A DNA stretch of 64,000 bases from Macrocystis pyrifera (taxonomy: Eukaryota > Sar > Phaeophyceae > Laminariales > Laminariaceae), in NCBI GenBank assembly GCA_031763025.1, contig JASSKH010000001.1:13419659-13483658 (forward strand), in the 5' to 3' direction. Positions within the stretch are counted from its first letter, which is position 1; each line of letters opens with the position of its first letter. Below, one piece after another: positions 1 through 64,000 of the stretch. Below the pieces are notes generated by a model. It made no database searches. It had not been told where the DNA came from and worked only from the letters and a program-made list of their open reading frames with translations. A program made the translations under genes and the position numbers.

Positions 1-29
1 TATACAGTAGCAGTGCCCGTACTGTTTTG

Positions 30-95
30 GCATTGGTATGTACCCGAAACCGAATCCCACCGTGGTGAGATTTCAACCTCATTTGCAAAAATAAA
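30..95 (+). repeat. tRNA-derived SINE-like fragment
   Basis: CCGAATCCCACCGTGGT at 50-66 resembles an RNA polymerase III B box with its acceptor-stem side, and is followed by a stretch with the same words as the tRNA-like sequence at 28,196-28,225. Only the 3' part of the tRNA-like head is present. Confidence 0.35.
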
Positions 96-220
96 AAGGA
101 ACCAAATTCAATGCTGAGAGCGCCATCGCTGCGTGGGTAGGCGGAGTTCGACGCGAGTCGACGAGAGAAGGCTTAATCTCGCGACAATAAACCAAGGCAC
201 GAACCGTAGTGCCGAAGTTG

Positions 221-247
221 GGGGGGGGGGGGGGGGGGGGGGGGGGG
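221..247. repeat. Poly(G) run
   Basis: A G27 run immediately upstream of a MITE copy. Confidence 0.95.
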
Positions 248-256
248 TAGTGCCTA

Positions 257-375
257 CTATAACGGGGGACCATGTTAAATAGGACCTACGGTACACACAA
301 AGACCTACCAGGTATGTATTTCGATATTTTTACCAACAATATTTGGTCCTAATTACTCATATGGCCCCCGTAATA
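257..375 (-). mobile_element. MITE-A copy 1
   Basis: Terminal inverted repeats of the type TTACGGGGGACCATAGTAAA, about 110-120 bp, AT-rich core, no coding capacity. The core contains TACCAGGTA at 306-314, absent from the family consensus. Confidence 0.85.
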
Positions 376-689
376 TTGATACCACTGACTGCATGTGACA
401 CCGGATCTAGCACGCGGAGAGACAAGGAGGGCGAAGACTAAAAGGGATGGAAAAAACAAAAACAAAAAAGGACGTAAACTCGTATGTACTCATACAAAAG
501 TACAAAGTAAACGATCACTCTCTAGACCCGCACAAGTGCTGTAATTTCATATACATTTCCCAGCACACCCGTTTTTTTCTGTCCACAGGTGCACATACAT
601 ACATTATGTTTTTCGGTCTCCGGAAAGCTCAGCCGTCTGCTGTACAGCAGTGGCCTGCACTATTTGTTAGTGTTGAGTTCATTTGGGCA

Positions 690-1175
690 GTTGCATACAA
701 GCTGCATGCAATTTGCTGCAAGTTGTGCTGCAGGTGAAATGCAAGTGCATGCAGATTGCATGCAAAATTGCAGGCAGTCGCACGGAGCCGCCATGCGAGC
801 GCATGTAAGCGCTCCATAAGCTCATCATGGCACAATATGTTTGCTTCGTTGGACACAGTGAACTAGGGCAGCAGTGTTTCGTAGTTCAGCGACCTAGAGG
901 CTTTCAAGCACGGTGACCTACTAATAGAGCATTTCCCAAGTACAGCGACCTCGAACCTCCTCTTTAAGCACAGTTGCCAAGCAGACCTCTGGAGTTGGGG
1001 TTGGGGTTACAGCAGGGTCAGTGTTAGTGCTGGGGTTAGGATTATAGGGTTCCGTATCGGGGTGGTCGGAGTGCTGGTGGCCGCCGTGTAGCTTGCATGC
1101 AGCCTGCGTGCAACTTGCACGAACGCCCGTCCGTATACTTTCAGGCGACAGTTGCATGCAAGCTTGCGCGCAGTT
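690..1175. repeat. Cluster of TGCATGCA-type words
   Basis: At 690-800 and 1,093-1,175 the sequence is built largely of variants of GCATGCAAnTTGC. Alternating purine-pyrimidine words repeat without a fixed period. Between them (1,000-1,060) lies a degenerate GGGGTT/GGGTTAGG stretch. Confidence 0.6.
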
Positions 1176-4100
1176 GCGATTAGGGATAGTAGCATACAGT
1201 AGTCTCCGGCGCCATCGCCCCCCACAGAACGTGTTCAGCCCGCCGGGAGCACCGCGTACACCACTGAATCTCTATTTTTACTTGGACATCTCGGTGCCGG
1301 ACGGGAGTTATTTCTGCTGTTACGGGGGGGGCATTTGTCGTAAGAATGGGAACCAACGATGGACAAAAAAACCCAGGTATCCCCCTATGTTGACACAACA
1401 TATCTGGTTCTGATTTCTCATGTTTGCCCGTAAAAGTATTTCTGCCCGTCGCAGCATTGCCCCCGGTTTCGTTGTAGCCGGAACGTTTCGTCGGAATTCA
1501 ACTGCAACTACTGCAGCAGCTCTGTATATAACCTTCCTCTCGAACCGATAAGACAGGGTAGTTTTGTACGTAGGACAGAGCAACGGCCTCCGCAAGACCA
1601 GTCACGAAGAAAGCAGGGCTTATTGGTAATTGAGATAATTTTACTGTAGGCGTGTCTGTATGGTGGGACTAGGATATAGTATGGAATAGAGTATGGATGT
1701 ATGGAATTTAAAGGTCAGCGCCCCCACGTCGGGCTCAAGCAAGCATGCGGTTCCTGCTGCGAGCGCGAGGAGACGTGAGGTAGCTCGCCGGGTTGGCCCG
1801 CCAAGCCAGGAATGTGTAGCCAATTTTCTGATGAGCTGGACCGGTTCGTGGGCCGAAGTTGAGCTTCACCGGCGACCTGCGACCCGGGGAAATTATGCTT
1901 ACAGCCGATAAATGCGCATCGGGGCATCCTCTATCCCCATCCTCATGTTTTGACGCGTTTACTTTTGTTGTTTCTCCCGAAGTCTATCTTAAATTAGCAA
2001 ATAAGTGACGAGGGCGGTTGTAGGCTTCCATTGGAAAAAACAGTTCGTGGCGCCTCGTTGCATCGCGGTCCTCGTCATTGCGTGACCTGCACATAAAAGA
2101 AGTAGATTAGTCGCCGATTGTCCATGGCGCCTGGCTCGTAGTAACCACGAGCAGCCGTGTTCGAGGTAACTATGCCGTTGTGTGTTTTGAAGTAAGGCCC
2201 CGATCATTTGAAGCTCCGCCTCGTGATTGTGTTTCCTGGAACGCACATATGTTGAGATTTTTCGTTGCTGTTCTCTGGATTATTTCGTGTCCTTACCAAT
2301 ATAATCCACGCGGTCTACTGGTAGCATGAGGTATCATCTTGCCTCAAAGGCGCCCGTTCACTGGACACGACGACCTCGTCCAGACTCTTCTGATCTCAGG
2401 GGCCAGTTGCAGAATGGGAAGCCCATTCTTCTCGCACTGTTCACTGCTGCTGTATTATATACCGGAACGGATGAGAGTGCTGTATGCAGAAAGCTGCGAT
2501 CGATGCCGTCACCATGCTAAGCACGGATGAGTACACAGGAGACGAATGCGAGATCTGCGGCATCTCACTCGCCACGCTAGACACAGCGCGTGAAACTAAA
2601 CTGGCATCGGGCACCGGCTGTTATTCCCCTTACCTCCTGAACGTCAAGGGTTTCTGTGGCCCAATTTGCTGACCGTGGGAAGAGTAACTGTAAGACCGTT
2701 GCCGATTTCTCGTTATCGCCTGTAACCATCGCCTCTAAGTAAGGACATTGTCAACGAATCCATTCATAATATTAGCACTGCGGACCGACGCGGTAGTGTC
2801 ACGAACGGTGCTCGCTGTATGCAAGTCGCCCGGCCCGAAAAAAGTACTCCACTCGTACACCAACACAACCGAACGGGCTAGTCACGTACGAAGGTAGGCT
2901 GTTCGGTATCGATAAGTTCGGTACCCTGCGGTGGATTTTGTAGAAAGGTTGGATTCGTTCTGACCCGTTGGCGGGCCCTCATCCCCCGCTGCACCCTTCC
3001 GAGAAACGCCGCCGCATCCGGTGACTATAGAAGAGGGGATACTTCGGAGACAAACCCACGTCGTGCAGGCAGTCGAGGTACACCGCCTGCTGTATCAATA
3101 GGACTTACTGCGCAAAACCTACTTCAATGTCTATTGTAAAATATCCATGCAAAGTTCAAAACGATACTATGCGCTCCTATCAATGCGTGACACATTCCTT
3201 CAAACCTGATGCTGAACCTTGACAGCATGCCTTCCAAGTCGGTAACATAACAGCACAGCATCCAAAATATGGTGGTTTGGGTCTAACTACGCTGATACCA
3301 GCTAGCTGTTGTGTTCTTGCCAGTGGCGTAACCAGCGACTCACCGTCACGGCGACGACGATATGGCTTGAACCACCTTACCATAAACCCAAAACGATACA
3401 TATCTGGCACCAGCGATACGCAGAAAAGTACGTATAGCGCACACAGCCAAAATGCTCCTACGATTGAGGCTGTGTCGCCGTTCGCTCGGTCCCGCCTTTA
3501 TTGCATTCAGGAGGGCGACGTGTAATCGGAGGAGACACAGAAACACAGGGGAGGGTCCAATCCGTCACCCTCAAGGCACCACACGCCTGGAATACGATAA
3601 AAGGGGGGTGCGACGCAAAGTGTCCGAGGCTTCTCAACCCGGAAAATCTTCTCTGCTGTACCTCACCCAAAAAAAACACTACCTTTGAGAGGAACACAAG
3701 GACATACAGCAACCCGATCACTGATCCCAGGGTCTAAGGATGCAACGACAAAACAATGGGGGGTGGGGGAACGCGTGACTACTACCATAGCTCAGTTGAG
3801 AGAGTCCTCACAGAAAGAAAAACATATATCGAGAAGTGCTAACTCGTGCCCGTGTCATCGCCGTAATTGGCGCGCGTCAAACCAGCCTAGATCTGCGGCT
3901 GAGCTGCACCGACCGACCGTTGTATTGTTGGCAAATATCCAACACTACTGCTGCTGCTGCTGCTGCTGTTGCTGCTGCTGTAGATGTAAACACCTCTCTC
4001 TTTCTCTGACCGAAATGCTCAACAGGGCGACGTTGCACGCCAAGTCCTACCCTCCCCGTACTGCCTACTCCCCGCCGTCTTGGTATGACGCAACGCTTCG

Positions 4101-5700
4101 GTACGGTAGCGCCAATATGTTGTGGGACCCACTGACTCATGAGGCATTTTGCAAGAGGGGCATATGGCAAAGTTTGAGTAAACTAACGGTGCGGGGTTGT
4201 CTCGCAGCTGGAAGAGGTGTACCCACGACATGGTTCAGAGTTTTATCATTTTTTTCGTTGTCAGACCTGTAAACAGTAGTAGGCAGGCCATGGGATCGCT
4301 CATAGGATCGAGCGTACGATTTGTGTAGAAGCTGGGGTTTTTGGTGAGACATAGAAATCCAGGCGCGAGTTTGCCTTCGTAGGGGTACGGCAGCAGTGGC
4401 ACCTAATGTTTCTGAAGCTCCTGACTGGAGGAGCTCTTTCAACCCCACCCAAGAAACGATTTTTTATATTAATCAAGAAGCGCAGCTCGATGGAGAATCC
4501 CAAAGCCTTGGTACAGTACATACAGATGGTATATCACGAATAGCATCCATTGTTGTAAAAAGCTGATGGTATTCCAACGATATTGGGTTAGGGGGCCCGG
4601 TCAGTTCCAGTCACGCATGTGTCGGTCAGAGAGTGCTATAAGCCATGCTCTGTCGTAGCGCGCTATATGTCTCACTCGAGTGGGGAGCCTCAGGAAAATT
4701 GTGCACCCCTACTGTAGCAGAATGCCTCCTCCCTTACGGAACTCCCTATACGTCACATATACGTACCACCCTCATCCAACAAACCGAATGCGAGGTAACC
4801 TACGGAAGCAGCAGTAGAACATGGGTGCGCAAATCGCATTGGTTGAGAGTATATAACGAATAAACGCTTTAAAGCACAAAGATTGGATCCCCCAACGATA
4901 CTTGAGCTCCCTCACGGGTCGAGGAAGAGGGTCCTTTCAGCGAGAGAAACGGTTTGGATTCGAAAATGCAAACCCCTGGTATTCCATTGCACAGCTCCTG
5001 GAGATGGCATCAACTGACAACGCTACGAAGGTAACTCAAGACAGGACTTGCATACTGCTTGCACATAGCACAACAAGTGAACAGGTACAGAAGCAGATTC
5101 GTGATTTTTTTTGCTGCTGGCTGGTGTTGTCCCTCCAGGCCGATGAGGGGAGTCGAAGCAGAGGCGCTTACTCCACCATGAACTTGACCTGCAGTCAATA
5201 AGGCGGGGGTGGGGGGGGGCGTCAGGCATTGCCGACAAAAAACAAACGCGGGGTTCGGATCAATGACACTAAAACTGGATACTACGTACCGCAATCGGTT
5301 GAAACGCGAACAGGATGAAGGATCATTGCGCTGGTGGCGGTTACCCAGCAGATTTCAAGCTACCCGGCGCCAATCCCATGACTGCGCCTAAAACACATCA
5401 TGGTTTCAGTGATTTGTTGCTGACATCAGCATCTAGACTATAGGGCAACGAGGCCTGCGTTTCTTTTCGTTGCCCTGCCTCGAACCTTCGTGCATAGCTC
5501 GGGTACAAGTTATGCCCCTGTTGTTTGCTCGCATTTCGTACGATATGCACGTGGGCAATACATGCATCCATTTTCCACAAGAAGTACGATGGTGGTGAGG
5601 TCGAAGAAACACATCAAGTTGTGGCAATATTACCTACAGTCTACAGTAGTACGTCAACGTGCCCAACTGGACTAAATTGACACACGACACGAAATTGGGA
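1176..5700. other. Anonymous region
   Basis: No gene, domain or RNA is recognised. A degraded MITE-A-like sequence may lie at 1,316-1,440. A CTG run at 3,948-3,980 creates a poly-Cys frame with no other support. Confidence 0.5.
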
Positions 5701-5914
5701 ACGTGGAAGTGTGGTGAGCTTAAGCTTTATTTTTACCAATCCGCCGGAGGATAAAAAAAATAATAATAATAAAAAAAATGAAGGTAACAGGCATATATGC
5801 CTCGCTGCGCTACGTGCACACAAAGATTTTTTTTTTGCTAAGCAGAGGGTCGGCTGGAATGATCAAGTGCATCGCAGTACGATTGCCGCAATCCTCGGTA
5901 GCGATGGTTCAGAG

Positions 5915-6346
5915 ATGGACGACAGGCACACAAGAAATGACGACAAGAGAACCGGGAGCCAATTCAGGCCGAAAGCTCCAGTCTCGGTAGTTCGGAAAGT
6001 ATGTGGGGATCTCACGACACAATATTATGTCATTTTGCAGCAGGCACTTTTAACACCGAGATTGCCATACGTCATGATTGGCATGTGTTTTTATATTTGT
6101 GGTGTGTCATACATACCTGGTACAGTATATTTCTTCGATGTCGTCTCCGCAAATAAACCAAAGACGAATCAATGCACACTGCTGACCGCAGATCAAGTCA
6201 TGAACCAACTGCAGTACAGTAATTGCACCCACCCTCATCCGATGTGGTACAATTCATTGTCTCGTTTCCTAACAACAACGATGAATGAGTTCACCCTACC
6301 GTATTTGCCTCCGTTCATGAATAAATATCGCGCATCTCTCCTTTAA
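5915..6346 (+). CDS. Hypothetical ORF, 143 codons, unrecognised
   Basis: This ORF is open from ATG to TAA in an AT-richer stretch and extends upstream without ATG to 5,711 through an Asn/Lys run from AAT repeats. It has a short hydrophobic segment (YVMIGMCFYICGV) and no family motif. It contains one copy of the TACCTGGTA word. An ORF of this length can occur by chance in 64 kb, so it may be spurious. Confidence 0.15.
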   Translation: MDDRHTRNDDKRTGSQFRPKAPVSVVRKVCGDLTTQYYVILQQALLTPRLPYVMIGMCFYICGVSYIPGTVYFFDVVSANKPKTNQCTLLTADQVMNQLQYSNCTHPHPMWYNSLSRFLTTTMNEFTLPYLPPFMNKYRASLL

Positions 6347-6407
6347 AGCGAAAGCCGCGAGTAAAGCCGCGAGGCTATGGCGTCTTGGCACAGACCCTGA
6401 ACCACAG

Positions 6408-6519
6408 CTATTACGGAGGACCATAGTAAATGGGACCAAATATTGTTAGTAAAACTAGGGAAATACGTTGGTTTTTTTTGTGCACCGCAGGTGTTATTTA
6501 CTATGGACCTCCGTAATAG
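6408..6519 (+). mobile_element. MITE-A copy 2
   Basis: Both ends are complete (CTATTACGGAGGACC ... GGACCTCCGTAATAG). The core reads AAATATTGTTAGTAAAA as in the family. No clear target-site duplication. Confidence 0.9.
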
Positions 6520-6663
6520 CCGCCTCGGGTTAAAATAGTTCAGAGGGCACAAAGCATCAAGCCTGTGACTTCGGGCTTTAAAATTCGCAAAGCTGCAAGG
6601 CTATATGACAAGCTTCACACGAACAATGAACCCATATTGCTGCAGGAATAATCCCTTTTTACG

Positions 6664-7100
6664 TTAGTTAGTGTCCATGAACGAACGCACCTCAGTGATG
6701 CCCAGCCATTCCTCAGGCCTCGAAGCGTGGTCGGCGAGACGGAGGATTACCTTGGAGGTCTGCTCGGTATTGAGGACGAAACCCTGGTACCCGCTCGTGC
6801 TGCCGCTGGACGTGATCTGGCTGTGGAAGGACCCATCGACTATCACGTTCAGCGTCCGGACGTTCTCATCCCCCTTGTGGAACGCGATACGGAGTTTGAC
6901 GATGTCCTGGGGGTCTCTAAAGTTGTACTCGATCCGGCACCCCCCGACCCCTTTTACCAGGGTACCCTGACACGACCACCGAGAGTTGGCGCCGCGATTG
7001 TCGTCTCGAGTGTTTTCGGGAAGGCAGCCGTCCGGGCTGCAGCCGTATCCGGACGTCCTGTCGTCATATGCGGAGGCTTTAGCCACTACCGTTGTCCTTT
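6664..7100 (-). CDS. Discoidin/F5-8C-like galactose-binding domain, terminal exon
   Basis: About 145 residues end at a TAA at 6,664. Recognisable blocks are ASAYDD, GCSPDGCLPENTRDD, SRWSCQ, GGCRIEYNFRDPQDIVKLRI, AFHKGDENVRTLNV and WLGITEVRSF. The layout (short Cys-rich loop, SRWSC, IEY-F--PQDI, KGDE-R, final ITEV) is a jelly-roll carbohydrate-binding module like those I know from brown algal secreted and cell-wall proteins, including some linked to mannuronan epimerases. I see no catalytic residues here. The 5' boundary is unclear; candidate acceptors lie at about 7,076 and 7,098. Ligand and parent protein are unknown. Confidence 0.62.
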
Positions 7101-7430
7101 TGCCAGCATCGGTGAGGGCTGGGATGCGTCGCAACAGGCGTGGTAAAAAAGGACGGGCGGGTGTGCACGCGAGGGGGAAGCCGGTGGTTGTTCTGATTTT
7201 GTTGTGTCTCTGGCAGCTCGCAGTGCTTCGAGTTGCTCTACAGTAGGCAGTGAACTACGCTGTATGTACGTGTCTTGTTCTTCCTTTGAATGGGGGGCTA
7301 GCCCTCGTGCTGCGATCCAAGAGTCCGAATAGCCATGAATGGCACAACAATATCCTAACAACATGCCAGAGGCACATGAACACGTATATGAGGCACATGA
7401 ACAGTAGAGGGCCACGAAATGTCTACTTGT

Positions 7431-7565
7431 AGTAGTGCCGATCAGGCTGATGCTGGAGAGGTCAGCCGTCGACGTCAGGTCAAACTTGAATAACTGAGTG
7501 TTGGTATTTTGTGTTTTGGCCGTTCCATCGTCCAGCAGGGCGTCGTCACGAGCGCGAAAAAGTTG
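7431..7565 (-). CDS. Possible upstream exon of the discoidin-like gene
   Basis: One frame reads RARDDALLDDGTAKTQNTNT and then QLFKFDLTSTADLSSISLIG, more protein-like than its surroundings and on the same strand as the discoidin-like exon about 330 bp downstream. I see no strong donor; ACAA|GTAGAC is the best. No family is recognised. A longer open frame across it would need a TTG start and is not taken as a gene. Confidence 0.3.
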
Positions 7566-7749
7566 GCAAACCATTGTCGCGATCAAAAACACATGCAAAA
7601 CTCCTACCGTACGTAGTGGAGGGGACCGGGGGGCCGCTGAGCGACCCCGGATCTGAGATACGACTAGTAGGAGGGAACAGGGGGAAAAAAAACGCAAGAA
7701 AGTAAATGGGGAGGGGAAAAAGTAGGGCCCTACTTCATATGAACATGTG

Positions 7750-9100
7750 TAGGCTAGAGTAGTAGTGGTTTTTACGGCGTATGTCGGATTGGCAAAACCA
7801 ACTGTACTTCTCCGTTCATACTTAGAGTACAGTAACAGTAGTACCGCAATATTAAATGTCCTTCACGGTGTATGTCTCGCTGGCAACACTAACCAAAAGT
7901 ATCATACTCCGTTCTTACTTAAATTACAGCAACAACAGTAACAATAATCTGTATACAAGTCTTAGCACTGGCAAATGCAGCGTACATACTCGGGGACGGA
8001 ATATCTTGTACACATATAGTTCGATTCCGTTGGGCATACGTTGGGCATTGGGCGTCGCAACCGCAGTCCCGTCCCGCTGAGTGTGATTCGCATCGACTCA
8101 CCTACGGGGGCGGGCGTGGTTCCGACGTGTCGAGGGCAGGTTCGCGGATGCATATCCCCGCCAAAATAAAAATATAAAGTGTCACAAATGGAAGTGTGCT
8201 TGGCGGATGTGGGTCTATAACATTGCGATGGCAATATATCTGCAGCTTGCTCTGTACGGGTATGTCAGCAGGCACGGGACGGGGGTTCTATTGTTGCCTG
8301 CGCTTTCTCGTACAGTTCGGTTTTCCGACCGCTCACGGCAAACCGCAGTGCCCCAAGAGTAATGAAGCTGCTGCTACTTGTATCGCACAAGAAATATCTG
8401 GTACACCGTAGCCACTGAGCTCCTGCTGTAGCGTGTTTTAGCCGGGGCGAGGGGTCATACTATACAAAACAAAACCCGCCATGGACCCGGCAAACCATGT
8501 ACCTCCCACTGGTGGCACGCCATAATTGTTTTTTTCTTTCTACACTATGCCCCCCCCCCCCCCCCCCCGTACTGCAAGTAGCTCTCAATGGGCATGGTCT
8601 ATGTCCAACCCTTGGGGCTTTTGTAGTACTGCAACGCACATAAAACCTACCGTAAATCTGAATCTATTTCCAAGCAAAACGGTCCCGACAAGGGAGAGTG
8701 CAGCCAGCCCTCAAGGCCTGCACGGGCTAAAACCAAGGCGCAGTCTCTTATGACACCAGCATGTGGGACCTGAGACTCCTGCTTTAGTTGCAGCTACAGA
8801 GCAACCACTGGCCTAACGCACAGTGCTGACCTCTTCCACTGCTGTATGTAGTAGACCAGCGGTTGTGGTATGCATCTGATGTATTGCCATCTTGGGCGCC
8901 AAATCCAGCGACAATGTCAGCTACGATATCGGGGGGCGGGGCTACCGACATTTTCACTGCGTACCGCGCTTGCGCCACTCGAGGGAGGAGGTGCTTTCAC
9001 AAGTAGGTTTTACAATCTGGGATCTCGGCTCTTCAGGTTGGTAGGCTGTTCAGGCATTTTGGTTCCTGTCGCGATCAAGGTACGGGCGAAGACCCAACCC
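7750..9100. other. Anonymous region with a C18 run
   Basis: A poly(C) run lies at 8,551-8,568. No coding pattern or RNA gene is seen. Confidence 0.5.
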
Positions 9101-9107
9101 AACCCCT

Positions 9108-9142
9108 GACTCTAACCCTAACCCTAACCCTAACCCTGACCC
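9108..9142. repeat. Interstitial telomere-like repeat
   Basis: About four consecutive CCCTAA units flanked by variants (CTCTAACC, CCCTGACC), equivalent to TTAGGG on the opposite strand. Confidence 0.75.
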
Positions 9143-9657
9143 CAAATCGCAGCAAAAACGGGCCAAAACTGGCTATAAACGCGGCTGCGCCGCGTTTGCA
9201 TCGAATCAGGAAATTTCTCTATTGCGGACGACGATTCCGAAGTGTGCAGACCTCGCTACACAGTTTTCAAGTCAACAACACCCCCGAAGATCCGGGCTCA
9301 CAGATTGTACAACCTTCTCCGGGCGATTGGCTCCGTACCTCACACGCAGAGTTGGACTCGAAATGTGTTGTTGGAGCAGCGCGGCAAACAATCTCAGATG
9401 GCGGTGCCTACCGCGAGACCAAAAGGAATAAATATGTAACGCTTCAAAAGGACTGCAAATAATTTGTAGTGTGTCCTCGACCAAGGGGCCCTCAGCGGTA
9501 AAAAACATGGGACCTTATCGTGAGCTGCCCTCCAAGATAATATTGGTCGCTATTACTACTGCTGCTGCCATATGCTGCTGCCACTATACGGTAGGAAGGG
9601 ACTGCTAACTTTCGAAACACGGTCGATCGTCGTTTCAGAACATGACGTTCCGTGGCG

Positions 9658-9773
9658 CTATTATTACGGAGGTCCATAGTTAATAGGACCTATGGTGTAC
9701 ATAAAAAACTATATATTTACCTATTTTTACTAACAATATTTGGTCCTATTTACTATGGTCCTCCGTAATAATA
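9658..9773 (-). mobile_element. MITE-A copy 3
   Basis: Inverted ends extended to CTATTATTACGGAGG and its complement; the core is in reverse orientation. Confidence 0.9.
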
Positions 9774-10514
9774 GAAGAAGAGTGCACGCAAAAGCAGAGA
9801 AGGCGCGAGAGTCAACGTGAGCACCGCGAGGTCTTCTGCATGGGAGTTCCGGGCTTTGCGGTCCACGCGTACGTAGCTGACAGGGCGACGGCAGTCTCCT
9901 CCCGCCTGCTTTCACTAACGTGGCTAGATGAACGTCGTAGCAGCTACCACAATAGCTATAAATGGTACTGTAGGACTACAGCAGTACCGTATAACACGCT
10001 AGCGACAGCACGCCCCCCCCCCGGGCCAAATTTTGAGTTTCAAGGGTTGTTTTCTTCACAACGGGTAGGGTGTAAACGATCAACGATCCGTCCATGAGGA
10101 GATCTCTCGACGACACGTTTCCGAAGCCACCACTTTCGTTGTGTGTATCTACCCTGCATAGGTAGGACTCTAAGCCGTGCTTTGGAGAAAATCGACCCTG
10201 AAATTAAGTTCGCCCCACTGGAGTGTATGATTCAGATGTCGGCTTGTAGTTTTTACAGCGGCAGATTGCGACAGGGGTGGCACGTTTTGGCTAAACTAGG
10301 TACGCCTGACGGGGCTGTTCAACTGCGTACGTAAACTACCCCGTGTTGCTGGAAGACCATGGAGGCGTTCCTTATCAACGTACAGGCTGTGTCGTTTTTC
10401 TATCGGAACGTTGTTGCACTTTCCTCTTTTTCCCAGGGTCAGGTGTTTCGGGTGAGGCAACGAACAGAACGCCTCAACTCAGAAAGAAGCCTTGGGAAAA
10501 TTACACCCGTGCAA

Positions 10515-10622
10515 CATAGTATGGGGGACCACAGTAAATAGGACCAAACATAGTTGGTAAAAATAGGGAAATATATGTATATATAGCTTTTGTGTCCTAG
10601 TTGCTATGGTCCCCCGTAATAG
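10515..10622 (+). mobile_element. MITE-A copy 4
   Basis: The left end is slightly altered (AGTATGGGGGACC) and the right end intact (GGTCCCCCGTAATAG). Confidence 0.88.
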
Positions 10623-10639
10623 TCCCTGTGTGGTGACGA

Positions 10640-12020
10640 CGTATCACACACGGATGAAAAGATAAGACACCCCCTCGGGCGAAATTCGGAGATGGTTTTC
10701 TCGGCAACGCGGCGAGAGTGCAATCTACGCCGAGTCAGGCGCCCATATAGATAGATATCGAGGAGATCCTCCAAAACCACCTCTTTGCGTTGGTGGCGGC
10801 CGCCTTAAGGCACGTTTAGGAAGGGCTAAATCGGCTCTGAAATTCCGTCGCAGGGGGTTTCGTTATCTTGCGCGTTATACGTACGTACGGTAGGTCCACT
10901 CCAGTCGTAGATTGCCTCGCTACTATTGATGCGACACTACCGTGCACGGTTGGCGATAACGGCAAGCAACGAAGTTCCAACCCACGGTCAACCAAACGGC
11001 TATAGTGCCGCTTCGACAAGGGTTGTGCACCTCCCCCAGGGGGAAACGAAAAACACGTACCACTCTATCCCGAAATGTAGGGACCCTTGGGATTAAATAT
11101 TGATATATAAAAATGCCCTAATATTTGGGGACAAAATGGTATTCGACAACCCACTTTCGTATGCACCAGCACGTACTATACATAGTCTCGAGACCCAGGC
11201 AAGGGAAGGGGTAAATTAAAAACAAGTAAAGAAAGCAAATGCATGCAAAAACGGTGTTTTTTTTTTGCGTGACTACTCATTAGCCCAAAAATGCCACGGC
11301 ACCGGTTTGTTTTTCCCTTTAACCTCTTCACGTAGGAATATATAGGGTGTCGTTTTGTCCCTTGTGACGTACGCCCATCGCACCCCCATCAAATAATGTC
11401 TCACGACAAATAGTGCTTGAGCCACTACCGTTCAAATCTTACCCGAAGAAGCGCCGATCGTGACGGCGTAGATGGTGGCCAGGAGAGCGAAGACTCGCAT
11501 TGCGATAGAGGCTGGGAAGGATACGATGAAAATCGCCGTTCGCCCGAGGTTGCTACTCGGATGGTCCTGTGGTGGAGCGTGAGAGTGGTTGATACTGATT
11601 TGGTGGGCAACAACTGCAACAGCACAGCAGTACTACCCCCGTGAGAAGTGAACTGTTTCGTATCTGGTCATCGTAAAGGAGGGATGTTTTGGGTAACGTG
11701 GCACAGTACGCTGACCGTTTTGTTTTAAGCGTGCAGAAGTCCCGTATTGGTATATGTGTGAACCGCAAGGCGGCAGTAGTATCAATGGTTGGAAGTAACC
11801 CTCTACCGATACGAGAGTACGTACCGTAGCAAGTAGCGCTGTGTTCTGGCAGTTTTGTGTACTGTTGTTTTAAGATTGTCGAACGGTTTCGATTTATGAG
11901 GGTACGTATGTATCATTATTTTCCCCGTGAAAATGCCAAGTAGGAAGGCCCTTTTTAAAGGGTCCCCTGATGCGTTCGGGGCTATTAGAGGCCCGTTATA
12001 CACCAATGTACCTTTATATG
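10640..12020. other. Anonymous region
   Basis: Only short ORFs without protein-like pattern and no recognisable repeat. Confidence 0.5.
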
Positions 12021-12029
12021 TATTACAGT

Positions 12030-12160
12030 TTTTTGCCCACTGTTGGCTCTAAGCAATAGATATCAAGTCAGAGATGGTATCTATCAGAGTTGGTAGTTAT
12101 TGCTTAGAGCCTATCGGAGGCGGTATCTGTTGCTTATAGAGAGTCAACGGTGGGCAAAAC
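12030..12160. mobile_element. MITE-B, 131 bp with about 35-bp inverted ends
   Basis: The left end TTTTGCCCACTGTTGGCTCT and the complement of the right end (GTTTTGCCCACCGTTGACTC) match, continuing through AAGCAAYAGATA. The core repeats GGTATCT. It is unrelated to MITE-A; single copy here, no clear target duplication. Confidence 0.75.
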
Positions 12161-12235
12161 GGTGCAGAAGTCGGAGGCCCAGTATGTACCGTTTTCCCTT
12201 GTCGAAGGCTACCTAAATAGAATATGTCTGCTGCA

Positions 12236-12283
12236 CTCTACTACCACTACTACTACTACTACTATACTATTACTACTATTAAT
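12236..12283. repeat. TAC trinucleotide microsatellite
   Basis: Imperfect (CTA)n run. Confidence 0.9.
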
Positions 12284-12989
12284 CCTGCTGTATATCACCG
12301 GCTAAGGGGTCGACGGCCGACCAGCTGCGCGCACGCGTGCATGTATGTATGTGTTGGTCGCCCCGGCAATCTACTACTAATTGTCCAAGGGGTACCGCCG
12401 TCGCCAGCTATTTACTAATGTGTATCGATTGTTTTCGAGATCTATTTTTCCCGAGCTCAATTGTGAGTTTATTGCGGCAAAATAGCCGTCTCCCCTCAAC
12501 ACCTTCCGTGGACCTGGTCCGGCGCCATCCTGCTACTCTGACGAATGTTGCTTGTATCTGAACCAGCGCTCGCCACGACTTCCACTGCTGTGTACGTACG
12601 CGTGAACGTATGTATGTTGCGATATGGTATAATACACCAGGAAATACGCTCCGGCGTGCCCCAGCAAAATGACCATAAACCAGCAAGGATAGCACCATGC
12701 GGGGGACAGCAGACACAAGAAGGTGTTGGCGCGGGGGGGGGGGGGCTACTTTGATTCTTGAGGCTATGCATATACCACATGTCATGTTAAGAATACTAAA
12801 GTAGACTACTCTGAACTCGGCAAAGAAGATTGACCAACCAACAAACCGTAACGGTCGAGCACGTTTGGGCATGGCTTGCTGTGACTCATTGAGCTCTCCG
12901 TACTCGTGCTGTGAGGCGTATATCGCGTAGTCTGTACTCTGCTGTGGCACTGGATGTTGTCTGTCATGTTTCGTAGACGGTAATGTACT

Positions 12990-13036
12990 GGAAGTCAGCA
13001 GCCACAGCAGCAGCAACAACAGCAGCAACTGCTGTT
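12990..13036. repeat. CAG/CAA repeat
   Basis: Imperfect CAGCAGCAACAA run. Confidence 0.85.
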
Positions 13037-13399
13037 GTATCGAAGAATCTGTGTCGTAGGATTTCCTCCGGTCCCCTCATCAGTGCCCCATCACACATGT
13101 ATTACACCAGTAGCATGTTCCACGCCAGTTCCATGGGGCTCCTGCATACCAGGTAAAAAGCAGGAGAGTAGTTAAAAAAAAAAAAGCCAGAGCGCTAGTG
13201 GCTTCCGTGGCCGAACCGTCGATGATTCCGCTGTGTTTTCACCACTATTTAATACTATTGCTACCGTATACAACATCTGGCACCCTGTTCCCACTTGGCG
13301 CTTTGGCCCCGTAGTGGCCCTCCCCAAGTGACACTTAGAACACCGAGCAGGAGTCTCTGGAAATACCTGCGGGACGCTTACGCTACAATACTACTGATG

Positions 13400-13520
13400 T
13401 TATTACGGGGGTCCATAGTAAATAGGACTAAATATTGTTAGTAAATAATATAGGTAAATCTATAGTTTTTTATGTACCCCATAAGTCCTACCTGGTATTA
13501 ACTACGGACCCCCGTAATAG
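13400..13520 (+). mobile_element. MITE-A copy 5
   Basis: Intact ends. Contains an extra TACCTGGTA at 13,489-13,497 near the right end relative to other copies. Confidence 0.9.
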
Positions 13521-13598
13521 CACAAATACTTTATACGTACCAGGTATCAGTAAGAGTATACTTCGTGTAGGACTGCTGCTGTATCATTGTGGAACCTA

Positions 13599-13709
13599 CT
13601 ATTACGGAGGGCCATAGTAAACAGGACCTACGGTACACACAAAAACCTACATATTTACCTTGTTTTACCAACAATATTTGGTCCTACTCACTATGGTCCC
13701 CCGTGTATA
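13599..13709 (-). mobile_element. MITE-A copy 6
   Basis: Lies 78 bp from copy 5 in opposite core orientation; the right terminus is degraded (CCCCCGTGTATAC). Confidence 0.88.
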
Positions 13710-14459
13710 CTCAGTATTAATGTGCGTTTTCAACTGAAAACTGGCACCGGTACATATTTACGTGCATGACTACCAGTGGGTGTATGTTATTGTTGCGTTT
13801 GCCATCTGACATTGAACACACAACATGGAAAAGTTGATGACTTCCAGTAGGAGACGTTTTAGTTCATTGTACTACTTGTCAATGAAGACGTTGATTGATT
13901 TTCACCCATCTACGAGGTACCCAAGGGTGGTCCACCAAAAAAAAAAAAGGGACCTACACTCCTTCCCAGTGTCATAATGGAAAACAAAACCAGTTCGTTG
14001 AGATTGATGGATGAAAGTATGTAAAACGATTTTTTTTCTGCATATTTTTTTATACTTGGTTTTAGTATGCCCTCCCTGTCTGGGTCTCGAAAACGGGTAG
14101 TGGGGTGTCGGGATTAGGTACCTGGTAAGAAATGGGTATGGGGGGGGGAATATAAACTACTTACAGGCTTCATTGTAAGTCTTAGGTGCATAGTTTGGAC
14201 GCGCTGCGCCGTGAGCAATGAACAGCTTCATGGATGAATCAGACGCAAACAGTCAAACAAATAAAAAACACGCCACAAAACAGCAGCCTCGCAAAACAAT
14301 GCAGTAACAAAACCAATTTTAGAAGCAGCGGTAGAAACACGAAAACCATTCGTTCCACCTAGACTACAGTAGACCTTACTACACGATCTACCACCGGGAC
14401 CCTATTGCCGCCCCCCTTTCCCTTCTTTGGGGGGGGGGGGTCACCATGGGTAGCGATCG

Positions 14460-14850
14460 AGTTGAACTATCTGCGCGGGGTGGGGAACCTTAACTTCGCA
14501 AGAGGGGAACGATCGTATCACGTCGTGTGTATAAAGTAAAAAATACCAACAAGGCAAACAAATAGTGTTCTCAAAGCTGTCTCTCTGGAAGTAGCCACAC
14601 CAGAAAAATACCGTTGAATTCGACGCAGTCCTCCACATGTAAGCACGTCCGCCTCACCAAGTATTCTTAGTGGGATGCAGCTCATCCTTCATACGACTCT
14701 CCCAACACCTCAAGGCGCTTCACGCTTGGTGCGAGTAATATCTATCTGGTCGGTGACAACCCGGCGTGCTCTGTTCCGGGATCGTAGGCATGCGAGGGTC
14801 TATTGGTCGACGAGTTCCGCCATGCATTGCATGAGGTCGCCCCTCCCTTC
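14460..14850 (+). mobile_element. SINE-like S family, diverged copy
   Basis: It follows the S-family order from the GATCGTATCACG segment through CTGGAAGTAGCCACACCAG and GGATGCAGCTCATCCTTCA to GCATGCGAGGGTCT and GCCATGCAT. It is more diverged than the copies after 46 kb and the C tail has decayed to CGCCCCTCCC, which suggests an older insertion. Confidence 0.75.
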
Positions 14851-15099
14851 CGTGGCAAGCCCCCCACGGTATTCTCTGGTTCGCAGAACCGTCTGGACCA
14901 TTCCACTTCCGGGTTGTTTCACCTATACATGGAACGTCCGGCTGCTATTAGAACCACCTTGGTATCTCTTGCCACACGTCTTTGCTGCAGTGGTGCTCGG
15001 CATGACTCCCGCAGCTTGCAAAAATCGAGGAAGGGGCTTTGTTGATCCCTCGGTAGCTCGAATCACTATACGAAAGACTCATTCACTAGACACAGGTGA

Positions 15100-16080
15100 T
15101 GATTTTTCGGTGATCGGCTTGATGCCGGATTCTCCCAGAAAGAGATCGTCGCGACCGTTTCTCGTGTGAGTAACCATCCTTCTTTTCGCCGCGCGTTACG
15201 GCCTTGGCAAAGGAGAGTCGCTGTTCACGGGTGGTGGTTTTGATTTTCTCGAATGTTTTTCGTTTTTCTCCGCGGCCTTGGCGCACGACATCGTGTGATC
15301 GATCCATCATCGGCGCTGGAAGCCAATAACTCGCAAACGTGGGGTGGCGATGCGTAGTTCGAGGTTTTTCGACGTGACTTGTATCTGGCCGAGGCTCCAC
15401 GTCACACGCCCGTACGACAGCGTCTCGGCCATCTCGGCCTTTATCATGCGGAGCGGGTGAGTCTCTACATCATAAGGCCCTCGACCGACACCGAGTGCAG
15501 CACACCTCTTAATTTCAAGCTTATAGTAACGTTTTTTCGTGGATAACGCCGACAAGCTATAAAAACGGGGATGTCTGTCGATGCCTCTCTGACTTGCTGC
15601 TTCGAAAACAACCGATGGGGTCCGTGGTGGTGTCTATTCGGTGCCCATACCAGCATGGTTTACCCTGTCAGGAGCCGCCACCGTTCATGTGACGTTGGCA
15701 TTGTCTCGAACCCGGCAGGGGGGCTTCCCAAACTGATAACGGGGACTGCGCCAACTCTAACCGGCCGACATTTCCCCCAAAGCCGTGAGATTAGACTGCA
15801 AGAAGGAGTTGCCTCAGCTCATCCATCGATGCGTCGTGCTCGTCGGTGATTCTCCTCGAAAACGGTCTCATGCCCCGGCAAAGACCTCTCCCCCCTGGCG
15901 CCCTTGTGGACGATAGACTGGAAGTGTGCCAATCGTGTACCATCATTTTTTGGAGGCTGATAAAGCGCCGCGTGGGTTCATAACATCGAAGACCTCCAGC
16001 GAGGGGTACCCGTCGTTCGAGCGCCACGGGGTGGCACTTCTGTCGTCTTCCCCGGTCGTATTCGCCAACTTTTGCGGTCA
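15100..16080 (-). mobile_element. LINE reverse transcriptase remnant
   Basis: Scattered frames on the - strand carry RT C-terminal words: ITDEHDASMDELRQLLLAV, then MIKAEMAETLSYGRVTWSL, LRVIGFQRR and KIKTTTREQRLSFAKAV, matching the LINE pattern AEVVETLxYGCVTW...RVIGFxRR...ETTIRKRRLxFAG. Several stops and frame changes separate them. It is an inactive fragment. Confidence 0.65.
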
Positions 16081-19000
16081 TCGCGGCCGCAAAGCGTCGG
16101 CGTGGTCTTCCAGCGGGACGTTGGGCACGATAATGGCCAACATTTCCCCGTTTCCTGCCAAGCGAGGCTCTGTCGGAAGGATGAGCGCGACCACTTTTGC
16201 CCCTTCAGCGTGACGACACGCCGAGGTCCATGTCACCTATGACTCGTTCTCCCTTCTGCACGACTCGAAGTTAAAGAGCACGGGCCGCGTCGGTCGCCGC
16301 CCCCAATGCGCCTCGACTCTTGCGCCAGGCTGCGCAGTCGACTTGCGCGGACAGCGGGGGTGATACCGGTGCCGAGCGTCTCGTGCAGTCTTAATCACAC
16401 AACGCGCGCGGCGTCCTGGCCCAAAATAGGAAGCACAACACCCGGTTTACTCGCTGGAGAGTCACATGGTAGATTCCGCATGACACGTCCCCTCGAGCGC
16501 CACCCAGGAAGGTACCGGGGGGTGCCCCGTTCACGGTCCCCTTGCCCGGTGTGCCCCGGCGGTGATGTTGCGGTGGGGGCCGTTCGTTGGGTGGTAAAGG
16601 TCAGCCACCGTTCGTGGCGACTCCTCTCCCTCCCGTGCTATTGGCTGCCCGATATTATGTTACCCGCCAGTCTGCCGGTTTGGGTCCCGCAGGATTCTGC
16701 TGTCACCACATGCTACACCTTCCACTCCCGTTCGGCGACTTTCATCCCTCCGACCCCCCCTCGTCGCACCCACCCCCTTCTGACGAACGAGGGTGGTGCG
16801 CTGTCACCGCGTCCGATTCTGCGCCTCCACCTCGTGTCGGTCCCTCTCTCGGCGGTTGGAACTCGCTACCCCCTCCTAGATCCTCTCGGGCGACCTCGTC
16901 TACTCGGTGCGACCAAAATCGTCTCCCTTTTTCGCTGCTTGTTAGTCCCGTGGCATCCCGCGAATAAACTATCGTTCGCGGCGAAGTGCTGGCCCTGCTT
17001 ACGAGATGACTATCCTTTTCGGTGGAGTGTTGGTCCCTAACGGTCTGCTCAAGTGGATTTATGCCTGATCCCTCGATTTTCCGCCGAGGCCAAAAGAAAC
17101 GCCGAGGCTACGGAAGATTTAAATATGGGGGCGTAGATCCGCGTCTCGGCGCCCCGTATGTAGATTCAGACTCGGACACACTAACTGGCTTTCTTTGTTG
17201 GGCGCGGCCCGGGTGGGGTGCGTCCACGACGATCCATCGAGCTGAACGGCAGTTATCATCTCACGAGCAGAGCACGCTAAGCGGTCCTTCCAACCACCCA
17301 GGGGCGAACGCTGCATGTCACTCCCACTCCTTCCCCCCTTGTGGCCATGATGGATGATTCCGCCCCTTCCCCTTCAGAAATCGGCTTTGTACGGTCACCT
17401 TGCATGCCGGACGACGCAGGTTAGCCCCCTCCCTGACGCGAAATACGACGTAGCTCAACACATAAAGCTGGAGAGCGCAACCTAGGTAAATATGGGCCAG
17501 TGAGCCACCAAGGCCTTGTAAAGCGCACGAATAAGTCTTGCGGAGGCTCCTCACGGAGCGTCCTGGGGCGTCTGCCATGGTGGTTGTGGTGATGACGGCG
17601 GCGATTATGGCGTCGACGGCAACCCTACACTCTTCCTCTCAGGCGCTACTGCGGGAGCGAGCGGTGACTTCCTTTATCGCAGCAACTGTGCAGGCTTGGT
17701 CACCAACAGCGTGATGATTCAAGCGCAACCACCATGTCCGGCATCAAACGTGGAGCCCCTGTCGAAGAGCGGGCAGATCTTGGCAACAACGGCCTCGCCG
17801 GTGTTCTTATCGAAGGGGCGCGTGGTCTGGTGGACGGTGCGGTAGCTGCGAGTGGTTTTGGACTGTCACGTATGGGAAAGTTGCGGGCACTGCCCTCGTC
17901 GGTGAAAGTCACAGTGGCGATTGGGTCCACCCCGCTGATATAGGTAGTTGTTCACGCGACGCGGAGACCCCCGATCATGCATTGGGCCTCATGGGAGGTA
18001 TCGACGAAAAATATGGCTGCGGTGCAGGCGGCTGTAAAAAAAAAACGGACAACCGAGCATAGGAAGTCAGCGGTAAACCCTTTGACGAAAGAGTCAGTGG
18101 ATGAGTCACGGTCATGACTACACCGCGACGGACTGAAGGAGCCTGTCTCCTGGACCGACATAGTTTCGGACAGGTGCGGGGGTGAGTATTCCAGCGGCAC
18201 CAGAAGATTCGACCTGCCATCTGCTTACGATGGTCTACCCGTCGAAGACGCAGCTAAGGTGGAGGTTATTGATTGGGTTTGCGGGGTCACCGGTAAAACT
18301 CTGCCAGCGGAGACGGCGCCTCTGCCGAACAAAGCCTACAGACCTCCTGACGGGCAGCTTCGATTGCCCTTGGAGCAAGGGGGGGGAGGAAGGGTATTCG
18401 TGTCATGCATGGCCGTCATCGTACGACTGGGGGGTAGGCCTCGAGGGCAGCCCTAGCACCGGTGTCTGTGGTTTCAGTCGCTACGCCCGCGGTGTCGCGC
18501 GCCAGGTGCGGTGTGGCGGCTCGGTGACTTGCTGTCCTCGCCCCTCGCCATCCGAAGCTCGCCCGCGAGTGCTAGTGGCTATTCGGGTGAGCTCCCTCGT
18601 GCCGATGGAGATCCGGCCCTCCGCATGCGAGTTCGTCGCAGCCCCCGTCGCTCAATGCTCGCCGTACCTTCCTTTGGAGTGCAAGACCAGAGTGACGGCT
18701 CCCGCATTGGCACCTTGTTTTGGTGTGGTACGGATATCGAGATTGCGGTAGCCCCCAAAGCATCCCGTACCAGGTCGCCTCCGACGGGGTACGCTACCCT
18801 CCTGTGGGGCCCCCCACCGAACGGGGCCAGTTTCCGTGTGGAATCACCGCGTTTTTTTTTTGTGTTGTCGCCAGCCTGTTGCTCTCCGAGGGGACGGGCG
18901 GCAATGGATGAGGACCGACAGCCGTCGAGTCTCAAATATTCGGCGCGGCTCCAGGCGGAAGCGGAGAAGAATGTTATTCGCAACGCCGCCGGCCAGGCGC

Positions 19001-20300
19001 GCTCTGCTCCCCTGCTGAGGCCTTGCCAGCGTGGGTCCCCTCTTACATTCCCAACGTTGGAGGCGCAGCACGCGACACAGCGGTCATCGTAAGCTCCCAC
19101 CACTGGCCCCCATAGTAGCGGAAGGGGTAGCGGGGTTGACGCAATAGGTGCTCGATAACGTCACCAGGAAATGCTCCCCATGCCGTATCATTCAGGACGA
19201 TGCATCAACTCCCCTTCGACGCCCTTGAAGTGGGGAAGATCAACGACCGCCAATCGGTTCCCGGTCGCGCTGGAGGCATCGCGACAAATCTACGAAACAC
19301 GTTCGACGGAACTCTCTCGCCAATTCGGGAAACGGGAACGGGAAATTTCCGTTTCTCATGCCGTCGGCCCTTTCTCTGCTGTGCAGACACCCCAAATCAG
19401 CGCCGCCTAGCCGACAACCGCTACCGCCAGATGCAAAACTTGTACAGCGGTAACGTTTTTGATGTACCGGCAAGCTTTCCTTGGTGTCTGGCTTCAGCTG
19501 AGTCCCGCACGCGAATTGGCTCAACCTCTAAAGCACAAAGGTTGTCGTGCTTGGTGCATGAACAACGACGGTTTATGGTGTTTCGGGGAACTCAGCGCGA
19601 GTACAACTGCAGATGAGCATTGAATGTGTACTTCATTTTCTCGGTGAACCGGAACCGATCAAGCTTCCTCCCTCCCCTGCGGGCTACCCGACTCTGACAG
19701 GAGCTGTGCGTGGTTTTGACGTCTGCACACGCACTCAGGTAGCACGATGTACGTCGTGAGGGGGTCCAACCGAACGTATATGAAGCACGAGGTCCACATG
19801 TGGTTTTCTGAGTATCACGCCGCCACTGCGCTCGATATGTTTCCGTTGGCCGGTAGGCTTTTCTGGGTTTTTGGGTCGGGTTCGGGGCGATGATTAATCG
19901 TATTATTCTCGGCCGATACTCCGTCGCTCACAGCCGGTGGCGATCAGGGTAATGTGGCCATCCATACGTCGGTACGGTATCAGATTTCGTGTTTGCTTAT
20001 TTTAAGGTCGTACAGCCGACCCCTCTTCCCCCGCTCATAGCCCTGGGAGCGGTCTGTGTCACCTGGCGGTTTATACTGTGGCGCGAAACTTTGGAATTTT
20101 CGTGTATCTCCTTTCAGCAAGACGTGTTGCCCCAACCCCCCCGTGGCTCTTAGCCGGGGGTGTGGCGGTCGTTTTCGGCATTTGACGCCCCTCCGTCCCG
20201 TGCCGGATAGACTTCATACAATTCCTCTTATTGTTGAAATTCGGTTTGACTAATCGCCGCTGTAGACGCGTGGCTAGTCGCACACACTTGGCTCACACCA
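16081..20300. other. GC-rich degenerate block, unidentified
   Basis: It has higher CG content than its surroundings and long frames on both strands (up to 244 codons at 16,306-17,040) with no protein family pattern. The context (LINE upstream) suggests decayed mobile DNA. No ends, long terminal repeats or motifs could be recognised. Confidence 0.4.
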
Positions 20301-20669
20301 AACCGTGATCATGGACAAGAGCAGTACAAATATATCACACCAACACCATAACACAGAAAGGTCGTACCTGAGAGTAGATATCACGGACTCCACGCGTAGA
20401 TACACACATACCTGGTATGAGTCGATCCTTGTATATAGTCACAGGCCCATGTCACGTACCACCATGTCACTCACGTACCGCGCCGAACTATTCCATATAT
20501 CCGACTGCCCCCGACGGGCGAGTCACCCAGTTGATGCGGCATCCGGGGACAGGTCGCCCAGAACAGTACTGCCTCGTCACACCATATAAAAAACCCTTGA
20601 TCTGCTCAGACCAGGATCAACCACCGCGGTATCAATAGCACGTCTATTTCGGGATATGCGCAGCCTCGA

Positions 20670-20815
20670 TCTTTAGAGGCGTGGACGTGAATTTCGAGGA
20701 GCCGCATCTGCGACTTGTGTTCTAGTTCGTGGGACCCGTGTCACCCATGACTCTGCCATACTTCTGCGTATGCGTATACAGCTCATTGGGCTAGGCTAGT
20801 GCTGCGGTAGTGTCC
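20670..20815 (+). repeat. Distant copy of the R1b repeat of 31-34 kb
   Basis: TTTCGAGGAGCCGCATCT, the GTTCTAGTTCGTGG segment and GGGCTAGGCTAGTGCT recur at 31,990-32,100 in the same order. Confidence 0.65.
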
Positions 20816-20999
20816 TGGAAGGTCGGTAGAGCCTTAGTCTTGCTCGATGGGAAACAAAGGACTGGTGATATACTTATCGAGCCCTCTTCTTTCAGACCTT
20901 ACCCAGCAACCTGGAACCCAGAGTATGAAGCTTCTTGCCTATATGTAAACGACCTGTGCATGTGGGTAACGACGAGAACCTTCTTAATAGACTCACCTG

Positions 21000-22030
21000 T
21001 CGAGGGACATCCCGTGTCCGAATTGTAGTAGTAGCCTTACAGTGTTGACCTTCTATGTGTCAGGGTCTTCACCTACTTTTAGAGATAATTGCTATTGACT
21101 CAAAAAAACAAAAATTCGGCTTTAGATGTGCCTCTTTGTTCCTCCAAGCCGATCAAATATGTCTCTTACTTCCTCCAAGCCACGAGCAGCTCCGCAGCCC
21201 TACAATGCATGCACATATTGCGCGTCTGTCCCGAGGCTTTCCAAAGCGTAATACAAGGTGTAGTACGACGCCCGCACAGCCTACTCGTAAACATGCTGCT
21301 GTGCGTTCACTCTAAGTGGCTGATTGGGCCGCCTATCTCTGATTGTTTGGTTGCGTTTTGTGGGCCCCAACGGAAGAAAGCGTACACTGCGCAAACCTAC
21401 CTGGTGCTTCGCATTATAGCTACAGTGTAGACCGAATGTTCCAAAATTGTTCTACTCGTCATTCAGCAGGAAGGAAAGGACGCGTCGTGGGAGAGCGATC
21501 CAAGGCATCGTGAACAACAACGGCAGGCAAGAAAATGTCGTACGTGCTACTGCCGCCAAAATATTACCGTTTTTTGCAATATTAGGAAAATTCGATGGCA
21601 GCGATGGCCATCGATTCAATTTCACAAGCGAAACAGTGAAGCGTTTCACGGATTACAAATACGCAGCGGGAATTACCGTTCTCCCCCCGGTGCCGAGATA
21701 CCACACAGACCACATTCCATTTTTAATCTGGTTGAAGCGGGCGTATATCGTCGTTTCGAAAACAACATGCCGATATTTTGGCCAAAAAGTAGGGTTAAGA
21801 TCGTAGGCAACGAACGAATGGAGTTTCTCCGGAAGCTGCCGACAAAAGCGATGCGAATCGCGTGTTGAATGCATGAGCTAAATATCGATAATGTGGGGTA
21901 GGCAAGCTGGATTTTGTACGTTTTTTTGGCAGATCTTAACTATTTATTGGGGATATTATGCACGCCGTAATTCTTGATAGACAAGGAATAACAACATGGT
22001 GAAGAGACCGATCGATTGGCCTTGCCTCGA
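21000..22030. other. Anonymous region with a 119-codon open frame
   Basis: The frame 21,447-21,806 (+) reads RFNFTSETVKRFTDYKYAAG and later RYHTDHIPFLIWLKRAYIVV. No family is recognised and it may be chance. Confidence 0.3.
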
Positions 22031-22095
22031 GAAACGCTCACACCAAGTACCAGCGTCATCCCCGCCGCAGCTTTTTCGGAATTTCGATTTGACTC
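22028..22095 (+). repeat. Dispersed short repeat (pair with 50,005-50,065)
   Basis: GAAACGCTCACACCAAGTA ... CATCC followed by TTTTTCGG is matched by GAAACGTTCACACCGAGTA ... CATCC and TTTTTTCCGG at 50,011-50,065. Confidence 0.5.
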
Positions 22096-22424
22096 AAGCA
22101 TCTAAATGTCTCCGTCCGAGGCGGAGGTAGTTGGTACTTGAGTTCTCGACGGAGTGTGAAGGCGTTACCTACTGAGCTACAGGGGGGAAAGATCGATCGG
22201 TTACCCAGCCCAAGGTTATCCATACAACACGTATCAACTACAGGATTAATAACTAAGACTGCAACAATTGAACATTATGACGTCCTCATATGCGCTGCCG
22301 GCTCAGAAACACTGCAGTCAAACTTGGAGTTCTATGTATGCTTCGACACGGTTGATACTCGAATGAAAATATGGTGGTCACTCCGCCGGACCAGGTATTC
22401 TGCGATAAAGGCAGCACATTTCCT

Positions 22425-22540
22425 CTATTACGGGGGCCCATAGTAAACAAGACTAAATATCGTTAGTAAAAATATGTAAATATATACCTCGTAGGTTTTT
22501 GTGTGTACCGTAGGTCCTATTAACTATCGCCCCCCGTAAT
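22425..22540 (+). mobile_element. MITE-A copy 7, at the edge of a larger repeat
   Basis: Complete ends. Sequence to its right (22,541-22,735) recurs inverted at 59,140-59,345, also directly beside a MITE-A copy. Confidence 0.9.
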
Positions 22541-22735
22541 AAATATTTTGTGAATGACGGGGCTCCTTTACCCAAAATTGTCAAAATGTCAATATTTTGC
22601 TTCGAAAAAGGGCATTGTTGTATACTTGGGCCATGGGGGTATTCATCGGGATGCAATTCGATTTTCGCTGCAGTCAGTTTTCGGGCGGGTGTGAAGCCCC
22701 TGAAGTAAGGAGCTTCAGAAAAAATAGGGTGAACC
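22541..22735. repeat. Dispersed repeat R2, beside a MITE-A copy
   Basis: It matches 59,140-59,345 in inverted orientation through GACGGGGCTCCTTTACCC, AATTTTG, GGGCCATGGG, ATCGGGATGC and CAGTTTTCGGGCG. Both copies begin at a MITE-A terminus. Confidence 0.75.
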
Positions 22736-22839
22736 TCTATTATCGTAGAACGCCTCCATATAGGTAGTATTCAATTTCGCCATCTGACAATGTGCAGCTC
22801 TTATTCCAATCAAACGTGCCATCCACATATATTTAAAAG

Positions 22840-23430
22840 GGTGACTATTAGTAGAATCCGAACACTTCGTACATGGAAGGTTGTTCTCGATCAGACCTGA
22901 ATGCTTGACAAAATGATACCAAGAATGCAGTCCTCAATATTAGTTTGAGTTTTCACGAACTGATTTCTGCCAGAAACGTGATACTTCACGCTCGGGTGAT
23001 TCTGCAAGTAGTCGATGCACGCGTGGACATTTGGGTATCCCCAAAATCCTCTATTACGGAGGACCATAGTAAATACCAGATAGGACCTAAGGTACACACA
23101 AAAACCTATGGGTCACCCGTAATAGAGGATTCGTTGATATTTCACGCCCGGGTGATTCTGCAAGTAGTCGATGTAGTATAACAGTTACTCCACAGCGAGC
23201 ATATTATCAACAATAGTAGAGCATCGAGAAGTAACTCTCACTCAAAATCTCGTGCAAAAGGTACGTATTAATAGCGTCCAACGACTTCGTGCATGGAAAG
23301 TTGCTATTTTTAATATCAATCAGACCTGAATACTTGACGAAACGTCCACAACATTGTTTTGAGTTTTCACGAACTGATTCCGGCCAGAAACGCAAAAATT
23401 TCACCTTCGCGTCATCCTGTAGTAGTCGAT
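22840..23430. repeat. Direct duplication, about 400-bp spacing
   Basis: The block 22,865-23,020 (ACTTCGTACATGGAAGGTTG, ATCAGACCTGAATGCTTGAC, GAGTTTTCACGAACTGATTT) recurs at 23,282-23,430. GGGTGATTCTGCAAGTAGTC occurs at 22,997 and 23,150. MITE-A copy 8 sits between the copies. Confidence 0.75.
23051..23126 (-). mobile_element. MITE-A copy 8, internally deleted
   Basis: 76 bp. Both inverted ends are kept and extended by flanking symmetry (ATCCTCTATTACGG and complement), but most of the core is missing. It carries TACCAGATA, a variant of the 9-bp word. Confidence 0.85.
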
Positions 23431-23530
23431 GGAAACGTCCATCAGTTACTCGACACTGAGCATTTTATCTACACTGATTTAGGCTATGACAACAGTAGTC
23501 GAGTACCTATCGGGGGGTAACTCACTCAAA

Positions 23531-24940
23531 ACCTCAATCGTTTAGCCCCAGCATCCCAGACAGCTACAGATGTTGCTATAATATGTGCATACTGGTAAAG
23601 AATTGTAAGGTGTGTGCACGTTTTTTGCTGTGCTTCGGTTTGCCTGGCATTTCCTTTCGTTCTTAGTTCTAGTCTATTCGTTCGTGGGGGTAGTGTTTTT
23701 GTCCTATCGTCTGCCACATCTCCTTGGGGAGGCGCACGTCGCTTTTTTTCTTTTTCATTTCCTTCCCTTTGTTTTCCAATGTTTCTTTGTGTTTTATTTT
23801 TATTTTTCGATGCACGCAAAATTGAGTATGTCGTGGGTATCTTATTCAGAATGATGGTCTTGTCTACTCTGCGTACTGCATAACAGTATCGTATCTCCAG
23901 GTCGTAGTTTTGTAACCGCAGAGCTTGTACCTCTCTGGGATTGAAGAATCGGCACGGACGCCGGATATGCCGGATGTCGACGGGTAGAAAGAATGGTTCA
24001 ATGTGAACAACGCACACATCCCCCCGGGGCCGTATTTCGTACCAGTAGCAACGTTTATTGGCTCCAATGGGCCCCGACGCCTGTAATAAGAGTTTCCCAG
24101 TGCCAACCATCCTGCGGACCAACCGCTTGGCCGTTGCTACTTGGGCACCTACACCTAGAACACGAGGCCAACGAGAAAAAAAAAGACCTGGGCGAAAAAT
24201 AATAAAATAAAAGTTACTGCTGTAGTTGCTGGGGAGCCGAACGGACCTAAAAAAGTAAACCTGGGGCTCCTAAATACGCCTCGCGGGGGGGATAAAACAT
24301 CGCGAAACGTCGTTGTATAGATGCTGCATATGGTAGCTCCTTTTGAGGAACAGTTAATATGGTTCATCGGGGCTGAAGGTCATACATATAGCCCACACAA
24401 GACTGCTGTAGGTATACGTACGCGGTATCACAGTGACACACACGGTGACCCTTAACCATGGTGTCGACTATCGAATAAATTGGAATATATGCTCTCCTCA
24501 CAACGCCACACAGCACCATGGCCACGACAACCGACCGACCGAACGAGCTCTGTCTGTGTTCCCACCCCTGACGCCTACCAGCATAATTTTGTTCATAAAC
24601 CTGGATTTTCTTACGCTTGAAAGAAAAATATCCCGGAAATATATATCCCAGTCAACTTAAATACGGTATTTGGACGGATCGGAGAATATAACGTAATAGT
24701 GATCATATGTTTACACAGCATACCAGGTACCTGTTAATAGTCTACTAGTACCTGGTATTTTATTTTCAACATGTTAATATTGACTTCCCAGACCCGCTGA
24801 GTACGTGTGATAGTTGGGTCGTCACACCGTCTGCAGAATACCCCGCAAGCCTTGCACGGCTGACAACGCAACGGAAACACGCAAACCTCTCGTTTTAGCG
24901 TTTCTACCCGGACGAACTTCAAGGATCTTTGGACTGCTTA
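23531..24940. other. Anonymous region with pyrimidine tract
   Basis: 23,730-23,810 is T/C-rich. A 198-codon - strand frame (23,526-24,122) is largely its Lys/Glu/Arg-rich complement. No gene is supported. Two TACCWGGTA words lie at 24,721 and 24,749. Confidence 0.4.
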
Positions 24941-24941
24941 C

Positions 24942-25032
24942 CTGCTGCAGCAGCTGCAGATCCGTCTGGGCCCGGCCCACCGAAGCATTCGTCCTTTATC
25001 TTCCTCCTCCTCAACACCATCATTATCGTCAC
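24942..25032 (-). CDS. Candidate internal exon (acidic), unsupported by family
   Basis: It is bounded by a good acceptor (CTCTGTCAG) and a strong donor (CAG|GTAAGC). One frame reads DDNDGVEEEEDKGRML then RWAGPRRICSCCS; another is also open. No neighbouring exons are found. Splice signals alone give it weak support. Confidence 0.2.
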
Positions 25033-25756
25033 CTGACAGAGTCCATCTCCCCTTCTCCCCAACAGCATCGACTGGGCAACCTCAACTGAGCTGCAAAACA
25101 CTTATTTTTTGCTGAACATCACATATCATTGTGTGGACTTCTGTTGCCACAGTCGTAGCGCGGCGCGCGGTGCAGACCTCTACTTTTCCTAAGCCTCACG
25201 GCTACGTGTGCGCGGTGCGGGGCGGCGCGGCGGCGTGGTTTTCGTAGAAGCAGAATATCGCGATGACGTGTGTGTTGTGTGTTCTTCACATCGAAATATA
25301 TGTTCTACCCGTCGACATATTATATCCAGCACACCGCACACCCAGCAGTGTCCGCGCTGGTTCTCCATCCTCTGAATACCGTGTCACACAGTTACGGTTG
25401 ACACGATAACGCACATCGGTCGGACGAGCTTCAAAATCTGTTTTTTCTTGATATCGGAGAGAGTTACTGTAAACGCTGAGCGACGCGTCTGTCCGTAAGG
25501 GAAGATCTCGACTACTGCTTGCTGTATATCTTCCTCAAAGCTGTTACATTTGTGGTGTGTGCTTCCCCATGGTTTGGAGGGAAAAAGGTTCCGAAATTCG
25601 TGCCAGGGCGTGTGATGTCTCTATTAATAGCGTGTTGCATGATAGAGCGATAAAAGCTCTGTGGTCACCAAACTACGACATATACAGATACACTACAACA
25701 TTGTAGAGCAGTAAGAAGAATGGACGATGCAGTGACATGCCATCATCGTACTGAGT

Positions 25757-25904
25757 ACGACAAGAACAACATACTTTTTATGTAGGTATTTGTGTCCGTC
25801 CCATGCTCGTCCTCCCTTTCTCTCTCACTGACGACAAGAACAACATACTTTTTATGTAGGTATTTATTTCCGTCCCATGCTCGTCCTCCCTTTCTCTCTC
25901 GCTG
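25757..25904. repeat. Tandem duplication of about 74 bp
   Basis: Two near-identical units containing ACGACAAGAACAACATACTT and CCCATGCTCGTCCTCCCTTT; the main difference is GTGTCC versus ATTTCC. Confidence 0.9.
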
Positions 25905-26084
25905 TTCATTGTAGCTCAGGTCCGGGTGTCGCGTACATAGCAGGCAATTCCCTGCTCTTTTGCAGTTTGCGCCTTCAATCCTTACACCCCAGGAAACCAG
26001 ACAAATCGAACAAGAAAAAATGAAAATGAAAAGTAAACAACTTCACCTCTTCGGTAATTACCCTGCCGGACTGCAAATCAACTA

Positions 26085-26203
26085 CTATTGCGGGGGACCA
26101 TACCTAGTAAATAGGACCAAATATTGTCGGTAAAAATAGTTATGTATATAGGTTTTTGTGTGTACCGTAGGTCCTGTTTACTATGTATGGTCCCCCGTAA
26201 TAG
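26085..26203 (+). mobile_element. MITE-A copy 9
   Basis: Ends CTATTGCGGGGGACC and GGTCCCCCGTAATAG; short extra bases (ACCT left, GTAT right) interrupt the inverted repeat symmetrically. Confidence 0.9.
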
Positions 26204-26387
26204 TGCTAACAAACAAATTCCACGGTAAAGTTATCAATCCTACGAATACATGGTACAGTAGTAGATATTATAGAAAACGCTACTCTGTCAGGCAAGTACA
26301 GCCCAAACGGTTGTCCAAACAAATAATAAACAAATGAAACGAAAGGAGAAAAAATCCAGGAACCTACCGTAAACATTTGATGCGGCC

Positions 26388-26775
26388 CTCTCATTTCAGC
26401 CTATCATTTCGGGGAAATGACCTCTCATTTCAGGGAAATGAACTCTAAGTTCGGGGAATTTTCCGCTCATTTAAGGGAAAATACCTCTCAGTTCAGGCAA
26501 ATGACCCCTCAGTTCAAGGAAACGACCTCGCAGATCAGGGAAAAAAACTCTTAATTCAAGGAAAAGACCTGTGAGTTCAGGGAAATGACCCCCCATTGCA
26601 GGGAAATGGTCTCTCATCTCATGGAAATCGACCTCTCATTTCAGGGAAATGTTATCTCAGTATTTCAGGGAAAAGACCTCTCACGTCAAGGAAATGTCCT
26701 CTCAGTATTTCAGGAAAAGGACCTCTCATTTCAGGAGAATGACCTCTCAAATCCGGGAAACGAGGTAGTCTCATG
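26388..26775. repeat. Minisatellite, about 21-bp unit
   Basis: Around 18 imperfect units of CTCTCATTTCAGGGAAATGAC with GTATTT insertions in two. The frame through it encodes a repetitive peptide and is not considered a gene. Confidence 0.88.
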
Positions 26776-26799
26776 ACAGCATTACAGCAGGCACCGATT

Positions 26800-27420
26800 C
26801 CGCTTGGTCAGAGTCTGCTTGGTGGCCGCCGGGGTGTTGCTTGTTTCGCCTGTCCTTGAACCGTTGCGCTATAAGGGCAGTACACAGCCTCCAGGTCGTT
26901 CTAAGGGGGGGGGTACTCATGGAGTCGGCTTACAGCGCCGACAACGCGCCGACCACCTCATGGCGTACGCCAAGGCCCTCCAAAAAGCAAAATGCGAGAG
27001 CGTTGAGACCATTCGCAAATGACGCCTCCTCTTCTGCGGGGGCCGTACAGCAAACTACCAATGAGAGTCTGGCCCGTCGGGTGATGTTTGAGACGATGGC
27101 TGGTGGGGAGAGTCCGAGACCAGACAGATCAGAAACTAGCTGGGCCCAGTGCCTAGCAGACGACGTCAGGGTTTTTCAATCCAACGAGGGGTCCACGGCA
27201 AGTTCCTCTTTGCTGTTCGGAGTATAGACGGTGGTACGGCCGAGGGCGGCTAAGAAAAGCGGGAAGTGGTACCGGAGGGTCGCCGAAGCGGCGGGTTGTT
27301 TCATGGCGAGGTGACTCAGAGACGAGGTGTAGATAAGCCGCTGCGCCACGCAGCTGATGACGCCAAGAGCGGCGACAAGGAGAGGGGGGGGCAGCCGTAC
27401 TGACGCAGCTATTGACGAAT
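26800..27420 (+). mobile_element. LINE remnant, 3' part of reverse transcriptase ORF
   Basis: Frames read AKALQKAKCESVETIRK, then RRVMFETMAGGESPRPDRSE, WAQCLADDVRVFQSNEG and KWYRRVAEAAGCFMARWL, the conserved C-terminal tail of the LINE family also seen at 15.1-16.0 kb. Several frame changes are present. Confidence 0.72.
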
Positions 27421-28141
27421 GCAGAAACACTATGATACATCGGGTGGCTAGGTATCGGTTCGACTACCCTGACAGTTTTAGTTTGTTTGTTATTGAGTTG
27501 TTCAATGGGGGGGGGGCGTGACAGCGGCAGTACGGACACTTGACACCACTATTGAAGAGAGTAGGAAGTAGACAGCAGACGGTATGCCTAGGTTCCCGAA
27601 TCGGTTTTCTAGCAGAGACGGGCACCCATGTTACTATCACCGCCTGGAGTGCGCTTTTTTTCTTTCCCTTTTTCCCTTCTCTTTGCCTTTTTCCATTCTC
27701 TCTCCCTTTTTTTCCTTGTCTCTCCCTTTGTTTCCTTATCCTCCCCACCGTTCTTGTGCCGGTATCTTCGTCTCCTTTGCGTTGCTTCGTCCGTTCAGCA
27801 GCTATCTGTAATTCTTGAGCACGTATGAATTCCTTCTAGCAGCCTTTCTGATCTCCTTGCGCCGTTCGTATTCTGTTCATTTAAGTTTTTTGTAGTTGTT
27901 TGTACTCTTATTTTCTGGTCTTGGTTGTGCTGTTGTGTTCTCATACCGGGCACGCTGGCATTTCACTTACCTTACCCATGAGTTTGCGATAATTATTTTT
28001 ATTTTGGGGGTTCTCCGTCTCACAGTCTGTGGCCACAGAATTAGTATATACTCGAAGATCAGGAATCAAGACGGACACTGGGTGTGCTGATGAGGCTGGG
28101 TAGAACGAACGACTCAATGTGACGACCACACAAACGATGTC

Positions 28142-28222
28142 GGTCGCCTCTATGGTCTAGTGGTTATTCTCGAATGCTACTATGGTTGATGCGTGAATTC
28201 GAATCCCACCGTGGTCAGTCAA
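28142..28222 (+). repeat. tRNA-like sequence (SINE head or tRNA pseudogene)
   Basis: An A box TGGTCTAGTGG at 28,153-28,163 is perfect; AATTCGAATCC at 28,196-28,206 is a B box with two differences; spacing is tRNA-like. The anticodon region does not fold properly by eye, so it is not called a functional tRNA. The B-box end matches window positions 48-66. LINE coding sequence starts directly after. Confidence 0.55.
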
Positions 28223-28590
28223 CCTGAGGTGCGCATCCAAGAGGGCGACCAATCTGGCTTCTACAAGCACCTCAAAGGGATGGACTTCGAGGGGAAGAAA
28301 TAGTGCAGCTCTCAATACATCAAGGATGCAGAGGAAAATTCGCTTAGCGACATGGGGCTCATGATTGGGGGGTACAGTGGTTCAGCTCTGTGCTCAACGC
28401 TAAGTCGCCAACGCTCGACCCTAATATCATCGGAGAGCTCAAAGTGTGGCCGCCGTGCACACCTCTCGATGATTTACCTTTGATCTACGAGGTGGAGGAA
28501 ATCGTCAAAAGCATGTCCAACCGAAAGGCTCTTGGACCCGATGAGCTTCTTGCTGAACGTCTAAAGATGTTCTCGTTGGTGCTTAAGGCG
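28223..28590 (+). mobile_element. LINE remnant, N-terminal side of reverse transcriptase
   Basis: Frames read IQEGDQSGFYKHLKGMDF, then GELKVWPPCTPLDDLP, EVEEIVKSMSNRKALGPDE and LLAERLK. NRKAxGPDELPAELLK is the RT palm entry of this LINE type. At least one frame change occurs near 28,370 and similarity ends by about 28,590. Confidence 0.75.
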
Positions 28591-28969
28591 GAGGCGCGCT
28601 CAACGGCAGAGTCGACATCGCGCGCCCACAGCCGAAGGTCGCTCCACATGTCCGAATGACGGATTGGACAAGGCCGGACTGCGGCAGGCGCAGATCGGTC
28701 TGCCGAAGCTGCTGCACACTCACCCCCCAACCGGGCGGCGGAATAAACGGTGGATAGGCCACGTGGGCGACCTCCCTCCTGAAGACGACCAACAGATCCA
28801 CCTCGTTGCTGCTGTCGTCTGGCGAGTGCACGCCAACATTCTAGGGGACCGTCTTCCACAGCGTTGGCTAGGTCATTTTCATCGTAGGGCAGCCCGTCGT
28901 CAACTAGGACCTCGCGTACTTGGCGACGAAGAGGCTGGCGTGGCACCACTCGCGCAAACCCAGGAAGGG

Positions 28970-29173
28970 ACGATACCACGACCGCTGATCCACATAATAT
29001 GCAATCAGTGGTAGGCGTGCCGTCAGAACCTGTAGAATACCTCGCGTGGAGGATAAGATCGTCCACGCAAGAGCGGTGAAGGTGTGCCCACAACTCAGCG
29101 CGACCTTGCGACTAGATGACAGGTGTGCATGGCAGACGCCGCAAATGTCGGGAGGAAGCGCGTCGATGTCCAT
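28970..29173 (-). pseudogene. RING-H2 finger fragment with one frameshift
   Basis: From ATG at 29,173 the frame reads MDIDALPPDICGVCHAHL and VALSCGHTF. One base out of frame it continues HRSCVDDLILHARY and TTDCILCGS. Together the ligands are C-x2-C, C-x-H-x2-H-x2-C and C-x2-C, a complete C3H2C3 RING-H2 typical of E3 ubiquitin ligases. TTCACCGC in place of an expected TTCCACCGC at about 29,055 suggests loss of one C, by mutation or assembly error. Downstream sequence stays open (DDGLPYDENDL...) without a known domain and runs antisense into a LINE fragment. It could be a pseudogene or one damaged exon of a live gene. Confidence 0.55.
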
Positions 29174-29230
29174 GAAATGGCGTTGACGATCGGCGGACGT
29201 CACACGAGACAGGAAAGCCACCTGTTGCAT

Positions 29231-31190
29231 CCGAGCAACGGCACGGTAAAAAACAGAAGCTATCGTCCCAAGACAAACAGGGGCGAGGAAGATAACAAAC
29301 TAGTCGAACGCAAGCAAGCACACACGAGAGGCTTGAAATCGAAATGAAAACAAGGTGACGACGTCCTCCTGCTCTGCGAGCGATGACACAAAAGGCGAGT
29401 TCCGTGTTACGGGGAGGGCGTCGATAAAAGCATATAACATCTACAGTACCACAGAACAGACGGTGGTATATGAGTGGTATCAACATAGATTGATGTCTTG
29501 GCCTTTCACACCTTTGTCATAAGAGAAACGCTCGTCGTTCTCGTCTCAGCTGCGAGCTGGTCTGCAAGCATTGGTCGGCGAGCATGGCTCGAGATGATCG
29601 CCGCCTACCAAGAAAAATATATCAGGTATAGAATTCGGCGAGCTAAGCGTTGAGCACAACAATCTGTCGTAACACAACGTACAAGAGATGCCGAACACTC
29701 GCTCGGCGAGCGTGGCACACACAAGTAAACTGGTCTACGTTGCGGCCACAAATCAAACTCGAACCGAGCCGGCATCAGCGGCGATTTTGAACGAACACGC
29801 GAGTATAGGCTTCTGCACACACGAAACAAAGAAATATCCAAACGAACACATTCACCTCTGCCTGGTGGCCACCGCTTGCCTCTATCGCCTATCTGCTACT
29901 CCGATTTCTGGAATGGCAGTCGCTTGCGTACTCTGCGGTGTCGGTTCTCGCGACATTACAGTACTCATAGTCTGGTACGCTTTCTAAACAATGAGCGAGC
30001 CAAAGTGCAGATGGGCAACGGCTTTGCGCAGAACAAACGCAAGTATAAATGAAGTACTGTTGTAGAAGATACAGAAGTATAATACCGGTAGAACGTTTTC
30101 TTCTCCGACTCGTAGCGCTAGCTGGCCGAAGCAAAACATGGCAGCAGTAATCACAAAAAATGCTTTAATGTTTTTACGCCAACGAACAATCAGAGGGCAC
30201 GGCTGGATTAGTTGGTTTGTTGCTACTACGTACACAGAGTACCCATCCGACTATCCGTAGATTGGTAGCACCAACAATGCCAGTCAGTTACTACGTCATA
30301 TTCTACTCATCAAGTATTATAATAGCTGTAGCGTTGTTTCCACAAAGGGTTCAGTAAATATACCCAGTCAGTGCATCATATTCTGCTGTTTTTGTGCGAA
30401 GCACGGCAGTAGTACAGTAGTAGTATAGCGAGCGCGATTATACGACTTTTGTAGTACATACCTGGTTGATAACATAAATTTATCGTCTTTTCCACTGCGT
30501 TAACTCCTCTGATGCTGATTGTATTGGCAATACACCAACGTGATGAGCAGCACGCAGCGATCCACAACGCAGAGACCCGCATCGGTACACAACACAGCAA
30601 TGGGCCCGACAAAGTGGAGCAGCAGTTGAGACAAACTAACGGGCCGAGGATACCCGTATCTATTATCGTACACTTCGACGGACAGCATGCCGAATGGCCT
30701 GTTGATACACTTGTAACGCTCGAAAATTTACGATGTCACGAATCAGGAGTTACGAGACGGCACTTTCATACCTTGACAGACGGCAATTTTTTCATTATTT
30801 TTCTGCATCTACGACTATTCAGGGTGGGCTAATGGGATGGTATCACGTACCAGTAGCTATAAAGCGGTGCAAGAAGTATCAGTATGAGGAGACAGGCAGA
30901 TACGTACTACGAGTATGAGAGCATCCGACGTGCTATTAACGGTAACGGAAATGTCTACCAGGTAGTAGATAGTATACGCATGAAGATACATGGTTCCGGG
31001 GACAGTCTGGCACTCGACTGTCCACCTCTGTCGCACTCTGTTACTGTACCCTAATTGAGCTAGCTCTCCATGAGATAAGCAACAAGAAGAAGAACTTTAC
31101 CAAGAAGAAGCGTGTCCTGGCCAGCATCGACATCCATCCCTGCCTCCTACTCCCCTTTATGAGGCACTATATGACAGCCACTTCTTATAT
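29231..31190. other. Anonymous region
   Basis: No gene or strong repeat is seen. One TACCAGGTA lies at 30,956-30,964; CTCGGCGAGCRTGGC occurs twice at about 29,577 and 29,702. Confidence 0.4.
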
Positions 31191-31194
31191 ATAT

Positions 31195-31268
31195 GCCGTC
31201 CGATTTGCAGTCAGTTGAAAACCAACTTTCAGCACGAACGTTCGCATGAGCTTTTGCCCCGGAAATGT
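31195..31268 (+). repeat. Inverted partner of 32,385-32,455
   Basis: GCAGTCAGTTGAAAA and AACGTTCGCATGAGCTTTTG match the complement of 32,385-32,455, enclosing the foldback element and the first two R1a copies. Confidence 0.7.
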
Positions 31269-31620
31269 TGGAAATTGGCATTTCTCGTCTCAAAATGTGT
31301 AGGATCTCTCTCCAAGATCTATCTGGGGGTGTTTCCCGCTTCTTTCTCCTGGCACTCAGATACAGGAAATTGCCGTCCGAACTTTTTCGATCCAACCTGG
31401 GTCAAACACAATCCAAACGTCCGGTCGGATCGAAAAAACGGTTTTTCCGATCCGATCCCCCATCGCAATATTATTCACCTCAGTTGGATCGAAAAAGTGC
31501 CGACATTGATTTTTGCAACCGGGCCCCTCAAGAAGCGGGAAACACCCCCTGATACATCTTGGAGAGAACTCCGACACATTGTGAGGCGAAAAAGACCAAT
31601 TTTCAACATTTTGTTGTGAT
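31262..31620. mobile_element. Foldback palindrome of about 360 bp
   Basis: The arms 31,262-31,350 and 31,525-31,620 are inverted copies (TGGAAATTGGCATTTCTCG / complement; GGGGGTGTTTCCCGCTTCTT). Inner arms at 31,376-31,398 and 31,482-31,505 pair through TTTTTCGATCCAAC. The centre is GGATCGAAAAAACGG / TTTTTCCGATCC. Nearly the whole length can fold on itself. Confidence 0.82.
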
Positions 31621-31905
31621 ACTGCTTTGTATAGGTTGAAAGCCCGGTAATTACCTGGGTTCAGGCACTGGGAACGTATTTGTAGTACTTGGAAGGCGTA
31701 TCTTAGGTGGAAAACCAAGGGTTTTCCAGAGACGCACGAGCTTGGTCTCAGTCTCCGCGTGCACGAAAGGAATAAAACTGCTCTACTTCTTCTATCTCCA
31801 AGCAAGCAACCCACGTGAGTACCAACGAGTACCGACATAATAGGCAGACCTGTCGAGGGATACAAAGTGTCCCGCATGCTTGATCTTAACAAGACTATTT
31901 CTTCC
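31616..31905 (+). repeat. R1a repeat copy 1
   Basis: About 285 bp from GATACTGCTTTGTAT through GTATTTGTAGTACTTGGAAG and GAGACGCACGAGCTTGGTCT to CCCGCATGCTTGATCTTAAC. Confidence 0.88.
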
Positions 31906-31967
31906 TGCCCCTCAAGGCTAGGTCTTCCTTTCATTTTTTAACGTATTTCGCCGGTTTAGTTGCCTTG

Positions 31968-32100
31968 CCGTTCAGAGGTGTGGGAGTGGGTTTTGAGGAG
32001 CCGCATCTTGGACTCATGTTCTACAGTAGTTCGTGGAATCGGAGTTTCCATTAATTTCCCAGAATTCTGCATATACGGCTCATCAGAGTGGGCTAGTGCT
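31968..32100 (+). repeat. R1b repeat
   Basis: Contains AGAGGTGTGGGAGTGGGTTT and GGCTCATCAGAGTGGGCTAG; pieces recur inverted at 33,222-33,300 and 33,735-33,800, and directly at 20,670-20,815. Confidence 0.75.
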
Positions 32101-32385
32101 ATGATACTGCTTTGTATGAGGTTGAAAGCCCTGTATTTACCTGGGTTCAGGCACTGAGGACGTATTTGTAGTATTTGGAAGGTGTATCTTAGGTGGAAAA
32201 CCAAAGGTTTTCCAGAGACTCACGAACTTGGTCTCAGTCTCCGCGTGCACGAAAGGAATAAATCTGCTTTTCTTCTATCTCTAAGCAAGCAACCCACGTG
32301 AGCACCAACGAGTACCGACTTAATAGGCAGACCTGTCCAGGGATACAAAGTGTCCCGCATGCTTGATCTTAACAATTTGATTCCG
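32101..32385 (+). repeat. R1a repeat copy 2
   Basis: Closely similar to copy 1 over its length. Confidence 0.88.
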
Positions 32386-32627
32386 GGGCAAAAGCTCATA
32401 TGCGAACGTGCTGATGAAAGGGACTTTTTCAACTGACTGCGAATCCGACTTCATAAGAACTAGTATGGGACACCCGCGTCGGTGAAATCCTGGCGACATT
32501 CTGTTTCTTAAGTTGTTACTTGGCTACGATATTGCTTTGACATACAGTAGTTGATTAGGCGACAGGTCCACATTCTTCTGGTTCACTTCTCTGGACAAAG
32601 TAGGGCATTATTCTAGGGAGTGTTAAG

Positions 32628-32944
32628 ATAAAAGGTCGGGACACTCTGTATCCCTGGAGAGGTTTGTGTTATGATACTGCTTGGTATGAGATTGAAAGCC
32701 CGGTAATTACCTAGGTTCAGGCACGGGGAACGTATTTGTAGTACTTGGAAGGCGTATTTTAGGTCGAAACCAGGGGTTTTCCAGAGACGCATGAGCTTGG
32801 TCTCAGTCTCCGCCTGCACGAAAGGAGCACAACTGCCCTTCTTCTATCTCTAAGCAAGCAACACACGTGAGTACCAACGATTACCGACTTAATAGACAGA
32901 CCTGTCCAGGGATACACAGTCTACCGCATGCTTGATCTTAACAT
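32628..32944 (+). repeat. R1a repeat copy 3 with inverted terminal piece
   Basis: Preceded by TTAAGATAAAAGGTCGGGAC, the inverted form of the family's own right end, so this copy has a terminal inverted repeat of about 35 bp. Confidence 0.8.
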
Positions 32945-33215
32945 TTGCCTATTAAGTCGGTACTCGTTGGTACTCACGTGTGTTGTTGGCTTAGAGATAA
33001 AAGAAGAAGATCAGCTTTTTTATTATTATTATTATTATTATGCTAGCCATTTATTCCTTTCGTGCACGCGGAGACTGAGAACCAAGCTCGTACCTCATTG
33101 GGAAAACCCCTGGTCTTCCGTCCAAGATACGCCTCCCAATCACTCTACAAATACGATCGCAATACTTGAACCCAAGTAATTACCGGGCTTTCGGCATAAA
33201 TCATTCAAGGTAGTA
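32945..33215 (-). repeat. R1a repeat copy 4, inverted, abutting copy 3
   Basis: Head-to-head with copy 3; a TTA-repeat run at about 33,020-33,042 is inserted. Confidence 0.85.
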
Positions 33216-33636
33216 CCAAAACACTAGCTCACTCTGATGAGCCGTATATATATGCAAAACTATGGCAAATTCGTGGAAACCCGATTCCACGAACTAGAAC
33301 GCATGAGGGCCATTCTTAGTATCATTGCGCTTGCCATCCGACAATGTGTAGTGTTGTTCCAAAAAAGACTGAGGAACAGAAAGTGAAGAACTCTCCAGAA
33401 CAAAAGTTCAGCAGCAGCAGTAGTATCATACCACAAATCAATTATTATCGGAGAGCTTTTTTCCAATAGTTTCCATGTTTTTTCGCGCAGTTTTATAATC
33501 TTGCAGATTTTCCTGATTTTTTTTCCAAATAAATATATGAAATTTAACAAACCTGATTGTTTTGCTTCTGGAGGATTTCACGAATAATAGTGATAGAACG
33601 CCTCCGTATCTTAATACATATCTCCCATTATTTTTT

Positions 33637-33687
33637 ATATAAATTTTGAAATACGTCAGCTGTGAGTTCGACTGATTAAATAGTTGA
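33637..33687 (+). repeat. 50-bp dispersed motif, copy 1
   Basis: AAATTTTGAAATACGTCAGC followed by TGTGAGTTCGACTGATTAAA; identical block at 35,788-35,839 and inverted near-copy at 38,106-38,158. Confidence 0.85.
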
Positions 33688-33844
33688 CATTATTTCCAAA
33701 CTTTGGAATCTGGGAAAAAAGCTTTCCGATAAAAATGAGCCTGTGAGTCGAAAATGTGGCTCCAAAAACCCACTCCCACACCTCTGAACGACGAAATGAG
33801 TGGAAACAACTCGTACCAACAAAACAGAAACGAAAACGCGACTT

Positions 33845-34110
33845 GCTAAGATCAAAGGTCGGGACACTTTGCATCCCTGGACACTACCAAGTCGGTACTC
33901 GCTGGTACTCACGTGCGTGTGTGTGTGTTGTTTGCTTAAAGAGAGAAGAATAGCAGCTTTCCTTTCGTGCACGGGGAGACTGAGAGCCAAGCTCGTACCT
34001 CGTTGGGAAAACCCCTGATCTTCCATCTAAGATACGCCTCCCAAGTACTACAAATACGATCGATCCCAATACCTGTAATTCCCGCGGGCTTTCAGCCTCA
34101 TTCAAGGCAG
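33845..34110 (-). repeat. R1a repeat copy 5, inverted
   Basis: Full-length inverted copy with a GT-repeat expansion at about 33,913-33,930. Confidence 0.85.
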
Positions 34111-34258
34111 CATCATGTATTATTATAACAGGAGGAGGGGGGGGTGGCTAATAAAATCTGTAATTAGACTTGAAACTAGAGAATAAAAGGAGGAGATTTG
34201 TGAATCGAAAATGTGTACCAGCCAGGGAATGAGAATACGACCTTCTGGTTGCAGCCGG

Positions 34259-34290
34259 GCAATGGGAATGCCTAGTCATTCCCATTGCAG
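34259..34290. repeat. Perfect hairpin between direct repeats
   Basis: CAATGGGAATG and its complement CATTCCCATTG flank a 6-bp loop; GCAGCCGGG lies just outside on both sides. Confidence 0.75.
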
Positions 34291-34550
34291 CCGGGTATTG
34301 CTGTATTGCTATACGTGGGTTGCGTAGTGCCTTTTAGGCGTATTTCGATACACGACAAATGTCACGAATCGTGATATATTTTTTTTTTACATAAAATCTA
34401 CAACCAATGGGGAATGACTTACTAGTCTTTCTATTTGTCTACAACATGGGCCCTTAAAAAAATGGCCTCATGAATCGTGATTTTTTTTGTCACTGGGACA
34501 GTCACTGGGAACTGCGACTTCTTGTCGGCGCGACACGCTGCTCTACCGAG

Positions 34551-34664
34551 ATGAATGCTCTGCTCCAGGAAGTGCGTCAGGAATCTTGGGATGGGCTCAT
34601 CCCTGCCGAGTTCTCGATGGACAGCCAGGAGGTTACCTCTCTTCAGCAACCGCTGCCTCTTTAC
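34551..34664 (+). CDS. ATG5: ATG5 exon 1
   Basis: This exon has 38 codons from ATG to a GTGAGC donor, phase 0. It reads MNALLQEVRQ, then ESWDGLIPAE, then EVTSLQQPLPLY. The pattern W-x-G-x-I-P followed about 13 residues on by EVT and a proline-rich -PLY is the ATG5 N-terminus (human VWFGRIPTCF...). The ATG at 34,551 is chosen because ATG5 proteins start 5-15 residues before this tryptophan. A longer open frame extends upstream but shows no similarity. Confidence 0.85.
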
Positions 34665-37600
34665 GTGAGCGATGTTCTACGTTCCATATCTCTTAGCAAT
34701 GCTGATGTTTTGAAACTGCTGTTGCATTGTACTCAGGTACTGACTCCCTTGCAGCTTGTGCACCGGGCCGTGTATGGGGGCCGTGTGTAGGACAAGCTTG
34801 AAGCTTGCTCCCGGTCTGACGCGTTGGCAAAACGTTTTCGTACTGCCCTGTTCCCTTGCGACGCGCCGCATATACTGGTATTACAGGGCAGGCTATATGG
34901 AAGGGCCATGAATTCTTGATGCAAATAAATAGCTGCAAATACAGCAGTACCAGGTATACAGCAGTACGAGGCACGTTCGCTGATGTACGTACGACGTGCA
35001 CATGGATTCACGAGCTCGAGCTTGAAATTTGAAGTCATTGAAGTTGCTGTCTTGTCCATTCGGCGCCAGTGCCAGCTCAGCAACGAGGCTTGAACCCTGA
35101 AGTCTGATGGCGCTTGAGGCACTTGCAGTCACAATGGTTCAGCGGAAGTTACTCTACTGCTGTATCGTACAGAGTACCTTACTGCTGCAACGGGCAGAAC
35201 CCCCCTCGCTACTCGCGCTACGAGTACGTACATCAGAACAATACGAAGTACTGCTGGTATATAGTTCGACGTATCGCATCACCTGTGGTACCCATTGCCT
35301 GCTGCCCTGCTGTAGTTTGTTTGGTACCTTGCACGGATTCTCCCAGTACACTTTATCGAGTACATTTCATGCTCCGAGTACTGAGACTATTGCAGTACTG
35401 GCGGCCTGAATACTGCGACTACTGAGAGTATGAACACTACTGATGGCCCAAATACTGAGAATACTGGGAACATGAGAATTGCAAAACTCCGAGTACAGGC
35501 AGTACCCGCAGTACAAACATCCGAAATACTCGGACTACTACGTACTCGGAGTATCCAGTGTATTGCAACCCTCTACACTGTGAGAACTCGCAGTACCTAC
35601 TCCCGAAATACTGCCAGCACTCTACTCAAGTACTCCAGTTGTCCACCCCGAAAGCAACTTGGCTGCTACTCCGAGTCGTGGGACCATCCATCAGTGCTTT
35701 CTGCGGCAATGAAACGGGGATGGAACTATCGGAACGGTGCGCAGATGGTGGAAGCAATATTCATGCTCCGAGTGTACTGCGCGTATTTTATAAATTTTGA
35801 AATACGTCAGCTGTGAGTTCGACTGATTAAATAGTTGATAATCAACTTTGCAAGCTACGTAATACGCCTCGTCTATATTCCATTTTTGCCGAATTTTACA
35901 AGTAAATCGCGTATTTAGATAAATTCAGTCCTGCGAGTATACTGCTGTGCGTATTTAAATTTATGTATTTATGCATTTATTTGTTTGGTACTCCGAGTAC
36001 TCCCAGTACTCGCAGTACCACCGGACTAATATACTGACAGTACTTGGCAGTACTGTGCCCGCAGTACAGGAGATGATACTTGCGAGTATACATGTACAGC
36101 AGTATTCCACAGCAGTCGTATTGAACCCCGAAATACTGCGAGTAACGGCAGTATCCGCAGTATACCCGAATAATCTCGAAATTCTGAGTGCTAGCAGTAT
36201 CCCACAGTCAGTATCGTAATACCCCAGTTCCGTGAGTACACGTAGTACCTGGAGCGTTTTCTCTCCGAAATAATTTAGTGTACTCCCAGCTACTGGGAGC
36301 ATCTGTAGTACCTTGGTACCTGGTGCCTTGTATTACGTGCCTTGTACCATACCTCTTTACCTTTTATTTTTTCCTTCTCTTCTTCTTTCGTTTCGTGTGC
36401 GTGCGTGTACTCCGAGCACGGCACCGCGGGCGAGCCTGGCACCGTCGCGGGTGACAGCGGGTGCTGGCGGGTAGAGGGAGGGGTCGCAAGGAGCGCGGTC
36501 GCCGTTTTCGTGGCTAGGCGTCGCGTGCGCCTCGAGACGTTCGGGTCGTCCAAAAGAGGATACCGAATATGAGTCGTCTCGGGGATGGGTAAATCAGGGA
36601 CGTTGAAAGTGTACATGCCAAGAGGGCGAGGACAAGGCGGTGTCCGTAAACGCGAAACATGACGGTTGTCGGAGTTGGCATTAGCAGCAGCTCTGCGCCT
36701 GATGTTCAAAAAGTCGCGACGAAGCGCCCGACGCTGGCGAGCCATTTGACCGGTGTTCGGGCGAGCGCCTGCTTGCCCAAATGGTGTGCTTTTATGCTTC
36801 TTGCTGCGGCACTTTGTTTGGTGCGACTTCCCTCCTCTGAGTAACGTCGTGCGCTTCATTTCTCTGCAGCATGCAGCTCTTGGCATTTGCAAGTTGCCTG
36901 TTTGCGTCTCTGTGAACTTCTTCCGCATTACTTTGTGTCTTTCCGGAGCAAGCGTGGCCACGCGCTTGCTGGTGCTACTGACTACTGACTGCCATGTGAC
37001 CGAGGATTCGCATATGAGTGTCATTGCATCTTCAGCAGCAGTTGCTCCGTCGTCAGGGTAGAACACTCTCAACTCTCGGCATCAAGTCTGAACTCAACCC
37101 TGCACCACAAGAACCCAACGCTGCTGCTGAACGTATCGTGCACCACGCGAGCCGACGACCGGCGGCCGTCCAGGCCTCCGGTGTACCCCATTATAAACTA
37201 TTTTTTACTCAATCTAATCCTACAGATGAAGGTCAGACAGAGCCCATTCATGCTTCCCTCGTGTCTCGAGGCACACGCAACGCCTAGGCACGAAAACGGC
37301 GATCGCGCTCCTTGCAACGCCCCCTCTACCCGCTGACACCCGCGACGGCGCCGGGCTTGCCCGCGGTGCCGTGCTCCGGGTACACGCACGCACGCGAAAC
37401 GAAAGAAGAAAAAAGGAAAAAAGGACCGAAAGTACCAAGAACTCAATCGAATTCTGCAGATGGACGCCAGACAGAGCCCGTGCATGCTTTCCTCGTGTCT
37501 CGAGGCACACGCGACGCCCAGGCACGAAAACGGCGACCGCTCTCATTGCACCCCCCCCCCCCTCTACCCGCCAACACCCGCTGACACCCGCGACGGCGCC

Positions 37601-40600
37601 GGGCTCGCCCGCGGTGCCGTGCTCGGAGTACACACACGCACACGAAACGACAGAAGAAAAAAGGATAAAAGAGCCGAAAGTGCCAAGAGAAACGGAGAAA
37701 ACAAAGAACAGCTGGAAGAGTCCGGCAAGTAATAAAAGGAGGCGATTCGCCGTTCGCAGAAGCCGTGTGAGGCCGCTACCAAAAGGGCAAAGAGCCAGGT
37801 GACGATATACGACTCACCCTTGCTGGAGCCGCCGTGTCCTTCATTGATCACGCCGATTGACGGGGAATCACCGGTATCACAGTCACATCAGTCGCAAAGC
37901 CTGGCGTTCTCTCAAGCACCCCAGTGTCGCCTGTTGATGCTGTAATATGCCAAGCAGGTTGCTTGATCCTCTGGACGACGTGTGTCACAGATGCCGTATT
38001 TTGAGGTAGAACCTTTCCTGGTATTGGCAAGAATGTTATCCCCGCACGACTTGTGCTTGGGGCACACGGCGCCATGTAGGTTTTACGCAGCTTGCAAAGT
38101 TGAGTCATCAACTATTTAACCAGTCGAACTCGCAGCTGACGTATTTCATAATTTTATTAAAATATGTACGTACACTGCAGTATTTGGTGCTGTACGAGTC
38201 GTAGTGCTGGTGTGTACGTGGTACTATACGTTGGTCCATCGCAGCCGCTGTGCCAGTAGGATTGGTTAGGGCTTAACCCTATACAGCCCACATCTGCAAC
38301 AGCAGCAGCAGCAGCAGCAGCAGGAGGACCACAAGAGCATATATGTGTTGAAGCTTTTGCTATGTTCGAGGCGAGTCTGTCTACACGAGGCAAGAAAATG
38401 CTGAATTATTCTCACAATACGATAATGAAGGCATGCACCTACGCCGTAATGGGAGGGGGGGGGGGGGGCGGGGGGGGGGGGGGCAGTTTGCAACTGCAAC
38501 CATAACAAAAGTATATTCAATCGTGCTTTTTTCTCCGTTGCTCTCGGCACTTTCGGTCGGTTCTTTTTTGCTTTTTTCGTCTTTCGCTTCGTGTGCGTGC
38601 GTGTACTCCGAGCACGGCACCGCGGGCGAGCCCGGCGCCGTCGCGGGTGTCAGCGGGTGCTGGGGGGTAGACGGGGGGGGGTTAAAAGGAGCGCGGTCGC
38701 CGTTTTCGTGCCTGGGCTTCGCGTGTGCCTCGAGACACAAGGGAAGCACGAAAATGGGCTCTGTCTGGCCTCCATCTGATTGTTTTGTTTTTTTTTCTTC
38801 TTTTTTGGAGGAAGTCCATCCTTCTTTCCATTATTTGTGCTTCTTGCCTCCTCTTTTTTTTGTCGTTGTAGAGATAAGCGAATTTCCTGGCGCCCGCGTT
38901 TTGTTGACTATATGTGAGCCTTTCGCCGTCCGGTCTTGACCGTTTTTTATCATTAGTTGCTTCCTGCCCCCCCCCCCCCCTTTTTTGGTTATGTGCTTTC
39001 GGGACGCTACTTTTTGAGTTGTGGAGTGTCTTCGTTGGTTATCTACCCGTACCTGTGTCCTCCACGTCTATTCTACGTTGGTTTCCGTTCTTCTTAAGAA
39101 ATAAGGACGTTGCTCTCCAACCAACCTGCTGTGCTGCTTCGTGGTGCCCTGATGGGCGGTGGGGCTCTGCTGTGGACGTCGTGTGATGTTCGGGACCCGC
39201 TCAGGGTCAAGACGCAGCCAGTGGCGCATAGACTTATTATTTTTCGTGGTCTGCCCAAGGACCGGTTCCAAGAACAGTTCGTACGTACTCGGACTCTCTT
39301 TCGTTACGTCGTTTGTGGTGTTGCGGTGATGATACAGCGGATTTGAATATAGTTTTTTTTTTATGATTGAAGTTCTGGCGACTCGATAATGCCAAGAGTC
39401 CACCGCCGCTATGCTTCAGGAGAGAACGGCTCGGACGCCACATACGCTTCGCGTCGCGGGCGGTTCCGCCCGCTACGCTCGTTGGTATGCCGTACGCACG
39501 TACATACCCCAGGTAGGGTACCAGGTACTTGTGCTCTTCTTTTGATTTGCTGCATGTCTGCTCATACGCACGAAAGAAAAAGCACAGCACGGCACAGCGA
39601 GGCTTGGAAGGGTTGAAACAGTGAGGAAGAAGACCGTCTACCGCTGCAGTACTCTACTCGTGGGTGTGTACGAGCAGAGGCTTGGCATTCGGCAGGAGGT
39701 CGGCGAGCTGAAAGAAGAAGGAAGAAATGCGAAGGCAGCTGCTGCTGTAGACGCGGAGAATGCTGCTGCAGCAGCCGATCGATGCAGGTGCTAGTAGGGA
39801 GGAGGAGAACGCTCCTGCTCTTGTTGCGGCTGCTGCCGGTGAGGACATGGCGCTTGCTGGAGGCGAGGTCGAGGGGGATGGGGCGAATGTGGCTATTGGC
39901 GAGGGTGCAGGAGCAATCAAGGTGGGACTGGGGTGTCAGCATGGTGGTGTCGCCGGTGAGGGTGATGGGAGACGGATACCGATGCCAGCGGTGGCAGATC
40001 AGAACCAAGAAAATTCCCGCCGCATATCTACGATCATCGAACAGCTCGAGGTTGCTCTTCCAATGAATCAAGGGTTGGTCGCGAGAGGGTGTACGAGGCT
40101 GAGAGAGAAACTCTGCTGTTCGATTTTTGTCTTTTTTGACGGGTGCGAGGTGTTCCAATCAGGCAGAAAATGATTGCAAGAGAGGGAACGGGGATTTTTT
40201 TTTTTTTCCGAAATTTCGGTTTCTTTTTCATTGTTTTTGCGGTGCTGCTGTGCCGTGCTGTGCTTTCACTTTCGTACATGCAGCAGATGCTCAAAATAAG
40301 AAAATATTCACCCTATATGGGGTATGTACGTACGTACGGCATGTGAGCGAGCGTAGCGGGCGGAACCGCCCGCGACGCGAAGCGTATGTGGCGTCCGAGC
40401 TGGTTTCTCCTTAAGCATGGCGGCGGGATTCTTGGCATTATCAAGTCGCCAGTTTGCAACTACAATCATAAAATAAAAATTGTTCAATCATGGACCTCTG
40501 TCCGCTTCGCGCAATTTGATATACTTTTCCTTCCTGAGCGAGCGTAGCGGGCGGCGTAGGCCGTCCGCGGAGCGAAGCGCCTTGTACCTACATGCCAGGT

Positions 40601-42616
40601 ACCTCGTACATGGTACATGGTAGTGGTCTCTCTCTCTCTCTGTCGTGCCGGTTGCGTGAGTAGTGCCGACTGCCCGCTGTAGTTTTGGTGAAATCTCTCG
40701 GCACAGATGACCAGTGTGGTATCACGGGAAACCATAGTAAATAGGACCAAATATTGCTGGTAAAAATAGGTAAATATTTGGGTTTTTGTGTGTACCGTAG
40801 GTCCTATTAACTAATGGACCCCCGTAATAGCGTGCTGAGTAGCTAATGCCGGTTGCCTTTTGCCGGTATTGTTGGCTGGCGCTTGTCATACCGGCACCAC
40901 GTATAGAGGGAGGGAGCACTACTACAAACCCAGTATTACGGGGGACCATAGTAAATAGGACCGAATATTGATAGTAAAAATAGGTAAACATACAGGTTTT
41001 TATGTATACGGTAGGTCCTGTTAACTGTGGACCCCCGTAATAATCACTGATGTGATAGTTTGTTTGTTGATGCAGCGAGCGGCGGGGGTACCGAGCGCAA
41101 CCCAACGGCGTAGTGCGTCCACGCCGCTAGAAATAGAGTGTATGGTCGAGAAAAGGACTCGGGGGTACCGGTAGTAGCAAGGCTCGAACACGACAACTCC
41201 AAAATGGAACGAGTAATAATACAGTATCATACGATCCCCATATGATAGCCGTGCACGAGAGCTCATCGCGAACCATAGCGGCAGCCGGACTTTCACAGGG
41301 ACCAAGAAGCAGAGGACGCTAAAAAGCAGCACCAGCAATGGTTGTGGGATGGGATGGGATAGGATAGGATAGGGTAGGGTGGGCTTGGATGGGATGGTAG
41401 GTATGGTATGGTTTGGTGTGGAATGGTATGGTACGGTACGGTAGGGTATGGTATTGTTTGTCATGGTGTGGTATGGTATGGTATGGTATGGTAGGATGTG
41501 GCGTATTGCGTATCTGCTTCGTTCCGGTAAGGTTTGTACGAGTACTATTAATAGTTGTCGTGGTGCACCTCAAAGCGCATCCTGCCTTCGGAGCATTCCG
41601 CACAGCTTAGAACGGAGTTGGTACTCAGTCTGGATGACGTAGCGAAAGGTGTCTCTGAGTGCCATCGTACCCCGTAACCATGAGTCTACAGTCCGAACCT
41701 CTGAGGGCAGACGGACTCCACCACACACCTAGTAATTGCAGTTTGTTGTAGCTGTAAGACGCACGGGAACTGCAGTGCCCACTGCACCGTCGTAAAGGCC
41801 GAGCTTGCTTGGTCCGTTCCCGACCTCCGATGCTTGATTCAGTGCGATGAGGCCGCCTGAAGGGTGAGTCAAGATGAGCGACGCACAGCAGGACAGGGCT
41901 GAGCAGTAGGTTAGCAGTCGCGCTCGTTTCTCGCGGCAATGCCGTGTGCAATCGATGGCGTCACGAGCGCGCCAGCCCCACCACGGTGAAACAGCCCGTG
42001 CGCGATGTGATACCAGACACCACTAAGTACTCTGTAGACGCGACACTACGTGCTATTCCCATTGCTGTCTGAAAAACCGAAAATCGAAAAGTCAGGAGTC
42101 GAGCATTTTTCGGACGCGCAACTTGGTAGCTTTTTTACTTCACCGGCATACTGCAAATGGTGCAAGGACTAGTCAGGCTAGGTGCGTTCAAAGTACTATT
42201 ACTACTTCGAGACGTGTAGCAATACTATACTCCTTCTACAACTACCGTTCCTGCCATATTACATATCCACCGATGCTACTACCTGGTACATTGCTGTTAC
42301 GGGGGGCCATAGTAAATAGGACCTACGGTACACACTAAAGCCTAAACATTTTCCTATTTTTAGTGTCAGTGTTTGGTCCTATTTACTATGGTCCCCCGTA
42401 TTACTACGTTACTACTACCGTACGTACGTACCGCCTACTTATGATGTTGTATCACTGTACCACCATTTGTGCTGCTGCTCTATCCCTGCACTTCCCCCCC
42501 GTCATGCCCATCCCTGCTCATTTTTCCGTGCATCTCCCGTCTCCTGCCCTCCCCTCTCCGTCCCTCCCCTCCCCTCCATCCCCTCCCCTCCATCCCCTCC
42601 CCTCGTCTCCCTTCCA

Positions 42617-42647
<31 letters not shown>

Positions 42648-44462
42648 CCCCCCCCCCCCCCCCCCCCCCCCGCCCCTCCTCTGATGATGATTTTGTGTGC
42701 CCCGCAACAACTTGAAACGAACAGCTTCTCCTGCCGAGAATGGGTTTCCTACCCTGCATTGCGGAGGCGTTATCGCATCACTTCGGCGAGGTGGGCCCCG
42801 ACGCTCAGCGCAACCTCTGGCTGGAGGAGACTCGATCGGGGGAGCCGCTGAGATGGTACGTACACTGTTATTTGTGGTACATACTCTCGTAGCTCGTAGG
42901 AGGCGCTGAGATGGTGTGAAAGCTAAAAAAAAATCGAGTTCATACTCTTACAGCTCGGGAGGGGAGGCACTGGGATGGTATGCACCAGGTCCGCTTGAGC
43001 TAGACGTACCATATGTATGTGTGGCTACTGTCTCTGCTCTATACTGAGTATGCTGTCACCTGCTGTGTATATATATGACTATGCAGCAGAGCCAGGGGTA
43101 TTCTTAAAAAATAAACACACACACGTCACCATTTTTTTAGTAATAGACAGGGGGGTATACGAAAACGAGTAAAAAGGAATTTCACCATTGTTCTGGCTGT
43201 TTTGTTCGTCTTCTGGCCTCGGGAAGGAGTGTGCAACAGTCAGTAGCAAGCTGCCTTCTCTTTTCTTTCTTTTTCGTGTGCCCTCGAGCGGGCAGAGAGG
43301 TTCGAACTTTTCGACATCGAAGTCGTACCGTTATCGAACTGGAAAGTCGTATCATGACATTTCCGATGACAAAAAAACAAGGAACTGTAAACGACGGGAC
43401 GCTCGCTCGAGGTACAAAATATGATAACCGCTGTGATGGTATCAGGTATATGTGCTCGTTGATACGGTGAGTTTTCCTGTCTTGTAGTTGAGTTTTTTGT
43501 GTTCCATGCGCCCGTTAACTGACTCACGAGTAGATGCCGGTAGAATGGTTGGTTAAGTTTGCTCGAGGGGTTTTGATTTGGTTAGTTTGGCAGGTTGGTG
43601 GGTAGGTTGGTTGATGGGTTTGGTTGGTCGGTAAATTGGTTTGGTTGGTCAGTACATTGGTTTGGCTGGTTGGTAGAGTGGTTGGTTGGTTGGCAGATTG
43701 GGTTCGTTCGTTGGTTGCGTTTGTTGGTTGGCTGGCAGGTAGGTAGATTGGCTGGTTGGCTGGGTGATTTACGCTCTGGGTTTGATGTTTCGCGCCCTAA
43801 TCACCTCCATCAACCCGTCAAACAAGGCATTGGCCGGAGAATATTTGGCTTGGGGTTCAGCTCTCTCTATTTCGGGAGACCATAGTAAATAGGACCAAAT
43901 ATTATTAATAAAGAAGGTAAATATATAGGTTTTTGTGTGTACTATAGGTTCTATTTACTATGGCCCCCCCCATAATAGTATGGAAAGGTACGTCCTCGTA
44001 TATACGGACGGGCCGAAGGCCTAGTGTCAGAACGTCGATTAACCAAGAACATGTGCTGCTGCTGCTGCTGTCGCCGCTGCTGCCGAACGGCTGTCGCCGC
44101 CGCCGCGGTCGGGCGCTCAACGCGACCGAAACATGGTTCGAGTCGGGTCTGATGTAGCTCCGTCACAGCACAGCAACAGCAGCAGGCAGCACCACGCCCA
44201 GGGCACAAACAATTCACGCGCAAGGCAGCAGATGTACACGGCGAAACCCTCGTTTCTACCCGCACACCGCGCACCCCACTTCACATCCCACGCCCTAGTC
44301 TCTCCCCAGATGCCACCGACGGACCGCACGGCGGTGTCGCTTTCGCTGTTACGTCCAACAACAACCCAACAATACCCCCCCCCCCCCCCATGCGGCTGCT
44401 CCGTCTCGAAAGGGATGCGTGGTCAATGGTCAAATGACTAAGGCAAGCAACAAATTAGTACG

Positions 44463-44493
<31 letters not shown>

Positions 44494-47400
44494 CCCACGC
44501 CACGAAATTCGTAAAACAGCTGGAAACAGTACAGATGACAGCAGGTAAGAAAATACCAAGACGCTCGAGAACGGCTAGTAATACAGTATTAGGAGCAGAG
44601 CCGGGAAGAATGTACCCCCACTTGAGACAAATGGAGACATGAGAAAGTTGAAATGGCAATATTGATGTAAAGAACACGCAAAAAAAGAAGTTGCCAGCCA
44701 TAGCCGATAGGGCTGTGTTGGAGAAAGTAACAAAAGGGCTAGCTGGAGGAAGGTGGAATAGTGTAGTCGAGAAAGCATGGAAGGATGTAGGAGGAAACCA
44801 AGAAGAGATGCTATGTAGTATGCTGCCCACAGAGAACTTTTTGGGAGGTGCAAGACAGGAGAAAAAAAAAAGGATAGAAACAAGGGAGAGGCTATAGCGC
44901 TAAGAAATTAGGTGAAAGCGGAGAAACACTTGAAGATATCCGGGGGGTTAAGAAAAAAGATAAGAATGAAAGCATGTTCACGCGCCAATGGACTTCGCGA
45001 AAGCACTGAGACTGCGATTTCGTGTAGGGGGGCGCTGGACCTGCCAGAAGGAAGAAGGAGGTATACCAGTAGCCGGAAGAAGGAGGGGGTAGAGGCACAG
45101 ATGTGCCCGTGTGGCAAATCAATGAAGGGTAGAACTCACACAGTAGGAGAATGTAAGTGTACAAGGGGGGGCGGGACGTGTTAAAGCGGGAGACGAGGAA
45201 AATAGACGAATGTGACACGGAGGAGTTTGGTACACTTAAGATAGTAGCCAGAAAAACAACCCTATCGTAGGGGATGGATGGTGGCCACAGGCGGCCAAAC
45301 CGGAAGGGGATAAAATAAGCTAAACGTTTCTGTGTAATTTATACGGAAGCAACGCAATGAGCGCCCAACTATTGGAGGTGTCTATACTAGGGAGTATGGA
45401 CGATATCTCCGTCTCGAAAGGGATGCATGGTGAATTGGTCAAATAATGAAGGCAAGCAACCAAATAGGTACGCTCCCCCCCGTCCCCGTCCCCGTCCGCG
45501 TCCGCGTCCCCCGCCCCTTTGCACCCGCCTCCGCTCCCGCCTCCGCTCCCGCCTCCGCCCCCCCCCTCTCTGACTCCGCCTCCAATGTCGCACCGCAGGC
45601 ACATTCCGACCGGTGTCTTATTCGATCTCGTCGCCGGCCAGGAGGGGGAAACGTTTGACATGTTTCACACGACAAGAGAGGGGTACGCCAACAACGCAAC
45701 ACGCGCGTCGCCAGCAGCCGTAGCGGCAGCATCAGGGGCAGCAGCAGGGGCAGCAGCAGCAGCAGCAGCAGCAGCAGTTGCGGTTGCTGGCGGAAACGAG
45801 ATGCTCTCGCGGTCCGCGCTTCCGTGGCAGATTACCGTGCACTTCCAGGGGTGCCCTCGGCGACAGGTGGGGATAGAGTAGGGTGTGGTAAGGTAGGGTA
45901 GGGTATAAGGTCGGATATGGTGAGGTAGGGTTGGGTAGGGTAGGGTAGGGCAAGGTAGGGTGGGGTCGGGCAAGGGTAAAGTAGAGGAGGGTAGGGCAAG
46001 GTAGGGTAGGGTAGGGTAGGGTAGGGTAGGGTAGGGTAAGGGTAAGGGTAAGGTAGGGTAAGGTAGGATAGAGTAAAAGGGAGGGTGAGGTAGGGTGAGG
46101 TAGAGCAAGGTAAGGCGAGGCGAGGGTAAGTAGGGTAGAGTAGGGTAGAGTAGGGTAAGGTAGGGTAGGGTAGGGTAGGGTATAGCAGGGTAGGGTAAGG
46201 TGAGGCCGGGCAAGGGAAGGTAGTTCAGGGTAATACGGTACAGCGTAAGGTAGGGTACGGTACAGTACGATAGGCTTTGGATAGGGTAGGGTAAGGTAGG
46301 GTATTGTAGGAAAAGGTAAAGGTAAGACAGGGTAGGGTAAGGTAAGGTAGGGTACGGTAGGTGCGGTACGGTAGCGTGGGGCAGGTAGGGTCGGGCAAGG
46401 TATAGAAGGGTAGGGTAGGGTAGGGTAGGGTAGGGTAGGTAGGGTAGAGTAACTCACGCCACTGTAAATGCCGTTTTTTTTGTTTTTGGGGGAGGGCAAC
46501 GGCGGCGGAGGTGCGGGGGGGGGTGTACTCAGTGTCGTGCGTGGCCGTAGTCGTATGACCATAGACCCTCGCATCCCTACAATGCCGGGACGGAGCGCGT
46601 CGGGTTTTCACCGACCAGGCAGGCATTGCTTGCACCAAGCGCGAAGCGCCGTGAGGTGTTGGGTGAGTCGCATGAAGGGTGAGCTTCATGCTACTAAGAA
46701 CCGCTTTAGAGGCGGATTTTCTTGCATATGGATGACAGCATCAATGAATTGATTTAATTTTTGGTGTGGCCACTTCCAGAGACAGCAATGGGGTTACTGT
46801 AACTGCCTCGTGGGTGCCATACCATATACACACTACGTGATACGATCATCCCCCTTGTGCGGAGTGAAGGTCTCCCCGCACAAAAATGATCTAACTTAAC
46901 CGCCAGCCGTGGTAACCGCCAGAGAAAAATATGAAAAAAAAACGGTACCCTGGCAGTGTAGCTCACGCAGTGAGAGGCGTGTTTTACAGCGTTGTCGCCA
47001 CCCGACGCCAACCCAACCTACAGTATATATACCAGGTATGCAATATAGGGGAGGGCCACGAAATACCGACGAGAGCGATCTATGCTTCGCCCGCACCCCT
47101 CCCTCCTTCCTCCGCCCTTCTCGTGACAAGATGGCCCAGTTTTGTTTTCGGCCGTGTTTTTTTAGTTGATTTTGTGGCTTCCTGTTTTTTTTTCTTCGTC
47201 GTGCTGCGTACTAATTATTCGTCGTTCTTGGCCGAAAAACGAAAAAAAAAAAAAAAACAAGGTTTTTCCGCTGGAGAAGGAGCCCGACATCCGACGACAC
47301 TACACGAACACCCTGAAGCAGGCCTTGTACCTGCAGTTGGGTTCCTCTCGCGCCGGCATGACGCTGGCCAAGGACAAGCAGACGCGCCTGTGGAGGGCGC

Positions 47401-49438
47401 TGAAAGCGAGTGAGTGCAGCCGTGTCATCGGCACTACGGTAGCACTCTTCAAGACTTAGGGTATACACCGGTGTATGTATACGTATGTACTCGGGGGGGG
47501 TACTCAATCCGAGGGTATCAAACGTGTTTTTTTCATACTCGGGTAGGTACCCGGGTATGTACTCCCAGAGTATAGAGTATAGAGGCATGGTAAGGTACGG
47601 CAGGGTTTGATGTGTGCGTATCATGGTACCTGGTACTGTTTTTTTTTTCGTCCTGGGCGTACATACAAGGACAGCTTCGTACAAATATTATTGTCTCAAA
47701 GGGCCCTTATATTCCGATCCAGATCGGTACTACAGTAGTGTATGTATTCGGTAAAATAATCTACCCAATGGGATCGCGTATCGCTCGTAGCTTGTATCCA
47801 TACTGTTTCTTTCACATCACATCTCGGACATATCCTGTTGTATGGATGGCGTGTCGCACCAGAGGAATCATTCGTGTCATTTTTGATCGCGCTGAATTAT
47901 CTTCCATTACCGAAAAAGTACTTTGAAGAAAAAAAAAAAAAATATATATATATACGTAAAAACAATAACATTTTTAATCATAGGAAAGTAGTCTAGAAAA
48001 TACCTGGAGAACATACCGTAGATGGTGATCTATCTGTGCACAGTAGATCATCTAGTTCCTCGCGTGCCGCTGTGAGAGAGGTAATGCGGGATCTGCACGT
48101 ACAGCACGTCTCCTATTTACGTGTTCATACATGGGGCAGATTTTGTGCGGGTCCTGCCCTCCCGGCGGCATGAGCTACTGCTGTACCATGGTAGACCGTA
48201 CCAGTATACCAGACAAGATCGGGAATAGATGATGATCTACCTACCTATCTATCTGCCTTGAAAGATGTAGATCATGAACTGCGGGAACTGATGATCTCTA
48301 GATGATATGTAGATGATCTGTAGACGATTTGTTCGGCGTGTTTTTATCACAGCGGGCTGTTGAGTGAGTTTTGGAGCCCCTGAAATGAAGAGCCTTCCTA
48401 GAAATGACGTGCTTCGTGTCGTACCTAGCTCTGCCCATAGGACGCATCTGTAGAGGTTACCTCGTACCCTGGTGTTGATGTCAGCGTTTCGACGTGCCTG
48501 CCGACATGCACGGCCCAGGGGCAGGCACGCTGCTACTATGTCCGAGTATTTTACGAGAAACAGAGTTGGCACGCGTGATACATATACTTGTTGAAAAATT
48601 GAAGGAAAAAAATATATAGTTTTGTACCCGGTATGCATGTTTTCTCTAATAGGTGTCGTTTTTGTTGTTGTGGACGTGGGCCCGGAGGAAGGCATAGTAT
48701 GTTTTGTGAAATTGGTTGAACACGCGTCGACGGCTGGCTTTTTTTGTTGCCTGTACGGGGGACCGTAGTAAATAGGGCCTGCGGTACACACAAGAACCTA
48801 TATATTTTCCTATTTTTACTAACAATACTTGGTCCTATTTGCTGTGGTCCCCCGTAATAGTTTTCTTTTTCGTTTCACCAGAGGTACGAATGTACGCGCA
48901 CAAAAAACGCACATGCGCACAACCCAAACGCAAACACCACTATTAATACCGCAACTCACAAAACGACGCAAGCACACAAAATGCGCAACCAAAACACACA
49001 AAACACGAGATTAGGCGTAAAAAACAAAACGCGAAAACGCAAAAAAAAAAAAAAAAAAAAAAAAAACGCAGAACTCAAAACGCGAAACACACAGGTCACT
49101 AACGCTGTTTCCTATGCGGTTCATAGTATGACCAGTTCTCATTTTCAGCTGTGTAGCGAGACAGTCTTCCTCTGCGAAAAAAACGCATGCGTTGTGTGTG
49201 TGTGCAGAGATTAAGAGATTCGACACGCCGAGACCAACCGTTGTTGTGGTCCGGCGTCGCGAAGAGATGCGCCGAGTGCGCTGCGCTGGGCGTCGGACCC
49301 CAAGCGTCCGAACCCACGCTGATCGCCTCTGGTCCGGCGGCGAAGAGACGTGCCGAATGCGCTCGAGTCAACCTGTCTTGATGTTTTGTATTTTGACACA
49401 ATGAAGCATTCGGGCCCAGCCCGATGACTGGCTGACTG

Positions 49439-49477
<39 letters not shown>

Positions 49478-52400
49478 GTGCTGGTGCTGCTGCTGCTGCT
49501 GCTGTGGTCTACGAGTACGTGTCCACGGAGAAGCGCTCACCGAGTAGTCGCTTCTCTTGGCCTCTCCGCCCAAGCCCAAGCCAGCCGACTGCGGCCCGGT
49601 CGCGGAGAGACGCGCCGACCGCCGACTGCGCGTCGGTCGGGCGCGGAGCAACGTGGTGTGTCACCATCCAACTCATCGATCGTTCTGCTGCTGCTGCTTG
49701 CTTGCGTGGATACCATTTTGAAAAAAAAATGAGGCCATGCCATTTTTCGATTTGAAAATCTGATGGCCCAAGTCGTCGGATTTTGAGCGACTTGCGCCGT
49801 CGGGTTCTGAGGTCGAGAAAAATCCGGTCCGATTTTGAACATTCGGACTGCGTAAGCAGAGAAATGTTTTTTTGGGGGGGGGGGGTCGAAAAATACAAAT
49901 CTGAAGCTCGAAATCGAACCTCTTAGGAAACGGCCTAAATTGATAGATACCGGGTGTCGAATTTGGCGTTGGTGAAGATGTATATATATTTTTCGTGTTG
50001 TCATGCCTCAGGAAACGTTCACACCGAGTATCACCGACATCCATGCTACTTTTTTTTCCGGACTTTGGTATTCGTGTAGACTCTACAGCACTCGTATATA
50101 GTAGTGCCCATACATGTTCGTACGATACGTGACCGGATTAAAATCGGCATGGAATTTGTCGGTGACAAGAACTCGGATTCCAAACCCTACAACGTCGACA
50201 GATATGCAGGAAGAGAGTCAGAAACGCATTAGCTGCAAAATTTGGAAGTGTCCTACTCTTTGCCAAACGGTTGCGAAAACGCCGATTAATTGTGAACTTC
50301 AGCCTTCTGTGTGGCTGAACCGGGTGCCAGGTTTAAATATAAACGTAAAACACTAAAAGTTGACCACAAAACGTGAAACACGAAAAAAAAAAAAAACCAC
50401 CACCACCACCACCAACAACAACAACAACGGCCACAAAACAAAAGACGTGCCCACGCTCGCGCTCCCGCATTTTCCTTTAGGTGCACGCTCAGTCTGTTTC
50501 TTCCCCTCTACCCCCCCCCCCCCCCCTCCCCCTGCCCCCCCCCACCCTGTCTTCTTCGTGTCGTGTTCCCGTCCTGCCCGCCAAATGAAACGAAATAAAC
50601 GATCAACAAAAAAAAAAGACGATGTCAAGGTTTTCCACGAGATGGACGCGTTTTTGGGGTGGTGACGGAGGGCTGCGCCTGGTCCCCGTCCGGCTTGTGA
50701 CGGGCGAGGCGCCCCCCTCGCAGCTCCCGATACCGACGGAAAGGCCAGATGGTGGGACATTGTGGGATAGCATGTGATGTTGTCGGATACTATTGTGGGA
50801 TAAGGTGGGATTTTTTGTGATGAGTGTGGGACATTGTCGGGCGTTGTGGGATACTGTCGGATATGTGGTCTGAGTGTCTGAATGTAGTGGTATTTTGGTG
50901 GGTTTTCGTGCGTCGGGAGCGCGTTTTGCCACGGTATCGTACAGTTTTGTTGTGTACCGTCATGCCCTAGCGTTCCATATGTATCATCGTGGGCAGGGTT
51001 ATTGTTGCTGGCGCTGTACCGTATTGTTGTGTTGTGTTATCATACCCCGCATCGTGAACCGAAAAACCCAAACTTTGTTTTTCGGTCGGTGTTTGCCGAC
51101 CGAAACCGACTTTTGGGGGGGGGGAGGGGGGGGGGGGGGGGGGGGCGGTTTTTCGGTTGACAAAAAAAACGACCGTAATCGGAAACCGACTCGTTTTGCT
51201 TCGGTTGATATTTTTTTCGCCTGTCCTGCCTTCGACGCCGATGACGCCTACGTGTCTGTGGTAACCCCGGAATCCAACCGAAAGTGCGCACCTGTGTAAG
51301 TTGATAAGTTCCACTAGGCCGCCGAGAAAATGGGAGGACAGGTAAGCGGGTTTGTTGATTTACTCTGCACAGCTGTTTGTTTGGATATATGTTGGATATA
51401 TGTCGTACCTGGTATATATGAATATTTTGCCAGGTCGGTGTTTTTGTTTGTGTCTTTTCTCTCCGTGCGCTTCTCTCTTTTGCCCTATATTTCTCCACAT
51501 CTCTCTCTAATAGAACAAAAAGAGGCCCCAGCAACGAGAGGAAGAGGGAGAGAGAGCGAGAGAGAGAGAGAGAGCACGCAACCAACGAGTCGAAAAGACA
51601 CATTTTCAAAACCACAACAACACCAACAGCAACAACAACAAAACGAGCAAACAAACAAAATGACCGTCTCACCCACTCGCCACGTCACATCACATCACAT
51701 CACATCACATCACACGTCGTTTCCCAAACTCAACCCCCTCCCCAAAACTAAAAACCAACCTCTCGCGACTACCCCAAAACTAAAAAAAAACCGAACAGGT
51801 ACGCCGTTTACGCTGCGGGACTGCCTGGCGTGGCTCTGTCCAACGGTCCCATGGGACGCGGCAACGGCCCCACTCGACGCCGCGGCCGAGGCGGCACGCC
51901 ATCCCTCCGGAGAGACGACGGTCGGGCCGGAGCCCCCCTTGACTCCGATACCGCTTCCGCCGCCTCCGCCGCCGTCTGGATGCATGCAACAGCCCGGGCG
52001 GCATGGATGAGAGACCACTAGCGGGAGCAGTAAAAGGGAAGGAGGGAGGGAGAGAAGGAGGGGAAGGCGGAGTCGGGGCAGGAGGACCGGGGGGGAGAGA
52101 AGGAGGGGGGGGGGAGGAGGGAGAGAGAGGAGGAGGGGAGAGGGAGGAGGGAGGAGGAGGAAGAGGAGGAGGAGGAGGAAAAGAAATAGCGTATGACGAG
52201 GGCGATTCCGGTACGGGAGAAACCGGTGGTAAGCGGAAGAGACGAGCCCAGAGAAGGAGAGGAGGAAAAAGAGGGCGAGCGTCAAGGAGCTCTCAACGCA
52301 GAGGGAGGGCAGAAGAAGGAGGGTGGCGGGGACGGGGAGGGGGGGGGGGCGGAGGGGGGGGCGTTCCATCGCCGCCGTTTCCCTCGCCGTCACCGTTATC

Positions 52401-52581
52401 GGCTGGAAATGATGGTAGCGGGGTTGGGGAAGTTGGAGAGCCAGCGGGGGTGCCGCTTCTGCCGAGAGTCGTGGTGCAAGGGATCGAGGTTCCGCTAGAC
52501 GCGCCGGTCGCGCAGCTGTGGGGGGCGCTGCGACATCCCGATCACTTCTTGTACGTCGTCGTCCGAAAACGCGTCGACTGA
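34551..52581 (+). CDS. ATG5: Autophagy protein 5 (ATG5), seven-exon gene span
   Basis: ATG5 is covalently joined to ATG12 and with ATG16 forms the E3-like complex that lipidates ATG8 on the growing autophagosome. Seven coding blocks in order match the ATG5 fold: W-D-G-L-I-P and EVTSL (exon 1), LLLPRMGFLP (exon 2), W-HIPTGVLFDL and LPWQITVHF (exon 3), NTLKQ with the ATG12-acceptor lysine position (exon 4), FW and LRLVPVRL (exon 5), TPFTLRDCL (exon 6), VVVQGIEVPL and HPDHFLYVVV to the stop (exon 7). Junctions 1-2, 2-3 and 5-6 are in phase with GT-AG signals, and 3-4 is in phase with a purine-rich, less certain acceptor. Junctions 4-5 and 6-7 do not close with strong splice sites, so either weak sites are used or small indels (real or assembly) are present. 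Introns carry MITEs, LINE tails and simple repeats. Identity is by my recognition of family motifs, not by a search. Confidence 0.88.
34930..36310. repeat. Region built of AGTACT / CTCGGAGTAC words (ATG5 intron 1)
   Basis: Variants of GCAGTACT, CTCGGAGTA and CGAAATACTG occur every 10-30 bp across more than 1 kb, without fixed period. Several open frames here are by-products of the words. Confidence 0.6.
35788..35839 (+). repeat. 50-bp dispersed motif, copy 2
   Basis: Shares an uninterrupted block of over 45 bp with 33,637-33,687. Confidence 0.85.
36360..36545 (-). repeat. R3 repeat unit, partial
   Basis: GTGTACTCCGAGCACGGCAC, then GGTGACAGCGGGTGCTGG and GGTCGCCGTTTTCGTG; shares order with 37.2-37.7 kb (opposite strand) and 38.5-38.8 kb. 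Confidence 0.8.
36540..37072 (-). CDS. Unrecognised open frame inside ATG5 intron 1
   Basis: About 175 codons of basic, Arg/Lys-rich protein: MRVFYPDDGATAAEDAMTL, KRVATLAPERHKVMRKKF, GQMARQRRALRRDFLNIRRR and MYTFNVPDLPIPETTHI. Composition is more protein-like than most intronic frames here, and it runs into the 160-bp repeat at its 3' end. No domain is recognised. It could be a remnant of a mobile-element protein. Confidence 0.2.
37205..37690 (+). repeat. R3 repeat, two tandem units of about 240 bp
   Basis: Units start near 37,205 and 37,446 with CAATCKAATYCTRCAGATG and run through CTCGTGTCTCGAGGCACACG to GTGCCGTGCTC and the AGAAGAAAAAAGG tail. Confidence 0.85.
37848..38111 (-). CDS. Unrecognised open frame inside ATG5 intron 1
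   Basis: 88 codons ending in a stop, reading SRAGITFLPIPGKVLPQNTA, RIKQPAWHITAST and TDVTVIPVIPRQSA. It is rich in Val, Thr and Pro, with no family recognised. It sits between two clusters of the 160-bp dispersed repeat. It is listed only because the residue pattern looks coding. Confidence 0.15.
   Translation of the reverse strand: MMTQLCKLRKTYMAPCAPSTSRAGITFLPIPGKVLPQNTASVTHVVQRIKQPAWHITASTGDTGVLERTPGFATDVTVIPVIPRQSA
38106..38158 (-). repeat. 50-bp dispersed motif, copy 3 (inverted)
   Basis: Complement reads GAAATACGTCAGCTGCGAGT then TCGACTGGTTAAATAGTTGA, a few differences from copies 1 and 2. Confidence 0.75.
38284..38322. repeat. CAG microsatellite
   Basis: GCAACAGCAGCAGCAGCAGC run. 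Confidence 0.9.
38455..38484. repeat. Poly(G) run with one interruption
   Basis: Two G-only runs of more than 10 split by C. Confidence 0.9.
38525..38790 (-). repeat. R3 repeat unit, inverted
   Basis: Full unit opposite to the tandem pair. Confidence 0.82.
39345..40495. mobile_element. 1.15-kb element with long inverted terminal repeats
   Basis: 39,345-39,605 and 40,225-40,495 are inverted copies: ATGATTGAAGTTCTGGCGAC, TCGGACGCCACATACGCTTC, GCGGGCGGTTCCGCCCGC, ACGTACATACCCC and AAAGCACAGCACGGCACAGC all recur in complement. The roughly 600-bp interior holds an Ala/Glu-rich coding-like stretch (39,670-40,080) but no recognisable transposase. Probably a non-autonomous TIR transposon within ATG5 intron 1. 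Confidence 0.78.
40533..40580. repeat. Extra copy of the GC palindrome of the TIR element
   Basis: GAGCGAGCGTAGCGGGCGG followed by CCGTCCGCGGAGCGAAGCGC lies just outside the element's right end. Confidence 0.65.
40719..40830 (+). mobile_element. MITE-A copy 10 (ATG5 intron 1)
   Basis: Degraded left end (ATCACGGGAAACC), intact right end, typical core. Confidence 0.87.
40933..41043 (+). mobile_element. MITE-A copy 11 (ATG5 intron 1)
   Basis: Complete copy 103 bp from copy 10 in the same orientation. Confidence 0.9.
41338..41500. repeat. GGATG/GGTAT pentamer array
   Basis: Runs of TGGGA, TAGGG and TGGTA pentamers in ATG5 intron 1. Confidence 0.85.
42294..42403 (-). mobile_element. MITE-A copy 12 (ATG5 intron 1)
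   Basis: Preceded directly by TACCTGGTA (42,280-42,288); followed after about 75 bp by the pyrimidine tract upstream of ATG5 exon 2. Confidence 0.88.
42480..42671. repeat. C/T-only tract upstream of ATG5 exon 2
   Basis: About 190 bp, mostly CCCTCC and poly(C), ending 53 bp before the exon 2 acceptor; it may act as polypyrimidine tract. Confidence 0.85.
42725..42855 (+). CDS. ATG5: ATG5 exon 2
   Basis: The exon starts after an AACAG acceptor, preceded by a C-rich tract at about 42,480-42,671, and encodes LLLPRMGFLP, CIAEALSHHF and later LWLEETRSGEPLRW. This is the ATG5 segment written in human as YLLLPRVSYLTLV...LKWHYP. Exon 1 ends in phase 0 and this begins in phase 0. The exon leaves TG before a GTACGT donor, and exon 3 supplies G to make the invariant tryptophan codon. 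The intron separating it from exon 1 is about 8.06 kb and full of repeats. Confidence 0.88.
42845..42985 (+). repeat. Threefold repeat of the exon 2 donor region
   Basis: CGCTGAGATGGTACG (the real exon end), CGCTGAGATGGTGTG at about 42,904 and GCACTGGGATGGTATG at about 42,968 share flanking words (CATACTC, AGCTCG). Spacing is about 55-65 bp. Confidence 0.75.
43550..43775. repeat. TTGG-type minisatellite
   Basis: Irregular GGTTGGTTGGC/TGGTTTGG units in ATG5 intron 2. Confidence 0.88.
43867..43978 (+). mobile_element. MITE-A copy 13 (ATG5 intron 2)
   Basis: Ends partly degraded (CTATTTCGGGAGACC); the core is typical. Confidence 0.86.
44052..44085. repeat. CTG microsatellite
   Basis: TGCTGCTGCTGCTGCTGTCG run. 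Confidence 0.85.
44385..44492 (+). mobile_element. LINE L family, tail-only copy with poly(C)
   Basis: CTCCGTCTCGAAAGGGATGC, TGGTCAATGGTCAAATGACT, AAGGCAAGCAACAAATTAGT and then C30. It is identical in layout to the end of the coding-containing copy at 44,500-45,482. Confidence 0.85.
44500..45482 (+). mobile_element. LINE L family, 3' portion with RT/zinc-knuckle tail and poly(C)
   Basis: Broken frames read MYPHLRQMET, AVLEKVTKGLAGGRWNSVVE, the Cys-rich CPCGKSMKGRTHTVGEC and, near the end, NLYGSNAMSAQLLEVSILG before the shared tail and C run. This is the C-terminal part of a non-LTR retrotransposon polyprotein, 5'-truncated, with several stops and frame changes. It ends about 115 bp before ATG5 exon 3. 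Confidence 0.8.
45599..45866 (+). CDS. ATG5: ATG5 exon 3 with poly-alanine tract
   Basis: The acceptor is CACCGCAG at 45,591-45,598 and the donor is CAG|GTGGGG. The first base completes TGG; then come HIPTGVLFDL (human HYPIGVLFDL) and, after an insert, LPWQITVHFQGCP (human LPWNITVHFKSFP). Between these two strands of the ubiquitin-like fold lies an insert of about 55 residues, including an alanine run encoded by a GCA/CAG repeat at about 45,728-45,776. Human ATG5 has only a few residues in this loop, so the insert is probably surface-exposed. The exon has 89 codons plus the shared base and is fully open. Confidence 0.9.
45878..46455. repeat. TAGGG pentanucleotide array (ATG5 intron 3)
   Basis: About 575 bp of GGGTA/GGTAA/GGTCG pentamers starting 11 bp after the exon 3 donor. 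Highly G-rich on the transcribed-sense strand. Confidence 0.92.
46515..47040 (-). mobile_element. SINE-like S family, full-length copy
   Basis: About 530 bp. On the - strand it runs from TACCTGGTATATATACTGTA through AGCTACACTGCCAGGGTACC, GATCATTTTTGTGCGGGGAG, CTGGAAGTGGCCACACCA and GAAAATCCGCCTCTAAAGCG to the tail GCCACGCACGACACTGAGTAC and C. Co-linear with 56,320-56,895. No coding capacity. Confidence 0.87.
47262..47409 (+). CDS. ATG5: ATG5 exon 4 (ATG12-acceptor lysine region)
   Basis: It reads VFPLEKEPDIRRHYTNTLKQ, then ALYLQLGSS and DKQTRLWRALKA. This corresponds to the ATG5 helical segment (human ...AHFMSCMKEADALKH...KQLWMGL). The K in TLKQ aligns by position with human K130, the residue conjugated to ATG12. 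The acceptor used here is ACAAG at 47,257-47,261 after an A-rich tract, continuing exon 3 in phase 0; a second AG at CTGGAG (47,271-47,276) would drop five residues. The strong donor GTGAGT at 47,410 leaves phase 1. Confidence 0.82.
48750..48860 (-). mobile_element. MITE-A copy 14 (ATG5 intron 4)
   Basis: Right end intact, left end CTGTACGGGGGACC; core reversed. Confidence 0.88.
48930..49085. repeat. A/C-rich stretch with poly(A)
   Basis: Repeated AAAACGCAAAACACAC words and an A26 run at 49,041-49,066. Confidence 0.75.
49232..49365. repeat. Direct repeat, about 92-bp spacing
   Basis: GGTCCGGCGTCGCGAAGAGATG at 49,239 and GGTCCGGCGGCGAAGAGACG at 49,331, each followed by GCCGARTGCGCT; a third weaker match at about 49,590. 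Confidence 0.65.
49437..49505. repeat. CTG microsatellite
   Basis: More than 20 CTG/GTG triplets, imperfect. Confidence 0.92.
50642..50751 (+). CDS. ATG5: ATG5 exon 5
   Basis: The frame reads RFWGGDGGLRLVPVRLV and ends PIPTERPD with one base left before a GTGGGA donor. It matches the ATG5 block FWAINRK...RYIPFRIYQ...RPF. The 3' junction fits exon 6 exactly. The 5' boundary is uncertain: acceptors at 50,629 and 50,641 leave one base before the first full codon, whereas the strong exon 4 donor needs two. A weak donor at 47,414 (GTGCAG) would fit the acceptor at 50,641, which is the start given here. An upstream frame reading DVKVFHEMDAF would also join with one T fewer at 50,651-50,655. Confidence 0.7.
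50757..50875. repeat. TTGTGGGATA decamer repeats (start of ATG5 intron 5)
   Basis: Variants TGTGGGACAT, TTGTGGGATA and TTGTCGGATA repeat directly after the exon 5 donor. Confidence 0.7.
51115..51145. repeat. Poly(G) run
   Basis: G-only except for one A. Confidence 0.92.
51690..51718. repeat. ATCAC pentamer repeat
   Basis: Six CATCA/CACAT units upstream of ATG5 exon 6. Confidence 0.85.
51799..51973 (+). CDS. ATG5: ATG5 exon 6
   Basis: The acceptor is GAACAG at 51,793-51,798. The first two bases join the G from exon 5 to give DGTPFTLRDCLAWLCPTV, equivalent to human ADGQLHTLGDLLKEVCPSA. After this the frame becomes Ala/Pro-rich and stops at 52,008. The end given is a weak GT at 51,974 that would be in phase with a possible acceptor at 52,418. 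No strong donor is visible, so the 3' boundary is a guess. Confidence 0.68.
52020..52375. repeat. Purine-only GGAGGA tract between ATG5 exons 6 and 7
   Basis: More than 300 bp nearly free of pyrimidines on the + strand. Confidence 0.85.
52419..52581 (+). CDS. ATG5: ATG5 exon 7 and stop codon
   Basis: It reads PLLPRVVVQGIEVPLDAP, then AQLWGALRHPDHFLYVVV and RKRVD before TGA at 52,579. This is the C-terminal ubiquitin-like strand of ATG5 (human VMIHGIEPMLETPLQWL...PDNFLHI). The start uses the acceptor GGTAG at 52,414-52,418 behind a pyrimidine-rich stretch. The same frame is open upstream to 52,003 through a Gly/Glu-rich, purine-only stretch that I treat as intron. Confidence 0.75.
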
Positions 52582-52709
52582 TAGATAAACTTATAGATAA
52601 TACCACTCTCTGTCCCTACGGATATAGAGACAATTTTTGACTACATTGCGAGTATTGAAACGTTCCTACTTCTTGGACGCAGAGCGGTGGATACAATCGG
52701 ACTGACTGA

Positions 52710-52745
52710 TGGTGGTGGTGGTGGTGGTGGTGGTGGTTCTGGTGG
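52710..52745. repeat. GGT microsatellite
   Basis: (GGT)n run just downstream of the ATG5 stop; a second at 53,148-53,195. Confidence 0.88.
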
Positions 52746-53429
52746 TACTGGGATGGAGGGGATTTTTGGTTTGTCTTGTTTTTATTTTTTTTCGTTGTTT
52801 CAAAAGTTCGAAAAATGCATCGTCTGTCGGCCGTGTCCTCAGCGGCCGTTATTGTTTATTTATTTTTTTTTTTTTTTTGGTGTGTCGTGCTCCGGTAAAA
52901 TCATATGTGCGAGTGTAAGCTGTGGCTGTCTTGTGCGTGCTGTACGTAGATAGGCGTGCGAAGCGAAAACGACCAATTTTGCGTCAAACAGTAAGCTTTT
53001 ATCACCGTCTGTGTTGCTTGTCTTAAGTGATGTCACAGTATCCCATTGCCATCAATCGTCTCGACCGTCGTCAGTAAAAGGCCGGCAGGTGGTACTCTCT
53101 GGTGGAATGTTGTCTCCCAGTGCCGGCATGTTTGCGTGTCACCTTGCGTGGTGGTTGGTGATGGTGGTTGGGGTGGTGGTTGTGGTGGTGATGGCTATGC
53201 AGGTGTACCCATCTCCCACGGGTAGTGTACCAGGTACTTGGTTTTTGTTTGTAAGGATTGGCTTCGAAGATAATTTTCGCTCTCGCAGCTGAAGGTGTCT
53301 TTTTTTTCATTTTTTTTTTTTTTTATCGGTGTACTTCCCGTTGTTTCTGTCTTCTTTCTTTGTCCCTCTCTCAAGAAAAAGCGGATGGGTGCATGTGCCG
53401 TCTATCGTGCACAGGTGGCCAGAACCCCC

Positions 53430-53581
53430 CCCGCCCCCTCCCCAAGCAACGTCTACCTGGTCGGTGAAAACCCGACGCGCTCCGCCCCGGCATCGTAGGG
53501 ATGCGAGGGCCTATGGTCACACGACTACGGCCATGCACGATAATGAGTACACCCCCCCCCCCCCCCCCCCCCCCCCCCCGC
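53430..53581 (+). mobile_element. SINE-like S family, 3'-end copy with poly(C)
   Basis: CTGGTCGGTGAAAACCCGAC, GGGATGCGAGGGCCTATGGT, ACTACGGCCATGCACGATAA, GAGTACA and C31. The 5' part is truncated. Confidence 0.85.
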
Positions 53582-53714
53582 CCCTCGCGCAATGTGTGCG
53601 CCCAAAACAGCCCAACACGGCGTTGACAACCTCTCAGCTCGTAACGCTGAATGGTGTGCGAGATTGTTTTATGTCTCCACAAGGGTTTTCTTACGCCCAC
53701 GTTGTGCAGGGGGT

Positions 53715-53780
<66 letters not shown>
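53715..53780. repeat. Poly(G) run of 66
   Basis: Uninterrupted G66. Confidence 0.97.
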
Positions 53781-53781
<1 letters not shown>

Positions 53782-53987
53782 GGGAGCCCGACCACCCTTG
53801 TGTATCGATTCCCTGTCCATGTAGTGGAGGTGTGGATCGTTTTATGCATCGAGACCGAAACGGCAAACTCCCTATTTTTCTTGCGAACGGGGAGGGCCGA
53901 GGTTTTGTCGTGTGTTGTGTGGTGGATTCGGCAACGGGGGGCGGAAGGTGGGCGAGCGGGAGGCGGAGGGGTGAGGGGGTAGGGGGT

Positions 53988-54155
53988 GGGAGCGTACTCG
54001 TTTGTTGCTTACCTTAGCCGTTTTTTTTATCATTGACCCCGCACTACTTTCGAGACGAAGCACCGTTCCTACTCCTGATAGAGATTCGCCTCCAACTTGG
54101 CGCTCATTGCGTTGTTTCCATACATTACAGGGGGGGGGGGGGGGGGGGGGGGGCG
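53988..54155 (-). mobile_element. LINE L family, 3'-end copy
   Basis: On the - strand it reads NVWKQRNERQVGGESLSGVG, then the shared tail KVSNKRVRS; an additional G/C run lies on its 5' side at 54,131-54,154. Confidence 0.75.
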
Positions 54156-54614
54156 GGGGGATGCTAATATTGCGCTTTCCCTTCCTGTTTCGCTGCGAAG
54201 GGGGGGAGGGCAACAGGAAGGAATGCGAAAGCGAAAGTCACTCACGCCCGGACGGAGATGGAGGGGTTCAAAAAAACAAAAATCACGATTCAACGCGAGT
54301 TGCTTAATTTCACGCAGCCGCCTAACATGCAGACGTTGTTGGCTTGCGTGAAAGTCCGGGGATCACGGCTGGTAGGGTAACGTTTCCAGCACCTCAGACA
54401 GAACATCGATTCCCCGCTGCTTAAATGAGCTTGTAAGTAGACCTTTTTGGGGCAAATATATCCCTGGTTTATACATGTTATGTGGTCTACTGTTGCTGTG
54501 ACTAATGTTTCCGGCGGTTGGGGAGTGGTACGATCTGTACCGTGCTGTGCCAATAGCACGTATTCCCCAGGTTGGGTCTGTGCTTTGCAGATCCTGCGCA
54601 ACCTCTCGCAAGGG

Positions 54615-54937
54615 GAAGGGAGGGGGGTGTACTCGATATACATGCGTGGCCGTAGTCGTGTGACCGTAGACCCCCGCATCTCTACAATGCCGGGGCGGAG
54701 CACGTCGGGTTTTCACCGACCAGGCAAGACATTGCTTGCACCAAGCGCGAAGCGCCGTGAGGTGTCGGGCGAGCCGCGTGACGGGTGAGCTGCATCCTAT
54801 GAAGAAACCGCTTATGAGGCGGACTTTCTTGCATATGGATGACAGCATCTCATGGAAATGAATTTCAGGTGTGGCCACTTCCAGAGACAGCAATGAGTTT
54901 ACAATGAAACTGACTCGTGAGTGCCTTACCTTGCGGG
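54615..54937 (-). mobile_element. SINE-like S family copy
   Basis: Runs in complement from CTGGAAGTGGCCACACC to ACTACGGCCACGCATG and a C-rich tail; the 5' third is missing. Confidence 0.83.
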
Positions 54938-55012
54938 GAGGGGGTTTGTACTCGATATCATGCATGGCCGTAGTCGTATGACCATAGACTCTCGCATCCC
55001 TACAATGCCTGG
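54938..55012 (-). mobile_element. SINE-like S family, tail only
   Basis: Only the last 70 bp (GGGATGCGAGAGTCTATGGT to GAGTACAAACCCCC in complement), immediately beside the previous copy. Confidence 0.8.
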
Positions 55013-55572
55013 GCGGGGGGGGACTATGAATAGATGAGCTAGATCATGATCTATCTGTGTTCGAGGTGCGTATACCGTTTGGCCTTGCAGATCAATTCTC
55101 GACCCCGTCCGACCGAATAATCTCCCGTCTTTTTTTTCAGATAAATTCCCACAGCAGTTACCGACAATATTGGGGGTTTTCTTCATCCTCCCGCGGATGG
55201 TCGTGATGTAGTCACCCCCCGCGCGAGCTCCTATTGTAGCAGCGAGAGCTACCCACGCTTGAACTAGGTGTCCGTTTCTATATTCGTGCGAGCGACTGTG
55301 AAAAAGTGGGGAAATACCTCTCTCGCTGAAGTGCATACTAAACGGGGGTTATGTATGTAGCCGATGATGTGTCGATGTGTGTACAAAGCGTGAGCGGTCC
55401 CAACGGCAAAATGATTTTTAAACGTTGTGTACTGTACCACACCAACCAAGGGGGGGCAAGTCGTGTCGCGCTGCGATTGATCTCGCGGAATTGATTCGGT
55501 GAGGCCATACCATTTTCGCCGCAGCAACACTGGACTAGAGAACGGCTCGATAAATTTCGCCCGCGGAGCCGG

Positions 55573-55601
55573 AAAAAAAAAAAAAAAAAAAAAAAAAAAA
55601 G
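55573..55601. repeat. Poly(A) run
   Basis: A28 or close. Confidence 0.92.
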
Positions 55602-55657
55602 CGCAGAGAGAGAAGCCTCCTTTTTTTATTTTTTCGCCGCGAGCGAAACATTTTATC

Positions 55658-55767
55658 TATTGCGGGGGACCATAGTAAATACGACCAAATATTGTTAGTA
55701 AAAATAGGTAAATATATAGGTTTTGTGTGTACCGTAGGTCGTATTAACTATGGTCCCCCGTAATACC
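55658..55767 (+). mobile_element. MITE-A copy 15
   Basis: Ends CTATTGCGGGGGACC and GGTCCCCCGTAATAC; intergenic between ATG5 and the TLDc gene. Confidence 0.9.
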
Positions 55768-55996
55768 CGTTTCCAGTTAATGTCATGACAATCTTGTTGG
55801 GAACTGGAAACAGTTCGTACCGGAATTTTGTTCTATCGGCATTAATTTATTTCAATAGTTGCAAACAAAAAAGAGCCGATATTCGTTTGCGTATGGTTCC
55901 AAGTGGTTTACGGGAGTATAAATGACGCCCATTACATCGCCAAAACTAGCCTCCCCGGCGGTCCCAAGCGCGACATGCAGCCTAGAGTGAGGGCGG

Positions 55997-56024
55997 GGGG
56001 GGGGGGGGGGGGGGGGGGGGGGGT
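55997..56024. repeat. Poly(G) run
   Basis: G27 or close within an open frame of no known family. Confidence 0.92.
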
Positions 56025-56149
56025 GACAACACGCGCTCCCGCTGGCTATGTGGAGCCCTGGTTCTACCTCCACTCCACTCCTACACAGCCGTCCTCGTAC
56101 GCCACTGCCAACCCCCTCGCGTTGCAAACGCAGCCGGTACCACCTACAC

Positions 56150-56310
56150 ACACCGCTCCGTCAATTGTCGAAATGGCTCTTAGACAAGGCAAGCAACAAA
56201 AGAGTACCCCCGCCCCCCCGCTGGCCCCCCCTGCTCCTCCTCGAACGGGATGCGTGGTCAATGGTCCAATAACTAAGGCGAGCAACAAACGAGTCCCCCC
56301 CCCCCCCCCC
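56150..56310 (+). mobile_element. LINE L family, two successive tail copies with poly(C)
   Basis: GGCAAGCAACAAAAGAGTAC plus C-rich at 56,187-56,221, then CGAACGGGATGCGTGGTCAA, TGGTCCAATAACTAAGGCGA, GCAACAAACGAGT and C-only to 56,310. Confidence 0.78.
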
Positions 56311-56319
56311 TATATTTTA

Positions 56320-56832
56320 TACCTGGTATATATACTGTAGGTTGGGTTGGCGTCGGTTGGAGACGACGCTGTAAAACACGCCTCTCACTGCGTGAGCTAC
56401 ACTGCCAGGGTACCGTTTTTTTTTTTTGGCGGTTACCACGGCTGGCGGTCAAGTTAGATCATTTTTGTGCGGGGAGAACCTTTACTCCGCACAAGGGGGA
56501 TGATCGTAATACGTAACCAGGTAGCGTGTATATGGAGAGGCACCCACGAGACAGTTACATAGTAAACCCATCGCTGTCTCTGGAAGTGGCCACACCAGAA
56601 ATTAAATCAATTCATTGATGCTGTCATCCATATGCAAGAAAATCCGCCTCTAAAGCGGTTCTTAGTAGGATGCAGCTCACCCTTCATGCGACTCGCCCAA
56701 CACCTCACGGCGCTTCGCGCTTGGTGCAGGCAATGTCTGCCTGGCCGGTGAAAACCCGACGCGCTCCGTCCCGGCATTGTAGGGATGCGAGGGTCTATGG
56801 TCATACGACTATGGCCATGCATGACAATGAGT

Positions 56833-56895
<63 letters not shown>
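56320..56895 (+). mobile_element. SINE-like S family, full-length copy with C62 tail
   Basis: Co-linear with 46,515-47,040. It starts TACCTGGTATATATACTGTA directly after an L-family C tail and ends GACAATGAGTA followed by 62 C. The long pure tail suggests recent insertion, though homopolymer length may be unreliable. Confidence 0.88.
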
Positions 56896-56898
<3 letters not shown>

Positions 56899-56945
56899 CC
56901 TCCCCCTACGACTACGGCCAGGTATGATATCGAGTACACCCCCTG
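56896..56945 (+). mobile_element. SINE-like S family, tail fragment
   Basis: ACGACTACGGCCAGGTATGA then GAGTACACCCCC. Confidence 0.7.
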
Positions 56946-57519
56946 ACCAAACATGCTATTCAGAGATCACAGTTTGACCCCCTTTGCGCCTTTCAGAAGA
57001 GACCACCTACCAAAGCAGTACTAGCCTAATCAGTGACATCACCGCTGGCTTGAGTATCAGGCTGTATACGCAGTATGAACAGGTTTTATCTCAAAAAAAG
57101 CAACACCGTCTAGACAGAAAAATTGCTGTAGTATAGGCAAGGCACACCAGAAGAGACCTTGAACGCGCGTACCACAACGACCGGTCTCCTCGTACCCTAC
57201 CCCTATTTATATATTCCCCTCAGCGCGGCGCGGCGCGGCGCGCTTGCTCGCCATTTAACAAAGCTCAATCATCACCTCCAACCAACGTCGCGTCCCGCAA
57301 GCGGGTGGGCATGCTCGCCGCGGCGGCCCCTCTGTATACGTAGATACACCTTTCAAGGCTCCCCTGCTCTGGCCTCCCAAAAATATCGGACTGTCAGACT
57401 ACCAGAACATTCGTTGCAGCAGGATATAGGAGTATCAAGATGTCGAATTATCAAAATATCGAAGAATCTAGCTATCAACCTATCAAAATCTCCACTTTAT
57501 CGAAAATATCCGAAAAGAA

Positions 57520-57546
57520 AATGAAAAAAAAAAAAAAAAAAAAAAA
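57520..57546. repeat. Poly(A) run
   Basis: A-only run of more than 20. Confidence 0.9.
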
Positions 57547-57688
57547 CACGTGAAACGGGCGAGGACAAGCACGAGGCGGTATTTTTTCATCACCCCGCCC
57601 GTCCAGATTAGAGCTGCAGCGGGGTGCACATGCCCCAGCCGTCGTGCGAGAGTCACGAAAGATAGGCGTCTCTACCAACAAGGTCCGG

Positions 57689-57785
57689 CGGGGGGGGGGG
57701 GGGGGGGTGTACTTGATGTCATGCATGGCTATGGTCGTATGACCATATACCCTCGCATCCTCAAGTACAATGCCGGGACCGAGGG
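57689..57785 (-). mobile_element. SINE-like S family, tail copy
   Basis: In complement: CCCGGCATTGTACTTGAGGA, GGGTATATGGTCATACGACC, ATAGCCATGCATGACATCAA, GTACACC and C run. Confidence 0.82.
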
Positions 57786-58168
57786 GGGGAACACTGGAAC
57801 AATTAAGCGCTGCAGCGCCGCCGTCAGCTTGGTGTTGAGGGCAAGCTGAAGGTGGACGGCCAGCGGTCGGTGCTTTTTTTTGCTGCTCCCCTCCGCACGC
57901 TGTACGCCAACCTTCGCCGGAGAAACGAAGGAGCACAAAACGAACTGGTGGCCGAACGAACCAACCGCTCATGTACGATGCAGCACTACTAGCTAGTGCC
58001 AGGATAATGCTGCTGGATACCGGCATCGTCCTGCCGTACCAGTGCTATACTAGAGTGGGTAGAGTGCTGTATGCGATCTTATTCCTCCACTACACTGTGC
58101 GTTGTATGCACCAGAGCGCTCCGTGCTGGCACTGTGAGGGATGCGCGATGTTTGGAGGAAATAAAAGA

Positions 58169-58288
58169 TCAAGACTGGCCCTGGCGCCGGTCTTCGTTAG
58201 CATTGTAGTGCCCTCCCCCCCCGCCGAACGTCTTTCCCAGTAGGAACTCCTTGTCGAACGAGTTCGTCGCGAACTTGGACTTGTCCAC
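58169..58288 (-). CDS. TLDc gene last exon and stop
   Basis: The exon follows an ATTCAG acceptor and has 40 codons including TGA. It reads VDKSKFATNSFDKEFLLGKT, then FGGGGGHYNANEDRRQGQS. The FDKEFLLGKT block is a familiar tail of plant and algal TLDc proteins. The glycine run comes from G8 on the coding strand, a site prone to length change. Confidence 0.82.
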   Translation of the reverse strand: MDKSKFATNSFDKEFLLGKTFGGGGGHYNANEDRRQGQS

Positions 58289-61200
58289 CTGAATTATTCA
58301 AAAAAAACAACGGAATGGAAAGAAAAGAAATGAAAATGAAAATACAACGGCGAACGGGCGAGCGGGGCGGTCTCTCGGATATCGCAATCGGTTGTTCCGA
58401 TGACGTGTTGGATATCGTATCGGTTGCTTCGATAGTGTGTTGGATATCGTATCGATTGGTGGACATCATATCGATCACTACGATTTTGATAATGTATAGG
58501 TGTTGGATATTGCGTCGATTGTTGCGATTAAGCTAGTTGGGATGAGGATCTTGTAACCTGTTTCCTACCAGTGTAGGTGGAGAAAAGTGACCAAAATGAC
58601 GTTTTTAACCCCAACTATTCTTGGGTTTGGTTAGTAAACGGAGCAAGTTCTGGTTGGTTAGCGCCTTCGTTCGTATTCACAAATTTAACCAATCAGCTCC
58701 TCGCGTTTCTCGGTTTCAAAAATATTAGTGCAACCCAAAGAACCCAACCAAATGGGATTATCGCAAAAAATATCCTGACATCTCCTGGTATATATAGGTG
58801 GGAAGAAAACTCGACCGATCGAAAAGCAACCGTCTGACCCACCTGTCTCGCTTGGTTGATCTGCTGCGCAGTCAGCTTCCTCTGCTTCTCCCTGGCTTCC
58901 AACGCCTCCCCCAGCGCCTCTTCGCCGCCCACTCCCCAAACCTGCCGGGGTACAAACACACAGACACAGTACAACAACCCATGACACACACGGGAAATGT
59001 CAAGAGTATGGACACACGCAAATCGTGGCGCACACGATCATGGACACATGCACGACGCATGGGCGCACACACAAGTCATGGACACACGTGTACACAAGCA
59101 ATGGACACGAGGCGTTCGTTCTACGATAAGAGGCTCACCCTATTTTTTCTGAGGCTCCTCACATGACCTTAAGGAGCTCCACACCTCACCCGAAAACTGA
59201 CTTGCTGCAAAAAAAATCAAATCGCATCCCGATGAACAATCAATCCCATGGCCCAAGCATACAAAAACGTCATTTTTTCGAAACAAGATTGGCATCATCC
59301 CGACAATTTTGGGTCAAGGAGCCCCGTCATTCAGAAAAAAAATATCGGAAAAGTGCTATTACGGAGGACCATAGTAAATATGACCAAATATTGTTGGCCA
59401 AAATAGGTAAATATATAGGTTTTTATGTACATCATAGGTCCTATAAACTATGGACCCCCGTAATACCTCTATCGTAGAACGCGTCAAACAGTATGAAAAC
59501 ATCGTGGACCCACGCATCAACCGCGGACGCCCGCACGAATCACGGACACACAACACGAACACAAAAAACTAAATTACAGTAAGCTGAACGAAACTAAACA
59601 GGAGAAACACCGCCAGCACCAACACCACCAACATCGGCACCCATAACAACAGCACACCAGCATGGACACAAAAACTAAACTGAACTAAACTAACCCCACA
59701 CCGATAACAACAACAACAACAACAACAGCAACAACAACCCGACATCAAAACATGCGCGCAGATATGTGTACGCGTGCGTATTGTACGCCTCGCCCTCCAC
59801 TCGCCACCAAAGCCTGATATTGCGCACGTACAGCAGTAGTGTAGTAACCGCATCCCCTTCCAGGGCAAACAGCTTAGAATTCGAGCAGCTAGCCTCCGAA
59901 ACGGGCGTGCAGTTTTTGCCCCCTAAAGGATTCAATGTTTCAATCCTAAAGGCCGTTATATTGTACCAGGTATAGCATTCAGAGTGCTACTGCTGTAGTT
60001 CTGCGGTTGAGGAGGCCCAAAAAACTACTATGTACGGGGGACCACAGGTATTAGGACCTACGGTACACACAAACACTCCTATTTCTATATTTTGACCAAC
60101 AATGTTTGGTCCTATTTACTATGGCCCCCCGAAGTAGAGCACAGTAATACCTACCGCCTGCCGTGAAAAGGCAACAAAACCATGAAACAACATTTGGGAT
60201 CGGAATGTCCGTAACATCGTATCGCGGAGAGAGGCGGTCTCTGTGTTTTCTCTCTCCCGTACGAAGCTCGTAAGCACACGAGCCGGTCGAGAACAAAAAA
60301 ATACCTTGAGACCATGCCAAGGTCTACTGGCGCGCAGGGGGAGGCCTCGTCCAATCAAATACTTCCGTGAAATTATCCCACGCTAAAGAGAGATAATATG
60401 TGCGGTGACATGGCCCGACAGCAACAAAATACCCAATATTTACGCAAGGTGTTTCAGAAAATATGTTTCTTCCAAACGAATTTCAGGCTGGCATTTTTCA
60501 GTACCATTCAATAAGTTACAGGTAGGCCTATGGTACATGGGCCTTTGTACTCAGAGAAGAACGCCAGTAAAAACTCCTACACAACAGCCTTCAAGAGCCC
60601 ATACATATACTCAAGTATAGGCTCATACAAATAGTCAGCATCTCAATATGCCGCGAGCCTTAGCTAACACAGGAGATTGAAGTTCTCAACTGCTGTCGCG
60701 GACTGTATGCCTTTTGCCCTCGCTCACCTCTAGCACGTCAACCTCGAACCTGCGGGAGGAATGAGGGCAGAGCTCTCCACGCTCGAACGTCAGGCAGGCG
60801 CTCCTCCCCACGCACGTGCCGTCCAGAGCCTCGGGCAAGAAGAAACGAAACGCGTCCGTCGAGCCCCCCATCCCGATGCCGTGGGGTAGGCTGAAGCCCT
60901 TCAGGTTCAGGTACTGGAAGTGACCGTCGCTGCTCGTGCCGCCGACAAGGTTATGGTCAAGGCCCAGGTCAAGGGGTTAAGGTCAAGATCGAAGCCAAGG
61001 TCAAGGTCAAGGTCAAGGTCAGATTCAAGGTTAAGGTCAACGTCAATGTCAAGGCCAAGGTCAAGGTCAACGTCAATGCCAAGGTCAAAACCAAAGCCAA
61101 GGCCAGATTTCAAGGTCACGGCTAAGGCCAAGGTGGACCTCAACGCCAAGGTCAGATTCAAGGTCAACGTCAAGGCCAAAGTCAAGGTCGGAGTCAAGGT

Positions 61201-62731
61201 CAAGGTCAGAGTCAAGGCCAAGGTCGAGGTCAAGGTCAAGGCCGTGGTCAAGGTCAACAGCAAGGCCAAGGCCGGGGTCAGCGCCAAGGTCAGAGTCATT
61301 GCCGAGGTCAGAGTCAAAGTCAACGTCGAGGGTACAGTTTCATGTCTTCCTCAAAAATCAGCTTACGGGTGGCTTATTGATGACTCGCTAATAGTATAGA
61401 GCTCCTGCACTGAGAAGCCCCAGAAGGCAACAAAAAAAAAGTGCCAGGTATAGGTGCACCCACCCCCTATATCACGGAACGACATAACCGGGCATCACCT
61501 CGCTATCTTCGCCGGAATGACCTTGAAGTCTGGGTCGAGGCGCATAAGGAACGACCCCTCGCCGCCGTAGAAGGAGTTGCTCTCTTTCCAGGCGGAATCG
61601 GCACAGGCACCCCACACGGCCCCGGACTCCCTCTCCCTTATCAAGATCACGGTGGGGCCTCCGTACCCCACGAGCTTGAACACTATCCTGTGAAGGTGGC
61701 GGGGGGGGGGGGGGGGGGAGGGGGGTTGGTCGGTGATCATTGATGTGAGGTGTTTTTCGGGGGTTGGTGATAGTGATAGTGATAGTGATAGTGGTGGTAT
61801 TGGTGGTATTGGTGGTATTGGTGGTAGTGGTGGGTGGTGGTGGTGGTGGTGGTGGTGGTGGTTGTTTTGGTGATCTGCGTAAGGAGGTAAAGCTAAACGT
61901 TCTCCGGCATGCACATACCATAAAACCGAATCCGCACAGAAAACTTGTGTGGCGAAGCACGTACGGACGCAACCGAGGCCCCGACAGGTACGTTGCTCCA
62001 CACACACGGGGGCACCCGCAGCAGCATGCTATTAGTACTAGCACTGGTAGCACTATTATTTGATAGTATGCTCCCCCCCGCACCAAAAATCTCAGATGAT
62101 GCCATAAATGAAAGCTATCAGCACAAAATATCTAACGTAGGCCTGTATTCCATCCACGTATATTTCGATGTTAATATTATTATTATTGTTATTGGTACGG
62201 TTTTGGGCACTATTTTTTACTATTAACATTATTACCATCCTCATTCTGTTTATTATTGTTAGTAGTAGTAGTAATAATAATAGTAGTAGTATTATTATGA
62301 TTAATGCGGTTGTTATTATTGTAGTATTGTTACTATTTTATTGGCCCTTTGTTTCTCCCTCCCCCTCGTATTGTAGTCGTAACTCAGATCAACCATTGGG
62401 ACACACAGCAGGCTCTCCTCCCCCCCCCACCACCACCGTTCGTGCCTCCACTTTTTTCGCGAGAAAAACATATTATACCAGCCATTGCTTCCCTCGTCGA
62501 CTGGCGTCTTGTAGTCCAATTGATGCGGGTCCTACCCTTGCCTGTTGAAAGACATGCCGTCCTCTTCGCTGTTGTAGATCCTCATCCACGGACCCTGCAG
62601 GGCCTTGGTCGAGAGCGCCAGCCCGAACAGCTCCGCCGGGTAGGTTTCGAGTAGGAAGGAGGGCTGCTGCGGCCGGGGGGGCGAGAACACGGCCAGCGAC
62701 CGCGGCAGGCTCGCCGCCGAGCACGGCAGAG
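58169..62731 (-). CDS. TLDc-domain (OXR1-like) protein, 5'-incomplete, five exons
   Basis: TLDc proteins protect against oxidative stress and several bind and disassemble the V-ATPase. The five exons join in frame as RIYNSEEDGMSFNR | IVFKLVGYGGP..IRE..FYGGEGSFLMRLDPDFKV | HFQYLNLKGFSLPHGIGMGG..FEVDVLE | VWGVGGEEAL | VDKSKF..FDKEFLLGKTFG. These are the TLDc hallmarks: DGxSFN at the start, SFYGxxxSFL in the middle, the GxGxGG glycine motif, FEVDxxEVWG at the end, then a basic coiled segment and FDKEFLLGKT. About 264 residues are visible. Earlier exons must lie upstream of 62,731 or beyond the window. The gene converges on ATG5, whose stop is about 5.6 kb away. The family call is firm; the subtype is not. 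Confidence 0.88.
58843..58941 (-). CDS. TLDc gene exon (VWG and coiled segment)
   Basis: This 33-codon exon lies between a GGCAG acceptor and a CAG|GTGGGT donor. It completes FEVDVLE with VWGVGGEEALGEALEA and continues REKQRKLTAQQINQARQ, a charged, probably helical segment that follows TLDc in algal and plant relatives. The phase is 0 on both sides. The preceding intron (about 1.8 kb) contains two MITE copies. Confidence 0.83.
59140..59345. repeat. Dispersed repeat R2, second copy
   Basis: Inverted match to 22,541-22,735 (ACCCGAAAACTGACTTGC, CCCATGGCCCAAGC, GGAGCCCCGTCATTC), ending at a MITE-A copy. Confidence 0.75.
59356..59466 (+). mobile_element. MITE-A copy 16 (TLDc intron)
   Basis: Complete; its left flank is the inverted counterpart of the flank of copy 7. 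Confidence 0.9.
60028..60137 (-). mobile_element. MITE-A copy 17 (TLDc intron)
   Basis: Left end TGTACGGGGGACC, right end degraded (CCCCCCGAAGTAG). Confidence 0.86.
60728..60929 (-). CDS. TLDc gene exon (glycine motif to FEVDVLE)
   Basis: The first base completes a serine codon; then DGHFQYLNLKGFSLPHG, IGMGGSTDAFRFFLPEALDG and RRFEVDVLE follow, matching the C-terminal half of TLDc. The donor is GAG|GTGAGC, phase 0. The acceptor (GAGCAG) lies directly at the end of a hexanucleotide array that occupies most of the preceding intron. Confidence 0.87.
60945..61335. repeat. GGTCAA hexanucleotide array in a TLDc intron
   Basis: About 60 imperfect units of AAGGTC / AAGGCC / AACGTC. It fills most of the intron and ends about 20 bp from the acceptor of the next exon. 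Long open frames on both strands follow from the period-6 pattern and are not genes. Confidence 0.92.
61499..61687 (-). CDS. TLDc gene exon (central TLDc)
   Basis: The acceptor TTCACAG follows a tract of about 17 C. The exon reads IVFKLVGYGGPTVILIRERE, then WGACADSAWKESNSFYGG and SFLMRLDPDFKVIP, the core of TLDc with its SFYG-x-x-SFL motif. The donor is AG|GTGATG and leaves phase 2. Confidence 0.87.
61699..61862. repeat. G-run, GTGATA and GGT repeats
   Basis: G17 at 61,699-61,717, (GTGATA)4 at about 61,766-61,790, then (TGGTAT) and (GGT)n. Confidence 0.88.
62165..62340. repeat. ATT/AGT trinucleotide-rich stretch
   Basis: (TTA)n, (AGT)n and (AAT)n runs in the TLDc intron. Confidence 0.8.
62542..62731 (-). 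CDS. TLDc gene, first visible exon (start of TLDc domain)
   Basis: It encodes SFLLETYPAELFGLALSTKA and then GPWMRIYNSEEDGMSFNR, the opening of the TLDc domain. The 5' boundary is a probable acceptor (GTGAAG) behind a GT-rich stretch and is uncertain. The 3' end AACAG is followed by GCAAGG, a GC donor with otherwise ideal consensus; it leaves AG, to which the next exon adds G for arginine. Confidence 0.78.
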
Positions 62732-62865
62732 CTTCACGCAACAACAAGCACACACACATAAAATACAAACAAGGGAAGGGGAGGGGGGCAGGAGGAGGCG
62801 CGGGGGGGGGGGGTGGCGGGTCAGAACGAGCGGGGCGGATAAGGTAATAGGGACGCAAGAGTCAG

Positions 62866-62965
62866 CAGGGGGGGGGGGGGGAGTGGGCGGAGGAGCAGGC
62901 GTACTCCTTTGTTACTCGCCCTAGTCATATGACCATTGGCCACGCACCCCTTTCGAGACAGAGCT
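62866..62965 (-). mobile_element. LINE L family, tail copy with poly(C)
   Basis: In complement: CTCTGTCTCGAAAGGGGTGC, GTGGCCAATGGTCATATGAC, TAGGGCGAGTAACAAAGGAG, then a C-rich run. Confidence 0.78.
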
Positions 62966-63174
62966 GGGGGGAGGGGGGTGGAAGGGGGGTAAAAAAAGGA
63001 ATACGGGCGGAGCGGGGGGGGGCTAGGTGCGAAGGTTGTGAAAGGTAAGAGACAACGACTATTCGCGCAATCATGTTCTCATTGAATCGCCGAGACGACC
63101 GATAAGTGGAGTAGAGCAGCTTATGGGAGCTGCACGAAAGCGAGGGGGGCACGGGGACAGGATGGGGGCGGGGG

Positions 63175-63535
63175 GCGGGGGGGTGTACTCATTATCATGC
63201 ATGGCCGTAGGGGTATGGCCATAGCCATAGACCCTCGCATCCCTACAATGCCGGGACGGAGCACGTCGGGTTTTCACCGACCAGGCAGACATTGCTTGCA
63301 ATGCACCAAGCGCGAAGCGAAACGTGAGGTGTTGGGCGAGTCGCATGAAGGTTGAGCTGCATCCTACAAAAAAAACCGCTTTAGAGGCGTATGTTCTAGC
63401 ATGTAGATGGCAGCATCAATGAATGGATCTAATTTCTTGTTTGGCCACTTCCAGAGACAGCAATGGGTTTACCATGTAACTGCCTCGTGGGTGCCTCACC
63501 ATATACTTAGCACACTACGTGATACGATAGACAGG
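63175..63535 (-). mobile_element. SINE-like S family copy
   Basis: In complement from GTATCACGTAGTGTGC through CTGGAAGTGGCCAAACA and AGGATGCAGCTCAACCTTCA to GGCCATGCATGATAATGAGT and C-rich tail. Confidence 0.85.
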
Positions 63536-63779
63536 ATGGGGGGGGGGGGGAGGAGGAAACCCCGCACCTACGGCCCATCATCCGACCAGGCACCTATCAC
63601 TGCGCAAGAACGTGAAACGGAACGATGAACTAATAGACGCGGGTACCCTCGGCGAAGGGCGGTACGGAGACGGGGGGGGAGAGGGAGGAGGGGGGGGGCT
63701 ACAACTTAGGCTGGCCTTGCGGAAAGCACAGAAAACGAAGGGTGCTCCCAAAGAAATCTGGCCAGTCTACCCAAGGGGT

Positions 63780-63935
63780 TGGAAAGCACCACACAACGCC
63801 CCTGTCCCGGCATTGCAAGGATGCGAGGGTCTACCGTCATAGGACTACGGGCATGACATTAGTACCCCCCCCCCAATGAGTACACCCCCCCCCCTCCCCT
63901 CGGCCATGCATGAATATGCGTACCCCTCCGCGCCC
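63780..63935 (+). mobile_element. SINE-like S family, two tail fragments
   Basis: CCCCTGTCCCGGCATTGCAA, GGATGCGAGGGTCTACCGTC, GGGCATGACATTAGTA and C9; then AATGAGTACACC plus C and a second GGCCATGCATGAATATGCGT. Confidence 0.75.
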
Positions 63936-64000
63936 CCCCGCCCCCCCCCCCCCCCCTCGCGCCCCCCCTAGCCACCCCACGCCCCTCCTCCCCTAAGGGA

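Follow-up and report, generated by a model that had tools for sequence, protein, structure and literature searches.

A brown-algal LINE, its SINE-like partner and a 66-nt mini-element share a 3' end and lie among C-runs: candidates for retrotransposition into homopolymer C

In a 64,000-nt stretch of the Macrocystis pyrifera genome (hereafter, the window), a LINE family, L, and a SINE-like family of ~523 bp, S, have in common a 3' end of ~65 nt, which is followed by C-runs. An earlier note on this DNA had described both families as terminating in poly(C). The 3' C-runs are confirmed, but the same runs occur at the 5' junctions and the visible target-site duplications contain the C-tract; much of the run is therefore target DNA. 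The 3' "tail" is probably in part target and in part the C-rich end of the element RNA, with the elements mostly inserting into C-tracts, and we likewise consider it probable that this insertion is target-primed and carried out by the L machinery, with S and a 66-nt mini-L as passengers.

Alignment of the S and L tails follows the motifs given in the earlier note, with 15 invariant columns among 12 sequences, and the core ATGGTCAHAYGACTAHGGC occurs five times in the window versus none in 100 shuffles. A genome search with the S tail gave 3,141 first-look candidates, and the 537-Mb genome holds 3,911 exact copies of the first 23 nt of the 66-nt L tail. As in known SINEs, S is short (523 bp), non-autonomous and present in high copy number, and its 3' end is shared with a LINE. 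The L family has features of a LINE, namely a non-LTR-type reverse transcriptase, a fixed 3' end with variable 5' truncation, and variable target-site duplications, those with non-C bases being in the minority. The proposal that S is a SINE mobilised by its partner LINE is thus backed by the shared end, the LINE reverse transcriptase, 5' truncation, some target-site duplications and copy number, with S presumably depending on the L enzyme. No sequence common to the inspected flanks was seen by eye after the C-run; the exception is an S subfamily that has an extended tail before it.

The reverse transcriptase was recognised at locus L084 by an RVT_1 match (E=3e-16); the best solved relatives of the 183-aa stretch read are R2 (9.4e-14) and LINE-1 ORF2 (1.2e-6). 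Arithmetic puts it in the reading frame of the L C-terminal match (C189:8216163-8216408), a frame reported open over 707 aa. The C-terminal part of L gave no Pfam match above cut-offs, and a comparison by eye of the top 150 RVT_1 matches with the listed L matches brought no two within 10 kb of each other, so L was not placed by the RVT_1 search. The L tail is coding, and its TGA begins 8 nt ahead of the C-run. For the S head, ARAGORN (bacterial setting) found no tRNA, and tRNA, 7SL and 5S are all absent from the eight Rfam matches to E 1 in 42,401-64,000. Pattern and protein searches for relatives in IMG/VR and in bacterial and archaeal genomes returned chance matches or none. A hairpin in the shared tail was also considered; since tail RNAs fold no better than shuffles and RNAalifold pairs elsewhere with little covariation, we make no structural claim.

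A search of the window recovered the copies reported earlier and gave nine S and five L in total, two S copies (14,436-14,835 and 54,949-55,016) being additional to the first list. The full-length copy S1 (56,311-56,833, forward strand) is flanked by C16, the tail of an L copy, on its 5' side and by C62 (56,834-56,895, forward strand) on its 3' side; a homopolymer listing confirmed that this run and C30 at 44,463-44,492 are genuine, and C62 separates S1 from a tiny S tail piece (~56,907-56,938, by eye). The other full-length copy, S2 (46,526-47,047, reverse strand), has the same 5' end as S1 and lies antisense in an ATG5 intron, with CCCTCCCC as its 5' flank and C9 at 3'. Among the 5'-truncated copies, S3 (63,186-63,528, reverse) carries a target-site duplication, CCCCCATCCTGTC, with a C-tract inside, and S4 (54,630-54,926, reverse) follows the C-rich tail of the strongly truncated S5 (54,949-55,016, reverse), which has a C-run on its 5' side. 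The truncated S6 (53,443-53,549, forward) is C-rich on both sides, with C28 at 3', and S7 (57,710-57,783, reverse), also truncated, has a 5' C-run and C18 at 3'. Poor examples are S8 (63,791-63,855, forward), a degraded tail followed by more C-runs and tail pieces to 63,956, and the old copy S9 (14,436-14,835, forward; 72% identity). Inspection by eye added tiny tail pieces near 56,907 and 63,873-63,925, as well as a diverged L tail around 56,155-56,207.

Among the L copies, La (44,397-44,462, forward) is a 66-nt mini-L in an ATG5 intron, flanked by C15 and C30. It is followed by Lb (44,493-45,473, forward; start set at the end of the C30 run), a degraded 3' part of the LINE with a C-terminal frame containing CPCG..H..GEC. 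Two copies are short L tails: Lc (56,231-56,294, forward), whose 3' C16 doubles as the 5' flank of S1, and Ld (62,900-62,964, reverse), which is C-rich on both sides. The truncated Le (53,990-54,129, reverse) has its 5' junction at C24. La, Lb and S2 fall between the Pfam matches of the host gene ATG5 (42,716-52,581, forward), which lie in 42,716-42,889, 45,561-45,878 (below cut-off), 47,202-47,429 and 51,943-52,581. Several 3' flanks, those of Lb, Ld, Le, S4 and S5, are C-rich and not pure C.

In the window, a C-run of at least 4 lies within 25 nt on the 5' side of 13 of the 14 copies, versus 8.5-10.7% of random positions, the query ends of S1, La, Lb and Le having been placed at a C-run; for S1, the unrelated S2 flank stops at the same point. 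Tails and duplications were also tabulated over more loci. In 99 of 141 copies a C-run of 6 or more lies at most 20 nt upstream of the 5' junction, compared with 3.2% of positions drawn at random from these loci, and such runs are commoner at 3' (117/141); the loci were taken from the head of similarity lists and not sampled at random, and L026/L027 and L007/L075 resemble segmental duplicates that are not independent. G-runs of 6 or more occur at the 5' junction in only 2 of 141 copies. A run of at least five C's ends within 20 nt upstream at 32 of the 40 scored S places (8 are without it) and at 27 of 38 L places (of 40 scored), with five of the other 11 being without a usable 5' end. Truncated copies have 5' C-runs as well, including truncated S with scattered 5' ends. 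A repeat on both sides of the insertion is a feature of LINEs that target simple repeats. By comparison, C/G-runs of 6 or more flank an unrelated palindromic element of these loci in 2 of 80 cases on the left and 2 of 80 on the right.

The excess of 3' over 5' runs would be expected of a true poly(C)-tailed pair, in which the RNA tail is encoded or made by slippage, insertion is near-random, and the 5' C-runs are accidental or secondary; the ~9 C's that locus L018 carries beyond the target supply also favour such a pair. We consider this very unlikely, given the 5' runs, found at truncated copies too, the duplications that contain the tract, and locus L042, where the 3' run has 7 C versus 13 C in the upstream tract, so that a copy need not have a long poly(C) tail.

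Visible duplications occur in a minority of copies and include the C-tract. Duplication of the tract together with other bases was found at L018 (CCCCTCCCCCCCTGCACACTGC), L058 ((C)nTGTGGC), L044 and L031 (CCCCCCCCGGCATCG), with scores of 7-10, and further at S3 of the window, L029, L036 and L042; weaker cases are L069, L064, L070 and L059, whose scores of 5.0-5.6 are equalled or exceeded by 1.6-4.8% of cross pairs. When the bases just past the C-run were compared, a score of 6 was reached by 8 of 39 own pairs (one of them, L039, is C-rich and may be a chance case) versus 73 of 5,410 cross pairs, and a score of 7 by 5 of 39 versus 12 of 5,410. The whole-flank test gave 10/78 own versus 93/1,926 cross pairs at 5, 5/78 (one pure C) versus 24/1,926 at 6, and 4/78 versus 3/1,926 at 6.5. 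An earlier duplication test had given 9/143 versus 2.1% of cross pairs at 5 and 4/143 versus 0.4% at 7; in the first test on the window, S3 alone stood out, with 4.5% of cross pairs equalling it. The excess was small in these two earlier tests, larger when the bases just past the C-run were scored, and confined to few copies in the whole-flank test. No empty site turned up in the results listed for the loci examined, and it is from the duplications that we infer a tract at the site before insertion.

At L031 and L070, 11 and five C's, respectively, that are not target separate the duplication from the S 5' end; RNA or untemplated addition can thus be the source of some of the 5' C's. These C's, together with the fixed 5' end of mini-L beside C's, would also suit a mobile unit that includes the C-runs at both ends, copied from source elements residing in C-tracts, in which case target choice would be weaker than it appears. 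We regard this reading, which is compatible with C-tract targeting, as unlikely: truncated S with scattered 5' ends still have 5' C-runs, and at L018, L058, L059, L029 and L069 the element abuts the duplication without any extra C.

The L tail of 66 nt is found repeatedly as a unit whose 5' end is constant and lies beside C's. Among incidental L copies, 12 of 24 start at 597-605, whereas no 9-nt bin held more than 6 starts in any of 20,000 random sets. In the scored L list 27 of 38 start at 597-602, a share inflated because that list is ranked by similarity. Among the exact L tails, only 9 of the 100 listed of 3,911 have CCCC ending 0-4 nt upstream (compared by eye), and some small contigs in these lists look like mutual duplicates. 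A further count (3,683 forward, 1,055 reverse, 0 in controls) is unusable as a number of sites, as forward starts overlap. A diagnostic base for mini-L (TGA in 27 of 41 mini versus 5 of 27 long copies, by a rough pattern on part of the rows) was dropped, the sample being skewed by the TTA query. Identity over all 66 nt in 17 of 27 listed mini-L copies, with different flanks, and poly(C) at both ends might suggest that poly(C)-flanked cassettes spread at the DNA level among C-tracts by gene conversion or microhomology-mediated repair. We find this highly improbable, because the bases duplicated past the tract (L018, L044, L058, S3) and the varying extent of 5' truncation, beside a constant 3' end, are hallmarks of target-primed reverse transcription.

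For target-primed insertion into C-tracts, the following steps can be proposed. L would be the autonomous LINE, whose 3' recognition end is carried by two non-autonomous passengers, S and the 66-nt mini-L; S would use the L machinery. Integration would proceed by target-primed reverse transcription into genomic C-tracts: the G-rich strand may be nicked inside the tract, the 3' G's so freed may anneal to the element RNA at its C-rich 3' end and serve as the cDNA primer, and the C-strand would be cut within the tract or up to ~13 nt past it. With the cuts in or near the tract, the new copy would be sense with the C-strand and have C's on both sides, and the tract would be duplicated. As the enlarged C-run would itself be a target, copies would accumulate head to tail in one orientation.

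Neighbours at most 120 nt apart have the same orientation in 55 of 56 pairs, the remaining one being opposite, versus 23 same and 33 opposite among the 56 pairs more than 300 nt apart; the former bias again stands against a poly(C)-tailed pair inserting near-randomly. Where the upstream 3' end of a close pair is complete (49 pairs), the gap holds at least five C's in 47, and S stands beside L in 27. Alu and L1 are known to insert into the A-rich tails of older Alus, the A tail being a landing site for later copies; here C replaces A, and close neighbours share their orientation at 55:1. Each insertion leaves a C-run, a new target at which copies may pile up head to tail, and such self-seeding is a plausible cause of the clusters. 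The full proposal, a homopolymer-C-specific retrotransposition in which a LINE nicks poly(C)/poly(G), primes with the G's and piles up itself, the 523-bp SINE-like element and the 66-nt mini-element with locked orientation, so that C-tracts grow by self-seeding, has in our judgement an even chance of being correct.

LINE/SINE pairs with a shared 3' tail are known, such as UnaL2 and the eel SINE. In S and L the tail is coding in L, and no tRNA, 7SL or 5S head was found in S. In hagfish RTE-tailed SINEs the 3' part is related to that of the partner LINE, as in S and L, according to the portion of the source available (PMC7245038). The earlier note knew of no poly(C)-tailed pair described in stramenopiles; a brown-algal pair has been described, with C-tracts unmentioned in the accessible text (PMC12477816). 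In Ectocarpus, RTEX-N1_Ec32 (~600 bp, non-autonomous, 5' origin unknown, >6,000 copies) has a 3' end common to the autonomous RTE-X LINEs RTEX-1_Ec32 and RTEX-2_Ec32, and by description S and L resemble this arrangement in that a short non-autonomous element shares a LINE 3' end (PMC12477816, available part). Unlike S and L here, that pair is presented in the main text, as far as available, with no mention of C-tracts, target choice or clustering (PMC12477816). A search of full-text literature for poly(C) tails or tracts with retrotransposons gave nothing relevant, which is weak evidence, as most subscription papers are outside its coverage.

To our knowledge, targeted LINEs aim at rDNA, small-RNA genes, telomeres or short-unit microsatellites. 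Non-LTR retrotransposons specific for microsatellites or telomere repeats include Dong and TRAS/SART. Togen, at (TG)n, and some HERO families are microsatellite-specific, and L and S resemble these in that the repeat ends up flanking both sides; they differ, as far as the available part of the source goes, in that the target is homopolymer C and that non-autonomous partners of very different length use it too (PMC4640811). If true, targeting of homopolymer C, with landing pads that seed themselves and copies locked in orientation, would add a new rule of target choice, testable by counting, and C-tract targeting suggests what primes the cDNA. Mini-L, with little beyond the recognition end, would be a candidate among the shortest retroposons known, and if it is an element of its own it would approach the minimal RNA for LINE recognition, a long-standing question for LINE/SINE pairs. 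C-tract targeting may also help to explain the frequency of long C/G-tracts in this part of the window.

In the Macrocystis pyrifera assembly (537,376,219 bases, 223 contigs), the window corresponds to C189:13419659-13483658 and is eukaryotic. A BLAST search within it located nine copies of the SINE-like family S and five copies of the LINE family L. Two S copies are full-length, about 523 bp (56,311-56,833 and 46,526-47,047), and all others are 5'-truncated, while the L copies comprise short tails plus one degraded 3' part of 981 bp at 44,493-45,473, whose start we placed where a C30 run ends. Pieces of ATG5 were recognized by Pfam at 42.7-52.6 kb (42716-52581), and the S and L elements located between them must therefore be intronic. 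The ATG5 introns are long and full of retroelements and simple repeats; degenerate minisatellites were noted at 45880-46450 (GGGTA-type) and 60945-61354 (AAGGTC-type).

The earlier note had proposed that both families have one 3' end, and the alignment of their tails over ~65 nt bears this out. As read from the alignment rows, the S tail runs GCTCCGTCCCGGCATTGTAGGGATGCGAGGGTCTATGGTCATACGACTAYGGCC...GAGTACAC and the L tail GCTCCGTCTCGAAAGGGATGCGTGGTCAATGGTCAAATGACTAAGGC...GAGTACGC; the core motif occurs five times in the window versus none in 100 shuffles. In open-ended L copies, the reading frame crosses the tail and stops at a TGA beginning 8 nt before the C-run, thus the common end is coding in L; this TGA is replaced by TTA in the window copy La (44397..44462) and in part of the other L copies. 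An S subfamily with a longer end (e.g., L010, L017, L021, L022, L023, L036 and L062) has GAGTA CATCTCTCYTATCGAGTACACCC, a repeat of the tail end ahead of the C-run. A telomere-like CCCCTAAACCCCC inside the 3' tail of L064 is probably due to chance.

Among the best 150 of 4,725 candidates for the C-terminal part of L, which were scored, open frames reach 707 aa. Close to the 707-aa place, the 851-base piece L084 combines an S tail, C14 and a reverse transcriptase with FADD (RVT_1, E=3e-16), for which R2 and LINE-1 ORF2 are the nearest solved structures. By arithmetic, L084 and the L C-terminal match are in the same frame, and the L copy here, like others, begins in the C-run of an S. Many other reverse transcriptases are present in the genome, with open frames of up to 1,299 aa (150 scored of 7,470 candidates); by eye, all of these best 150 RVT_1 matches are more than 10 kb away from any L match listed. 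A pair of the same design as S and L is described in Ectocarpus, where RTEX-N1 (~600 bp, >6,000 copies) has its 3' end in common with RTEX-1/2 (PMC12477816).

C-runs flank most copies on both sides. In the window, a run of at least four C's lies within 25 nt upstream of 13 out of 14 copies (for four of them the query had been cut by us at a C-run) versus 8.5-10.7% of random positions, and both flank means exceed all 100,000 random draws. A larger set comprised 143 copies, two of which were left out because of short flanks. C6+ runs were found within 20 nt in 99/141 5' flanks, counting eight L copies that begin at the query edge with their true 5' end hidden, and in 117/141 3' flanks. One L query ended in eight C's, which biases the 3' flanks of its matches; 5' flanks are not selected by anything in that query. 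The background in the same loci is 3.2% of random positions, and G-runs occur in two 5' and no 3' flanks of these 141 copies. Among the scored places, a C5+ run ends within 20 nt upstream of 32/40 S and 27/38 L (38 fetched out of 40); of the 11 L misses, three begin at the query edge and two at the locus edge. As a control from the same loci, we used 80 copies of a palindromic element (GGGGGACCATAGTAAATA...TATTTACTATGGTCCCCC), probably a MITE, located in the window at 43867-43979, 48754-48860, 55657-55764, 59356-59462 and, by eye, about 60033-60139; a C/G-run of at least six was present in 2/80 left and 2/80 right flanks, taken 8-28 nt outside its ends. In the S locus L075, an N directly follows the element. 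Long C/G tracts with no S or L copy found alongside, at 53715-53780 (G66), 42617-42671 (C27, C24), 55995-56023 (G29) and 220-247 (G28), may be targets without an insertion or what is left of decayed copies.

In 67/143 copies, a C5+ run ends no more than 3 nt from the 5' junction, where a target-site duplication would be pure C and therefore invisible; 37/143 lack a C5+ run in the nearest 20 nt. In 39 copies, 4-20 nt separate the end of the C-run from the junction, and 8/39 repeat those bases after the 3' C-run with a score of at least 6, versus 73/5,410 cross pairs, in which flanks of different copies were compared. Such duplications are seen at L018 (TGCACACTGC), L044 (ATACGATTYT, visible also at the copy of the short L form, mini-L, in the same tract), the window copy S3 at 63186..63528 on the minus strand (ATCCTGTC), L036, L029, L042, L058 and, doubtfully, L039. 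A second scoring gave 10/78 own versus 93/1,926 cross pairs at ≥5, and 4/78 (L018, L058, L044 and L031) versus 3/1,926 at ≥6.5; L069, L064, L070 and L059 score 5.0-5.6, and individual cases may be due to chance. Two other duplication tests demonstrated a small excess in one and almost none in the other. The targets as reconstructed are C-tracts ranging in length from 4 to about 30 C, such as ...ggca[CCCCTCCCCCCCTGCACACTGC]gggcg for L018 and ...aacat[CCCCCCCCCACTA]ctgta for L059.

These elements most likely insert by target-primed reverse transcription at C-tracts, a scenario that we consider well favoured. A nick in the tract would allow its G's to pair with the C-rich end of the RNA. Two observations urge caution. 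L018 has ~9 C's beyond what the target supplies, thus the RNA brings some C's of its own. In L031 and L070, 11 and 5 surplus C's, respectively, separate the duplication from the 5' end of the full-length S; the target does not explain them, thus some 5' C's may derive from RNA. A long tail is not needed, as L042 shows with 7 C at its 3' end and 13 C upstream. Simple repeats are already known as LINE targets (PMC4640811); for poly(C) tracts, we found no paper in a literature search conducted largely outside subscription journals.

In a set of 203 S/L copies or fragments, pairs of neighbours separated by no more than 120 nt share their orientation in 55 cases and differ in one; for pairs more than 300 nt apart the counts are 23 and 33, respectively. 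One orientation among close neighbours is expected if the C-tract sets orientation and each insertion leaves a new tract. The gap contains C5+ in 47/49 close pairs with a 3'-complete upstream member (two of the pairs, in L026 and L027, are duplicates). Tandem duplication does not account for these pairs, as S stands beside L in 27/49.

Many short L copies, termed mini-L, begin at one base, TGCTCCGTC..., 66 nt from the tail end, with 66-nt identity in 17 of the 27 listed. Among copies not picked by the L search, 12/24 start within 597-605; in a random control of 20,000 sets the densest 9-nt bin was 6. The first 23 nt of the L tail occur 3,911 times genome-wide, and by eye CCCC ends 0-4 nt upstream in nine of 100 listed places, thus mini-L does exist but as a minority form, and its share of 27/38 in the scored list is inflated. 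Its source may be separate transcription, RNA processing or a site where the reverse transcriptase preferentially stops. Among truncated S copies, 8/85 (including some duplicate loci) begin within 9 nt at S coordinate 277-285, a possible second favoured 5' end.
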